Both the position numbers and the translations under genes were made by a program. Positions 1-64,000 of a DNA stretch of 64,000 nt are shown here, in pieces. Source of the stretch: Microglena sp. YARC (Eukaryota; Chlorophyta; Chlorophyceae; Chlamydomonadales; Chlamydomonadaceae); the NCBI GenBank assembly GCA_022414725.1, contig CM039462.1, positions 33,347,828-33,411,827 of the forward strand. Reading direction: 5' to 3'. The notes below the pieces were generated by a model, which worked only from the letters and a program-made list of their open reading frames with translations, made no database searches and was not told where the DNA came from. Each line of letters begins with the position of its first letter. The first letter of the stretch is position 1.

Positions 1-13
1 TGACACACTTGGT

Positions 14-105
14 TTCTGCAGCTCAATTCCCCTGCCCCACTCCGTGGGTCCCGCTATTCCCCTATCGATATACGAGATCTATTGTCTAGCAGACCTCTGC
101 TTTAC
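14..105. repeat. intergenic hairpin module, copy 1
   Basis: Degenerate copy of a module of about 90 bp that recurs between the genes of the virus-like region. It has a C-rich first half (CCCCACTCCGTGGG) and ends in an imperfect dyad (TCTAGCAGACCTCTGCTT). Better copies lie near 7,682, 9,477 and 15,425. Its presence at the very edge suggests the virus-like region continues to the left of the window. Confidence 0.6.
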
Positions 106-185
106 ATGTGATCACCGTTTGCGATTACTTTACCGGGTTTTCCGTCATCTGTGAGTGATATCTTACAGTATCGAGGTATTGACAC

Positions 186-435
186 ACACAGGTGCCGCCG
201 CCTGATGCGAGAGGTCGCCATGTGATGTGACTCGACTCGACTCGACTCGACAGTTTCCGCCGTGATGCGAGAGGTCGCCATGTGATGTGACTCGACTCGA
301 CTCGACTCGACAGTTTCCGCCGTCATGTAATGCGAGAGGTCGCTCGCTCTGTGACTCGACTCGACTCGACAGGTGCCGCCGCCTGATGTGACTCGACACG
401 ACACGACACGACAGGTGCCACATGTTTCCGCCGTG
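186..435. repeat. CGACT-rich tandem array
   Basis: About four degenerate units, roughly 60 bp apart where best preserved, each containing repeated GACTC/GACAC pentamers followed by CAG(T)TTCCGCCGT and GCGAGAGGTCGC. Open frames run through it on the minus strand only because the repeat lacks stops. The composition gives no support for a protein. Confidence 0.75.
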
Positions 436-442
436 CATTCAT

Positions 443-2005
443 TCATTCATCATGTCGTAGCCTCAATCCCATATATCCGCGTGTCGACTTCCCTTTGATT
501 TGAAGCACTTTTTTTACGAACCCCTTGTTCTTCATCTGCCCGTGGAACCACTTTTCTCGATCGTTACTGTCCCCGCTTTCCTCGAGATACATGTGGAACA
601 AGGCAACGCTCGACTCCCTGAAATCTTCCGCAAACTCGCATTTCTCGGCGAGGAACGCTTGCACAGTATCCTGCTCAGCCAGGTACTTTCTGGTGAACTC
701 TGACACGTTCGTTGGCGCCATGGCCTTCAGGCTCTCCGTCCCACCATACCACGCCACCGCTCCCTCGACCAGCCAGGCAAACAGAGCCGACTGGCCCTCT
801 GGCGACTTCAGTTTCTCCTTCATGGTTTGGTCGCATTGCCGCAGCGTCGCGGTCTCTCTCTCCCCAGGGATGAGATCCCTGAAAGTCACCGGAAAATTTA
901 TTGCTAAAAGCCGCTCAATCATAGCAACGATCACATCGGACATCTCTGGCATATGATTGGTCACTAAGATTGCGAGATGCCGTGGCTGAATCGTCACCGG
1001 GTTCTTGTAAACCTCCTTGACCGGGAAACCGTCTCCTCCTGTCAGCAGTTGGACCTCGTTCGTCTTCAGCTTCTCCCCAGACTTGAGCTCGTTGAAGACT
1101 GCGAGTCTCGCTCCTATGAGCTTTGCCCGCTCCGCGTCGATGTTGCTGCAAACTCTCGAGTCGCTTATGATCGCACAGTTCATCTCCTTGTAGTATGCCC
1201 CTAGCAGCTGTTGCAGCGCCTGCGTCAACAGCCCCTTTCCGTTCCTCCCGCTCCCTGTCCATATAGGAAAGATTTCTTCTCTCACTTCGCCGGTGATTCC
1301 GTACCCGAGCAATCTTTGAATAAATTTCGCCATGGCCTCGTCCCCGCCCATGATCTTCTGTATGATCCTGTGCATCCACTCTGCGCGTGCGGCATTGGTC
1401 ATCATCGTTGTTGTCGCATGGTTGTTGTCATTGTTGTTGTCGTACACCACGTCCAGTTCGTTGTGCACCATGTCTTCTGCCACCCTCTGTCGCTTCTGCC
1501 CTGTCCTGAGGTCCACGACGCTCCCCCCCTTGATCCCGATCAAGTGCCGATTGCTGTCCAGGCGCTGCTCGAACGTCTCGTCCATGAGCAGTGGGCCCGC
1601 GAAGACCATCACGTTCGTCACTCCACGGTTAGACCGTATGTACCGGATCAGACTGACAACTTCCCTTTTCTTCAAATCCAGGTTCGCCACCCTCATCTTT
1701 GCGTCTCCGCCCTGCAGTCTCCGTTGCGCGGACTGTGTTGCTATCCACAAGTCGACGTCCCTCAGCGCCTCCTCCATGGCCTCGACCACCACGCTCTTGA
1801 CCCTCCCCTCGTCCACCTTGGCCCACCGGCACGTGTCCTCCTCGAAGATGAAGTAGTCACTGCAGCCTTTTCCCGTTTTCTTCACGGACCCCTGCAGCAG
1901 GAAGTGTGCGATCTGCCCCAGGCCGTAGTCTCCCTTGTCCCAATTGTCTTTTATTATGCCTGGAATGCGCATCGCGTCATCTGACGCAAGAGCGTGCAGG
2001 AACAT
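443..2005 (-). CDS. SF3 (D5-type) replicative helicase, intact copy without primase domain
   Basis: 520 residues, uninterrupted. Seen: a D5-N-like region over about residues 1-240, Walker A GSGRNGKG at 251-258, a Walker B-type segment around LAVFNEL at 301-307, and the SF3 motif C region LAILVTN at 344-350. Known of the family: hexameric 3'-5' helicases that open replication origins in giant viruses, virophages, polinton-like viruses, phages and plasmids, often fused to an archaeo-eukaryotic primase. Here the primase part is missing. The frame starts at an ATG upstream of the region that, in the neighbouring copy, follows a primase. The copy at 2,295-3,805 is clearly homologous but frame-broken, so this is a duplicated helicase half of which this copy stayed open. 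Family assignment is firm. Whether it is expressed in the host is unknown. Confidence 0.88.
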   Translation of the reverse strand: MFLHALASDDAMRIPGIIKDNWDKGDYGLGQIAHFLLQGSVKKTGKGCSDYFIFEEDTCRWAKVDEGRVKSVVVEAMEEALRDVDLWIATQSAQRRLQGGDAKMRVANLDLKKREVVSLIRYIRSNRGVTNVMVFAGPLLMDETFEQRLDSNRHLIGIKGGSVVDLRTGQKRQRVAEDMVHNELDVVYDNNNDNNHATTTMMTNAARAEWMHRIIQKIMGGDEAMAKFIQRLLGYGITGEVREEIFPIWTGSGRNGKGLLTQALQQLLGAYYKEMNCAIISDSRVCSNIDAERAKLIGARLAVFNELKSGEKLKTNEVQLLTGGDGFPVKEVYKNPVTIQPRHLAILVTNHMPEMSDVIVAMIERLLAINFPVTFRDLIPGERETATLRQCDQTMKEKLKSPEGQSALFAWLVEGAVAWYGGTESLKAMAPTNVSEFTRKYLAEQDTVQAFLAEKCEFAEDFRESSVALFHMYLEESGDSNDREKWFHGQMKNKGFVKKVLQIKGKSTRGYMGLRLRHDE

Positions 2006-2294
2006 GACGGACCAATAATAAAAACGTGGGTGTCTTGGTGGCTCTGAATATGAGAATAAGGTTCGTTAAAAAGGGTCTTCTGCGTTGTTTACACCTTCAT
2101 TCGAGGATGAGACGAGACGATGAGTGACGAGAATCCGCCGTGTGTCGAAAGCCGCCGCGTCATGTGTCGTGTGGATGCAGATGGACAAGACGAGGATTCT
2201 TCGACAACCGCCGTGTGTGTGTGTGTGAGTATGCAATGCGATGCGTGCGGGCGCTCTTTCCACATGGAGGAGACTATCCCACCCCGTGCGTGAG
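2006..2294. other. spacer between the two helicase copies
   Basis: No supported gene. It contains a short GT run (near 2,210-2,228) and GCCGCCGTGTG-type motifs, also seen at 14,900-15,360, that look like decayed repeats of the virus-like region. Confidence 0.5.
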
Positions 2295-3805
2295 TTCATC
2301 ATCGTAGCCGCAAGCCCATGTATCCACGTGTCAAATCCCCTTCGATTCGCATCACTTTTTTCACAAACCCTTCCTCTTAATCTGCCCATAGAACCACTTT
2401 TCTCGATCTTTATTCTCGCTACTTACCTCGCGATACATATTGAACAATGCAACACCCGACACCCTGAAATCTTCCCCAAACTCGCAATTCTCGGCGAGAA
2501 ATGCTTGCACACCGTCCTGATCTGCTAGGTACTGTCTGGTGAACTCTGTCACCTTCTTTGGCGCCCCGGCCTTCAGGCTCTCTGTCCCACTGTACCACGC
2601 CACCGCGCCCTCGACCAGCCAGGCAAACAGAGCAGACTGCCCCTCTGGCGACTTCAGTCTCTCCTTCATTGTTTTTGTCGCTTTGCCGCAGCGTCACGGT
2701 CTCGTTCTCCCCAGGGATGAGGTCCTGAACGTCACGGGGAACTCCACGACCATCAGCCTCTCCACCATTGCCACGATTGCATCTGACATCTCTGGCATGT
2801 AGTTGGTTACTAAGATTGCGAGATGTCGTGGCTGGACCGTTACTGGGTCCTTGTAAAGTGCCTTTGCCGGAAATCCGTCACCTCCCGTTAGCAACTGGAC
2901 CTCGTTCGTCTTCAGCTTCTCCCCATCCTTGAGTTCGTTGAAGACTGCGAGTCTAGCTCCTATTAGCTTTGCCCGCTCTGCGTCGATGTTGCTGCAAACT
3001 CTCGAGTCGCTTATGATCGCACAGTTCATCTCCTTGTAGTATGCCCCTAGCAGCTGTTGCATCGCCTGCGTCAACAGCCCCTTTCCGTTCCTCCCGCTCC
3101 CTGTCCATATAGGAAAGATTTCTTCTCTCACTTCGCCGGTGATTCCGTACCCGAGCAATCTTTGAAGAAAAGATGCCATGGCCTCGTCCCCTCCCATGAT
3201 CTTCTCGACGATCCTGTGCATCCACTCTGCGCGTGCGGCATTGGTCCTCTCATGTTTTTTGTCATTGTCGTCGTCATTATTATCGTACTCCACGTCCAGT
3301 TCGTTGTGCACCATATCTTCTGCCACCCTCTGTCTCTTCTGACCTGTCCTGAGGTCCACCACGCCCCCCCCCTTGATCCCGATCAAGTGCCTATTGCCGT
3401 CCAGGCGCTGCTCGAACGTCTCGTCCATGAGCAGTGGGCCCGCGAAGGCCATTGCGTTCGTCACTCCGCGGTAAGACATCACGTAATTGATCAGCGTGGC
3501 CACTTTCTTCTTCTTCGCATCCAGATCTGCTTTACTCCTGGAGTCTTCTCCTTCTCCTTCTTTCCCCACCACCACTCCGATGCACAACATCTGTGCGGCC
3601 TGTGTCGATATCCATAAGTCGACGTCCCTGAGTACCCCTTCCAAGACCTTGCTCGCCACGTTCTTCACCCACCCATCATCCACCTTGGCCCACCTGCACG
3701 TGTCCTCATCGAATATGTAGTAGTCGCTGTGACCAGTCTTCTTCACAGTCTCTTGTAGCAGAAAGTGCACAATCTCCCCCAGGCCGCGGTCTCCCTTGTC
3801 CCAAC
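2295..3805 (-). pseudogene. second SF3 helicase copy, frame-broken, adjoining the primase
   Basis: Homologous along its length to the intact helicase at 443-2,005. It keeps Walker A (GSGRNGKG) and the LAILVTN motif, but the frame is interrupted. By comparison with the intact copy there is a one-base loss near 2,726, a one-base gain near 2,672 that restores the frame, and a one-base loss near 2,355 that truncates the C-terminus. At its N-terminal side it would be continuous with the Prim-Pol ORF except for a one-base mismatch in an A6 tract near 3,817. It also has a short extra Gly/Glu/Lys stretch relative to the intact copy. Inference: this is the decayed C-terminal half of an originally fused primase-helicase. 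Sequencing indels could explain some breaks but are unlikely to explain all of them. Confidence 0.8.
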
Positions 3806-4810
3806 TGTCCCGTATTATTTTTTGGAATCGAAGATGCTCGGTACACAGCGTACCCTCGCGGGTCGTCCTCGCAGGCCCACTTGACCACCGACTTCATTGT
3901 CAGCTTCGGTCCGTCATAGTCGGGCCTTCCCACCGTCTCCCATAGCTTCTCTGCGTCGTCCTCATCGTATCTTGGCGACACCTTGGACATGTTTTTCCAT
4001 AGCGCCTTGTACGCCTCTCCGTACTCGTTCTTCAATGCCGTCGCCACTCCTCTCCATGTGTCTCTGGAATCCCACCTGTTTTTTCCTAGGAGCAGTAGAA
4101 TCTTCTCTACATGCGTGCTCTCCATGAAGCTTGTCGGCATCATTATCCCCTGCTCTACCTCCTTTGTTGTTGTTGATGTGTTGTCCACCTTTGCCTTTGA
4201 GTATCCCTCCGCTCCCTTACTCGTCCTTTTATTCTTCTTCTTCGCCACCGCCACCCTCTCCATCAGCGCCTTTGGAATGTACGGTATCGACTCCAGCTCC
4301 CACGGAGCCCTTCCCTCCTTCCATGCCTTCCCCTCAGTGGGCGCAACAGACAGCAGACCCCTGGTCCCTGTCCGGCACAGGCTCTTCATATCCACCTTCC
4401 TTGCATCATCATCGACTTGTCGTGCACCGTCATAGTACCCCTCCTCGTCTGCCCATGTCGGGCGCAAGAACATGTAGTGGCGTCCCTTCCTAGTCTCTTG
4501 AATGGCACACCTCTGCATGGCCTCACCCACCTCACCATCTTCATCTTCCATCCTCTCCAACCACTGCACTGTCTCTGCGTCGTCCGCGTCGATCACAACC
4601 AATCCATCCAACAACATTCCCCATGCCTTGTGTGTTGGGTTGTTGTTCGCGTACGCGTCCGCTTCGGCCCATCCCCACTTCGCTTTTCCTAAATGCTTGT
4701 GTTTAGGCGCCTTCAAATCAGTCATGGGCATCAATACTGTTTTTTCCCACACTCACCTCAGATCTCTTCAGCCACGCGCCGAGCTTCTGCAACTCTTCGT
4801 AGGATGCCAT
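3706..4810 (-). CDS. Prim-Pol (AEP) primase with PriCT-2 domain, frame interrupted at both ends
   Basis: The main open frame runs 4,752-3,706. An ATG in another frame at 4,810 adds 18-20 plausible upstream residues. Seen: an acidic metal-binding motif in VVIDADDAET, the basic/His motif TRKGRHYMFLRP, a Gly-rich segment TGTRGLLSVAP, then a PriCT-2-like helical region (VEKILLLLGKNRWDSRDTW onward). Known: archaeo-eukaryotic primases of this type make primers for virus and plasmid replication and are usually fused to an SF3 helicase. Two A6 tracts, near 4,740 and 3,817, each put the neighbouring coding segment one base out of frame, and each would be in frame with one A fewer. The last 40 or so residues of the open frame are out-of-frame readthrough into the helicase copy. 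It could be a recent pseudogene, a homopolymer error, or slippage-dependent expression. Confidence 0.78.
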
Positions 4811-4909
4811 GTCGTTTAATTGATGTTATGCATTCATGCAGTATTTCCTTTAAGCCACCCTAAGATGATTCTCGCGTGCGTGTCTGCATCCATGAATGTG
4901 TGTTGCGTT

Positions 4910-5215
4910 TCATACTAAAACCTGTTGTATTGCCGCATTCTTCTCCTCTTTATTCCGTTGCCTCCACTTTCTGCAGCTCTCCCCAAGCGCTTCCCTGACC
5001 TCCTCGCTGTACCTTGAGACATTCGGGTCAAACTTCATGATCTCACGCATCGCCTTCATGACCATACCCGCCTCTGCCTCGCATCTATCCCCCAGTATGC
5101 TCTTCACTCTCTCTTCCAGCTCGAAGTATCGTTTCTTTGACAACGTTGATATCCCCTTGTCTCCATTTTGGTTTTTTGGCGTGAAGAACCTAGTCTCCTT
5201 GCTCGATGACATCAT
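4910..5215 (-). CDS. small basic hypothetical protein (101 aa)
   Basis: Open frame of 101 codons in the same orientation as the primase and just upstream of it. The product is Lys/Glu/Arg-rich with probable helices (about residues 25-95) and starts with a double Met. The upstream side is AT-rich. I recognise no family. Position before the primase and uninterrupted length are the only support. Confidence 0.42.
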   Translation of the reverse strand: MMSSSKETRFFTPKNQNGDKGISTLSKKRYFELEERVKSILGDRCEAEAGMVMKAMREIMKFDPNVSRYSEEVREALGESCRKWRQRNKEEKNAAIQQVLV

Positions 5216-5580
5216 TAATGTACGAGCTATTATTCGTTTCTTTTACAATAAATTGTTCATTCATTCATATTCATCTATACTCTTCTCCTCATTATACATT
5301 TCCCCTCTCCCTTATACACACGCTCAATCGCTTCTTAGACCACACACACATTCGCCTTCACATTCTCTCCTCTCAGACAGACAGATAGACCCGACCCCCC
5401 ACACTCTCAGGTGCATGATGATGGAACACCCCTGTCCTCCCCCCCAAACGCTGGTGGGCAAAACAGACCCACGCGGCACGTGTGTCAGCAGCGCACACCC
5501 ACACGCACCCAAGCCCACCAACAGCAGCTAAGCATCAGCTCTATGGCGCCTGCGGATAATCTCTCTCAGACCGATGATGT
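5216..5580. other. non-coding spacer
   Basis: No convincing gene. The first 100 bases are AT-rich and probably promoter-side for the 101-aa ORF. The rest is C/A-rich (ACACACATTCGCC, CCCCCCAAACGC) and leads into the 289-bp array. Confidence 0.5.
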
Positions 5581-7327
5581 GATGGTCCTGTTTTTGTTGC
5601 AATTGTTGCACCTGAAAAGTAAACCCTTTCATATTTTTTCTCTATATGTACTTTACTTTTTGTTGCAACATTTGCAACAAATATTAATATTAATAAGTAA
5701 AGATAGGTCGAGCTGGATAACAGGGGGTTTTGTATATGACTGAATCATAATAATATACCGTCTTTTGTTTTGTTGCGGTAATGTTGTGTGAGACCTCAGA
5801 CCTAGCCTTCACGAATCCTTTGAATTTGTTGGTGACATTCCATCACATCTATTCATGTTCCCCATTCTGATGGTCCTGTTTTTGTTGCAATTGTTGCACC
5901 TGAAAAGTAAACCCTTTCATATTTTTTCTCTATATGTACTTTACTTTTTTGTTGCAACATTTGCAACAAATATTAATATTAATAAGTAAAGATAGGTCGA
6001 GCTGGATAACAGGGGGTTTTGTATATGACTGAATCATAATAATATACCGTCTTTTGTTTTGTTGCGGTAATGTTGTGTGAGACCTCAGACCTAGCCTTCA
6101 CGAATCCTTTGAATTTGTTGGTGACATTCCATCACATCTATTCATGTTCCCCATTCTGATGGTCCTGTTTTTGTTGCAATTGTTGCACCTGAAAAGTAAA
6201 CCCTTTCATATTTTTTCTCTATATGTACTTTACTTTTTTGTTGCAACATTTGCAACAAATATTAATATTAATAAGTAAAGATAGGTCGAGCTGGATAACA
6301 GGGGGTTTTGTATATGACTGAATCATAATAATATACCGTCTTTTTGTTTTGTTGCGGTAATGTTGTGTGAGACCTCAGACCTAGCCTTCACGAATCCTTT
6401 GAATTTGTTGGTGACATTCCATCACATCTATTCATGTTCCCCATTCTGATGGTCCTGTTTTTGTTGCAATTGTTGCACCTGAAAAGTAAACCCTTTCATA
6501 TTTTTTCTCTATATGTACTTTACTTTTTTGTTGCAACATTTGCAACAAATATTAATATTAATAAGTAAAGATAGGTCGAGCTGGATAACAGGGGGTTTTG
6601 TATATGACTGAATCATAATAATATACCGTCTTTTGTTTTGTTGCGGTAATGTTGTGTGAGACCTCAGACCTAGCCTTCACGAATCCTTTGAATTTGTTGG
6701 TGACATTCCATCACATCTATTCATGTTCCCCATTCTGATGGTCCTGTTTTTGTTGCAATTGTTGCACCTGAAAAGTAAACCCTTTCATATTTTTTCTCTA
6801 TATGTACTTTACTTTTTTGTTGCAACATTTGCAACAAATATTAATATTAATAAGTAAAGATAGGTCGAGCTGGATAACAGGGGGTTTTGTATATGACTGA
6901 ATCATAATAATATACCGTCTTTTGTTTTGTTGCGGTAATGTTGTGTGAGACCTCAGACCTAGCCTTCACGAATCCTTTGAATTTGTTGGTGACATTCCAT
7001 CACATCTATTCATGTTCCCCATTCTGATGGTCCTGTTTTTGTTGCAATTGTTGCACCTGAAAAGTAAACCCTTTCATATTTTTTCTCTATATGTACTTTA
7101 CTTTTTTGTTGCAACATTTGCAACAAATATTAATATTAATAAGTAAAGATAGGTCGAGCTGGATAACAGGGGGTTTTGTATATGACTGAATCATAATAAT
7201 ATACCGTCTTTTGTTTTGTTGCGGTAATGTTGTGTGAGACCTCAGACCTAGCCTTCACGAATCCTTTGAATTTGTTGGTGACATTCCATCACATCTATTC
7301 ATGTTCCTGAAAAGTAAACCCTTTCAT
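5581..7327. repeat. six tandem 289-bp repeats
   Basis: Units start at about 5,581, 5,869, 6,158, 6,448, 6,737 and 7,026, a period of 288-290 bp, and are almost identical. Length differences are mainly in T runs. The array closes with a 20-bp partial repeat of the unit's internal segment TGAAAAGTAAACCCTTTCAT. Each unit has a dyad GTTGCAAcatTTGCAAC, further GTTGCA repeats, an AT-rich AATATTAATATTAATAAG segment and no long ORF. Near-identity means recent amplification or active homogenisation. Repeated short motifs plus an AT-rich block are the layout of iteron-type origins. This is a resemblance only. Confidence 0.93.
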
Positions 7328-7464
7328 GACGCATTGCACATCAACAAAGACCCCGTGTTCTTTTGGGCCACGGTACCGGGGAAGAGTCGATCGCTTAAGT
7401 GCGGCTGGTCCTTCAATGGACACTCTCGAAAGTACCGACAAAAGAACGATACGGAGTCTGCAGG

Positions 7465-7644
7465 ATGGAGAGCCGTGATCTAAAAAAGAACCACGATATT
7501 CTCGTTAACATCCTGCAATTTGTTGATTCAAAATCGTATTGGTGTTCCACTGCCCCGTGGGTTGCTACACCATTTGGTTACACCGTAAGGTGTTCCGTAC
7601 ACTCCAGAAAACGGTTTCATTTTAGTATTCCGTCAAGTGTATAG
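7465..7644 (+). CDS. small ORF, possibly a broken F-box-like fragment
   Basis: 60 codons from an ATG at 7,465. The first part (MESRDLKKNHDILVNILQFV) resembles the leucine-rich start of F-box-like or ankyrin-associated modules seen in some protist and virus proteins. After about residue 33 a different plus-strand frame reads a more plausible basic segment (WLHRKVFRTL), suggesting a frameshift. It lies directly after the 289-bp array. Weak call. Confidence 0.22.
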   Translation: MESRDLKKNHDILVNILQFVDSKSYWCSTAPWVATPFGYTVRCSVHSRKRFHFSIPSSV

Positions 7645-7681
7645 GTAGTGATTAGATTACAAGTTTGAATCTTCCCACGAG

Positions 7682-7775
7682 TCCTCAACTGAATTCCCCT
7701 GCCCCACTCCGTGTGTCCCGCGATTCCTCTTTCATACTCCCGACATGTTTTGTCAAGCAGAAGTCTGCTTGAGAC
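7682..7775. repeat. intergenic hairpin module, copy 2
   Basis: Module with CCCCACTCCGTGTGTCCCGCG followed by the hairpin TCAAGCAG-AAGT-CTGCTTGA. The stem is 8 bp with a 4-nt loop. Confidence 0.75.
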
Positions 7776-7864
7776 GACACGTGTCCCCATGCGCCTCGAC
7801 AAATACGAACCCTGTCCACGCCACACCCAGGCCAAGCCACACACACCCCAGCCATGTCAATCTT

Positions 7865-8365
7865 AACCAAGTTCCAAAGTTCCGAAGTTCCGAAGTTCCG
7901 AAGTTCTCCAATTCTTCTCTCACGAACTCAGTGTGTATCCAGCGAACTCCGAAAGCTAATTCCTAGGGTGAACTCCGTGTGTTAGGGAGCATCCAGCGAA
8001 CTCCGAAAGCTGATTCCGAGGGTGAACTCCGTGTGTTAGGGAGCATCCAGCGAACTCCGAAAGCTGATTCCGAGGGTGAGTTCAACAGTAGCAGTCATCG
8101 AGATCTATTCATGGTTACTTTCATTGCTGCTATTATTCTCGAGTCTTGCTAGCTCTATGTCTCCACCTGCGAAAGCCATTCATGGTTACTTTCATGGCTG
8201 CTAGTATTTGCTAAGTTCGAGTTTGGATTGCGCTGGCTTGCTAGCTCTATGTCTCCACCTGCGAAAGCCATTCATGGTTACTTTCATGGATGCTAGTATT
8301 TGCGAAATTCGCTTTCGGATTGCGCTGGCTTGCTAGCTCTATGTCTCCACCTTCGAAAGCATTAT
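7865..8365. repeat. two short tandem arrays before a small gene
   Basis: First, GTTCCGAA repeats near 7,869-7,905 and about three copies of a 56-bp unit containing GAACTCCGTGTGTTAGGGAGC and ATCCAGCGAACTCCGAAAGC (about 7,925-8,085). Then three to four copies of a unit of about 93 bp containing CTAGCTCTATGTCTCCACCT and GCCATTCATGGTTACTTTCA (about 8,105-8,360). No coding evidence. Confidence 0.75.
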
Positions 8366-8446
8366 CCAGTAATTGATTGCGAAGATTGTGCTGGCTGCGA
8401 AAGCATGAGCTGACCAACCATCCACCCATGTTCGCAGGCACTGAAG

Positions 8447-8809
8447 ATGGCTATGATGAAGAAGGGGTCTATCAAGATTCAGCTCCGAACTTCCATGTGT
8501 ATGCATTCCGAGTATGCAGGAAGTGTTCCGTACATCAAGAATGGCATCTTTTGCATCATCGACGAGGAGGATGTTGGCGAGGATGTTGTCGACCGGGAAG
8601 GTGTTCGACTGCGAGATTTGAAGCACTCTTCGTCTCCTGATTTTAGTGTCCTAATCATGAAGATGTTTGGTATGCCTATCCCTATGCTTGTGAATTGCAG
8701 GGATTGCCCTTCGAATGCAGTTGTGACAGTCGATCACTCGACTACATTCGAATCATGTGACTGTGGTGTATGCCCACTTAGCATGGGGTCGGGTGGGTCT
8801 GGACGTTAG
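8447..8809 (+). CDS. hypothetical protein with C-terminal Cys cluster (120 aa)
   Basis: Open frame of 120 codons with no homology I recognise. The C-terminal third has a CxxC pair (NCRDCP) and a CxCxxC cluster (SCDCGVCPLS) spaced about 28 residues apart, which could bind zinc. The middle is acidic (IIDEEDVGEDVVDREGV). It sits between repeat arrays and a hairpin module in the virus-like region. The Cys arrangement and freedom from stops are the only support. Confidence 0.42.
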   Translation: MAMMKKGSIKIQLRTSMCMHSEYAGSVPYIKNGIFCIIDEEDVGEDVVDREGVRLRDLKHSSSPDFSVLIMKMFGMPIPMLVNCRDCPSNAVVTVDHSTTFESCDCGVCPLSMGSGGSGR

Positions 8810-8869
8810 TTGATGAGGTGTGGGGAGATGGAGAGCTGTATGTATTGATTGAGATTGTCTATTGTAACC

Positions 8870-9095
8870 AGTTGAATCCGCCCACTATTCTCCCTGTCCC
8901 ACTCCTTGTCACGCTCCAGTTAGTGTCTTTTTGAATTTGTATGAGTCGTGAATTCTGATGATTGTTTCGTAAGTAGATATATTCAGACAGTGAGTCAGCA
9001 GCTCGATCCCTTTGCACCGCTCCGCGGTGCCCGCGCTCATCCCTACAGAAAATCACTAGGGTTGTCAAGCAGAAGTATGCTTGATATACACCGCT
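8870..9095. repeat. intergenic hairpin modules, copy 3 (partial and full)
   Basis: A partial module at about 8,870-8,925 (CCCTGTCCCACTCCTTGTCACG) is followed by a fuller one at about 8,995-9,090 with CCGCTCCGCGGTGCCCGCGC and the hairpin TCAAGCAG-AAGTA-TGCTTGA. The module lies between two plus-strand ORFs. Confidence 0.7.
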
Positions 9096-9238
9096 TTCTT
9101 TTGAGTACCAGTCGTGTTCATAAACACAACTTACATGGATACTACCGGATTTCACAAGCAAACACTCGAGTTTGAAGGCAATGTGACCCCCAACGCGATA
9201 ATTATTTTTTTATATTTGAATTATTACACAGAATAATC

Positions 9239-9496
9239 ATGTCTTCACAAACTTCCACCGGGCCATTTTACTACGTTTTTGAATGCCAAAGCACCGGGTA
9301 CAGAACTCAGGACTTTTCAAAAGTCATCCTTAATGAAAAAGGCCGGGAATTGGGTGCTAAGCAAAAGATTCACATTTTTCAAGTTTCGTGTAAGTCGAAG
9401 AAAGAAGTCTTCGTCTCAGAAGTCATTCGGGACAGGAATTCCCGTGCTTCCCCCTTAATAAAACCAAAAGGGGTGTCTAAGCAGAATTCTGCTTGA
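9239..9496 (+). CDS. small hypothetical protein (85 aa)
   Basis: 85 codons, with an AT-rich, TATA-like upstream sequence (TTTTTTTATATTTGAATT) ending 16 bases before the ATG. The product is mixed and basic (FYYVFECQSTGYRTQDFSKV, KKEVFVSEVIRDRNSR) and unrecognised. The last codons run into a hairpin module (TCTAAGCAGAATTCTGCTTGA), so the stop codon lies inside the repeat. A degenerate second copy of its 3' two thirds lies at about 10,645-10,805, which supports a real gene that was duplicated. Confidence 0.5.
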   Translation: MSSQTSTGPFYYVFECQSTGYRTQDFSKVILNEKGRELGAKQKIHIFQVSCKSKKEVFVSEVIRDRNSRASPLIKPKGVSKQNSA

Positions 9497-9592
9497 TACC
9501 AGCATCTGAATTCCACTGCTCCGCTACGCGGTGCCCGCGACCCCCTTCAGAATTCCATAGTGTTGTCAAGCAGAAGCCTGCTTGAGACCATA
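9477..9592. repeat. intergenic hairpin modules, copies 4 and 5
   Basis: Two hairpins flank a full module. One overlaps the stop of the 85-aa ORF (AAGCAGAATTCTGCTT). The other, at 9,566-9,585, is the best example: TCAAGCAG, loop AAGC, CTGCTTGA. Between the plus-strand gene ending here and the minus-strand exonuclease ending at 9,656 it sits in a convergent intergenic position, as a terminator would. Confidence 0.8.
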
Positions 9593-9655
9593 CTGTTTCT
9601 TTTGAGGACCGGGCCACATTGAATGCGGTTAAGTGATCATCCCAATACTGAGAAT

Positions 9656-10315
9656 CTATGCAAAAGTTGGCTGTCCGCAAAAACATTTCTTGGGGTTGAA
9701 TTTGTACGAGCAGATATCGCCAACAATCACCGTCTTCCCCATATCTTCAGGGAACTCCCTTTTATAAGTCATCCTACTCAGCTTCTTGATTGCAGATTTC
9801 ATCCTAACAGGATCTGATGCATGCTTCCTGTATATTTCGAGTGAAATCTGGGCGTCAATCACAGGAGAATGTGCCGCATCTTGAATCGTCGTACCAAGAA
9901 GACCATACGCCATCTTTCGTAGTGAAAAAAAGTTGTAATTCTTGTAACGATCGTTCCATGCCTTGAGCATGTCAGACAAATCGACAATGGATGCAAAGTG
10001 AATCCCTTCTTCCAGCTGCATCCATTTGACATCTCCTTGTGGTCTGCATCCAACTATGATGCTTGTGCGAGGGCACAGAATCTGAATGACTGATTCCCGG
10101 ACCTCCTCGAAAGTCTTTCCAGCAAGAATCTGCTCTCGCGTAACACCTGTCAGGGAGGTCATCGGATCGTAAATGTCATTAACACAAATGACCTCGTTTA
10201 GCAGAAGCGTCCCGTCATCGTCAACAACCGCTACTTGGCATGGAGAGCGATCGTTGTGACCTCTCCCGGTGGCACATGCTTCAACATCAATGGAAATGTA
10301 CCTTGAGTGTGCCAT
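9656..10315 (-). CDS. DEDDh 3'-5' exonuclease, REX4/ISG20-like
   Basis: 219 residues. Seen: ExoI motif SIDVEA (D10, E12), ExoII segment VGCRPQGDVKWM (D95), and ExoIII segment HSPVIDAQISLEIYR (H149, D154), the H-x4-D arrangement of the DEDDh class. The ExoIII wording is closest to REX4/ISG20-type RNA exonucleases. Known: these trim 3' ends of RNA or DNA with two metal ions. A Cys-rich C-terminal tail (KKCFCGQ) is extra. The gene is intronless and lies inside the virus-like region, so a viral nucleic-acid processing or proofreading role is possible. A captured host gene is the alternative. The catalytic set is complete. Confidence 0.85.
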   Translation of the reverse strand: MAHSRYISIDVEACATGRGHNDRSPCQVAVVDDDGTLLLNEVICVNDIYDPMTSLTGVTREQILAGKTFEEVRESVIQILCPRTSIIVGCRPQGDVKWMQLEEGIHFASIVDLSDMLKAWNDRYKNYNFFSLRKMAYGLLGTTIQDAAHSPVIDAQISLEIYRKHASDPVRMKSAIKKLSRMTYKREFPEDMGKTVIVGDICSYKFNPKKCFCGQPTFA

Positions 10316-10564
10316 CTGTAATCTGTAATGTCAGTTTCAGGTATCCATTTTGTTTACACTCGTTTTTCTACAGCCGCCTCCGCCAGCCTTAGTGCGGTGT
10401 GTCGTGTGGAGACAGATGTGAGTCTGCGCAATCCACCGTGTCATGTGTGTGCGGTCTGTTGTCTGTCTTATGGGTGGCGTGTGTGAGAATGAATGGACGA
10501 ACGTGGGGTCTGCGAAATCCGCCGTGGCGTATGGACAACACCACTACCCCCTTTAATCAATCCC

Positions 10565-10620
10565 ATCTGTTCACGTTGCGGGACAGCAGCTGAATTCCAC
10601 TCCCCAATTCGACACCCGAC
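10565..10620. repeat. partial intergenic module plus CGACACCCGACGTGGTGAG motif
   Basis: Holds the C-rich part of the intergenic module without its hairpin, then CGACACCCGACGTGGTGAGA. The same motif and its following AAATTTGGG occur at about 16,129-16,168, next to the large palindrome. This links the two places as parts of one element family. Confidence 0.55.
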
Positions 10621-10639
10621 GTGGTGAGATGACATTTTA

Positions 10640-10815
10640 GAAATTTGGGCCAAATTCCTTAATGAAAAAAGACAGGAATTCACATTTTCAAAAGATTCAC
10701 ATTTTTCAAGTTTCGTGTAAGTCGAAGAAAGAATAAGTCTTCATCGCAGAAGTCATTCGGGACAGGAATTCCAGCGATTCCCCCTTCATAAAACCAAAAA
10801 GAGTGTCCAAGCAGA
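10640..10815 (+). pseudogene. degenerate copy of the 85-aa ORF
   Basis: Segments match the gene at 9,239-9,496 (CCTTAATGAAAAA, AAGATTCACATTTTTCAAG, GAAGTCATTCGGGACAGGAA), with internal rearrangement and an extra base pair near AAAGAATAAGTC that breaks the frame. It ends in a truncated hairpin (CCAAGCAGAAGTAGTAAAA). A duplication including the gene and its downstream module is the simplest reading. Confidence 0.65.
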
Positions 10816-10835
10816 AGTAGTAAAATCGCCTTCGC

Positions 10836-11345
10836 TTAGCGGATTCTTTCGCATCGCTTCGATATTGCGTCAAATGCTTTGGTCGCCTTGCCATATTTCA
10901 CACCTTCCTTCGAGCAATTAACGGCACCGCACTCCGCGGAAAGTGCGTGTTTATCGAACGAGCTCATGGCGTTTTTGTCATTCTTATTAAACTTCGCCAT
11001 GAGTTCATAACGACTAATACATTTGCTCTTGATACAAGATTCGAGGGGCTTTGAAGTTTTCTCAGCTACCTTACGCGCAGACGATAATTTATCGCTGCAT
11101 TTTGTTACTTTTCTGCAACTCGATGCTTTCATGCGCAGCGCGTCTGCCCACTCGATCCATTCATCAAGCGTCCGTTCTTTTTTGTCAGAGAAACGGAGAG
11201 CCTCAATCTTCATAAACGCGACGAACTCTTCGGACGTGTAAGAGTCGTCCTTCTTTCCGCTCGGACGGGGACCTGTGTAGCAAATGACATCAGCTCGACT
11301 CTTCGTTTCTTTTTTCGCTTGAGGTAGTTTTGCCACTCGTGGCAT
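10836..11345 (-). CDS. basic hypothetical protein (169 aa)
   Basis: Open frame of 169 codons. The product is Lys/Ser/Cys-rich (about eight Cys, for example CIKSKCISRY, SAECGAVNCSKEG), begins PRVAKLPQAKKETKSRADV, and has a probably helical middle (residues 45-75, DEWIEWADALRMKA). AT-rich TATA-like sequence (AAATATATACAC) lies about 15-25 bases upstream of the ATG. The family is unrecognised. A DNA-binding or virion-core role would be a guess from charge alone. Confidence 0.55.
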   Translation of the reverse strand: MPRVAKLPQAKKETKSRADVICYTGPRPSGKKDDSYTSEEFVAFMKIEALRFSDKKERTLDEWIEWADALRMKASSCRKVTKCSDKLSSARKVAEKTSKPLESCIKSKCISRYELMAKFNKNDKNAMSSFDKHALSAECGAVNCSKEGVKYGKATKAFDAISKRCERIR

Positions 11346-11514
11346 TTAATGAATGAAAGTGTATATATTTGAAATTAAATCTATTCATTGAGATCGAGAT
11401 CTATTGATTGATGGAGTGTCTTTTTGACGGAACCACCAAGGAAATTCTCCCACCCTGCACTAACTGAAGCCTGCTTGACAAAAGATTACAAAAGCCTGAA
11501 TAACAAAAAAATAT

Positions 11515-12366
11515 TCAGGTTTTTGTAAAATCGTTGTTGTTTTCTGTTGTCGTTCGTAGTTCCTCTGGCAGCGGCACGCCCCTCTCCGAGAGGACCCTGA
11601 TGCAGGTCCTGCTGTGCATGGCCATTCCCTGCATGGCCCTGAAGGTGACTGAGCCTGCGCCTCCCTGGAGGAATGCGGCGTCGTCCTTGTACTTGCTTGC
11701 TTCTGCAGGGTTCACTCTGCTCATTCTCTGCACGATGCTCCTGAGCACCGGCATCAGCGAGTCTTGCAGGTCCGTCTTCGCCCAGCAGCGGTCCCGTCCG
11801 TACACATACGTCTGCTGGTAGCATGAGGGGTCCATGATGATGTTCATGTACTGCGGGTGCGCGGGGTTGAAGTGCGACAGCTGCAGCAGCTTGACCGGGT
11901 TGTACCCACACTCCTTGAATTGAGCGACCGAGAGGAACTCTGACTCGGGCGTGACCTCCTCCCCGAAGGGGTGCATGTCCTCCATCGGTGTCGTCGCAGC
12001 AGGAGATAGCTCCGCAGCAGCTGGAGATAGCGCCGCCGCATCTGGAGCAGTATTGTTGTTGGTGGTGGTGTTGGTGAAATTTTCGCATGTAACGACATAG
12101 TTGTTGGTGGCCGACCCGAAGCTGTTGTTGATTGTGAAAGTGTGTTTTTTCCTCAACGCCTCCAGTTCCGCTCCCATTTCATCGATCCGATTCTCGAGGT
12201 ACGCCATGCGCTTCTCCATGAAGTCAACATCAACAGCTCCCTTGGGATGAGACCTCCGCTTGTGTGAAGACTTCGAATACCGGTTACTGAACTGCTTGTC
12301 ACACAACTCGCACGCGAACAAACAGGAGGGGGGCATGGTGCATTTCTCCATGGTGCATTTCTCCAT
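11515..12366 (-). CDS. C2H2 zinc-finger/coiled-coil protein of giant-virus type
   Basis: 283 residues. Seen: a classic C2H2 finger C19-x2-C22-x12-H35-x4-H40, a coiled coil at about 50-75 (MEKRMAYLENRIDEMGAELE), an Asn/Thr/Ala-rich linker, and a conserved-looking segment HFNPAHPQYMNIIMD at 165-179 followed by a Tyr/Trp-containing stretch (YVYGRDRCWAK). Known: finger plus coiled coil plus an HFN-x3-P-x3-NI segment is a recurrent protein in mimivirus- and phycodnavirus-like genomes, of unknown function. The start carries a duplicated 15-base unit giving MEKCTMEKCTM, so either of the first two Met codons could be used. This is one of the best signs that the region is viral. Confidence 0.78.
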   Translation of the reverse strand: MEKCTMEKCTMPPSCLFACELCDKQFSNRYSKSSHKRRSHPKGAVDVDFMEKRMAYLENRIDEMGAELEALRKKHTFTINNSFGSATNNYVVTCENFTNTTTNNNTAPDAAALSPAAAELSPAATTPMEDMHPFGEEVTPESEFLSVAQFKECGYNPVKLLQLSHFNPAHPQYMNIIMDPSCYQQTYVYGRDRCWAKTDLQDSLMPVLRSIVQRMSRVNPAEASKYKDDAAFLQGGAGSVTFRAMQGMAMHSRTCIRVLSERGVPLPEELRTTTENNNDFTKT

Positions 12367-12439
12367 GAGGAGAGAACACCCTTATGTTTTGTTACATTGT
12401 AGTCTTCCACAAGAGGGTCACCCCTAGATCGCTCTCGGT

Positions 12440-14835
12440 GCAGGCATCAATCAATCCCTATTTTAAACGTGTTCACATGAACACCTCTGAAAAGACTCTC
12501 CATCTTGGGAACAACAATTATTTCAACAAAAAATAAGAATCATCAATCAATCAATCCCTATTTTAAACGTGTTCACATGAACACCTCTGAAAAGACTCTC
12601 CATCTTGGGAACAACAATTATTTCAACAAAAAATAAGAATCATCAATCAATCAATCCCTGTTTTAAACGTGTTCACATGAACACCTCTGAAAAGCTCTCC
12701 ATCTTGGGAACAACAATTATTTCAACAAAAAATAAGAATCATCAATCAATCAATCCTATTTTAAACGTGTTCACATGAACACCTCTGAAAAGACTCTCCA
12801 TCTTGGGAACAACAATTATTTCAACAAAAAATAAGAATCATCAATCAATCAATCCCTATTTTAAACGTGTTCACATGAACACCTCTGAAAAGACTCTCCA
12901 TCTTGGGAACAACAATTATTTCAACAAAAAATAAGAATCATCAATCAATCAATCCCTATTTTAAACGTGTTCACATGAACACCTCTGAAAAGACTCTCCA
13001 TCTTGGGAACAACAATTATTTCAACAAAAAATAAGAATCATCAATCAATCAATCCCTATTTTAAACGTGTTCACATGAACACCTCTGAAAAGACTCTCCA
13101 TCTTGGGAACAACAATTATTTCAACAAAAAAATAAGAATCATCAATCAATCAATCCCTGTTTTAAACGTGTTCACATGAACACCTCTGAAAAGACTCTCC
13201 ATCTTGGGAACAACAATTATTTCAACAAAAAATAAGAATCATCAATCAATCAATCCCTATTTTAAACGTGTTCACATGAACACCTCTGAAAAGACTCTCC
13301 ATCTTGGGAACAACAATTATTTCAACAAAAAATAAGAATCATCAATCAATCAATCCCTATTTTAAACGTGTTCACATGAACACCTCTGAAAAGACTCTCC
13401 ATCTTGGGAACAACAATTATTTCAACAAAAAATAAGAATCATCAATCAATCAATCCCTATTTTAAACGTGTTCACATGAACACCTCTGAAAAGACTCTCC
13501 ATCTTGGGAACAACAATTATTTCAACAAAAAATAAGAATCATCAATCAATCAATCCCTATTTTAAACGTGTTCACATGAACACCTCTGAAAAGACTCTCC
13601 ATCTTGGGAACAACAATTATTTCAACAAAAAATAAGAATCATCAATCAATCAATCCCTATTTTTAAACGTGTTCACATGAACACCTCTGAAAAGACTCTC
13701 CATCTTGGGAACAACAATTATTTCAACAAAAAATAAGAATCATCAATCAATCAATCCCTATTTTAAACGTGTTCACATGAACACCTCTGAAAAGACTCTC
13801 CATCTTGGGAACAACAATTATTTCAACAAAAAATAAGAATCATCAATCAATCAATCCCTATTTTAAACGTGTTCACATGAACACCTCTGAAAAGACTCTC
13901 CATCTTGGGAACAACAATTATTTCAACAAAAAATAAGAATCATCAATCAATCAATCCCTATTTTAAACGTGTTCACATGAACACCTCTGAAAAGACTCTC
14001 CATCTTGGGAACAACAATTATTTCAACAAAAAATAAGAATCATCAATCAATCAATCCCTATTTTAAACGTGTTCACATGAACACCTCTGAAAAGACTCTC
14101 CATCTTGGGAACAACAATTATTTCAACAAAAAATAAGAATCATCAATCAATCAATCCCTATTTTAAACGTGTTCACATGAACACCTCTGAAAAGACTCTC
14201 CATCTTGGGAACAACAATTATTTCAACAAAAAATAAGAATCATCAATCAATCAATCCCTGTTTTAAACGTGTTCACATGAACACCTCTGAAAAGACTCTC
14301 CATCTTGGGAACAACAATTATTTCAACAAAAAATAAGAATCATCAATCAATCAATCCCTGTTTTAAACGTGTTTCACATGAACACCTCTGAAAAGACTCT
14401 CCATCTTGGGAACAACAATTATTTCAACAAAAAATAAGAATCATCAATCAATCAATCCCTGTTTTAAACGTGTTCACATGAACACCTCTGAAAAGACTCT
14501 CCATCTTGGGAACAACAATTATTTCAACAAAAAATAAGAATCATCAATCAATCAATCCCTGTTTTAAACGTGTTCACATGAACACCTCTGAAAAGACTCT
14601 CCATCTTGGGAACAACAATTATTTCAACAAAAAATAAGAATCATCAATCAATCAATCCCTGTTTTAAACGTGTTCACATGAACACCTCTGAAAAGACTCT
14701 CCATCTTGGGAACAACAATTATTTCAACAAAAATAAGAATCATCAATCAATCAATCCCTGTTTTAAACGTGTTCACATGAACACCTCTGAAAAGACTCTC
14801 CATCTTGGGAACAACAATTATTTCAACAAAAAATA
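12440..14835. repeat. twenty-four tandem 100-bp repeats with a dyad in each
   Basis: The TTTTAAACGTG block recurs at 12,461, 12,561, 12,661 and so on to 14,761, a period of 98-101 bp, in 24 copies that differ at only a few bases (CCCTATTTT versus CCCTGTTTT, occasional single-base indels). Each unit contains the dyad GTGTTCA-CA-TGAACAC, an ATCAATCAATCAATC run and an AACAATTATTTCAACAAAAA block. No ORF longer than two units exists. The uniform spacing of a protein-binding-type dyad suggests a partition, origin or enhancer-like array. This is inference. Confidence 0.95.
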
Positions 14836-14889
14836 AATACTGAAAAATTCTTCCGGAGAATGTCTCACATACCCCCCCCCTCCGTTTAC

Positions 14890-15375
14890 ACTCGTTTTTC
14901 GAAAGCCGCCGTGCGTGTGTGAAGATGACTGAATAGACTGACGGGGGGCTTCTAAAGCCGCCTTGGTGTGTGTGAGAATGAATGGACGAACGTGGGGGCT
15001 GCGAAAGCCGCCGTGCGTGTGTGAAGATGACTGAATAGACTGACGGGGGGCTTCTAAAGCCGCCTTGATATGTGTGAGAATGAATGGACGAACGTGGGGG
15101 CTGCGAAAGCCGCCGTGCGTGTGTGAAGATGACTGAATAGACTGACGGGGGGCTTCTAAAGCCGCCTTGATGTGTGTGAGAATGAATGGACGAACGTGGG
15201 GGCTGCGAAAGCCGCCGTGCGTGTGTGAAGATGACTGAATAGACTGACGGGGGGCTTCTAAAGCCGCCTTGGTGTGTGTGAGAATGAATGGACGAACGTG
15301 GGGGCTGCGAAAGCCGCCTTGATGTGTGTGAGAATGAATGGACGAACGTGGGGGCTGCGAAAGCCGCCGTGGTGT
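14890..15375. repeat. 102-bp tandem array (AAAGCCGCC repeats)
   Basis: About four and a half units of 102 bp, each with two half-units starting AAAGCCGCC (one with GTGCGTGTGTGAAGATGACT, one with TGTGTGTGAGAATGAATGGA). The period is a multiple of three, so a long minus-strand frame of repeated His/Thr/Pro-rich 34-mers is open through it. It has no other coding sign. Related half-units occur at about 10,380-10,530. Confidence 0.85.
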
Positions 15376-15399
15376 GTGGACAACACCACTGACCCCTTT

Positions 15400-15525
15400 A
15401 ATCAATCCCATCTGTTCACGTTGCGAGTCAGCAGCTGAATTCCACTGCCCCACTCCGTGGGGCCCGCGATCCCCCTTCACAATCCCAATATAGTTGTCGA
15501 GCAGAAGCCTGCTTGAGACCTACCT
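15400..15525. repeat. intergenic hairpin module, copy 6
   Basis: Full module: CAGCAGCTGAATTCCACTGC, CCCACTCCGTGGGGCCCGCG, and a hairpin GAGCAG-AAGC-CTGCTT with an 8-position stem carrying one mismatch. Confidence 0.78.
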
Positions 15526-15719
15526 TTGTTTTCAAACACGGTCATTGGTACCCTTCCTCATCCGGTAGGAACATAGTTGAGTGCCCTTTACTTAATGTAA
15601 TAGGGTACTACTTCCCTACCGTTTGTTGTTCAGATGGGTCTTTTTGAATTTGTATACGGAACCGCCAAGCCGCCGCTGGGTTGTTGCTTGGTTGATGGGA
15701 TCCCACGTGGGATCAGAGA

Positions 15720-15825
15720 GTGAGTCAGCAGCTCAATTCCACTGTCCCGCTCTGCGGGACCCGCGATCCCCCCTTCAGAATTCCCCATAGTGTGTTAAGC
15801 AGAAGCCTGCTCGAGACCATGCGAG
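15720..15825. repeat. intergenic hairpin module, copy 7
   Basis: Full module with CCCGCTCTGCGGGACCCGCG and a hairpin AAGCAG-AAGC-CTGCT. A 71-codon minus-strand frame (15,795-16,010) overlaps it and is not credited. The stretch 15,530-15,720 between copies 6 and 7 shows no gene. Confidence 0.75.
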
Positions 15826-16175
15826 GATTCTTTGGAGAACCGGACCATAGTGGATGAGGTTGCGAAAACCGCGACACAATGCGCGGCTTCAATCAATCGA
15901 ATACAAGTGGTCCGAGTGAGACTCGAAAAACGAGTGTAAACCACGCAAAGTCTGTACATATTACGCATTACAAACTCGAATCTCTCTCTGTCGAACTGCG
16001 ACTCATTCAATGCGCGCTAACAAACTTGAATTCGCCCCCGTACAGACAGTTTTAGGATAAATCAGAATTAGATTTTGTTAGATGTACATCGGATTTGTGT
16101 TAGATACGCGTCGGTATAACACCGTGCTCGACACCCGACGTGGTGAGATGACCTTTTAAAAATTTGGGTATAAAT

Positions 16176-16519
16176 ACACGGGGTGATAACGTGGGCCGAT
16201 AATTTTTCCAGATAGAACACGGGGGGATAAATACGAGAACGGGGTGATAAACTGGGCCAAGATAGCTAGATAGGTATTATGACATTAATCCAACTAAAAA
16301 CCAAAAAATATTGTATCTAGGGATAAAAATAGAATTACATTAATCCGCGGATTAATGTAATTCTATTTTTATCCCTAGATACAATATTTTTTGGTTTTTA
16401 GTTGGATTAATGTCATAATACCTATCTAGCTATCTTGGCCCAGTTTATCACCCCGTTCTCGTATTTATCCCCCCGTGTTCTATCTGGAAAAATTATCGGC
16501 CCACGTTATCACCCCGTGT
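16176..16519. repeat. perfect 344-bp palindrome
   Basis: Two 172-bp arms identical in reverse complement, meeting without spacer at CCGCGG (16,345-16,350). I compared the arms base by base and found no mismatch. Symmetry breaks at 16,175/16,520. Each arm contains several CGGGGTGATAA-type motifs. It separates the virus-like region from a host-like tandem array. It could be a foldback element, a fused hairpin end of a linear genome, or an inverted-duplication assembly artefact. Confidence 0.95.
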
Positions 16520-16559
16520 GGTGGGTCTCCCAACACAAACCAGCGACACGGAGGTTTGT

Positions 16560-17400
16560 GGTTGAAAGGGATCTGCTGTAACAGTATTACAGTAACGATT
16601 CTAGCGGTGATGGTATATGCGGTTACCGTAGTTAATCGCAGGGTCGGCCTACATATGAACGGCTACTGAGGCTACGCTGTTAGTGAGTCAGTGCAGGCTG
16701 TGCAGCATGCCAGTATGGCACGCAAGGCAGTGGGTTTCTATACGGTAGGGAGGCTACGATGTAACAGTAACGATTATAGCGGTGATGTTAAATGCGGTTA
16801 GTTAATCGCAGGGTCGATCTACATGTGAAAAGCTACTGAGGCTGAGCTGTCAGTAAGTCGGTGCAGGCTGTGCAGTATGCCAGTATGGCATGCAAGGCAG
16901 TGGTTTTGTATAGGGAGGCTACGCTAACAGTATTACAGTAACGATTCTAGCAGTGATGGTATATGCGGTTAGTTAATCGCAGGGTCGATCTAGGTGTGAA
17001 CGGCTACTGAGGCTGCGCTGTCAGTGAGTCGATGCAGGCTGTGCAGCATGCGAGTATGGCATGCAAGGCAGTGGGTTTGTATACGGTAGGGAGGCTACGA
17101 TGTAACAGTAACGATTATAGCGGTGATGTTAAATGCCGTTAGTTAATCGCAGGGTCCATCTACGTGTGAACGGCTATTGAGGCTGCGCTGTCAGTGAGTC
17201 GGTGCAGGCTGTGCAGTATGCCAGTACGGCATGCAAGGCAGTGGGTTTGTATAGGGAGGCTACGCTAACAGTATTGCAGTAACGATTATAGCGGTGATGT
17301 TACATGCGGTTAGATAATTGCACGGTCAATCTACAAATGAACGGCTATTGAGGCTGCGCTGTCAGTGAGTCGGTGCAGGCTGTGTAGTATATAGGGAACG
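16560..17400. repeat. 172-bp tandem array with dyads
   Basis: Five diverged units with a period of about 172 bp, recognisable by AGTAACGATTATAGCGGTGA, GTTAGTTAATCGCAGGGTC and GTCAGTGAGTCGGTGCAGGC. Each carries a dyad of the type GCATGCCA-GTA-TGGCATGC. No ORF. More diverged than the arrays at 5.6 and 12.5 kb, hence older. Confidence 0.85.
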
Positions 17401-18120
17401 CCATCATAATAGCATATGATGCCGGCAGTCTGACTAGGCTAAAGTTACAATTTAAATAAAATATCATATGATGCAATTTGCATGTTATCACATGATATCA
17501 TGCTCAACTTTGGCCAACATCGTATGAAGTGCCGATCCCTAGCAGTATAGTATGCAAGGCAGTGGGGTTGTGTGCACAGGTTTAACAAGGCATGATACGT
17601 TACCGTGAGGTGGGGATGTCGGCTTGAGGTCTTGACATGAAGAGTAGTAATAAGCTGCTCACGGCTCGATATCTGAGCCTATGTGCTAGATGACTGTCAT
17701 GACTCGACACTTAGTCAAGAAGCATTAAAATGAGGAAGTACTGTTCCGGAACGGTTGGTTATAACGGAATATTTTCTTCCATGATAAGTGAGAGGAGGAC
17801 TTTTCAATGAGACTAATGGTGAACAACTCACTTAAACCTGAATGGTCCTCATGATTTGATAATTTTTTAGGGACCTGGATCGTATTTGTTTGGTGGTAGT
17901 ACACGCAGCTGAGAAAGCACTTGGCAGCAGTCCTGGATAATGCGTTGGGGGCATGTGAATTCAGGTGCAGGGAGCGAGGAGTGGTGAACATACACATTCA
18001 TCCTACAGTGATCCTAGGCGAGTGAATTCGGGACCTGCGATCCTATCCGCGGACGCCTCGAGCTCGCAGCCATCATAACGCTCCTCCACTTATTGCCCAT
18101 TTCCTAATCCCGCCCTAACC
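17401..18120. other. intergenic region upstream of NAA20
   Basis: No supported gene. It includes an AT-rich part with ATCATATGATGC and CACATGATATCATG palindromic motifs (17,460-17,500). The 120 bases before the NAA20 ATG must hold its promoter and 5' UTR. I see no clear TATA box. Confidence 0.5.
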
Positions 18121-21100
18121 ATGACTTCTCTTCGTCGATTCACCTGCGATGATCTGTTTACCTTCAACAACGTCAACCTCGACATCCTGACCGAGACATA
18201 CAACCTTCCCTTCTATCTCATGTACCTCGCCAAGTGGCCTGAGTACTGCCAGATCGCCAACGGGCCAGGCGACTCGACCATGGGATACATTCTTGGCAAG
18301 GCAGAGGGAACTGACGAGTTGTGGCATGGCCATGTGACTGCTGTCACTGTAGCTCCAGAATTCAGGAGGCAGCACTTAGCCCAGAAGCTGATGAAGATTT
18401 TGGAGGTATGTTTGTTTAGTTGTTTGGGGTTGGTTGGTTGGTTGGTGTTGGGGATTTTGTTGAGCAGGTGTCAGTAGGTGTGTGTGTTTGGGGGGTGGGG
18501 GGTGGGGTGGGGTGAGGGGGCGATTACCTCTCTACTTGGTAGACCAGCGTGTGCATTTGGGGCATTGTAGGGCACCAGGGTAATGCATCTATCCTCATAC
18601 TTTGGACTTGATAGCATGGCTCCAGCCAGCAATTTGGCTGCTTGCTGTCTTAGTCATCCTCATGTCCATCCTCTTGCTTAGGTACCATACCATGAGTTGT
18701 CTTTAAGTGTCCCCATGCACTAGGGCTTATGCCTTCACTCCTGGATGTGTGAGCGTGCAAGCAGGCTGTGCACCCAACACATTTGGCATTGGATTAAACT
18801 GTTCTTATGTTGTGTTTGTTATGATTGCATGATCTATCAGGCAGCGCAGCATCAGCCAGCAGAGTAAACATGGGTAGTATAAACGCTACTACACCAGGGT
18901 ACTACATTTTATCATTTCGGGTTGCGCTTTTGACGCAACTGCCTCATTTCGGGTTGCGCTTTTGACGCAACTGCCTCATTTCGGGTTGCGCTTTTGACAC
19001 AACTGCCTCATTTCGGGTTGCGCTTTTGACGCAACTGCCTCATTTCGGGTTGCGCTTTTGACGCAACTGCCTCCTTTCGGGTTGCGATTTTGACGCAACT
19101 GCCTCCTTTCGGGTTGCGCTTTTGACGCAACTGCCTCCTTTTGGGTTGCGCTTTTGACTCAACTGGAAGCGGAAATCTGGGCGCTGCGCCCAGGGGGGTT
19201 TACATTTTTTGCCCCAATCGTGCAGTCGGGCTCTAAAACCTTGCGCGGTAGCGCACAATAGCTCGTGTCGTGTGGAACCCTGTAACTCTGGCAAACTCTG
19301 GAAAACTCTGGCGAACGGGGGTAAAACTGCTTCATTGTGCTTGGCCCCGCCCCACCCTTACTAGTTACATACACTTACCGCCACGCTGTCTTTAGTATCG
19401 TTGGCTATCACTGTGCTGTCACAAACGTACACCCAATGCTTCATTGTGCTTGGCCCCGCCCCACCCTTACTAGTTACATACACTTGCCGCCACGCTGTGC
19501 CTCTCTTTGCCATTGTTGGCTATCACTGGGCTGTCAAACACTTACACCCAATGCTTCATTGTCTCCCACCGACCCTAAGTACGCCTACTCTTTTGTAGGA
19601 GTGGCAACGCCCTTTGAACTGAATCCTCGATGTCGCTGGTTTGTGTCGGGAGACCCACCTCCTGGCGTGAAATACCTTAACACCTCCTAACAAAAAATGA
19701 GACTCGAAAAAATTGTGCTTCGCCCCGCCCCACCCTTGCAGGATGTGACGGAGAAGGTCCACGATGGATACTTTGTTGACCTGTTTGTAAGGAAGTCAAA
19801 TGCTGTTGCTATCAACATGTATGAGAAGGTGAGACGGCAGCTCAAACATTAGTACAAGTAAAATGTCCAATATAATAGATCCAAATTTTTGACCTTTTGT
19901 TCAAATGAAATGCTGTTGCTATCATCGTGCATAAGGAGGTGAGAGAGCAGCGTAAGCATCAGTGATGATATGAAGTTCAATATAATAGATCCAAAATTGT
20001 GACCTCGTAGTACAAATGAAATGCTGTTGCTATCATCGTGCATAAGAAGGTAAGACGGCAGCTGAAGCATCAGTACTAGTAAAATGTTCAAAATAATAGG
20101 TCATAAATGTTGACCTCGTTGTACGAAAGTCAAACACTCTTTCTATGGCCGTGCATTAGAATGTGAGACTGCAGCATAAGCATCAGTGATGGCAGAATGT
20201 TCAATATAATATATGCACAATTGTGGCCTTTTGTAAAAATAAGCACTTTTTGTAACATGTATGAGAAGGTGAGACGGCAGCTCAAGCATCAGTACTAGTA
20301 AAATGTTCAAAATAATAGATCCAAAATGTTGACCTCTTTGTACGAAAGTCAAACACTGATTCTATCATCGTGCATGAAAATATGAGACGCCAGTGTAAGC
20401 ATCAGTGATGGCAGGATGTCCAATATAATAGATCCAAAACTGTGGCCTTTTGTACAAATTAAACACTTATTCTATCATGTACGAGAAGCTGAGACGGCAG
20501 CTCAAGCATCATTACTGGCAGGATGTTCAATAAATACATAAATTAATCAATGAATTAATAGTACGCCTTATTACGAGGCGTGGGGTTGAGGGGGCCAGCC
20601 CCTTTGTTTTCACTGGGGCCAACCACCAGTGGCAGGATGTTCAATAAAACATATCCAAAATCGTTACCCCTTTGAACGAAAGTCAAACGCTGTTTCTATC
20701 ATCTCATGCATGAAAAGATGAGACAGCAGCGTAAGCATCAGTACTGGCAGAATGTTCAATATAGTAGATCCAAAATGTTGACCTCTCTGTCGCTGTTTCT
20801 ATCATTGTGCATAAAAGGTGAGAGAGCAGCGTAAGCATCAGTGATGGTATGAAGTTCAATACAATAGATCCAAAATTGTGACCTCTTAGTACGAAAGTCA
20901 AACGCTGTTTCTATCGTCGTGCATAAGGAGGTGAGAGAGCAGCGTAAGCATCAGTGATGGTATGAAGTTCAATATAATAGATCCAAAATTGTGACCTCGT
21001 AGCACGAAAGTCAAACGCTGTTTCTATCGTCGTGCATAAGGAGGTGAGAGAGCAGCGTAAGCATCAGTGATGGTATGAAGTTCAATATAATAGATCCAAA

Positions 21101-22244
21101 ATTGTGACCTCGTTGTACGAAAGTCAAACGCTGTTTCTATCGTCGTGCATAAGGAGGTGAGAGAGCAGCGTAAGCATCAGTGATGTTATGAAGTTCAATG
21201 TAATAGATCCAAAATGTGACCTCTTAGTATGAAAGTCAAACACTGTTTCTATCGTCGTGCATAAGAAGGTGAGTCGGCAGCTCAAGCATCAGTAATGGCA
21301 GGATGTTCAACGAATAAACAAATGAATTCATACTACGCCTTATTACGAGGCGTGGGGTTGAAGGGGCCAGCCTTTTTGATTTCACTGTGGCCAACCACCA
21401 ATGGCAGGATACTTAATATAATAGATCCCAAACTATGACCTTTTGTACGAAAGTCAAACTCTGTTTCTATCACCGTTCATAAGAAGATACATGAGACGTC
21501 AGCTGAAGCATCGGTACTGGCAGGATGTTCAATAAATAAATAAATGAATTAATAGTACGCCTTATTACGAGGCGTGAGGTTGAGGGGGCAGCCTGTTTGC
21601 TTTTGGTGGGGGCCAAACACCAATGGCAGGATTTTCGATATAATAGATCCAAAATTGTGACCTTTTGTACAAATTAAACTCTGTTTCTATCGTCGTGCAT
21701 AAGGAGGTGAGACGGCAGCTGAAGCATCAGTACTGGCAGAATGTTCAATATAATACATCCAAAAGTGTGACCTCATGTACAAATTAAACACAGTTTCTAT
21801 CAACGTGCATGAAAAGATGAGACAGCAGCGTAAGCATCAGTGATGGCAGGATGTTCAATATAATATATCCAAAATGGTGACTTCTTTGTACGAGAGTCAA
21901 CTGGTCGCACAACTGGTCGCACAACCGGTCGCACAACCTGTCTGACAAACAAATAACTGGAGACAGCAATGTAAGCATCAGTGATGGCATGATGTTTGAT
22001 AACAAAAAGGATGTACTTCAAATTATGACGAGAACCGCCAAGGTGGATAGGTTGGATGGCATTGAAGCTTAGGTCCTCTGCCATATGCTGCCAATTCATT
22101 GGGGCACGTTTTGGTGCGACGCGTCGCAAATTGAGCACACACACACACACACACAAATGCACACAGACTTACCCGCCCACCTCCCTAGCTCACCACAGTT
22201 TGTCTTCACCAAGTATCAAGAGGTACTGGGGTTACTTCACATCT

Positions 22245-22277
<33 letters not shown>

Positions 22278-22368
22278 AACATGGACACATACTTATCCGC
22301 ACACCTGCTTTTCTAACAACAGTTTGGCTACATCAAGTATCAAGAGGTACTGGGGTTACTTAACATCT

Positions 22369-22419
<51 letters not shown>

Positions 22420-22611
22420 AAGACAAACTTACCCGCCCACCTGCCTTGCTCACCACAGTTTGGCTACATCAAGTATCGGGAGGTGCTGGGGTACTACACA
22501 GGCGAAGAGAATGCGTACGACATGCGAAAAGCCATGCCGCGTGATGTGCACAAGAAATCGGTCATCCCTTTGACAAAACCTGTTAGACCAGAAGATTTAG
22601 AATTCCAATGA
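18121..22611 (+). CDS. NAA20: NatB N-terminal acetyltransferase catalytic subunit, three exons
   Basis: Exons 18,121-18,405, 19,742-19,828 and 22,459-22,611, all phase 0, GT-AG. The product is 174 residues, close to the usual 175-180. Seen: start MTSLRRFTCDDLFTFNNVNL, GNAT core with VTAVTVAPEFRRQHLAQKLM (acetyl-CoA-binding R-x2-x-x-A type loop), FVDLFVRKSNAVAINMYEK in exon 2, and the family's C-terminal KKSVIPLTKPVRPEDLEF. Known: with NAA25 on ribosomes it acetylates nascent N-termini starting Met-Asp, Met-Glu, Met-Asn or Met-Gln. Exon 1 could read on past the donor to 18,477, but homology stops exactly at ILE|GT. Both introns carry exon-edge tandem copies. No frame damage, so a functional host gene. 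Confidence 0.96.
18486..18520 (+). repeat. G-rich tract near the NAA20 intron 1 donor
   Basis: GGGGGGTGGGGGGTGGGG-type run within about 110 bases of the donor, matching the G-rich donor-side tracts seen in the large gene's introns. Confidence 0.6.
18890..19165. repeat. 32-bp minisatellite with a dyad (NAA20 intron 1)
   Basis: Eight units of 31-32 bp, each containing GTTGCG-CTTTTGA-CGCAAC, so every unit can form a 6-bp stem. The array starts just after CAGGGTACTAC at 18,895, the same 11 bases that begin the hAT-like element at 45,500, so it may be an expanded internal part of such an element. I found no matching right end. Confidence 0.85.
19325..19741 (+). repeat. acceptor-edge copies, NAA20 intron 1
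   Basis: The intron 3' end (ATTGTGCTTCGCCCCGCCCC, ACCCTTGCAG) has two upstream copies, near 19,334-19,365 and 19,440-19,475 (CATTGTGCTTGGCCCCGCCC, CACCCTTACTAG). Only the third is followed by coding sequence. Confidence 0.8.
19563..19690. repeat. dispersed repeat family C, copy 1
   Basis: About 130 bp (ACCCTAAGTACGCC, TTTGTAGGAGTGGCAACGCC, TTTGTGTCGGGAGACC) found again at about 22,850-22,975, with an internal 15-bp duplication in that copy. There is a possible pol III B-box-like TTCGAACTGAATCC in the second copy. Probably a short interspersed element. No target duplication identified. Confidence 0.6.
19829..21995 (+). repeat. donor-edge tandem array, NAA20 intron 2 (about 17 copies)
   Basis: Units of about 110 bp repeat the last 35 or so bases of exon 2 (AAATGCTGTTGCTATCA, ATGAGAAG) plus donor GGTGAGACGGCAGC and the intron start (AAGCATCAGTGATGG, TTCAATATAATAGATCCAAA). 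Copies of the donor lie near 19,940, 20,050, 20,162, 20,266, 20,380, 20,490, 20,717, 20,817, 20,933, 21,044, 21,157, 21,271, 21,491, 21,709, 21,813 and 21,961. Only the first is preceded by an intact exon. The coding frame is broken in the others. Confidence 0.92.
20560..20640. repeat. dispersed 80-bp element D (copy 1 of 4)
   Basis: TACGCCTTATTACGAGGCGT (a stem with loop TTATTAC), then GGGGTTGAGGGGGCCAGCC and GGGGCCAACCACCA. Further copies lie at about 21,333-21,405, 21,553-21,628 and 24,487-24,560. The first three are inside repeat units of NAA20 intron 2 and the fourth is intergenic, so it moves independently or was carried by duplication. No coding capacity. Confidence 0.7.
22131..22458 (+). 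repeat. acceptor-edge array with CA microsatellites, NAA20 intron 2
   Basis: Two copies of the exon 3 5' edge precede the real one. Each has CACCACAGTTTG or ACAACAGTTTGG, then CAAGTATCAAGAGGTACTGG, followed by a (CA)n run (22,131-22,156, 22,250-22,275 and 22,375-22,417). The real acceptor CACCACAG is at 22,458. Confidence 0.88.
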
Positions 22612-23109
22612 CTATTGCTGTATGGGATCGGAGCTGGGTTCGGGATGGGGGTCGCTAGCCTTATTTTATTTCAGATATTATCTTTTTTCAGTCATGCATT
22701 TGCCCGTGATTAAATGGAACTTGTCAGTTCCCATCTAAGGCTAGTCCTACATAGCACCACTAAAATGTATTTTAGTATGGTACGTCATTACTATGATATA
22801 TCATTTTATGCACGCATTTTGAAAGCTCAGGTATATCAAGGCTAACGCCAACGACCCGAAGTGCGCCTCCTCATTTGTAGGAGTGGCAACGCCATTCGAA
22901 CTGAATCCTTCGAACTGAATCCTCGGTGTCGCTAGTTTGTGTCGGGAGGCTTACCTCCTGGGATGAAAGTTCTTTCACAACTAAAAAGAAAAATCAAAGC
23001 AAGGTTAGCCCTTGAAAAGTTTCGCACTTAATTGGTGAGCAGCCTGAAGGCTGACACTCAGGCAGACTCTGTAAGCTTGTGACCGCCGTCTTAGGCAGTA
23101 ACATAATCA

Positions 23110-23595
23110 AGGTTGGTTAAGGTTTAGAGGATGTAATCCAACCTTTGGTCTGCAGTTACTCTCGTCATGTGAGATCGCCATTTGAGCATGTTACTGGTCA
23201 GCAATAGGTCTGCAGTTACTCTCATGTGAGATTGCCTTGTGAGCATGTCACTGGTCTACAGTAGGTTTGCAGCAACTCTCGTCTTGTGAGATTGCCTTGT
23301 GAGCATATTACTGGTCTGCAGTAGGTTAGCAGCAACTCTCGTCATTTTTTTCATGTGAGATTTCCATGTGAGCATGTTACTGGTCGGCAGTAGGTTTGCA
23401 GTATCTCTCGTCATGTGAGCATGTTACTGGTCTGCATTAACTGGTCTGCAGTAGGTCTGCAGTTACTCTCGTCATGTGAGATTGCCTTATGAGCATGTGA
23501 CTGGTCTGCAGTAGGTCTGCAGTTACTCTCGTCATGTGAGCAGTACCTAGTCTGCAGTAGGTCTGCAGTTACTCTCGTTATTGCCATACCTGATA
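23110..23595. repeat. 60-bp tandem array
   Basis: About eight diverged units containing GGTCTGCAGTTACTCTCGTC, ATGTGAGATTGCC and GTGAGCATGTTACT. GTGAG recurs in each unit, but no exon is adjacent. Confidence 0.8.
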
Positions 23596-23788
23596 AGCTG
23601 ATTACAACGGTATCTGGTAGCTTATGAAGTCTATACCGGTTTTTTGCTCTTGGATACGGTACGGAAGTATCAAAAGTTCAAAGCATTATAAGCATGAAAC
23701 CTGTCACCAACTTTTCTCTCAGCCGTCATGTTTTACATGTAAGTGTCATCTACAATGTTTGAATCTGCTGTATGCTTTTAGGTTGTAT

Positions 23789-23930
23789 GTTACAGTCCAG
23801 GGGTAGGCAAAATAGGCGAAAAGGTCTTTGCCCAACCGTGACAAGAAGAGCTACAAAGAAAAGGCATTGATGAACTGAACCCCAAACAATCGTTTCACCG
23901 ACGGGGCCCTGAGTTCGTCCTATTGTGATA
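23789..23930. repeat. SINE-like repeat family B, copy 1
   Basis: About 140 bp starting TGTTACAGTCCAGGGGTAGG and including GCCCAACCGTGACAAGAAGA, GAACTGAACCCCAAACAA and a GGGGCCCTGA end. A second full copy lies in the opposite orientation at about 49,748-49,868, and truncated pieces at 31,526-31,570 and 43,262-43,322. GAACTGAACCCC is faintly B-box-like. Confidence 0.65.
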
Positions 23931-24711
23931 ATTTAATTATACAATTATTATTGGTTTCAGTTGCAAACAACACTGGGTTATGGTACATGCCAAACCAGGT
24001 ATTCCATGTCCACAATGTGTCTGCGTATCACGTTAGGCAAAAAATAATAACTTGAATTTGGTTACATGGCTCTAGCCAGAAATTTTCTGCTCGACGTTTT
24101 TGGCAGTAACAATAACAAATAAAATCAAAGCAACTTCCTGAATCGAAATATTCTAAAAGCACATAGACCACAACGCTATGCTATCCCTGCCAGGTCAAAA
24201 TAGACGCGCTTCCTAACACATTTATTATGTAGCTATCTATGATTCTACGGGAAAAAATAAAATGAAATTTCCCATGTAGTGCTGATAAAATTATTAAAAG
24301 GATAGCAGCAAAAATGCACACCCCTAAAAGCCTGCCCCTACGCATCTTAATGCCTTCTTCGAGGAGGGCCCTCATGTAGTGTCTAGGTACTGTGTTCTTG
24401 CTTTCCACGGTGGGGATACTGAGCAACCACGCAAGAGGACAAAATGAATGAAATCCTGATAGTACAAAGAACCGCTAGTATGCCATAAATAGTATGCCTT
24501 ATTAGAGGCGTGAGGTTGAGGGGGCCAGCCCGTTTGCTTGCAGTGGGGCCAACCACCAACACTTATTTAAACAATATTGAAAATCGTAAATATTCTCACA
24601 TTTCGTATTTCAAACTGTCTAGTTGCATCATGTGATCCACCATTACTTATTCATACAGTATTCAAGATTTTAAATATTCTCACATTTCATATTTCAAGCA
24701 GCTAAGTTGCA

Positions 24712-25310
24712 TCATGTGATGACACCGGCTGGGTTGTTGCGTTTCCGCAAGTAAAGGGTCGAGCCCTTGGCATACGGGAACTCAGGCAGCAGATCTGGTA
24801 ACAGCTGTACCGCTCCTGCATGCTGCTCTTCCTCCCTCTCCCCTCCTCCCAATTCCGATCTTGGTGTCCCCCATGGGACCGTCCCCATGGAATCGTCCTG
24901 GCCAGGGAGGGAGCTGGAGTCTGTGGCTCTCAGTGGGCTGCCTCCGCCTGTCATGGCGGGGGATACCAATGGGGTGAACATTGCACTGCTGCCGCCGTCT
25001 GTCAAGCTGCCGTCAGCTCGCCCATTTCCGCTGGCAAGCGAAGTTGAGAGACTGTACTGAGTTGGGGTGGGGACCCGAGCTCCCGTGCTGGGGACTGCGT
25101 TTTGGGATAGACGGGTAATCAAGGCAGAGGAAGCTTTGTAGGCGTAAGCGCCCCGAGGCAGGCTCTTCTCCCCCTGCTCCTCCCCCTGGACCTGTTTCAA
25201 AAAGGGTGGCGGTGGCTTCAGCGTTTGCGAGTGCCCCATTGTCTTTGGAAGACAATACAAAATAATTATAATTATAATAATACAATTATTAAATTATTAT
25301 AACAATACAA

Positions 25311-25341
<31 letters not shown>

Positions 25342-25530
25342 GTAGTAATAAAATTATTAAATTATGATAACAATACACAATATTTATAACAATATAAACG
25401 AATTATAATAATAATAATAAAATTAATAAATTATTATGACAATACAAAATAATTATAATTATAATAACAACAGGCAACAACAGATAATAATGATTATAAT
25501 AATCATACTTATACTACTAATACTACTTAA

Positions 25531-25587
<57 letters not shown>

Positions 25588-28500
25588 AATGATCCCAATT
25601 TAATACTTATAATTATGATAATAAATATATTAATTATGATAACAACAAAAATACATATAATAATAATAATAACAGGTAACAACATATAATACTAATACTA
25701 ATTAAAATGATAAGAACAACAATAACAATAACAGATCAAACAGATAAAAACAGAGAGAAGAAAAAAAATCTCTATGTGTGCATAATTCCCTCAACGACTT
25801 AATTTGGTTCAAGAGTGTGGGACAGAGCCTTACACATCCCCAAATGCTCAGATTCAAAGCCTGAGTAGATCACACTGCTTGGAGACGTGTCAGCTAGGTG
25901 CGCTGCAATTGTTTTGGCACGAGATGTACGTTTCAAAGTGGGACAAATCCAATCCGCATCAAATACAAGGTAGCGCAAGCATTCACGAATCAAGTTTCTG
26001 AGGGACGAAAGGCTTATCGAACCCCTGCCACAAGGTCGAAGGCTGCGCTTCAGCCGCCGCCTCTGAATTTACTGGAATAGCAGCAGAACATGAGTTCACC
26101 TCCCAAAGACCCAATCCTACCTCCAAACCTGAGAATTCAGCTCCCAATCCCAAATCTAACTTCAGTAGTGGATGTTTAAAGACACAGTGAACAGTTCGTC
26201 TTTTGAATTTGTTTAAAGCTAGGATTTGAAAGCCAGACCATGTTACCTCTACCTGTTGAGCGCAGCAGGGAATAGCATAGGAATGTAACAAAAAGGCCAA
26301 ACCCTCTTACCTGCTGAGCATGGCGGGGCTCTTCGCATTGGCAGCAGCTCTCCAGAGTCGGGGTATAACTCAGGATCTGACAGGATTGTAAAACAAAAAA
26401 TCTGTTACCTCTACCTGTTGAGTATTGCAGAGAAGAGCACAGGAATGTGAAAAAGAAGCCAAACCCTCTTATCTGCAAAGCATGGCGGGGCTCTTCTGCT
26501 GCTTGGCAGCAGCTCCAGAGTCAGAGACACCACAGGATCTGACAGGATTGTAAAAAAGCCAAACCCTGATACAAAACAAAGAAAACGCTTACCTCAAGCA
26601 GCTGAGCATGGCGGAGGAGGTGCTCCTGCTGCTTGGCAGCAGCTTCAGTAGCGGAGACAACTGATGTTAGTTTGAGGGGTTCCCTCAGCATCTCTCTAGG
26701 AAGGTGGGAGCCCCACACACCACCAGCGGGGCCGACCCTGCGATGTCGCTCTTGTTCGTCAAAGCGCCTCAAGGCGACCTCATCCTGCGGTGGGAGAGTG
26801 GGTGGGTGGGTGGGGTGTGGGGCTTGTGGGCAAGAGGGGGCAAGGGGGGCCTTATGTCAAGGAGGGTGGGCAAGGGGGGGCTTGTGGGCAAGGGGGGGCA
26901 AGGGCAGGCTTGTAGGCTAAGGGGGGGCAAGGGGGGGGCTTGTAGGCCAAGGGGGGCAAGGGGGGCCAGGATGGATGGCAATACAACTGTCAGAGGCAGG
27001 ATGAATGGCAATACAACTTTCAGAGGCAGGACGAATGGCAATACAACTGTCAGAAACAGGCCAGTATTAACCCAAGACAAGCCCACACCACAACTTGCTT
27101 GCCTGCTTCAACTGATCAGCAGCCTCATGGATGCCTTGCACGTTCTCAGTGTAGCCAACAGCCTGTTCTATCTAACTACCCAACAGATGAAACACTCGAA
27201 CACACACTGTTTAGACTGGAACCCGCTCTGTCAACCTGCCCCCTAAATCAAATGCTCACACACATATAATACCATCAGCACTAATTACCTGCTTCAACTG
27301 CTCAGCTGCCTCGTGCACACTGCACTGCACTGCACTGCACACTGCACAGCTTGTGCTTTGGTTTGGTTCGATTTGGTTTGGTTTGGTTTGGGTCAAACCA
27401 AACCAAAGCACAAGCTGCACGTTCGCAGTGAAGCCACCAGCCTTAACACTTATAGCCTTTCATTAGTTGAAGTCTTCTACAACCTCTTTCTAACCACCCC
27501 AAGGATGAAATACTGAAATACCATACACACAATACCATCAGCATTCCTTACCTGCTTCAACTGCTCAGCTGCCTCCTGCACAAGCTGCACGTTCTCAGTG
27601 TAGCCTGCAGCCTTAACTGTCATAGCCTTCCATTGGTTTTTCTACGACCTCTTTCTAACCCCCCCATGGATGAAATACTCAAATACCATTCATACACTGC
27701 CATCAGCATTCCTTACCTGCTTCAACTGCTCAGCTACCTCCTGCACAAGCTGCACGTTCTCAGTGTAGCCTGCAGCCTTAACTGTCATAGCCTTCCATTG
27801 TTTTCTCTACGACCTCTTTCTAACACCCCCATGGATGAAATACTCAAATACCATACACACACCGCCATCAGCACTCCTTACCTGCTTCAACTGCTCAGCT
27901 GCCTCGTGCACAAGCTGCACGTTCTGAGTGTAGCCTGCAGCCTTAACAGTCATGGCCTTCCATTGGTTAAAGTCCTCCATGTCTTTTTTGCTCATGATAA
28001 TCTTTTCAGCACGGTCTTCATTGGCAGCACGGCGCACGGCAGCCACTGCCCAAGTGCGAGCGAATTGGGCGCCGGCTTTGACTTCCTTCTCAGTCTTCTC
28101 CTGGGTCTTGGCCACATGGCCAGCCTGGGGGGGAGCGAGGGGAGGGTGAGGGCATGGGGTGATGCGCTTTTGTTTTTTTAGTTTAGTTTAGTTGTGTTGT
28201 GTTGTTCGCGCCAGCAGCCACAGCCCAAGTTTTAGCGAACTGGGCGCCGGCATTTTACTCTTTTCTCAGTCTTCTCCTGGGTCTTGGCCACATGGCCAGC
28301 CTGGGGGGGGGGGGGGGGGGGGGGGGGGGGAGCAAGGGGAGGGTGAGGGCCATGGTGTGATGTGCTTTTTTTCCTTTTTTCTTTTTTTTAGTTGAGCTGA
28401 GCTGAGTTGAGCTGAGCTGGGTTGAGTTGAGCTGAGTTGAGTTTACTTGAGTTGAGTTTAGTTGTGCTGTGTTGTGTTGTCGGCGCACAGCAGTCACTTC

Positions 28501-31500
28501 CCCAATTGAGCAAATTGGGCCCCGGCTTTGACTTCCTTTACAGCTGTATCCTGGGTCTTGGCCACATGGCCAGCCTGGGGGGAGAGCGAAGGGAAGCGGA
28601 GGGAGGGCATGGGTTGATTATTTGTAGCTGCTTTGTGTTATGTTGTGTTATGCTGTGTTATGCTGTGTTATGTTGTGTTATGTTGTGTTGTGTTATATTA
28701 TGTTGTGTTATGTTGTGTTGTGTTATATTATGTTGTGTTATGTTGTGTTACGTTATGTTGTGTTATGTTATGCTGTGTTATGTTGTGTTATGTTGTGCTA
28801 TGATGTGTTATGTTGTGTTATGTTGTGTTATGTTGTGTTATGTTGTGTTATGTTGTGTTATGTTGTGTTGTGTTGTGTTGTGTTGTGTTATGTTGTGTTA
28901 TGTTGTGTTATGTTGTGATATGTTATGCTGTGTTATGTTGTGTTATGTTGTGTTATGTTGTGTTGTGTTGTGTTATGTTGTGTTATGTTGTGTTATGTTG
29001 TGTTATGTTGTGTTATGTTATGTTGTGTTGCGTTATGTTGTGTTGATTTGCGTAGTTGGAGCGCGGCAGCCACTGCCCAAGTTTTAGAGAACCGGGCGCC
29101 GGCTATGACTTTTCTCACTGTTCTCACTTTTATCACTTTTTCCTGGATCTGGCCACATGGCCAGCCTGGAGGGAGCAAGGGGAGGGGGAGGGCATGGGCT
29201 GATTTTTTTGTGGTATTCATTTGTATTGACTTGCATGACCTCGTCCTGGGGGTGGGTGGTGGGGGTGGGGAAGAGGGTGGGTGGGTGGGTGCAGAAGTGG
29301 GTGGGTGCGTGGGTGGGGAGGGGAAGTGGGTGGGTGAGAAAGTGGGTGGGTGGGGTGGGCAAGTGACCTCAAAATTCAACCCACCTGGCGCACAAACGCA
29401 GATGAGAAAGCACGATCTTGCTTCACTCGTTGTTTGCGTGCTTCCTTCATAGCACGCATGGTAACCCGGTTTGATTTTGCCCCAGTCACGGCTTCCTTGT
29501 ACAGCTCCACCATGGCACCAGCTACGGCCATCTGCCTGTTGGTCTTCTCGTTCACATCCCTCATTGCTTCCTTGCGCTCGTACTTGATCTCCGACATGAT
29601 CAACCTGGAGCACAGGGCACAGCATAGATTAACAGTTCAATAAAATATAAATTCAAGCAGATTCAAAGCAGAATTAACCCTCATTTGTGAAGTTAAATCC
29701 GGCTTCCTGCCTGTTGGTCTACTTGTTTATACCCTTCATCGCTTCATTGCGCTCGTACTTGATCTCCGACATGATCAACCTGGAGCACAGGGCACAGCAT
29801 AGATTAACAGTTCAATACAATATAAATTCAAGCAGATTCAAAGCAGAATTAACCCTCATTTGTGAAGTCAAATCCGGCTTCCTGCCTGTTGGTCTACTTG
29901 TTTATACCCTTCATCGCTTCATTGCGCTCGTACTTGATCTCCGACATGATCAACCTGGAGCACAGGGCAAAGCATAGATTAACAGTTAAATTAAATATAA
30001 ATTCAAGCAGATTCAAAGCTGAATTAACCCTCATTTGTGAAGTTAAATCCGGCTGTTGATCTACTTGTTTATACCCTTCATCGCTTCATTGTGCTTACGC
30101 TTGATCTTCGACATGATAAACCTGAAGCACAGGGCAAAGCATGGATTAACAGCTCAATTAAATATACATTCAAGCAGATTCAAAGCTGAATTAACGGCAA
30201 TTTTTAAAGTTGAATCCGGCTTTCTGCCTGTTGGTCTACTTGTTAACATCCTTCATCGCTTCTTTGTGTTTGTGCTTGATCTCAAACATGATCAAACTGG
30301 AGCACAGGGCAAAGCATGGAGTAACATTTAAATCAAATACATATTAAAAGCTGAATTAATGGTAATGTTAAAAGTTAAATCCGGCTTTTTGCCTGTTGGT
30401 CTACTTGTTCACAGCCTTCATTGCTTCTTTGTGCTAACAAGTCCTTAGCACATGTTGCAAGCGGCACGAAAAAAACGAGTTTGCAGTCACAGGCAGGGCA
30501 GGAGGCAAAAGGGGGAGGAGGGCTGGGAGATTTGAAGAAGTGCGAAGCAAGTAGCTAGCAGCCACACGAGCCTTCCGTAGCTGAATAGCTACAAAACATT
30601 CAACACATTTTGCGAAGGATCTTGGTAAGTCCGATGCTGATAACTCTAGTCATGTGCAGGCCAACTATGAGCCATTTGTTTGGGTACGGAGGTCAAACAG
30701 CGACAGACTGACTGGTAAACTGGCAGACAGATAGATAGATACGGGTGGAACTGTAGGCTTCGGGACCCTGGGGGTTACCTAGGGGGGCTAAAGTTAAAAG
30801 AATCAACGAAATCGGCTACGAAGACTTGCCAAAACTCCGTCAATAATGTTCTTTATTGCGCCAATTGTGACAGGTGCTCTTGAGCCTCCCTTGAGCCTTG
30901 CGTACCAGTATATGCACAATCTACCACAAGTATCTGCACAATCGATCTGTACTGCGCGTACTACCACAGACCAGCTGTGGGCGACTACCACTGCGCGACT
31001 ACCACATACCAGTAGTGGGCGATACCAGTACAGATCGCGACTACCACAAGTATCTGCACAATCCACATAAACCCAACCTCCATTGGCCAGTTTCTTTTTT
31101 GTGCCAATGGTGACAGGTGCTCTTCAGCCTCCCTAAAGCCTTGCCTACCTAAGAGGGTATGCACAATCAAAATAAACCCAACCTCCATTGGCCAGTTTCT
31201 TTTTTGTGCCAATGGTGACAGGTGCTCTTGAGCCCCCCTAAAGCCTTGCCTCCCAAAATATTAATGCACAATCAACATAAAACCGACCTCCATTAGCCAT
31301 TTTCTTTTTTGTGCCAATGGTGACAGGTGCTCTTGAGCCCTCTTTGAGCCTTGCCTACCCAAGAGGGTATGCACAATCACGGTGACTATAACTAGCTCCG
31401 GCTTACACTATGGTGCCCTTAACTTCACGTCCTGTGAGTAACTGTATTACACGGATGTAACAATTTCAATTTCAATTTCAATATGCACAATCAAATCAAA

Positions 31501-32446
31501 ATTCAAATTCAAATTCACCCGCGTGTATGTTACAGTCCAGGGGTAGCCAAATAGGCTAACGGGACTTGCCCATCCTTGATATCAGGAGGGGCTAAAGCGA
31601 CAAGTCCTACGCAGCGTCGCAAGCGACGCGGAATATTGGCGGATTGTGTTGGCAACGGAACAAAAGGTGGCAAAGATGGAGCAGACAGAAGCGAGTTAGT
31701 TACGCGACCGTTGGCTGACGTGTCCGGCTTCAAGTTTTTCGTTTTTCGTTTTTCGGTCGGACGGACAAATGGGTAAACATGGGGGCTCCCGCCCCCTTGA
31801 AGAGGGGGCTCCGCCAAAAACAAACACTTTGAACATGTCCCATGCTGGAAACGGCATGTTTCCAAGGGCCAGTGCATGACTCGTGTTGGTATGCTTGAGA
31901 TAATGAACCTTACTCATGCGAAATCAAACCAAACGTTTTCACGCAAACATATATTTCTCACACAATCGCAACTCACTCGTGCTCCTGCTTCTGGCGCGCA
32001 GCATTGTATGCCAAGTCAGCTTGGTAAGCATTCCGCATGCCTGCCACAAGTTCCGCCATGTCCCCTGGCGGCAACGGCATGTAACCAGGGGCCAGTGCAT
32101 GACCCGTGTTGGTGTGTTTGATCCATAGCAGGTCGGTGGTGGTGAGAGCATGGCCGCGCAGCTTCTTCTCATCAGCCGCCTCCTCACGCTCTGCCACGAT
32201 GATAGAGTCATTGAGACGGTTCATGTCGCGGGTGTAGTTGGCCTGCGCACAGGGTGTGGGTATGGGTGTGGGTGTGTATATGGGTGGTGGTGAGTGCATG
32301 GCCACGCAGCCGCTTCTCATCAGCCACCTCCTAACGCTCTGACACGATGATTGAATCATTGAGTTTGTTCATATCGCGGGTGTAGTTGGCCTGCACACAG
32401 GGGGTGGGATGCATGGGTGTGTGGGTGTGGGTGTGGGTGTGGGTGC

Positions 32447-32480
<34 letters not shown>

Positions 32481-35400
32481 GCGGATGTGGGGGGTGGTGA
32501 GTGCATGGCCACGCAGCCGCTTCTCATTGGCTACCTCCTCAAGCTCTGCCACGATGATTTAGTCGTTGAGACGGTTCATGTCGTGGGTGTAGTTGGCCTG
32601 CGCCCAGGGGGGGGGGGGGGGGGGGGGGTCTGTGTGGGTGGGTGGATGTGGGTGAGGGTTGGGTGTGAGGGTGTGGGTTGGATTTGAGATTGGGCGTTCT
32701 AGGGTTGAGGAATTGGGGGGTCAGGGTTGAGGGGTTGGGTGATTGGGGGGGTGGGTTGGAGTTGGGGGGGGGGGGGGGGGGTGAGGGGCCCTATGCTTGT
32801 CTCATGAGCGAAGCCCTAACCTGAAACTCAGCTGGAATGCCCTCCTCCTTCTCCAGCATGGGCAGGGAACCTGTCCAGCCCCTCGAATACTACGACTACT
32901 ACTGCTACTTATCAAAAACAAAATACCATTATGGGCTCCCACCTGCTCAAAGTTTGCCCAGCGTGGGTCCTGTGCTTGTCTGATGAGCCAAGCCCTAACC
33001 TGCAACTCTGCCAGGATGCCCTCCTCTTCTTCAGCATGGGCAGGGGCCCTGTCCAGCCCCTCGAATACTACTACTCCTACTTCTAATCAGAAAACAAAAT
33101 ACTCTGATGGGCACATACCTGCTCAAAATTAGCCCAGCGAGGGTCCATTGCTTGTCTGATGAGCCAAGCCATAACCTGCAACTCCGCCAGAATACCCTCC
33201 TACTCCTCCAGCATAGGCAGTGGCCCGGTCCAGCCCCTCGAATTATACTACTACTTATAATGTATGAAACAACTGATGAGCACCCACCTGCTCAAAGTTG
33301 GCCCAGCGTGGGTCCATTGCTTGTCTGATGAGTGAAGCCCTAACCTGCAACTCAGCTGGGATGCCCTCCTCCTCCTCAAGCATGGGCAGGGGCCCGGTTC
33401 CAAAAAGAGAGCCAGTACCTAGGGGGTGTAGTTGGTGTTGGTGTGTGGGGTTGGTGCGTGGGGATGGTGTGTGGGGTTGGTGTGTGGGGTTGGTGTGTGG
33501 GGTTGGGGTTGGGGTGTGGGTTGGGTTGGGGTTGGGTTGGGGTTGGAGCAAGAACGTTGGGTTGTGTAAGTGTGTAAAGGTGTAAGGCAGAGTTTGAGAT
33601 ACATGGAAGTTTACAGCAGCCCCCCCCCCCCCCCACCCACCCACACCCACAAACAAAATTGGAGCAGGCCATGCAATAGCAGGTCGCTTGCACAACTTAC
33701 ATCCACTGAGGGGGGTGGTCGTGGCCACAGCTTCTCCGCTCCACAGGCTTTGGCGTTGGGATTGGTCGGCAATGCCCCCGCCCCCCCATCCCCCCTCCCC
33801 CCCACACACCACCACCACCCACACCCACACGAACTTGGAGCATGCAATGAGAAGATCACCCGCACAACTTGCATCTACTGAGGGGGGTGGTCGTAGCAAC
33901 GGCGTCTCTCGCTTCGCATGCTATTGCGTTGGGATTGGTCGGTACTGCCTGGGTTCAGTTGCCCCCCACCCCCCCACCCACCCCACCCACAGACCCACCA
34001 CACACACAAGAACTTGGAGCATGCAATGAGAAGATCACCCGCACAACTTGCATCTAATGAGGGGGGTGGTCGTGGCAACGGCGTCTCCGCTTCGCATGCT
34101 ATTGCGTTGGGATTGGTCGGCACTGCCTGGGTTCAGTTGCCCCCCACCCCCCCCCCCACCCCATACACAGACCCACACACACACAAGAACTTGGAGCATG
34201 CAATGAGAAGATCACCCGCACAACTTGCATCTAATGAGGGGGGTGGTCGTGGCAACGGCGTCTCCGCTTCGCATGCTATTGCGTTGGGATTGGTCGGCAC
34301 TGCCTGGGTTCAGTTGCCCCCCCACCCCCACCACCCACCCCATACACAGACCCACACACACACACAAGAACTTGGAGCATGCAATGAGAAGATCACCGCA
34401 CAACTTGCATCTAATGAGGGGGGTGGTCGTGGCAACGGCGTCTCCGCTTTGCATGCTGTTGCGTTGGGATTGGTCGGCACTGCCTGGGTTCAGTTGCCCC
34501 CCACCCCACCCCCCCACCCCCACCCACAGACCCACACACGCACGCACAAACTTGGAGTAGGCCATGTAATTAGAAGATTGCTTGCACAACTTACATCCAC
34601 TGATGGGGGTGGTTGTGACCACGGCTTCTCCGCTCCGCAGGCTACTGCGTTTGGATTGGTCGGCACTGCCTGTGTTCAGTCCCCCCCCTCACCTCCACCC
34701 CCACCATCAACACCCACTCACACACACACACAAACTTGGAGCTGGCCATGCAATGGCAATTTCAAAACTTACATCCACTGAGGGGGGTGGTCATGGCCAC
34801 TGCTTCTCTGCTCCACAGGCTATGGCGTTGGGATTGGTCGGCACTGCCCGGATTCAGTTGCCCCCACCCACTCACACACACACGCACACACTTGGAGCAG
34901 GCCATGCAATTGCAAGATCCCTTGCACAACTTACATCCACTGAAGGGAGTGGTCGGGGCCACGGCTTCCCCGCTCCGCAGGCTTTGGCGTTGGGATTGGT
35001 TGGCACTGCCAGGGTCCAGCTGCCGTCCCCCCACCATCACCACACACCCACACACAAACTTGGAGCAGGCCATGTAATGACAAGGTCGCTTGCACAACTT
35101 ACAACCACTGAGGGGGCTGGTCGTGGCAACGGCGTCTCTGCTCCGCAGGCTATGGCGTTGGGATGGGTCGGCACTGCCCAGGTTAAGTCCCCCCCACCCC
35201 CCCACCCACCACCCCCCATCACACCACCCCACCCCCCACTCACACACGCACAAACTTGGAGCAGGCCATGCAATGGCAAGATCGCTTGCGCAACTTACAT
35301 CCACTAAGGGGGGTGGTTGTGGCCACGGCTTCCCCACTCCGCAGGCTTTGGCGTTGGGATTGGTCGGCACTGCCCGGGTTCAGCTGCAAGGCGTTTGCCC

Positions 35401-37399
35401 TCGCCTGGTAGTAGGACTTGTCGATGGGGAGGAGGATCATTTTCTGGGGGTCCATTGCACGCTGGATGGTGCCGTTGACGGTGTAAAGGAGCTTGGAGTT
35501 GGGGGAGAGGGTGTTGAGTAGGCGAAGCTGGTCTTCCATGGCGGGTGTCATTTCGTAATCCACTGAAACAAGGGGTGTGTGGAGTGGGGGTGGGGTGGGG
35601 AAACAGGGGGGGCGGGGGTCACTTGGTAATCCACTGAAACAGGGTGGGGGGAAACAGGGGGGGTGAGAGACATTTTGGTACTCCACTGAAACAAGGGGGG
35701 GGTAGGGTTTGGTCATTTCGTAATCCACTGAAACAAGGGGGGGGGGGGGGGGGGGGGGGGTAGGGTTTGGTCAATTCTTAATCCACTGAAACAAGGGGGT
35801 GTGGGGGGGGGGTAGGGTTTGGTCATTTCGTAATCCACTGAAACGGGGGGGAGAGTCATTTTGTACTCCCACTGAAATAGGGGGTGGGGGGAACAGGGGG
35901 GGCGGGGGTCATTTCGTAATCTCCCCCCCTCCCCCCCCCCCCCCCCTTTCCCCTGAAAAACCAAATCGCAGCCCACTTACATCCGCTGGGTGCTCTGTTC
36001 ACCCCTCCCCCCCCCCCCCCCCCCCACCCACACCCTCTCTCCCCCCCCCCCCCCCCCGACAACTAAATCACAGCCCACTTACATCCGCCGGGTGCAGGCC
36101 ACTCGCCCTCTCCTTCTTGTCTCCCCGCCGCGCCCCTCTTCCCCCCTCCCCACCACACACACACACAACACCCTCTCCCCCCCCCCCCCCCCCCCCCCCC
36201 CCCCCGACAACTAAATCACAGCCCACTTACATCCGCCGGGTGCAGGCCACTCGCCCTCTCCTTCCTGTCCTACCGCCGCGCCCTCTCTTCCCCTCCCCTC
36301 CCCTTGACCCTCTCACGTTCCCTCCTCTTTCCCCACCCCACCCCAACCCCCGACAACTAAACCACAGCCCTACTTACATCCGCCAAGTGCAGGCCATTCG
36401 CCCTCTCCTTCCTACTCTCCTGCCGCGCCCTCTCTTCCCTCCCCTCAACCCTCTTCCCATTCCCCCCTCTTTTCGCCCTCCCTCCCCCTCACCTGCCCCC
36501 ACCCCTGTCACCAAATCACACCCACTTACATCCGCCGGGTGCCGGCCACTCGCCCTCGCCTTCCTGCCCTCTCGCCGCGCTCCTGCCCCACGCACTTTCC
36601 TGCGCCGACATCTGAGCACCCCCTGCACCGCTCCCAACCCCTGGCGGGGAAGTTAGCAACAGAGGGAGCAGCACTGTTTATGCGACCTGCCTGCGACCCC
36701 GCCCTTGGGGCCCCGCCCACCCCCGCCACCGAGTGCCCATCAGCCGCAGTGGCGTCAGCACCGGCCGAGACAGTCGGTGCTTTGGACACCCGCGTGCCCT
36801 GCTTGAAGCTCCAGGCTCCAGCTCCTGCTCCCAGCTCCTGCGCCCTGCGCATGCTTGACTTCTCAGGGTGTGAGGTGCCTGGGCCGTCTGCAAGCCTCTT
36901 GGAAGACAAGCGAGTGGGGGAGTGTGCGCCCAGCAGATGGGCTTGTGGATCAGGGGATTGGCGGAAGACGGTGGGCAGTGCACCACTACTGCCCCATGGC
37001 TGGATTTGGGATGTCATATCAAGGCCCATGTCCTGCGTTTGGGGCATAATTTTTGAATTTCTGATTTTTTTAATTTTTAATTTGGCAGCATCCCACAGCT
37101 ACCCCACTGCTGGAATTGGAATGTCATATCAAAGCCTGTGTCCTGCGATTGGGATGTACTTTTTGAACTTTTGAATGTTCGATTATTTGAATTTGGCGGC
37201 ATCCCAGTGCTACCCCATGCCTGAATCTGGGATGACATATCGCGGCCCATGTCCTGCAATTTGAGTTTAATTTTTGAATTTGGCAGCATCCCGTTGCTAT
37301 TCCATGGCTGTATCTAGGATGGCATATCGCAGCTCATGTCTGCAATCTGTTTTCTTTTTTCTTTTTTGTACTTGAATTGTTACATGGTTTTTTGGATAG

Positions 37400-37461
<62 letters not shown>

Positions 37462-37784
37462 GGGGGGGACTGGAACAACTAAATGGCTTTTCCTTATTAC
37501 ATTAAATTTGTCATCGACAGCCATTATTGGCCCAAGACAAGCCCGCTCCTAAACATCGGGTAGGTTCTTACAAGCCCCCCCCCCCCCCCCCCCCCCCCCG
37601 CCTGCATGGAATCAGATTGAAAACTGTACCATTGGGGAGGGAGCATTTTTTTTTAATTTAACTCTCCCCTGCATTGTACTGATATAAGTATATAGGATAT
37701 TCATATATACATACATACATACATACATATCTATCTATCTATCTATCTATCTATCTACATAGATAGACACACATATGTGCTATG

Positions 37785-37852
<68 letters not shown>

Positions 37853-40800
37853 TATATATTATATATATATATATATACGAGTACCTGTATATGTAGACAC
37901 ACATATATGTAACAACCTCAACACCCTCAGATAGCCTATCACCGCACCCCACCATATCATCCCCTTCTGGGTGGGGTTCGTATTCCATAGGGGGACCTCA
38001 CTCGAGCTGACAACCCCCCCCCGTCGATGGACTGAGTGGAGGTGCGGCTGTGGCTCATGTCCATCGCATGTGCTTTGCGATACTTGAATTTAATCTGATT
38101 TGATGTAATAATTAAATTTAATATATTAATTGAATTTGATAATTGAATCGGATTTCATTTGATCTGGTTTCGTTTGGTTTCATTTACCCCCCCCACCCCC
38201 CACCCTCACCCTCAGATAGCATATCACCGCACCCACCATATCATCCCCTTCTGGGTGGGGTTCGTATCCTGGGCCATAGGGGGACCTCACTCGAGCTGAC
38301 AACCTCCCCCCGCCGATGGACTGAGTGGAGGTGCGGCTGTGGCTCATGTCCATTGCATGAGCGCCCACATCGGCATCTACAAGCAAACCATCTGGGCGAC
38401 GCTCACTCCGGGTACGAGAGGGGGATTGGAAAGGAGATTCCCACGTGCTAGGAAGCCTGGGGCCTGAAGTGGTTGGTGGTTGGTGGTTGGTGAATGTTAG
38501 TGGATGGTGCGTGTTAGTGGGTGTTAGTGGGCTGTGCTAGTGGGCGGTGTTAGTGGGCGGTGTTAGTGGTTGGTGGATGTTCGTGGTTGGTGGGTTTAAG
38601 TGGATGGTTGTGGATGGTGGTGGATGTTCGTGGGTGGTGGGTGTTAGTGGGTGGTGGTGGATGTCCGTGGGTGGTGGGTGTTAGTGGATGATGGTGGATG
38701 TCCGTGGGTGGTGGGTGTTAGTGGGTGGTGTTAGTGGGTGGTGGATAACTGAAGTGGGAAGTGGGTGGTGCTATTGGGTGGTGTTAGTGGGTGGTGGATG
38801 ACTGAAGTGGGAAGTGGGTGGTGTTAGTAGGTGGTGTTAGTGGGTTGTGTAAGTGGGTGGTGGATGACTAGTTTGATCACACTTTGATCACACCAGAGCC
38901 AGTTTGTTCTGTGCGACAACTTATAATTGCTTTGTAATACCACCGCCCACCTTGGGTTGGGGAGAAGTCACTTGCGCCAGTCACTGTTATAGCTATTGGA
39001 GTGAATCCATCGCCCACCACCATACCAGTCCACATGTGCTTGTCTCACCCAAGCGCAACAATTGACAACTCATCATTCCATTGTAATAGGACCGCTCATT
39101 TTAATTTTTGTAATTCCATTGTAATACCCCCGCTCACCTTGGGTTGGGAAGAAGTCACTTGCGCCTGTCACCGTTATGGCTACTGGAGTGAATCCATCGC
39201 TCGGCATCATACCAGTCCACATGTGCTTGTCTCACCCAGACGCAACAATTTGCAACTCATAGTTCCATTGTTATACCAGCGTTCATTTCAATTTCCGATT
39301 TTCATTTTTGAACACTGCTCACCTTGGGTTGGGGAGAAGTGACTTGTGCCAGCGCTAGTCACCGTTATTGCTACTGGATTGAATCCATCGCCCGCCAGCA
39401 TACCAGTCTGCCTGTACTTGTCTCACCCAGGCACAACAATTTAAACCTCATCATTCCCTTGTAATAGCACCACTCACTTTGGGTTGGGGAGAAGTCACTT
39501 GCGCCAGTCACCGTTATTGCTACTGGATTGAATCCATCGCCCGCCATCATACCAGTCTGCCTGTACTTGTCTCACCCAGGCACAACAATTTACAACTCGT
39601 CATTCTGTTGTAATAGCACCACTCACTTTGGGTTGGGGAGAAGTCACTTGCGCCGGTCACTGTTATAGCTACTGGATTGAATCCATCGCCCGCCATCATA
39701 CCAGTCTGCACGCCATTGGATGGATCGTTGACAAAGCCAAAGCCTCCTGTGGTCGATGGCAGGGGATCAAAGGAGTCCTCACCACTTCTGGGGATCCTTC
39801 GTGACGTACCACCAACGACAGGGGGTAGGCGGATGTTTGATTTGGAACCGAGGGGTTCAAAGGAAGGGGAGCCTGCAGAATGGCCTGCGGTTAGCAAGGT
39901 GGAGGGGGTGAGGCGTGGAAGGGGGCAGGAATGGTGGTGGTGGGCTGGTAGTGGTGGTGGTAGTGATTCTGGTGGTGGTGGTTACTAGAGGAGGTAGGCG
40001 GAAGCTGGATTTACGACCGAGGGGTACAATGGAAGGGGGCCTGCAGAGTGGCCTGGGGTAAGCACGGTGGAGGGGGGGGAGGCGTGGAAGTGGTAGTGGT
40101 GGCGGTCGTGGTAGTGGTGGTAGTGGTGGTGGTGGTAAGTAGAGAAGGTAGGTGGACGTTGGATTTGGAACCAAGGGGTTCAAAGGAAGGGGAGCTTGTG
40201 GCCTGCGGTAAGCATGGTGGAGGGGGGAGATGTGGAAGGGGTGGTGGTGTTGGTGGTAGTGGTGGTGGTGGGCTGGTAGTGGTGGTTGTGGTGGTCAGTA
40301 GGGGAGGTAGGTGGTCTTTGGATTTGGAACCACGGGGTTCAAAGGAAGGGGAGCCTGCAGAGTGGCCTACGGTAAGAATGGTGGAGGGGGAGATGTGGAA
40401 GGGTGGTGGTGGTGGTGGTGGTGGGCTGGCAGTGGTGGTGGTAGTGATTGTGGTGGTTGTGGTGGTCAGTAGGGGAGGTAGGTGGTCTTTGCATTTGGAA
40501 CCAAGGGGTTCAAAGGAAGGGAGCCTGCAGAGTGGCCTACGGTAGGATGGTGGAAGGGGGGGGGGGGGGGGGGCGGGGGGGGGCATGGTGAAAGGGGGGA
40601 TGAAGGGTGTTGTTGGTGTTGTTGGTGTTGTTGGTGGTCAGTAGAGGAGGTAGGTGGACGTTGAATTTGGGAGTGAGGGGTTAGTGGTGGCAAATACGAT
40701 GAATCCATAGGACACATATCCTCTTTCATGAGAGGCTCCATTTGCTGGACGGAACGCCTGCCACTTGAGGTAGCCATATATATAATATACATTATGTGTA

Positions 40801-41245
40801 CTATATTTAAATCTAATGTACACTATAAATAATATATATACATAGGACATTAATAAAACATAATAAATGTTTATGCATATAATATAAATAGTACATAATA
40901 TATCTATATATAATATATCGCTCCGTGAAGCAATACACTGAAAACTATTATTCCGAGCGCCGTGCAAAGCGATCTGAGGGTCAGCAAATGACCTCCGAGG
41001 AGAGGATCTCCTCCCTCATTTCATTGCAATTCATTGCAGTCACAGTATGGGAGGCAGTTGTGGACATGAAATGAGCGCGCGCGCATAGCTTAGCGCATCT
41101 GCTGTTTCGGCAATTGAAATCGCTGGGCGAAGACTTGGGTGTACGGAAAGTCGGTTGCAAGTCGGTTACACTTCGCACGCCCATGGCACGTGGGTACGCG
41201 ATGATGACACCACCACGACCACGACCACGACCGCGACCATGATTT

Positions 41246-41300
<55 letters not shown>

Positions 41301-44300
41301 ATGTATATGTATATATATACATAAAATATAAATATAATATTTACATAAACAAGGTAAGCCCCAACTCACCATGCCGTGACGAGCCCACAGGCAGTGGCGG
41401 CAAGTGTGATGAATCCATGGGGCCCACATCTCTTTCCCTGAGTGAGCGCACTTGCTGCATGGAACGCTTGCCCTGTGTGGCAGCCCCAAGGGGTCCTGAA
41501 TTGGGGCTCATGTGGTACGGACTACCGCCGCGGTTTCTGTGGCCTGGAGAGCCATAGGGCCTTTGGGCCATTCCTGGTGAAGGTTGGTGGGTGGTGGTGG
41601 GTGGTGGGGGGGGTTGGCGGGTTTGGTGGGTTTGGTGGGGGTGGGGGGTGGTCACTAAAGAGACATAGCCTATGGCCTGGAGAGACATAGGGCCGTTGGG
41701 CTAGTCCTGGTGGGGGTTGGTGGGTGGTGGTAGTGGGTGGCGGTGGGTGGAGTGGTGGTCACTATATAGACGTGGCCTGGAATGCCTGCCCTGTGAGGCA
41801 GCCCCAAGGGGGCCTGGATCGGGGCTCATGCGATACGGACTACCGCCGCAGTTTCTGTGACCTGGAGAGCCGTAGGGCCATTGGGCCCGTCCTGGTGGGG
41901 GTAGGTGGGGGTGGTGGGTGGTGAGGGTTGGTGGCTGGTGGTGGTTGGTGGTGGGTGGAGTGGTGGTGGTCACTATAAAGCCGTGGCCTGTAACGCCTGC
42001 CCTGTAAGGCAGCTCCAAGGGGGCCTGAGTTGGGGCTCATGCGGTATGGGCTACCACCGCGGTTTCTGTGGCCTGGAGAGCCGTAGGGCCGTTGATCCAT
42101 TCCTGGTGGGTGGTGGGGTTGGTTGGTGGTGGTTGGTGGTCACTACAGAGTCGCAGCCTATGTCCTGGAACCGTGGCCTGGAGAGCCGTAGGGCTGTGGA
42201 GACATTCCTGGTGGTGTTGGTGGTGTTGGTGGTGGGTGGTGGGTGGGTCGGTGCGGGTTGGTGGGGTTGGTGGGGTAGCAGCAGTAGACATGTAGGGGTG
42301 GCAAAAAGGGGTAGGCAGTTATGGCAACAAGAAACACAATGTCAAATCATCTGCGTAGCACAAACTCTGGCCAACGTCGTTGACGAATTTTTGGTGCTCA
42401 GTTCACAAGTGCTTGTTTTTTAACTGCCCTGGCTGTGTTGAAGGTTGGGCAAGTCTATTTAACCTGGTTGGCATGGTGACTACTGCTAGTTCCGGCTTAC
42501 GCAGTGCTGTCCTTAACCACACGTCCTGAGAGTGGCTCATTACTCGGATGTAACAATTTCAATTTCAATATCCTAGTTGGCTACACTTAACTGTAAAAAT
42601 ACATATGTATACCTTTTGTGTGTTTGATACATGCATTTTAGTAGGCAGAACAATACATGGTGAGCAGTGAAATGTGAGCCTAACGCATATGGGTGATTCC
42701 TGGAGTGCTCCCGTTGATAAGACCTAGGTGTTCCTAGTCGTCTGCTGCCCATGGTGTACTGGCTCACGCAGCAGACGACAGTCTCATCAACACTACACCA
42801 TGGGTCTCCAGGATTAAAGTAGGTAAGCAAGGCAAGGCATACATAAACATACATGCATTAAGATACCTACCTACCTACCTACACATACATACATACATAC
42901 ATGAAGATACCTACCTACCTACCTACCTACCTACACACATACATACATGAAGATACCTACCTACCTACCGACACACAAACATACATACCTGGAGATCCTG
43001 AGGGCCGTTGAAGGTTCATACTGGGCGAGCCCTGCCGTGACCCTGGTCCATGGGGTGGGTATGGAGGGTTGGGTGGGTTGGGTGGGTTGGGTGGGAGGGG
43101 AGGGAGGGGGGGGGGGGGGGAGGGCCCATCTACAAAGAAAAGCAAAACACACATACTTTCACATCTCTTCATTCCTTTACCCTCGTGGGGGGAGATTGAA
43201 CCATCAGTCTGTTGCACTTACCATGGTGGGATTCAGTTAATTGAAACCTTTTCGTTTTAGACCTTTCTACCACGGTTAGGCAAGTCCCTTTAGCCTATTT
43301 GGACTACCCTTGGACTGTAACATATACATACATACATACATACATACATACATACATACATACATACGTACATACATACATACATACATACGTACGTACG
43401 TACGTACATGCATGCATACATACGTATGTACGTACGTACGTACATACATACATACATACATACATACATACATACATACATACATACATGCATGCATTTA
43501 GATGATCAAACATCAGGAATACAAAAACAAAAGAAAAAGGTAACACAAACAGACAGATGCAAATGCAAATGCATAGGCCTATGCAAAGATGCAACATAAG
43601 AGGTGCTCGAGTGAGACTAGACTAGCAATGGCATATCCATCCATCCATCTATCCGCCCACCTACCCATCCATCCATCCATCCACCCATCCATCCACCCAT
43701 CTGTACATACCATGGTGGGTGGGCATCCACCCCCACCCCCACCCCCTGCATCCCTCCCCCTCTATTCCCCCCCACCCCTATCCCCCTCAACCCCCCTCAC
43801 CCCTATCCCCTTCAACCCTCACATACCATGGTGGTTAGGCCCTCCCCTCCTCTTCCCCCCACCCTCCTCCCCCTCATCCTCAACCAACCTCATCACCCTT
43901 TCCACCCTCACATACCATGGTGGTTAGGCCCTCCCCCCTTATCCCCCCCCCCCCCCCCCCCCCCCGCCCCTCACCACCCCTTCCAGACTCACATACCAGG
44001 GTGGGGAGAGATTGCACGGGATGTGCGCAGAGGTGAACCAGGAAAAGGGAACAAAAAAATAAAGGATGCAAATGCTAATGCAAATGCATAGGCCTATGCA
44101 AAGATGCAACCCAAGAGGTGCTTGAGTGAGGCTTGACTAGCAATAGCATATTCACCCATCCATCCATTTATCCCTCCACCAACCCACCCACCCATCCATC
44201 CATACCATGGTGGGTGGCCCTCCCCCCCTATCCCCCCCCCCCCCCCCCCCTCCACCCTCACATACCAGGGTGGGAGAGATAGCACGGGTTGTGCACAGAG

Positions 44301-47300
44301 GTGAACCATGGCGTGAGGAGCGTCAAATCCATCCGAACGTCCATCCGCACAGACCATGGTGGGTGCCCCCCCCCCCCCCCCCCCCCTCCCCCCCCTCTCC
44401 CCCCTATTTCCTACGCCTATTACCTATCCACCCATCCATCCCTCCATCTACCCACACATACATACCATGGTGGGGAGAGATAGCACGGGTTGAGCGAAGA
44501 GGTGAACCTTGACGTGAGGATCGTAAGGGGGAGGCAGCTCGGGAGCTATACCCAGTAGCCGCAGAATCTCTGTTACCCAGGGAGCCTAGCTCGCTGGGGC
44601 GACGATTGAGGGGGAAGCTGCCACGCGAGAAGATGCTGCTGTTGCTGTGAGAGAACAGCCCTTCCAGGGGCGAGCCGGGAGGTGAGCCTGCGTGGGGGTA
44701 CATGCATGCATGCATGCATGTATGTATGTTAGTACGTATAGTGAGGGGAGCTGCATGCGGCATAATCTCTGTTATCCAGGGAGCCTAGCTTGCTGGGGCG
44801 ATTGTTTAGGGGGAAGCTGCCACGAGAGAAGATGCTGCTGTTGCTGTGAGAGAAGAGGCCCTCCAGGGGTCAGCCGGGGGGTGATGCTGCACGGGGGTGC
44901 ATGCATGCATGTATGTTAGTATGTATAGTGAGGGGAGCTGTATGCGGCAGTGTCTCTGTTATCCAGGGAGTCTAGCTTGCTGGGGCGCAAATTGAGGGGA
45001 AGATGGTATGCGGGAAGATGCTCCGGTTGCTGCGAGAAACCAGCCATCCCAGGGGCAAGCCTGCTTGGGGGTGCATGCATGCATGTATGTATGTTAGTAT
45101 ATATGGTGAGGGGAGCTGTACCCAGTAGCCACAGAATCCAGATTAGCCAGGGAGCCTAGCTTGCTGGGGCGTCGATTTGGGGGGAAGCTGCCACGCGAGA
45201 AGACGCTGCTGTTGCTGTGAGAGAACAGTGGGGGGGAGCTAGTGCCCACAAAGCCAGTAGCCACAAGCCAGGTCTCCTCGGGTTTAGGGCTTAGGGTTTA
45301 GGAGATCTGGCTTGAGGGGGTACTGGCTTTGTGGGTACTAGCATCCCCCCTCCTGAGAGAACAGGCTACCAAGGGGTGAGCCGGGGGGTGAGCCTTCGCG
45401 GGGGTACATGCACAGAAACAGCAGAGATACAGCTTGGTCGGATTGACAGAAACAGCAGTGTCCTAGCTGTGTATTATTGACAGAAATAGCAGTGTTACAC
45501 AGGGTACTACTTCTTGCCAAATTAGTCAGCGCTTAAAGCGCAGCAGCGTCAAATTGGTCAGCGCTGTTTAGTGCATCAAGCGCAAAAACTTTGATGCCCC
45601 CTTCGGTCGCTCTTGACGTAGCAGGTCGTTGTCAACGGCGATGGTAGCTTGTCCAGTTGAGGTAGAAGACCGCTCCGTACGACGGGTTCCCTTAACACCA
45701 CGCCCCACCAGGCGTTACGATTACTACGCTTGAGCTAGTCTGGTTTTTTTAACACCGAACTGATAGCCCACAGGTCATAATATAACAGAAACAAATTGAC
45801 CACTCTTCAGGCGTGCTGTCAACTCATTCAACACAGCGACAAATTGGTCAGCGCTGTTTAGTGCATAAAGCGCAACAGCGTCAAATTGGTCAGCGCTGTT
45901 TAGTGCATAAAGCGCAAAAACTGCGCGCTGCGCCCACAGGGGGTTGAAAGAACTGCATGAAACGCGCAGAGGGGCTCAAAAAGGCGCTTAGTAGTACCCT
46001 GGTGTTACAGCAGGTCCTACTTGACAGAAATAAAGAATCACAGGACCACTGACCTGCTGGGGAGTATATGTACCCTGCGGAGAGTGCTTGTGCGGGGGAT
46101 GAGGTGAAGCGAGGGGGGGCGTACATGAACTGGGGTGGGGGCGTGGTCTTATAGGCCCTTATTGATGGAAACAGCAGTGCTACAGCACGGTATTATTGGC
46201 AGAACACAGAAACACAGAAGTACTGACCTGCAGGGGAGTAGATGTACCCTGCGGAGAGTGCTTGCGCAGGGGAAGATGTGAAGCGAGGGGGGGCGTACAT
46301 GAACTGGGGGGGCGTGGTATCACGGGAGCTTGAGGCAAAGGGGCTGCTATTGCGGGAGTCGGGGCGCTGCTGAGAGGGCAACTGAGTGCGGGAAGGGGGT
46401 CCTTGGTGAAGAAGGACCAGGTGGTTCTGTAAGGGAGGGGGGAGGGGGTGGGTGGGGGTGGGGTGAAGTGGGGGGGCCCTGTTTGTGTGCATGTGTGTGG
46501 GGGGTGGGGGGGGGGTGGGGGGCTGTGTGTGTGTGAGTGTGTGTGTGTGGGGGTGTGGGGGTGGGGGGTGGGGGGGTGGGTGGGTGTGTGGGGGTGGGTG
46601 TGGGAGGGGGGGGGGGGGCTTCAGGCTCGAGGAGGATAGGGTTGGAGAAGAGCCGGCGGCAAAGGGGCTGCTAGAGCGGGAGTCTGGGCGCTGCTTAGAG
46701 GGCTACTGAGTGCGGCAAGAAGGTCCTTTGTGAACGAGGACCAAGTGGACATACATACATACATAAATACTCAGTCAAAAAATCCCTTTCTCCTGTTTAT
46801 TGTTCTCTCCACCCACCCCCACTCCGCACCCCCATCAGTACAATACACTAATCTCTATCAAATACCTACCTCTCCCCTCCCTCCCCCACCCCACCCCCCC
46901 GCTTCCACCTCTCCTACCTCAACCATCACCACCCTCACCCACCTGTACTAACCCACCCACCCATACCAACCCACCCACCTATACTAACCCACCCACCCAT
47001 ACCAACCTACCCACCCACCTGTTCTAACCCACCCACCCATACCAACCCACCCCCCTGTACTAACCGACCCACCCATACCAACCCACCCACCCACCTATAC
47101 TAACCCACCCACCCATACCAACCCACCCACCCACCTGTTCCAACCCACCCACCCATACCCACTTGACGTGCCAGGTCGAGACAGTGCCTCATTTATTGCC
47201 GCCCAGTGGTGCCCTTCTAACTCCCCTGCCCCAGCAGCACAAGCACAATCAGCAGCAAGGGATGGCCATCCGCTTAACCTTGTTGATCACACGCAAGGGA

Positions 47301-50300
47301 ATCAGCCGACTACCTACCTCCTACCTACCCCCCCCTTCCTCTCCTACCTCAGCCATCACCACCTCAGACGTGCCAGGTCGAGACAGTGCCTCATTTATTG
47401 CCGCCCAGCGGTGCCCTTCCAACTCTCCTACTCCAGCATGGCCTGCCCCAGCGGCACGATCAGCCGCCGGGATCGCCATCTTTTTAACGTTCTTGATCGC
47501 ATGGAGGGGTATCAGCCGACTGCCAGCCTGGATGATGGGATCGTATGTAAGGCAGAGCAGGAGGCAGGCCCTGTTCCTTGCCTCCACGGCTGAGCAGAAG
47601 GTGATCTGAAGGGCGAAGTCATCGGGCTCTGCTGCGTCGTGAGTGAGGGGGAGGCCGTGCACTTGCGGGAGCACTTGGTGATTCGCATTCTGTGGTGGGT
47701 GGGTGGTGGATGGGTGAGTGGTGGGTGGGTGGGTGGTGAGTAATGGGAGGTGTATGGGTGGTGGAAGGGTGAGTGGTGGTGAGTGGGTGTGTGGGTGGTG
47801 TGTGTGTGGTGAGTGGGTGGTGAGTGTGGTGAGTGGTGAGTGGTGGGTGTGGTGGGTGTGTGTGGTGAGTGTGGTGGTGAGTGGTGTGAGTGGTGTGTGT
47901 GTGTGGTGTGTGGGTGGTTGAGTGTGTGGTGAGTGGGTGGTGGGTGGTGTGAGTGGTGAGTGGGTGGTGAGTGTGTGGTGAGTGTGTGGTGTGTGGGTGT
48001 GGGTGGTGGGTGGTGAGTGTGGGTGTGAGTGGGTGGTGGTGTGGTGAGGTGTGTGTGGTGAGTGTGTGTGTGGTGGTGTGGTGTGGTGTGTGGGTGGTGA
48101 GTGGTGGTGGTGTGTTGTGGTGGTGAGTGTGGTGGTGAGTGGGGTGGTGGTGAGTGTGTGGTGGTGAGTGTGTGGTGGGTGTGTGGGGTGGTGTGTGGGT
48201 GGTGAGTGGGTGGTGAGTGGGTGGTGTGGTGAGTGGGTGGTGAGTGTGGTGGTGTGGGTGGTGGTGTGTGTGGTGAGTGTGGTGAGTGGTGTGGTGGGTG
48301 GTGAGTGGGTGGTGAGTGGGTGGTGGTGAGTGGGTGGTGAGTGGGTGGTGGTGGGTGGGTGAAGTGGTGGTGTGTGGTGTGGTGAGTGGGTGGTGAGTGG
48401 GTGGTGTGTGGGGTGGTGAGTGGGTGGTGAGTGGTGGTGAGTGTGTGGGTGGTGAGTGGGTGGTGAGTGGGTGGTGGTGTGTGTGGTGAGTGGTGTGTGT
48501 GAGTGGTGTGAGTGGTGGGTGGTGAGTGGGTGGTGAGTGGGTGGTGGTGGTGGTTGTGTGGGTGGTGAGTGGGTGGTGAGTGGGTGGTGAGTGTGGGGTG
48601 GTGAGTGGGTGGTGAGTGGGTGGAGTGGTGTGGTGGTGGTGGTGGGTGGTGTGGGGTGGTGAGTGGGTGGTGAGTGGGTGTGTGGGTGGTGGTGGGTGGT
48701 GCAGTGGGTGGTGGTTGGTGGTGAGTGTGGTGGGGTGTGTGGGTGGTGAGTGGGTGTGTGGTTGAGTGGTGTGGTGGTGGTGTGGTAGTGGGTGGTGTGA
48801 GTGGGTGGTGAGTGGTGTGTGGTGAGTGGGTGGTGAGTGGGTGGTGAGTGGGTGGTTGTGGTGAGTGGGTGGTGAAGTGGGTGGTGAGTGGGTGGTGAGT
48901 GGGTGGTGAGTGGGTGGTGAGTGGGTGGTGAGTGGAGTGGGTGGTGGTGGTGTGGTGTGGTGGGTGGTGAGTGGGTGGTGGGTGGTGGTGGTGGTGGTGG
49001 TGGTGATGGTGAGTGGGTGTGTGTGGGTGGTGAGTGGGTGTGGTTTGTGGTGGGTAGTGAGTGGGTGGTGAGTGGGTGTGTGGGTGGTGTGTGTGGGTGG
49101 TGAGTGGTGGTGAGTGGGTGGTGGTGGGTGGTGGGTGTGGATGGCGAGTGGTGGATGGGTGAGAGGTGGATGGGTGAGTGAGTGGGGAAGTGGGTGGGGG
49201 TGATGAAGTAGGTAGGTAGGCTGGTAGGTAGGCATGACTGTAAACACACACGAACAAAAGATCCAAAAAGCAGGAAGTAGGAAGCACAGGACCCGCTTTT
49301 CAGTGCTCCTAGAATCTTTGAGTTTGGCCCAGTCGCAGTCTCGGGGAGCTGCCTAGAAGCTGCTGCTGGTAGCCTAAAAGAAAACCTTGTCTTCAGCCCA
49401 TCCAAGACTAAGAAATCTGGGTCTGGACCAGTGGCAGCCCCGGGAAGCTGCCTAGAAGCTGCTGCTGGTAGCCGAAAAGAAAACCTTGTCTTCAGCCTAT
49501 CCAAGACTAAGAAATGTGGGTCTGGCCCAGTGGCAGCCCCGGGAAGCTGCCTAGAAGCTGCTGCTGGTAGCCAAAAAGAAAAATCCTTCTCCAACCTATC
49601 CATGACTTAGAAATCTGGGTCTGGCTCGGTGGCAGTCTCGGGAAGCCGCCTAGAAGCTGCTGCTGGTAGCCAAATAGAAAACCCTTGTCCCCAACCTATC
49701 CAAGACTAATAAATCATCGACTAGGTACATAGAATTAAATGATCACTGAAGCACATCAGGGCCCCCGTTGGTCAAACCGTTGTTTGGGGTTCAGTTCTTC
49801 AATGCTTTTTATTTGTAAGCCCTTCCTATCACGGTTGGGCTAGTCTCTTAAGCCTATTTGGACTGTAACAAACACATCCAGGGCCACAACCACCTACCCA
49901 CCCAACCACCTACTCACCCAGCCACCTACCCACCCAACGAACCACCTTCCCACTTACCCACCCAACCACCTACTCACCCAGCCACCTACCCACCCAACGA
50001 ACCACCTTCCCACTTACCCACCCAACCACCTACTCACCCAGACACCTACCCAACCACCGAACCACCTTCCCACTTACCCACCCAACCGCCTACCCACCCA
50101 ACCCATTATGCACATAGCACTCATGCCCCACCTGCCACACGGCCCCATGAGTAGGCAGCTGTAACACTGTAACACTGTAACAATTAACTGTCAAAAACAA
50201 AACCACCCACCCAACCAAGCAGCACTCATGCCCCACCTGCCACACGGCCCCATGAGTGAGCAGCTGTAACACTGTAACACTGTAACAATTAACTGACCCC

Positions 50301-53300
50301 AAAAAAATCCACCCACCCACCCACCCAACCAACCAAGCAGCACTCATGCCCCACCTGCCACACGGTCCCATGAGTGAGCAGCTGTAACAATGTAACAATT
50401 AAATGACTTACAAAGAATCACCCACCCACCCAACCAACCAACCAAGCAGCACTCATGCCCCACCTGCCACACGGCCCCATGAGTGAGCAGCTGTAACACT
50501 GTAACAATTAAATGACTGACAAAGAATCACCCACCCACCCAACCAACCAACCAACCAAGCAGCACTCATGCCCCACCTGCCACACGGTCCCATGAGTGAG
50601 CAGCTGTAACAATGTAACAATTAAATGACTTACAAAGAATCACCCACCCACCCACCCAAACCAACCAAGCAGCACTCATGCCCCACCTGCCACACGGTCC
50701 CATGAGTGAGCAGCTGTAACAATGTAACAATTAAATGGCTTACAAAGAATCACCCACCCACCCAACCAACCAACCAAGCAGCACTCATGCCCCACCTGCC
50801 ACACGGTCCCATGAGTGAGCAGCTGTAACAATGTAACAATTAAATGACTTACAAAGAATCCCCCGCCCACCCACCCACCCAACCAAGCAGCACTCATGCC
50901 CCACCTGCCACACGGTCCCATGGGTGAGCAGCTGTAACACTGTAACACTGTAACAATTAAGTTTCTTACAAAGAAACCAACAAACCACCAACAAACTAAG
51001 CAGCACTCGAGCACATTGTCCTATTCAACAATCCCTAACCTGTAACAATTAACTTAATTACAAAGAAACCAACAAACCAACCATGCACCCACCCAACCAA
51101 GCAGCACTCATGCCCCACCTGCCACACGGTCCCATAAGTGAGCAGAGGTAACACTGTAACACTGTAACAATTAAGTTTCTTACAAAGAAACCAACAAACC
51201 ACCAACAAACTAAGCAGCACTCAAGCACTTTGTCCAATTCAACAATCCCTATACTGTAACAATTAACTTAATTACAAAGAAACCAACAAACCAACCATGC
51301 ACCCACCCAATCAAGCAGCACTCAAGCACTTTGGCCTATTCAACAACTCCTAGACTGTAATAATTAACCACCCACCCACCCACCCACCCAACCAACCAAC
51401 CAAGCAGCACTCATGCCCCACCTGCCACACGGTCCCATGAGTGAGCAGCTGTAACACGCATCCACCCACCCACCCAAGTGGCACTGCCGCACAGTCACAT
51501 GAGTGAGCAGCTGTAACACTGTAACGATTGACTGACTAAAAAAGAAACCACCCACCCAACCAACCATGCCCCACCTTCCACACCGTCCCATGGGTGAGCA
51601 GCTCCACGGCGTGCTGAGCCCCACCCACCTGCCCACCCAACCACCCAACCAATCATGCACGAAGCAGCCATGCCCTACCTTCCACACGGTCCCATGGGTG
51701 AGCAGCTCCACGGCGTGCTGAGCCCCAACCACCCACCTGCCCACCCAACCACCCAACCAATCATGCACGAAGCAGCCATGCCCTACCTTCCACACGGTCC
51801 CATGGGTGAGCAGCTCCACGGCGTGCTGAGCCCCAATCACCCACCTGCCCACCCAACCACCCAACCAATCATGCACGAAGCAGCCATGCCCTACCTTCCA
51901 CACGGTCCCATGGGTGAGCAGCTCCACGGCGTGCTGAGCCCCAGCCACCCACCTGCCCACCCAACCACCCAACCAATCATGCACGAAGCAGCCATGCCCT
52001 ACCTTCCACACGGTCCCATGGGTGAGCAGCTCCACGGCGTGCTGAGCCCCAACCACCCACCTGCCCACCCAACCACCCAACCAATCATGCACGAAGCAGC
52101 CATGCCCTACATTCCACACGGTCCCATGGGTGAGCAGCTCCACGGCGTGCTGAGCCCCAACCACCCACCTGCCCACCCAACCACCCAACCAATCATGCAC
52201 GAAGTAGCCATGCCCTACCTTCCACACGGTCCCATGGGTGAGCAGCTCCACGGCGTGCTGAGCCCCAACCACCCACCTGCCCACCCAACCACCCAACCAA
52301 TCATGCACGAAGCAGCCATGCCCTACCTTCCACACGGTCCCATGGGTGAGCAGCTCCACAGCGTGTTGAGCCCCAAATAGCTTCACATTGCCGTATGTGC
52401 TCTTCACCTCAGAAGCTGATATGACAGGCACGTTGGCGTGCGTCCACTCAGGGAGACCCATGCGGGGTTCGTTAGCTTCGGCCGTGACGAACACGTAGCC
52501 TTGGGGGTCGAAGCCAAACTTGACCTTATGCTCGCGGAAGATGTTCATGGGCCGCACCGCACGAGCTTTGATGTTCTGTGGACGGTGGGGTGGTAAAGGT
52601 AGGTGGTGGGTTGGTAGTGGTGGTGGGGAGGTGGGGAGTGGGGGAAAGCTGGGAGTGGTAGTGGTGGGGTGGTAGTGGCGGGGTGGTGGTGGTGGGGTGG
52701 TAGTGGTGGTGGTAGTGGTGGGGTGGTAGTGGTGGGGTGGTAGTGATGGGGTGGTAGTGGTGGTAGTGAAGGTTTTTTTGTTTGTTCTTATGCGTCATTG
52801 GTACTCACTCACCTCAACACTAGCAACATCCAGAGCCAGCTCCCCCCCAAGTTACAAGTTGATCAGAGACTTTCCAACTAAGGGTGGTAGTGGTGGGGTG
52901 GTAGCGGTGGGGTGGTAGTCATGGGGTGGTCGTGCTGGTGGTTTAGGGGGGGGTGCGTTGTAATGTGTCACTGGTACTCACTCACCTCAACACTAGCAAC
53001 ATCTAGAGCCAGCTCCCCCCCAAGCAACAAGTTGCTCAGAGACTTTCCAACCGCGTGGCACTGCTCTAACATCTTCATCCGTTGTTTGAAGAGGTCTGCA
53101 ACAAGGCATGAGGTACAGTGTGGTGGTGGTGAGGTGATGGTGGTGGTGGTGGGTTTGTGGTGGTGGTGGCGGTGGTGGTTGGTCGAGTTGGGTTGTGGTA
53201 ATGGTGGGGTGGTGGTTGGTTGAGTTTGGATTCATTGAAGGCCTTCGATCAATGGGTGCAGAGCTCATGGCACTGCTCTAATATCTTCATCTGCTGTTTG

Positions 53301-53555
53301 AAGAGGTCGGCAACAAGGCATGAGGTACAGTGTGCTAGTGGTACCCCTCCCCCCCCCCTACAACCACTACGCCAAGCTCTCTTAATCACCCGCACTGCTC
53401 TCAGCTGTGCTACCTGCCCCTTGAAGTCAATTCGCCCTCAAAGGCATTTAGCCTCCACATGCCATGCCCCCCCCCCCCCCCCCCCCTCCCACACACACAC
53501 AACCCAAAGGCCTCCCACCCCTCCACACAACTTAAAACCCATACAACCAGACCCC

Positions 53556-53586
<31 letters not shown>

Positions 53587-56500
53587 AACCAAAGGCCTCC
53601 CACCCCTCCACACAACTTATAACCCATACAACCAGACCCTCCCCCCCCCACCCCACCCCCCACACACACACAACCCAAAGGCCTCCCACCCCTCCACACA
53701 ACTTAAAACCCATACAACCAGACCCCCCCCCCCCCCCCCCCCCCCCCCCCATCACACACACACACAACCCAAAGGCCTCCCACCCCACACACACCTTAAA
53801 ACCCATACAACCAGACCCCCCCCCCCCCCCCCCCCCCCGGTACACTTACATCTACGCCAAGCTCGCTTGATCACCCGCACTGCCCTCAACTGTGCAACCT
53901 GCCCCTTGAAGTTGATTCGCATTCACAAGCATAACACTCTCCACACACACCCACACCCCACACACCCCAGGCCTCACAACCACACCCACACCCAAACACC
54001 TCAACCCCTACAGGCCTCCCAACAACACCCACACCCAAGCACCCATACAACCACTCACACACACCCTTACACTTACACCTACGCCAAGCTAGCTTGATCA
54101 CCCGCACTGCTCTCAGCTGTGCTACCTGCCCCTTGAAGTTGATTCGCATTCACAAGCACAACACTCTCCACATGCCATGCCTCTACCTCCTTCCACCCCA
54201 CCCCACCTCCCTCCCCCACAACGCACAGGCCTCCCAACCACACCCACACACAAGCACCCATACAACCACAAACACACAACCCTACACTCCTATCTCTGCC
54301 CTGCTCGCTTGATTACCCGCACCACCCTCAGTTGAGCTATCTGCCTCTTGAAGTCAATTCGCCTTCACAAGCATGACACTCTCCACCCACCCCCACCCAC
54401 CCACGCCCTACAGGCCTCACAACCACACCCAAACCCAAACACACACACACAAACACCCCCCCCTGCACTTACATCTACGCCAAGCTCGTTTGATCACCCG
54501 CACTGCCCTCAGCTGTGCTATCTGCCCCTTGACGTCGATTCTCCCTCGAAGGCATTTATCCCTCCACATGCCATGCCCCCACCCCCCACAACCCACAGGC
54601 CTCTCAACCACACCCAAACCCAAGCACCCACACCCAAACAACCACAAACACCCTCCCACACACACACAAAACCCTACACTTACATCTACGCCAAGCTCGC
54701 TTGATCACCCGCACTGCCCTCAGCTGTGCTACCTGCCCCTTGAAGTCAATTCGCCCTCGCAAGCATTTAGCCCTCCACATGCCCTGTGTTCGGATGGCTG
54801 ATGAGATGGCTCTGCAGGTCTGGTCTAGCAGGGGTGTCAGCGTCAACCCTGCAGGGGAGGGGAGGGGGGGGTCAAGGTCAAGAAGGGTGTTGGTCTGGAG
54901 GGGGGGAGGGGAGGGGGGGGGGGGGGGGGTTAAGGTCTAGAAGGGTGTTGGTCTGGAGGGGGGAAGGGGAGGGGGGGGGGGGGAGGGAAGGGAAGGGGGG
55001 GGAGGCGGGGGAGGCGGGGGATCAAGGTCAAGAAGTGAGTGTTGGTCTGGAGGGGGGGAGGGAAGGGGAGGGAGGGGGGGGGGGGGGCGGGGAGCGGGGG
55101 ATCAAGGTCAAGAAGTGAGTGTTGGTCTGGAGGGGGGGAGGGGAGGGGGGGGGGGGGGGGTAGGTCTAGAAGGGTGTTGGTCTGGAAGGGGAAGGGGAGG
55201 GGGGGGGGGAGGGAAGGGAAGGGGGGGAGGCGGGGGATCAAGGTCAAGAAGTGAGTGTGGTCTGGAGGGGGGAGGGGAGGGGAGGGGGAGGGGGGAGGGG
55301 GGGGGGGGGGGGGGGGGGGGGAGGCGGGGGATCAAGGTCAAGAAGTGAGTGTTGGTCTGGAGGGGGGGAGGGGAGGGGGGGGGGGTTAAGGTCTTGAAGG
55401 GTGTTGGTCTGGAGGGGGGGAGGGAAGGGAAGGGGGGGAGGCGGGGGAGGCGGGGGATCAAGGTCAAGAAGTGAGTGTTGGTCTGGAGGGGGGAGGGAAG
55501 GGAAAGGGGAGGGGGGGGGGGGTCAAGGTCAAGGTCAAGAATGGTGTTGGTCTGAATAGGGGGAGGGGGTGGAGGTTGGGTGGGGTGGGTGGGGATCAAG
55601 GTCAAGAAGTGAGTGTTGGTCAAGAAGGGTGTAGGTCTGGAAGGGGAAGGGTATACAAAGCCTTCCAAACCTTTTAGATTGAAGATTTGTATTTCCTGTG
55701 CCACTACTAAGATGAATTAAGTACAGGAATACAGTATAAATACAATTTAAATAAAATAGGAAAAGGGTACATAAAACATCCCACACCCTTTAGATTGAAG
55801 ATTTGTATTTCCTGTTCCACAGCTAAGATGAATTTACTATCGGCATACGATATAAATACAATTTGAATAAAATAGGAAAAGGGTATATAAAACATCCCAC
55901 ACGTGTGAGCGGTAACGATCCTCGCGTCCCCCTATCAGACACCACGTTTTCCTCATTGGTTACAATTAATGGAGTCATTGAGGGCCTGCTTACAGCGAAT
56001 CGTCGCCTAGCACCCCGAGTTCGATCCCCGCTAGATCGAAGTGCAGGTCGCCTGCCTGAGGAAATCTCCGGACGTGCACACCGATAGTGAGCGTCGGTCT
56101 TTCGACAGGGGGGTGAAGTGTGAGCGGTAACGATCCTCACGTCCCCCTATCGGACACCACATTTTCCTCATTGGTTACAACACCTTTCAGATTGCAGAGT
56201 TCTATTGCCTATGCTACTGTCAAGATGAATGTTACATACAATTAAAATATGATTATAATATAAAACAAGTATAATAAAACCTCCCACACCTTTCAGATTG
56301 AAGAGTCTGACTGCCTGTGCCACTGCCAACATGAATGTTACACAAGATTAAAATACGAGTAGAATACAAAACAAGTATAATAAAACCTCCCACACCTTTC
56401 AGATTGCAGAGTTCTATTGCCTGTGCTACTGTCAAGATGAATGTTACATACAATGAAAAAATGATTAGAATACAAAACAAGTATAATAAAACCTCCCACA

Positions 56501-59353
56501 CCTTTTAGATTGAAGAGTTTGATTGCCTGTGCCACCGCCAGCATGAATGCCATACATGAATAAATATCATTGCAATTGGAAACAGGTAAGTCAAACCTCC
56601 CACCAGGGTAATTCAAAGCGCGCGCTTTTGCGCTTTTGAGCGCTGACTTTTTGACCCCCTCTGCGCTTTAAGCGCAGTTTTTTGCAACTCCCTGTGGGCG
56701 CTGCAAGTAATTTTTGCGCTTTTTGCACTACAAAGCGCAGTTTTTTGTTTTCAAGTGCGCTAAAGCGCTGGCCAATTTGGCCATTTGAAGTACATTGTCT
56801 CCCAAACCTTTTAGATTGAAGAGTTTTATCGCCTGCGCCACTGCTAAGATGAATTAACTATAAGACTATAATATAAATGCGATGTGAATAAACAAGGAAA
56901 AGGGCTGAAAAGGGTGTATAAAGCCTCCCACACCTTTTAGATTGAATAGTTTTATCGCCTGTGCCACGGCCAAAATGAATGAAACATTTGCAGGCAGAGC
57001 GACAGGGATGAGGCACTCTTTTTCAAAGGACCGGATGGGAGGGCGGTCCGCCATCTTTCGCAGCAGCGCTTTGGTTTCTTGTGTCATGGGCTTGATTTCG
57101 CCCTCGTCTTGAAGGCCCTCAGCCAGTTTTACCAGGGTGGCAGGCTTCCTGTGTGTGCATGGGTTAGTTAGGCTGTAGTTAGGGTTTAGATAGGCTGCCT
57201 GTGTTTGCATGGGTTAGTTAGGCTGCAGTTAGGGTTTAGATAGGCTGCCTGTGTTTGCATGGGTTAGTTAGGCTGTAGTTAGGGTTTAGATAGGCTGCCT
57301 GTGTTTGCATGGGTTAGTTAGGCTGCAGTTAGGGTTTAGATAGGCTGCCTGTGTTTGCATGGGTTAGTTAGGCTGTAGTTAGGGTTTAGATAGGCTGCCT
57401 GTGTTTGCATGGGTTAGTTAGGCTTTAGTTAGGGTTTAGATAGGCTGCCTGTGTTTGCATGGGTTAGTAAGGCTGTAGTTAGGGTTTAGATAGGCTGCCT
57501 GTGTTTGCATGGGTTAGTTAGGCTTTAGTTAGGGTTCAGATAGGCTGCATGTGTGTGCATGGGTTAGTTAGGCTGCAGTTAGGGTTTAGATAGGCTGCCT
57601 GTGTTTGCATGGGTTAGTTAGGCTTTAGTTAGGGTTTAGATAGGCTGCCTGTGTTTGCATGGGTTAGTTAGGCTTTAGTTAGGGTTTAGATAGGCTGCCT
57701 GTGTTTGCATGGGTTAGTTAGGCTGCAGTTAGGGTTTAGATAGGCTGCCTGTGTTTGCATGGGTTAGTTAGGCCGTAGTTAGGCCTTCAATAGGCTGCCT
57801 GTGTTTGCATGGGTTAGTTAGGCCGTAGTTATGCCTTCGATAGGCTTCCTGTGTTTGCATGGGTTAGTTAGGCTTTAGTTAGGGTTTACTTAGGTGTTGG
57901 TTAGACTTCAGTTAGGCTCTAGATGGGCTTCCTGTGTGTGCATGGGTTAGTTAGGCTTTATCAAAAATTCGGTTAGACTTTAGATACCCCAGTACCCCTG
58001 GACTTGAACATACATACATTAAGCTACTCCCTAGATAACTATAAGTACTCCCCATACATGTACATACCCCATTACAAATAAGCACCTCAGTAGCCCATGT
58101 ATGTAACATAAGCTACTCAGGGTCTGGCATATACCTGCATTACCAACCCAACCCCTCCCAACCCAACCCAAACCAATCCTACCCACCCACCCACCAACCC
58201 CCAATGCCTGAATTGTATTTCTGTGCTGAGCCACCCATCCCAACTCAACCAACCCAACCCAACCCAAACAACTCAACCAACCCAACGCAACCCAACCAAC
58301 CCAACCCAACCCACACAACTCACCCAACCCAAACCAACCCAAACCAACCAACTCAACCAACCCAACGCAACCCAACCAAACCAACCCATCCAACCCAACC
58401 CACACAACTCACCCAACCCAAACCAACCAACCCATCCCAATCAACCCATCCCACCCAACCCAACCCACACAACCCAATCAACCCATCCCACCCAACCCAA
58501 CCCACCCAACTCACCCAACCCAACGCAACCCAACCCAACCAACCCACCCAACTCACCCAACCCAACGCACCCAACCAACCCATCCCACCCAACCCATCCC
58601 ACCCAACCCAACCCACCCAACTCACCCAACTCAACTCAACCCAACCCAACCAACCCATCCCACCCAACCCAACCCAACCAACTCACCCAACCCAACGCAA
58701 CCCAACAAACCCATCCAAGCCAAGCCAACCCACCCACCAACCCCACATACCTGCGTTGTATTTCTGTGCTAGGCCACCCAACCCACCCAACCCACCCACC
58801 AACCCCACATACCTGCGTTGTATTTCTGTGCTGTCGGGCGCCTCCCGATCATCATCAAACTCCCAAGTTTCTCGCGGCTTGAGGCGCACTCTTCTAAGCA
58901 ACAGCCCACGCGGCATGGTGGGCTCCAGCAGGCTGGTTCGGGCATCCCCATTAGCATCCATGGCTGGCGGTGAAGTAGAGGAGAGAGGGGAGGAGGGTGG
59001 AGGGGAGAGGGTTGACATGTGTCAGAAGTCATGGTCAGATTCAAGAGATGTTCATTCAAACATAGTGATTTGCATATGCAGCATGGTTGGCTGCAGCTGG
59101 CTGGTTCGGGCATCTCTATTTGCATACATGGTTGGTGGTTAAGTAGAGGAGAGAGGGGAGGAGGTTGGAGGTTGGAGGTTGGAGGGAATGTTGGAGGGGA
59201 GAAGGGAGGAGGTGAGAGGGTGGAGGGGAGAGGTGAGAGGGGAGAGGGGAGAGGGGAGACATGTGTCAGAAGTCACGGTTAGGTTCAAGAGATGCTGATA
59301 AAACTGAGTGATTTGCCAACACCTACACACAGCCCCCACCACCACCACCACCA

Positions 59354-59388
<35 letters not shown>

Positions 59389-60801
59389 AGACGCACACAG
59401 CCCCCCCCCCCACACACACCACCACCACCCCCAAAAATCAAAACGCACTGAAACACACACACACAAACACAAACTCACAATACATGCACACAGACACACA
59501 AGAGCACACTCACAAAGGAACACAACCTCCCCCCCCATGCTTGTCACTCCCTATACGCACTATCGAACCATCGGATGACCACAAGCACATGCACACGCAG
59601 ACAAATATACCCACACATACGCTTCGTGTACAAAAATATGCTCGCACACGCACACGCACACTCACACTCACACTCACACGACCCCCCCCCCACACACACA
59701 CACATACATACACACCCCATTCCCCCCCACCCCACCCCTCCCCACCCCACTCCCCCAAATATAAACACACAGACAAACACACTCACACAGCCCCCCACCC
59801 CCTCACCCCACCCCACCCCCACCTCACCCAACCCCACACACACAGACACACACAATGCATGCACACAAGACACACACAAGCTCACTCAAGAAGGCACAAA
59901 ACTCCCCCCATACTTGTCCCACCCCATACTCACTATCTGACCATCGGATAATCTTGAAGGCATGCTCTGCTAGCTCCTCAGGGACATCAGGCAGTACTTC
60001 ATCCCTCCCGAAGGTACGGTTGATGGTACGCAGGAGGTACAACAGAGCCTGGTACTCACTCCCAGGTCGAACATGGATCACTATGCAACCATCAATTGTG
60101 ATTTGTTCCAACAAAGGGAGCAAGTGCGCATTGGGGTCGGGCGTGATAGGTCTGATTGGCTTAGGAGGTGGTGGTGGTGGCCCAGGTGCCGGCTCAGGGT
60201 TTTTATCAGGGTCAATATTCACATAGGTCATCTCCTTCCGGCTAATCGGGTTAACGCCATACAAGCCCTGGGAGCTCTTGGCAGCTGAGTTTGCTGGGGG
60301 TGTCTTGGCCTTTAACCCTCCCAGCGTGAAAGATTTGTTCTTAGACTTGCCCGAGCTCTTCGCTGAGGGTGGGGGCGGGCTTTGTGTTGGGGTGGGGGCC
60401 TGAGCGGGCGGTGCATTGGAGTCTGCTGCTGTCTGCTGCTCTGAGGCTGTGCTGTCTGCTCGGGGAGTGCCAGGTACAGGCTGCAAGATAGGGGGCTCTT
60501 CTAGTACATCTGAGGATGCTACTGGTGTGTTCCCCCTGCTGGCCAACCGACTGGGGGTGCGAGGTGTTGGGCTAGGCCGGTCTGATAGGCGAGCTGTGCT
60601 AGCTGCGGAACCAGGGGCGGATGTAGGCGCAGAATGTGGCAGAATCTGCGAGCAAGCATAGTGAGAGTGGGGGTGTGGTACACATGCGAATAACAGTCCA
60701 GCGCTCTAGACCAAACACCGCAAGTGGGCGTGATAAGCACTTACATCTTCAATAATGCCGTCAAGCGCTGCGCTAGAAAAGGATTCAGCCCGTGAGGACA
60801 T
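24712..60801 (-). CDS. large unrecognised protein, 23 exons, 1,776 aa
   Basis: Exons (5' to 3'): 60801-60745, 60645-59934, 58963-58813, 57148-56934, 54848-54684, 53095-52986, 52575-52327, 47689-47348, 46426-46228, 44687-44466, 43042-42989, 41573-41370, 39884-39627, 38376-38237, 37032-36687, 36640-36530, 35562-35299, 33418-33288, 32242-31977, 29604-29385, 28124-27882, 26784-26593, 25191-24712. All are GT-AG and all phases agree. Total 5,331 nt. Starts [19 protein letters not shown]. Residues 20-200 are Ser/Pro/Ala-rich with a PPPPPP run. 200-670 looks folded ([40 protein letters not shown]). [10 protein letters not shown] near 425 is weakly IQ-like. 668-1,180 is Ser/Gly/Pro-rich and probably disordered. 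1,267-1,617 is charged and helical ([20 protein letters not shown]). No signal or membrane segment. A cytoskeletal or scaffold role is only a guess. The least certain boundaries are the 3' ends of exons 8 and 13 and the 46-nt intron at 36,641-36,686. Confidence 0.8.
25255..25765. repeat. AT-rich (TAA)n region in the last intron
   Basis: AAT/ATA trinucleotide runs with interspersed TATAATAATAAT-type sequence, directly upstream (coding sense) of the final exon's acceptor region. It is the only strongly AT-rich intron segment in the large gene. Confidence 0.85.
26255..26592 (-). repeat. donor-edge copies, last intron
   Basis: About two degenerate copies of the exon 21 3' part (on the plus strand GCTGAGCATGGCGGGGCTCT and TTGGCAGCAGCTC), each followed by a donor-like TTACCTCTACCTGTTGAG segment. 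They lie at about 26,265-26,350 and 26,400-26,520. Confidence 0.75.
26790..26975. repeat. G-rich array on the plus strand, acceptor side of intron before exon 21
   Basis: [24 protein letters not shown] units of about 26 bp. C-rich on the coding strand, ending about ten bases upstream of the exon 21 acceptor. Confidence 0.8.
27080..27881 (-). repeat. donor-edge array after exon 20
   Basis: Four to five copies of the exon 20 3' edge plus donor. On the plus strand TTACCTGCTTCAACTGCTCA, CACAAGCTGCACGTTCTCAG and TGTAGCCTGCAGCCTTAAC recur near 27,715, 27,548, 27,288 and 27,095. Exon-like parts degrade with distance from the real exon at 27,882. Confidence 0.85.
28190..29170 (-). repeat. acceptor-edge copies and ATGTTGTGTT array before exon 20
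   Basis: Three copies of the exon 20 5' edge (GCCACATGGCCAGCCTGG with GGGCGCCGGC or GGGCCCCGGC) end near 28,305, 28,580 and 29,170, upstream of the real exon at 28,124. Between them lies a dense TTATGTTGTG/TTGTGTTGTG array (28,630-29,045) and a TTGAGCTGAG array (28,388-28,460). Confidence 0.85.
29605..30435 (-). repeat. acceptor-edge array before exon 19 (five copies)
   Basis: Units of about 175 bp repeat the exon 19 5' edge (on the plus strand TTGCGCTCGTACTTGATCTC, CGACATGATCAACCTGGAGC) with its acceptor and about 100 bases of intron. Copies end near 29,785, 29,962, 30,125, 30,303 and 30,430, progressively more diverged away from the exon. Confidence 0.92.
30850..31378. repeat. 115-bp tandem array in intron 18
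   Basis: Units with CCAGTTTCTTTTTTGTGCCA, ATGGTGACAGGTGCTCTTGA and GCCTTGCCTACC. Five copies, the first interrupted by a CTACCACA-rich stretch (30,915-31,060). The last full copy holds a SINE-like insertion. Confidence 0.85.
31380..31482 (+). mobile_element. SINE-like element A, copy 1, with 11-bp target duplication
   Basis: 103 bp inserted in a 115-bp array unit. The flanks are direct repeats ATGCACAATCA (31,369-31,379 and 31,483-31,493), and neighbouring empty units show the target once. It starts CGGTGACTATAACTAGCTCC and ends in a TTTCAAT repeat tail. A second copy at about 42,470-42,569 has the same ends. Short length, simple tail and target duplication are SINE features. Pol III boxes are not convincing. 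Confidence 0.85.
31526..31910. other. intron 18 segment with partial repeat B and exon 18 fragment
   Basis: A truncated family B repeat (31,526-31,570) and a copy of an internal exon 18 segment (about 31,835-31,905, CAAGGGCCAGTGCATGACTC) without flanking splice sites. No gene. Confidence 0.5.
32255..32795 (-). repeat. acceptor-edge copies and G-rich runs before exon 18
   Basis: Two copies of the exon 18 5' edge (GGTGTAGTTGGCCTGC with a following GCACAGGG or GCCCAGGG) end near 32,400 and 32,608, separated by GGGTGTGGGTGTGGG-type runs. On the coding strand these are CCCACAC-rich. Confidence 0.85.
32797..33287 (-). repeat. three whole-exon copies after exon 17
   Basis: Units of about 165 bp copy nearly all of exon 17 (on the plus strand CTCATGAGCGAAGCCCTAAC, TGCCCTCCTCCTTCTCCAGC) plus its donor (CACCTGCTCAAAGTTTGCCC). 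Copies lie at about 32,800-32,950, 32,960-33,110 and 33,125-33,245. Indels or stops break each of them, so they are not alternative exons in their present form. Confidence 0.8.
33419..33570. repeat. G-rich tract, acceptor side before exon 17
   Basis: GGTGTGTGGGGTTGG repeats on the plus strand, C-rich on the coding strand, immediately upstream of the exon 17 acceptor at 33,419. Confidence 0.8.
33605..35298 (-). repeat. donor-edge array after exon 16 (nine copies)
   Basis: Units of 150-190 bp repeat the exon 16 3' end (on the plus strand TTGCACAACTTACATCCACT, GGGGGTGGTCGTGGC, GCGTTGGGATTGGTCGGCAC) followed by CCACCC/CACACA runs and CTTGGAGCAGGCCATGCAAT. Copies begin near 33,685, 33,865, 34,042, 34,218, 34,397, 34,583, 34,767, 34,925 and 35,092. 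The runs are G-rich on the coding strand, on the donor side. Confidence 0.93.
35563..35945 (-). repeat. acceptor-edge array before exon 16
   Basis: Six or so units with plus-strand TTTCGTAATCCACTGAAAC, the exon 16 5' edge plus acceptor, separated by G runs that are polypyrimidine-like on the coding strand. Confidence 0.85.
35960..36529 (-). repeat. donor-edge array after exon 15b
   Basis: Four units with plus-strand CCCACTTACATCCGCCGGGT, GGCCACTCGCCCTCTCCTTC, the exon 3' edge plus donor, spaced 120-170 bp and separated by C runs. G-rich on the coding strand. Confidence 0.88.
37060..37340 (-). repeat. acceptor-edge array before exon 15a
   Basis: Three to four units of 65-95 bp copy the exon 5' edge (plus-strand ATGTCATATCAAAGCCTGTG, TCCTGCGATT). 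Upstream lies a GT/G tract at 37,397-37,460. Confidence 0.85.
37690..37880. repeat. CATA/CTAT and TA microsatellites
   Basis: (ATAC)n, (CTAT)n and a long (TA)n run in the intron between exons 14 and 15. Confidence 0.9.
37910..38080 (-). repeat. donor-edge copy after exon 14
   Basis: One copy of most of exon 14 with its donor (plus-strand CACCGCACCCCACCATATCA, GGGACCTCACTCGAGCTGAC). It has lost six bases and has altered run lengths relative to the exon at 38,237-38,376. Confidence 0.85.
38465..38870. repeat. GTGGTGTTAGTGGG array
   Basis: Degenerate short repeats on the acceptor side of the intron before exon 14. CCCACTAACACC-rich on the coding strand. No coding support. Confidence 0.85.
38930..39626 (-). 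repeat. donor-edge array after exon 13 (four copies)
   Basis: Units of 120-190 bp repeat the exon 13 3' end (plus-strand CACTTTGGGTTGGGGAGAAG, TCACTTGCGCCAGTCACTGT, GAATCCATCGCCCGCC) plus about 50 bases of flanking sequence. Copies start near 38,945, 39,130, 39,318 and 39,470. The real one starts at 39,627. Confidence 0.92.
39885..40640 (-). repeat. acceptor-edge array before exon 13 (five copies)
   Basis: Units of 150-170 bp repeat the exon 13 5' part (plus-strand GGTTCAAAGGAAGGGGAGCC, TGCAGAGTGGCCTACGG) plus acceptor and a GTGGTGGTGG tract. Copies lie near 40,015-40,060, 40,165-40,215, 40,320-40,380 and 40,490-40,550, upstream of the real exon. Confidence 0.92.
40640..40775 (-). pseudogene. 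diverged exon 12 copy
   Basis: Open on the minus strand and homologous to the 3' half of exon 12 ([20 protein letters not shown] against [20 protein letters not shown]). No recognisable donor in the expected place. It is the best-preserved amino-acid reading among the duplicated edges, so occasional use as an exon cannot be excluded. Confidence 0.6.
41250..41330. repeat. (AT)n microsatellite
   Basis: Long AT dinucleotide run followed by TATGTATATG-type sequence, on the donor side of intron 12. Confidence 0.9.
41574..42295 (-). repeat. acceptor-edge array before exon 12 (four copies)
   Basis: Units repeat the exon 12 5' part (minus strand [20 protein letters not shown] in the best copy at about 41,975-42,105) with acceptor and a GGTGGTGGG tract. 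Other copies lie at about 41,760-41,905, 41,650-41,710 (short) and 42,160-42,210 (short). Two copies remain open for more than 40 codons. Confidence 0.9.
42470..42569 (+). mobile_element. SINE-like element A, copy 2
   Basis: GGTGACTACTGCTAGTTCCG to a TTTCAATTTCAAT tail, homologous throughout to the element at 31,380-31,482. Preceded by a piece of family B-like sequence (GGTTGGGCAAGTC). Target duplication not resolved. Confidence 0.75.
42865..42988. repeat. CTAC/CATA tetranucleotide runs
   Basis: Two to three blocks of CCTACCTACC + ACATACATAC + TGAAGATA next to the exon 11 donor. GTAGGTAGG on the coding strand. Confidence 0.85.
43320..43500. repeat. CATA/CGTA microsatellite
   Basis: Long run of CATA with CGTA variants in the intron between exons 10 and 11. 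Frames through it are artefacts. A truncated family B repeat abuts it at 43,262-43,322. Confidence 0.95.
43690..44465 (-). repeat. donor-edge array after exon 10 (five copies)
   Basis: Plus-strand CACATACCATGGTGGG or CATACCATGGTGGTTAGGCC followed or preceded by CCCCACCCC runs, with longer exon-like pieces (GTGGGGAGAGATTGCACGGG, GCAGAGGTGAACCA) at about 44,000-44,045 and 44,260-44,365. C runs here are G runs on the coding strand. Confidence 0.88.
44690..45420 (-). repeat. acceptor-edge array before exon 10 (four copies)
   Basis: Units of about 190 bp with plus-strand GGGAGCCTAGCTTGCTGGGG, GATGCTGCTGTTGCTGTGAG and a GCATGCATGCATGTATG block. Copies lie at about 44,760-44,905, 44,945-45,085 and 45,115-45,240, with a part at 45,355-45,415. 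Confidence 0.9.
45500..46001. mobile_element. hAT-like non-autonomous DNA transposon, 502 bp
   Basis: Perfect 11-bp terminal inverted repeats CAGGGTACTAC / GTAGTACCCTG and an 8-bp target duplication GTGTTACA (45,492-45,499 and 46,002-46,009). An 8-bp duplication with CAGGG ends is the hAT hallmark. The interior has repeated GTCAAATTGGTCAGCGCTGT and GCGC-rich inverted motifs and no transposase. It sits in intron 9 of the large gene, inside a tandem unit, so it postdates that array. Confidence 0.9.
46030..46227 (-). repeat. donor-edge copy after exon 9
   Basis: One good copy of the exon 9 3' edge and donor (plus-strand CACTGACCTGCTGGGGAGTA, GAGTGCTTGTGCGGGGGATG) at about 46,049-46,140, in a unit that also has CAGAAACAGCAGTGCTACAG. 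Confidence 0.85.
46427..46750 (-). repeat. acceptor-edge copy and G-rich tract before exon 9
   Basis: GGGTGGGGGTGGGG tract (46,440-46,615) and one degraded exon 9 5' copy (plus-strand GGCAAAGGGGCTGCTAGAGC, GAACGAGGACCAAGTGG) at about 46,655-46,750. Confidence 0.85.
46800..47347 (-). repeat. CCCACC array and exon 8 3' copy
   Basis: ACCCACCCACC/TACTAACC short repeats (46,800-47,160) followed by a degraded copy of the exon 8 3' half (47,160-47,310, plus-strand GTGCCAGGTCGAGACAGTGC, TCATTTATTGCCGCCCAG) with stops. G-rich on the coding strand, donor side of intron 8. Confidence 0.88.
47690..49205. repeat. 1.5-kb GTGGTGAGTGGG array
   Basis: Short degenerate repeats of GTGGTGAGTGGGTG on the plus strand, read as CCACTCACCACC on the coding strand, adjoining the exon 8 acceptor. 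Very long minus-strand frames (His/Thr/Pro/Ser only) cross it and are artefacts of composition. Confidence 0.95.
49285..49720. repeat. four tandem units of about 117 bp
   Basis: Units with GGGAAGCTGCCTAGAAGCTG, CTGCTGGTAGCC and CCTATCCAAGACTAAGAAAT. They are more GC-balanced than their surroundings and open on the minus strand over three units, but start, stop and splice context are missing. Confidence 0.85.
49748..49868. repeat. SINE-like repeat family B, copy 2 (reverse orientation)
   Basis: Reverse complement of the repeat at 23,789-23,930. Ends GGACTGTAACA on the plus strand, starting near AGGGCCCCCGTTGG. Confidence 0.65.
49880..51555 (-). repeat. decayed donor-edge array of intron 7
   Basis: CCACCTACCCACCCAACC-type repeats (to about 50,110), then some dozen units of 95-115 bp with CACTCATGCCCCACCTGCCA, CACGGTCCCATGAGTGAGCA and CTGTAACA. 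The core corresponds to the exon 7 3' edge (CACGGTCCCATGGGTGAGCA) and the donor. They are older, more diverged relatives of the array that follows. Confidence 0.88.
51560..52326 (-). repeat. donor-edge array after exon 7 (eight near-identical copies)
   Basis: 97-bp units carrying the last 50 or so bases of exon 7 (plus-strand CTTCCACACGGTCCCATGGG, TGAGCAGCTCCACGGCGTGC), its donor (CCCTAC on the plus strand) and 45 bases of intron with CCACCCACCTGCCCACCC. Near-identity shows recent expansion. The unit is not a multiple of three in coding terms (97 bp), yet the minus strand stays open because the coding part and intron part are both stop-free for several units. Confidence 0.93.
52600..52985 (-). 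repeat. TGG-rich tract and exon 6 3' copy
   Basis: GGTGGGGTGGTAGTGG repeats and, at about 52,798-52,880, a copy of the exon 6 3' half with donor (plus-strand CTCACCTCAACACTAGCAAC, AGAGCCAGCTCCCCCCCAAG). Confidence 0.9.
53096..53335 (-). repeat. exon 6 acceptor-edge copy
   Basis: TGGTGGTGG tract and a copy of the exon 6 5' half (plus-strand CATGGCACTGCTCTAATATC, TTCATCTGCTGTTTGAAGAG) at about 53,262-53,322, with its own CAG acceptor. Confidence 0.88.
53365..54683 (-). repeat. donor-edge array after exon 5 (five copies)
   Basis: Units of 180-230 bp copy the exon 5 3' end (plus-strand ACTTACATCTACGCCAAGCT, CGCTTGATCACCCGCACTGC, CTGCCCCTTGAAGTC) followed by CACACCCACACCC runs. Copies start near 53,355, 53,845, 54,068, 54,288 and 54,470. 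In 53,460-53,830 four smaller units repeat AAGGCCTCCCACCCCTCCAC. Confidence 0.92.
54855..55640 (-). repeat. G-rich acceptor-side array before exon 5
   Basis: About ten units of 50-110 bp with GTTGGTCTGGAGGGGGG and ATCAAGGTCAAGAAG on the plus strand. On the coding strand they read CCCCCCTCCAG|ACCAAC, a degraded version of the real CCCCTGCAG acceptor edge of exon 5. They form a very long polypyrimidine-like tract. Confidence 0.85.
55904..56179. mobile_element. 276-bp TRIM/SMART-like LTR element
   Basis: Two 61-bp direct repeats (55,904-55,964 and 56,119-56,179) with only three differences that I can see, each starting TG and ending CA. A purine tract AGGGGGGTGAAG lies immediately before the second. 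The flanks ACACG/ACACC look like a 5-bp target duplication, and the empty target (CCCACACCTTT) is visible in neighbouring units. The 154-bp interior has no ORF and contains GAGTTCGATCCCCGC, a good pol III B-box or tRNA T-loop match. The first TGG lies six bases inside the left repeat. Confidence 0.82.
56604..56797. mobile_element. small hAT-like element, 194 bp
   Basis: Ends CAGGGTAATTCAAA and (reverse complement of right end) CAATGTACTTCAAA. Flanked by CCTCCCAC and TCTCCCAA, an 8-bp duplication with two changes. The interior is GCGC-rich like the 502-bp element at 45,500. Inserted in an exon 4 donor-edge unit. Confidence 0.7.
57150..57960 (-). repeat. 50-bp acceptor-edge array before exon 4 (about 15 copies)
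   Basis: Units GTGTTTGCATGGGTTAGTTA + GGCTGTAGTTAGGGTTTAGA + TAGGCTGCCT. On the coding strand each reads CCATGCAAACACAG|GCAGCC, matching the real acceptor edge CCATGCACACACAG|GAAGCC. Confidence 0.92.
58145..58812 (-). repeat. AACCC/CCCAA array with exon 3 donor-edge copies
   Basis: AACCCAACCCACCC repeats (58,145-58,735) bracketed by two copies of the exon 3 3' edge (plus-strand CCTGCGTTGTATTTCTGTGC at 58,751-58,770, a variant at 58,206-58,226). G-rich on the coding strand. Confidence 0.9.
58964..59290 (-). repeat. acceptor side of intron 2 with exon 3 edge copy
   Basis: A degraded exon 3 5' copy (plus-strand AGCTGGCTGGTTCGGGCATC at about 59,094-59,135) and GAGAGGGGAG tracts, CT-rich on the coding strand. 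Two copies of CATGTGTCAGAAGTCA mark the unit ends. Confidence 0.85.
59330..59933 (-). repeat. donor side of intron 2 with exon 2 edge copy
   Basis: CACACA/CCCCACC runs and one degraded exon 2 3' copy with donor-like end (plus-strand CACTATCGAACCATCGGATG at about 59,560-59,580). G-rich on the coding strand. Confidence 0.88.
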
Positions 60802-61327
60802 GATGAATTCGGACTATGCTACAAATTCGAGGGTAACCAGAACATCGTGGATGGATTTGTATTTCGCTCGCATGCAAGAGCGAGGCCGGGTCTCTGTTGA
60901 GGAGTTGCGATGTTACGTGAAGCGGAAAAGGAAAAGGAAAAGGGTACATGCAGGAAAGTTTTGGCGTGGCCCGTCAGAATTTCGGACGCCAGCTAGAGAG
61001 AACATTGACTTCGACTTCATCAGATGATAGGTTCACCTCGCACCCGACAGATGGCCATACGTCCGATTTAGTAGCGCTTGTGTTAAAGTGCCACGCACCG
61101 CCAGAGCTCGCGAGAGACTGGAGGAGAGGCCATCTTTTGAAAAACTTGTGCCACGCTGTCGTTTTTCTCTCTTTTCTTTCTTCCGTCCTGACCCTGTCCG
61201 TTTGTAGTGAGACAAAAAACACCAACCTTTGTACTCGGAATACTTCTCTCCTCACATTACCTTATGCAACGCTCTATCAACAGCGTTGTACATTTGAAGT
61301 CCTAGAGGGCGCTAGGATAAGGTGACT

Positions 61328-61358
<31 letters not shown>

Positions 61359-61519
61359 TTGTAAGGCTGTGATTTGCATGGAAGTGCGACTGACATCAGC
61401 ATACAATCTGATGAGACCCCATTGGTAGCTGACCTTTCTCCTGTTTATGCATGCCCTCCCACTCCCCCCACACCCACTCACACACACACATACACACCCA
61501 CTACCTGACCCCCCCCCCC

Positions 61520-61553
<34 letters not shown>

Positions 61554-61859
61554 CCACAAACACACATACACATACCCTCCCTGTCCCCACCCCCACCCCC
61601 CCCACCCCCCCCACCTCCACACACACACATACACATACCCGACCTGACCCCCCCCACCCCCCACCACCCCACCTCCACACACACACATACCATACCCCGC
61701 CCCCCCCCCCACCACACACACACCACCACCACCACACACCACACCCTCCACACACACACATAACACATACCCTACCCGAACCCCCCATCCACCCACACAC
61801 CCACCCACACCCTCCACACAAACACATACACATACCTTACCTGACCCACACACACACAT

Positions 61860-61893
<34 letters not shown>

Positions 61894-62040
61894 AGCTCCC
61901 CTATTGCCGACGAGACCCTAGTCTGATGAGACCCCGTGCCCCACCATGACATCGTGTTAGGTTGACCTGGGCCTCATCAGATTTGCCTGGAAGCGCAACC
62001 GACATCAGCAAGCAGATAGTATTGTGGTGAACAGCCACTG
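60802..62040. other. intergenic region between the large gene and the next gene
   Basis: Probable divergent promoter region. No supported ORF. It contains a (CAG)n run (61,335-61,357), a CA/CCCC tract (61,455-61,895), and flanking copies of TCTGATGAGACCCC (61,406 and 61,921) that suggest local duplication. Confidence 0.5.
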
Positions 62041-62660
62041 AAGGGTGGGTCAGAGCCTATCTGGGCCTGGTGAAGAGCCACTGAGGCTGGGTCAGAGCCT
62101 ATCTAGGCCTGGGGCAGATCCTATCTAGGCCTGGTGAAGAGCCTATCTAGGCCTGGTGAAGAGCTACTGAGGCTGGGTCAGAGCCTATCTAGGCCTGGGG
62201 CAGATCCTATATAGGCCTGGTGAAGAGCCTATCTAGGCCTGGTGAAGAGCTACTGAGGCTGGGTCAGAGCCTATCTAGGCCTGGGGCAGATCCTATCCAG
62301 GCCTGGTGAAGAGCCGTTCTAGGCCTGGTGAAGAGCTACTGAGGCTGGGTCAGAGCCTATCTAGGCCTGTTGAAGAGCTACTGCAGGCTGGGTCAGATCC
62401 TATCTAGGCCTGGTGAAGAGCCTATCTAGGCCTGGTGAAGAGCCACTGAGGCTGGTGAAGAGCCTATCTAGGCCTGGTAAGGACCCTATCTAGGCCTGGT
62501 GAAGAGCCACTGAGGCTTGTGAAGAGCCTATCTAGGCCTGGTAAGGACCCTATCTAGGCCTGGTGAAGAGCCACTGAGGCTTGTGAAGAGCCTATCTAGG
62601 CCTGGTGAGGACCCTATCTAGGCCTGGTGAAGAGCCACTGAGGCTGCGGCAGAGCCTATC
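62041..62660. repeat. GGCCTGGTGAAGAGCC minisatellite
   Basis: Higher-order mixture of 20-30 bp units CCTATCTAGGCCTGGTGAAG and AGCTACTGAGGCTGGGTCAG, about 20 in total. The last unit adjoins the coding exon at 62,671, so this could be an acceptor-side array if that exon is internal. Confidence 0.9.
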
Positions 62661-62670
62661 TAGTGCAAGC

Positions 62671-62754
62671 ATGCAAGAGGCGACGTTTGGACAATTGAAA
62701 TGCGTCGTCTACACTTTGCTCTTTGCTTACGTCTCTTTCTGCTTGCTGCTTACG
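62671..62754 (+). CDS. exon of a third gene, possible membrane protein (partial)
   Basis: 28 codons from an ATG at 62,671 to donor ACG|GTGAGT. Residues 11-28 (CVVYTLLFAYVSFCLLLT) are strongly hydrophobic and could be a signal anchor or membrane segment. The frame is also open upstream to 62,605, and CTATCTAG just before could be an acceptor, so first or internal exon is unsettled. Support comes mainly from the five downstream copies of its donor edge, the pattern seen at real exons in this window. The gene continues past 64,000. Confidence 0.5.
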
Positions 62755-63415
62755 GTGAGTCTCAAGTGCAGCATGTGCCTCAGATCCTTGTGGATGGGTG
62801 TGCTTGAGCGGGTTTGGGGGGGTTATGTGGGTGTGGGTGGGGGTATGTGGTGGGGGGGTAGGTATGTGGGTGAGGGATGCTTACGGTGAGTCTCAATTGC
62901 AGCATGTACATCAGATCCTTATGAGTGGGTGTGTTGAGCGGGGTGGGTGGGTGGGGGTATGTGGGTGGGTGGCTGGGTAGGTAGGTATGTGGGTGGGGGA
63001 TGCTCACAGTGAGTCTCAAGTGCGGCATGTGCCTCAGATCCTTGTGAATGGGTGTGTGTTGAGCGGGTTTGGGGGGGTTATGTGTGTGTGTGTGTTGTGT
63101 GTGTGTGGGGGGGGGGGGGGGGGGGTATGTGGGTAGGTATTGTGGGTGGGGATGCTCACGGTGAGTCTCAAGTGCGGCATGTGCCTCAGATCCTTGTGAA
63201 TGGGTGTGTTGAGCGGGTTTGGGGGGGGTATGTGTGTGTGTGTGGGGGGGGGGGGGGGGGGGGGGGGGGGTATGTGGGGGGGGGATGCTCACGGTGAAGT
63301 CTCAAGTGCGGCATGTGCCTCAGATCCTTATGGATGGGTGTGTTGGGGGGGAGATGGATGGGTGGGTATCTGGGTGGATGTGCTCACGGTGAGTCTCAAG
63401 TGAGGCATGTGCCTA
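62755..63415 (+). repeat. donor-edge array after the 62,671 exon (five copies)
   Basis: GCTCACGGTGAGTCTCAAGT, GCGGCATGTGCCTCAGATCC recur near 62,879, 63,001, 63,154, 63,286 and 63,380, each followed by GGGTGTGTTGAGCGGG and G runs. Confidence 0.9.
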
Positions 63416-63736
63416 AGATCCTCATGGATGGGTGTGTTGAGTGGAGGGGGGAGATGGATGGGTGTTGTTGTGGGTGGGAGGGTGGAGAGAAGGAGGGGGG
63501 GTAAGGGGGGGAGATAGATGGGTGTGTTGTGTGGGGGGATGGGGAATGGATGGGTTGTGTTGTGGGGGGGGGGGGGGGCGGGGGGAATGGATGGGCGTGT
63601 TGTGTGGGTGGGGGGTAGGGGGGGGGGGGGGGGGGGGATGGGGAATGGATGGGTGTGTTGTGGGTGGGGGGGGGGATGGAGAATGGATGGGTGATTTGTG
63701 ATGTATGGGGGGGGGGGGGGGGCGGGGGGGATGGGT

Positions 63737-63782
<46 letters not shown>

Positions 63783-64000
63783 CTGCCTTGACCCACCATA
63801 CACCCATCACGTGCGACCCTGCCCCGTACCCACCCCACACCTTACCCATCTCACCCCACCCCACATCCCACCCCACACACCCCACCCCACTACCCCCACA
63901 CCCCACCACACACCCCACCCATCTCACCCCACACCCATCCCACCGCACACACCACACCACACCACACCCATCCCACACCACACCCATCCCATCCCACCCC
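63416..64000. repeat. G-rich tract switching to C-rich tract
   Basis: GGATGGGTGTGTTGTGGG-type units with long G runs up to about 63,781, then CCCACCCCACACC units to the window end. For a plus-strand intron this is the G-rich donor half followed by a C-rich acceptor half. Confidence 0.85.

Follow-up and report, generated by a model that had tools for sequence, protein, structure and literature searches.

Copies of exon edges and splice sites in the adjoining introns of a green alga, and their probable origin by untargeted tandem duplication

The 64,000-nucleotide stretch of algal DNA analyzed here (the window) carries a gene of 22 exons, called the main gene below, in which the ends of exons appear to recur within the neighboring introns. 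Are these recurrences genuine copies of exon edges with their splice sites, how far do they reach through the genome, and what process could have produced them? The original prediction, made from the letters alone, held that such copies lie at nearly every long intron and that introns grow by tandem duplication that repeatedly spans the splice junction.

The exons of the main gene were rebuilt from open frames and GT/AG ends. The frames are unbroken from exon 1 (E1) through E15 and from E16 through E22, and the phase between E15 and E16 is incompatible with the letters of the window. Neither Pfam, the PDB, nor a first protein search returned a match for the main gene, and Rfam returned nothing in the window; a later protein search found three proteins matching residues 185-645. 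One of them (P0121) is 100% identical to the main gene across the aligned part and, judged by this identity, is evidently the host species' own annotation. The other two are orthologues, P0122 from the MMETSP collection, a transcriptome project, and P0123 from Chlamydomonas eustigma (g1384). P0121 terminates inside intron 16; because both orthologues have an E22-like end and, by eye, E18-like and E21-like stretches, E16-E22 were nevertheless taken as part of the same gene. At exon 15 (36530-37032), P0121 reads the exon end in a frame absent from the window's letters. A small difference in G-run lengths between the window and the source of P0121 is probable and would explain why the phase at E15/E16 does not fit. 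Residues ∼966-1030 of P0123 hold a 15-residue unit four times, each starting V-G after R-H/N-M, at a place where exon 16 of the main gene seems to match; this repeat reads like translated donor-edge copies, and arrays of the same kind may be present in C. eustigma.

Each of the 22 exons was compared with every one of the 21 introns of the main gene, and the threshold was set at 32.8 bits, the best score reached in 20 dinucleotide-shuffled intron sets. In this shuffle-controlled scan, 93 copies reached the threshold, all of them in the two introns flanking the source exon, with no match in nonadjacent introns and no antisense copy in the main gene. At least one copy was present in 20 of the 21 introns, as claimed for nearly every long intron, the exception being intron 1 at 99 bp, and copies belonged to 28 of the 42 junctions (17/21 donor and 11/21 acceptor). 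The copied exon parts were 20 to 175 nt long, and 79 of the 93 copies ended within 2 nt of the exon edge (71 within 1 nt). They bring intron sequence along with the exon edge, diverge by up to 27% from their parent, and also differ among themselves; one donor edge has 16 copies in a single intron. Matches in downstream introns (62) derived without exception from the 3′ half of the exon and those in upstream introns (31) from its 5′ half, a result expected from any local tandem array and thus evidence for locality rather than for splice-site targeting. The number of copies per exon base was 1.94 in the first 20 nt from the junction, had dropped to 0.03 at 160-180 nt, and was 0 farther out. When long-period arrays in the gene were merged, 19 of 36 (11.6 of 16.4 kb) contained or touched an exon edge at a threshold of 28.5 bits. 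We conclude that the presence of exon-edge and splice-site copies in the adjoining introns is real. The excess of donor over acceptor copies (62 versus 31) was considered as a sign of selection against upstream decoy acceptors and was dropped because the junction counts gave a Fisher p of 0.10 and the chaperonin genes described below gave 33 versus 30. A pairing of G-rich with C-rich intron halves was likewise set aside as too weak (10-mers with a complement, 0.018 in the same intron versus 0.010 across introns).

The individual arrays are collected in Table 1. The five acceptor-edge and four donor-edge copies described for exon 13 were recovered exactly, and the gene at 62,671, called the third gene below, has five acceptor-edge copies. 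The "eight 97-bp units" of exon 7 correspond to the parent plus seven long copies, but their spacing is ∼108 bp. In a second exon 7 family (50116-51324), TTACAG, 27 in-frame exon 7 nucleotides, and GT recur as a row of possible microexons. The count of about fifteen 50-bp units at the exon 4 acceptor edge agrees with our count by eye; the units consist mostly of branch site and AG with only ∼8 exon nucleotides, and for this reason the array was excluded from the copy count. Copies are present in NAA20, but in place of about 17 donor-edge copies there are 10 of exon 2, 6 of them at the edge, and 2 of the exon 3 acceptor edge. Nine of the 10 exceed 32.8 bits and 4 stop 15-16 nt short of the edge, and one of the two NAA20 introns holds copies. 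NAA20 and the third gene were scored without a shuffle control of their own, and the third gene, known from its last exon only, stands outside all intron totals. The decay of copies with distance proved weak, the Spearman coefficient being negative at 8, zero at 1, and positive at 2 of the 11 junctions with at least four copies. Broken frames are not the rule throughout, as two exon 12 copies are open and in frame.

Table 1. Coordinates of genes, copies, and arrays in the window
Feature	Position	Strand	Remarks
Main gene, 22 exons, 21 introns	24712..60801	-	E1 60801-60745 to E22 25242-24712; from frames, splice sites, and orthologues P0122 and P0123
Exon 4 3′-splice-site array, about fifteen 50-bp units (branch site, AG, ∼8 exon nt)	57142..57888	-	by eye
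Exon 4 donor-edge copies, 7	55670..56857	-	
Exon 5 donor-edge copies, 5	53366..54575	-	
Exon 7 donor-edge array, ∼108-bp units	51564..52376	-	parent plus 7 long copies
Exon 7 donor-edge copies, second family, 27-29 exon nt	50116..51324	-	several after acceptor-like TTACAG
Exon 12 acceptor-edge copies, 4	41670..42207	-	
Exon 12 copy, 129 nt, open, AG and GT ends	41974..42102	-	exon in annotated P0121
Second exon 12 copy, 129 nt	41763..41891	-	exon in annotated P0121
Exon 13 acceptor-edge copies, 5	39989..40710	-	
Exon 13 donor-edge array, 4 copies	38924..39709	-	coordinates include the exon's own edge
Exon 16 donor-edge array, 9 copies, ∼178-bp units	33690..35187	-	
Exon 19 acceptor-edge array, 5 copies	29707..30460	-	
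Exon 20 donor-edge copies, 5	27078..27803	-	
NAA20, exons 18121-18405, 19742-19828, 22459-22636	18121..22636	+	
NAA20 exon 2 copies, 10 at ≥31.9 bits	19886..21486	+	6 reaching the donor edge
Identical 46-nt decoy stretches, 3	20898-20943, 21011-21056, 21124-21169	+	any would encode the foreign stretch of P0002
NAA20 exon 3 acceptor-edge copies, 2	22199..22356	+	
Third gene, 5 acceptor-edge copies of last exon (starts 62786)	62878..63420	-	

A sample of genes chosen blind to repeats was obtained by locating chaperonin genes through Pfam PF00118, and four of those located, on contigs C1, C2, C3, and C5, were examined; by family name we take them to resemble CCT6, CCT4, and two CCT1-like paralogues. 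The threshold was 31.0 bits, the maximum of 20 shuffles, and the intron ends were assigned by a script, with manual correction at three places. Copies were found in 14 of the 20 introns, a set that includes two with a profile gap suggesting an unseen exon and one cut by the stretch end, and at 19 of 39 junctions. There were 63 copies (33 donor-edge and 30 acceptor-edge), 54 of them within 2 nt of the exon edge, and no antisense copy in the four genes; the 33 other matches comprise 32 cross-hits between the two paralogues and a single unexplained match, weak and distal. The main gene, NAA20, and the four chaperonin genes together hold copies in 35 of 43 introns, and exon-edge copying was seen in seven genes on four large contigs (195, 95, 63, and 46 Mb). 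The chaperonin introns, NAA20, and the third gene show that copying is not confined to one gene, in line with the claim that it is a property of the genome. The whole-genome search, which skips very common words, returned 10 matches to the 101-nt exon 16 edge in the 568-Mb genome among the matches listed, all within 1.7 kb at C1:33381520-33383217, and one match to an interior stretch of exon 2 among those listed. The exons of the CCT1-like paralogues are 78-83% identical. In the intron after profile position ∼221, one paralogue has two donor-edge and no acceptor-edge copies and the other five acceptor-edge and no donor-edge copies, so that the turnover of arrays seems to outpace the divergence of the genes. 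One CCT1-like copy (locus L032, 4495-6107, on C3) has an in-frame stop and a frame break and is perhaps a decaying duplicate, its paralogue (L033, on C5) being apparently intact. The CCT4-like gene (L031, reverse strand) has an apparent GC-AG intron at the exon end at 4629 (CATCAG|GCAAGT).

Long-period tandem repeats are also common outside recognized genes, covering 0 to 71% (median 0.24) of 21 fetched 10-kb stretches chosen regardless of genes, and long arrays occur far from any recognized exon. In the window, near-identical (99%) tandem arrays of 289 bp × 6 (5580-7307) and 100 bp × 24 (12446-14836) lie outside recognized genes and mark recent expansion outside introns too. Repeats with a period of at least 30 cover 51% of the main-gene introns and 41% of the chaperonin introns. 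Ab initio exon calls in the 21 fetched stretches were rejected, as no more than 14 of the 35 calls made in the window at a cut-off of 22 corresponded to known exons, and so was a test of outward against inward edges on such calls (128 calls; 53 outward and 35 inward matches), which is partly forced by geometry.

Because long-period repeats are common outside recognized genes, we simulated duplications at random places that were retained only if the spliced message stayed whole; decay, deletion, and insertion were left aside. When introns of 60-200 bp were grown to the observed lengths, 94-100% of them acquired exon-edge copies. The best setting, with introns starting at 300 bp and 120-bp units, has two free values chosen from 18 combinations, and its start falls inside the range of median intron lengths, 198-343 bp, that the accessible part of a study of Chlamydomonas relatives gives (PMC8226300). 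In successive 20-nt steps from the junction, the simulated copies per exon base were 1.92, 1.94, 1.52, 1.15, 0.72, 0.46, 0.29, 0.24, 0.16, and 0.09, and the observed ones 1.94, 1.95, 1.54, 1.14, 0.67, 0.30, 0.12, 0.05, 0.03, and 0; the simulated profile is thus near the observed one over the first 100 nt and above it farther out, with too long a tail. The simulated and observed numbers were 18.1 versus 20 for introns with copies, 13.9 versus 17 for donor junctions, and 13.5 versus 11 for acceptor junctions, whereas donor copies were underestimated (49 versus 62) and acceptor copies overestimated (54 versus 31). Intron-internal events outnumbered junction-spanning events in the simulations. Among four arrays tested, 30 of 37 copies were closer to another copy than to the exon (E16, 7/9; E7, 18/18; E20, 4/5; E5, 1/5), so most growth seems to have been intron-internal once a few junction-spanning events had occurred; gene conversion would leave a similar picture. 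The predicted local tandem duplication across the junction is supported, whereas the notion that duplication repeatedly spans the junction is unneeded.

On these grounds we consider it likely that originally short introns grew by untargeted tandem duplication of ∼100-bp stretches, some of which ran across a splice junction and copied the exon edge together with its site. Duplications across one junction would be tolerated, since splicing at the exon-proximal copy of the site would still give a complete exon, whereas those within an exon or covering all of it would be eliminated. Further intron-internal duplications would then multiply the copied edge, and the ancestral intron would have been short. 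Since the exon-sparing, untargeted simulation gives a similar fall-off with distance, the exon edges were probably swept along rather than targeted. Against such a blind process stand the 6 of 20 chaperonin introns and the one of two NAA20 introns that hold no copy. Exon definition is predicted to tell true sites from decoys, because decoy donors lack an acceptor at one exon-length upstream, and decoy acceptors lack a donor downstream.

Most copied sites keep their terminal dinucleotide. Among copies that span the junction, GT is kept in 52 of 59 and AG in 42 of 45, against a simple neutral expectation of 46.9 and 35.5, and 6 of the 59 decoy donors have GC. The score of the weakest true site is equaled or exceeded by 53 of 59 decoy donors and 43 of 45 decoy acceptors, a low bar in the case of the acceptors; 14 donors and 19 acceptors reach the median true site, and 28 and 17, respectively, reach their own parent. 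The median scores of decoy versus true sites are 8.1 versus 9.5 for donors and 2.2 versus 7.3 for acceptors. By sequence score, many decoys would thus be credible candidate sites, somewhat weaker on average. Both annotated proteins retrieved for the window contain decoy-derived stretches. In the annotated NAA20 (P0002), 15 conserved residues are replaced by a peptide that the decoy at 20898, 21011, or 21124 encodes, and the stretch missing from it is kept by five other NAA20 homologues. In P0121, the two 129-nt copies of exon 12 serve as exons, E4 and E11 are missing, and the protein stops within intron 16. Neither the two main-gene orthologues nor the five other NAA20 homologues compared contain the decoy-derived peptides, and mis-prediction of the genes is the simpler reading of these stretches.

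The retention of GT and AG, the strength of the decoys relative to the weakest true sites, and the two open, in-frame exon 12 copies in an annotated protein could be taken to mean that the copies are functional and kept by selection, as tandem alternative exons, recursive-splicing points, or a buffer of spare sites. We regard this as improbable: copies within one array are not independent, the retention figures are biased upward because the alignment had to cover the junction, and the decoys are on average weaker than true sites; the foreign peptides are also missing from the homologues, and the annotated NAA20 that carries one lacks a stretch that five homologues keep. It also seems unlikely that duplication was targeted to splice junctions or to transcribed intron ends, for instance by stalled replication or R-loops at G-rich donor-side tracts. 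Such targeting would fit the 20 of 21 introns affected, the repeat cover of introns (0.51 and 0.41), which is above that of most fetched stretches, and a sense-strand GC skew that, in 19 of the 21 main-gene introns, is greater over the first 40% than over the last 40%. However, the untargeted simulation resembles the observations in the profile close to the junction and in the fraction of introns affected, long arrays also lie far from recognized exons, and the skew, which amplified donor-side and acceptor-side signals may themselves cause, is weaker in the chaperonin introns (14/19, p = 0.06). An extra bias toward genes is possible because the tandem-repeat content of introns exceeds that of the median fetched stretch.

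An assembly artefact, or spread by a mobile element or reverse transcription, is very improbable. The frame of exon 15 in P0121, disallowed by the letters of the window and probably reflecting different G-run lengths, would suit an assembly fault, but the divergence of the copies from their parents and from each other is unlike assembly stutter. Among the genes tested, there were no antisense copies and the introns of other genes held no copies except for the paralogue cross-hits and the one weak match, and the intron sequence that accompanies each exon edge is unlike retrocopies or introners.

Introner elements likewise bring about a mass change of intron content across a genome. They are dispersed between genes, and a paper on Amoebophrya reportedly speaks of invasive intronic elements. 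Unlike introners, the copies in the alga stayed in the intron beside their own exon in the genes tested, with all 10 exon 16 edge matches among those listed within 1.7 kb and none in distal introns of the main gene. Intron gain by tandem duplication, as the accessible literature describes it, likewise involves a tandem copy that spans an intron-exon boundary and brings splice signals along; in that case a new intron results from one duplication, whereas in the alga existing introns lengthen many-fold, the relatives being compared as orthologous proteins.

The closest known system is exon stuttering, described on chicken dot chromosomes in 190 of 5,572 dot introns (3.4%) (PMC12954441, Genome Biol Evol 2026). 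According to the accessible part of that report, a lateral part of an exon with its donor or acceptor is copied through the adjacent intron in imperfect tandems while the exon stays intact, just as in the alga, and the matches are proximal, not distal, in both (PMC12954441). The source lies within 1 base of the exon border in >90% of chicken cases, compared with 71 of 93 within 1 nt and 79 of 93 within 2 nt in the alga, and the exon parts measure 20-187 and 20-175 nt, respectively (PMC12954441). As in exon stuttering, proximal copies in the alga exceed the shuffled control (93 proximal and 0 distal in the main gene; 63 proximal, 1 unexplained distal, and 32 cross-hits in the chaperonin genes) and the introns are largely covered by tandem repeats (51% and 41%). 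The prevalence differs, with 3.4% of dot introns in chicken versus 35 of 43 introns examined in the alga, and so does the setting, which in that part of the report is mainly small GC-rich chromosomes and in the alga the large contigs C1, C2, C3, and C5, with a GC of 0.505 in the window (PMC12954441). The chicken authors relate stuttering to the GC content and recombination of dot chromosomes and also refer to gerbil genes; within-species variation of intron length is a main feature there, whereas the alga is known from one assembly (PMC12954441, accessible part). In searches of open PubMed Central papers, the same anatomy was found in no report on algae and in one report overall, that on chicken (PMC12954441). 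For the long introns of Chlamydomonas relatives, which belong to the same algal order as the host (Chlamydomonadales), the accessible text reports length and constraint, leaves the cause open, and does not mention exon-edge copies (PMC8226300); the corresponding text of the Haematococcus genome paper mentions repeats and no exon-edge copies (PMC7617258). On this comparison, what appears to be new is the lineage, the ordinary chromosomes and base composition, and the presence in 35 of 43 introns, the kind of copying being already known from chicken.

These results suggest that exon stuttering is apparently not limited to birds or to GC-rich DNA. They offer a testable answer for the long introns of Chlamydomonas relatives, namely blind tandem duplication combined with selection on exons, and they provide natural experiments in splice-site choice, such as the donor edge copied 16 times in one intron. 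They also warn that gene predictions in such genomes may include decoys, as both retrieved proteins do. More tentatively, tandem duplication might be the default engine of intron growth in this algal lineage, so that nearly every intron longer than a few hundred bases could be a fossil array of its own junctions; site sequence alone might then be insufficient for the spliceosome to recognize the ends of exons, and the decoys might form a reservoir for new exons, the two open 129-nt exon 12 copies being examples.

Pfam searches of 40 ORFs provided no multi-exon gene for testing among them; they returned D5-type primases, reverse-transcriptase pieces, PARG, Cas12f1-like domains, histone H2A, and weak or low-complexity matches. 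Two ORFs on the minus strand of the window (446-3893) each have D5_N and DUF5906 primase/helicase domains, and ORFs with D5_N, PARG, and Cas12f1-like TNB domains lie ∼18-33 kb before the window start (L010, 4786-6441; L011, 701-1663 and 7971-9488). These ORFs perhaps belong to a chromosome-resident element resembling giant viruses or virophages.
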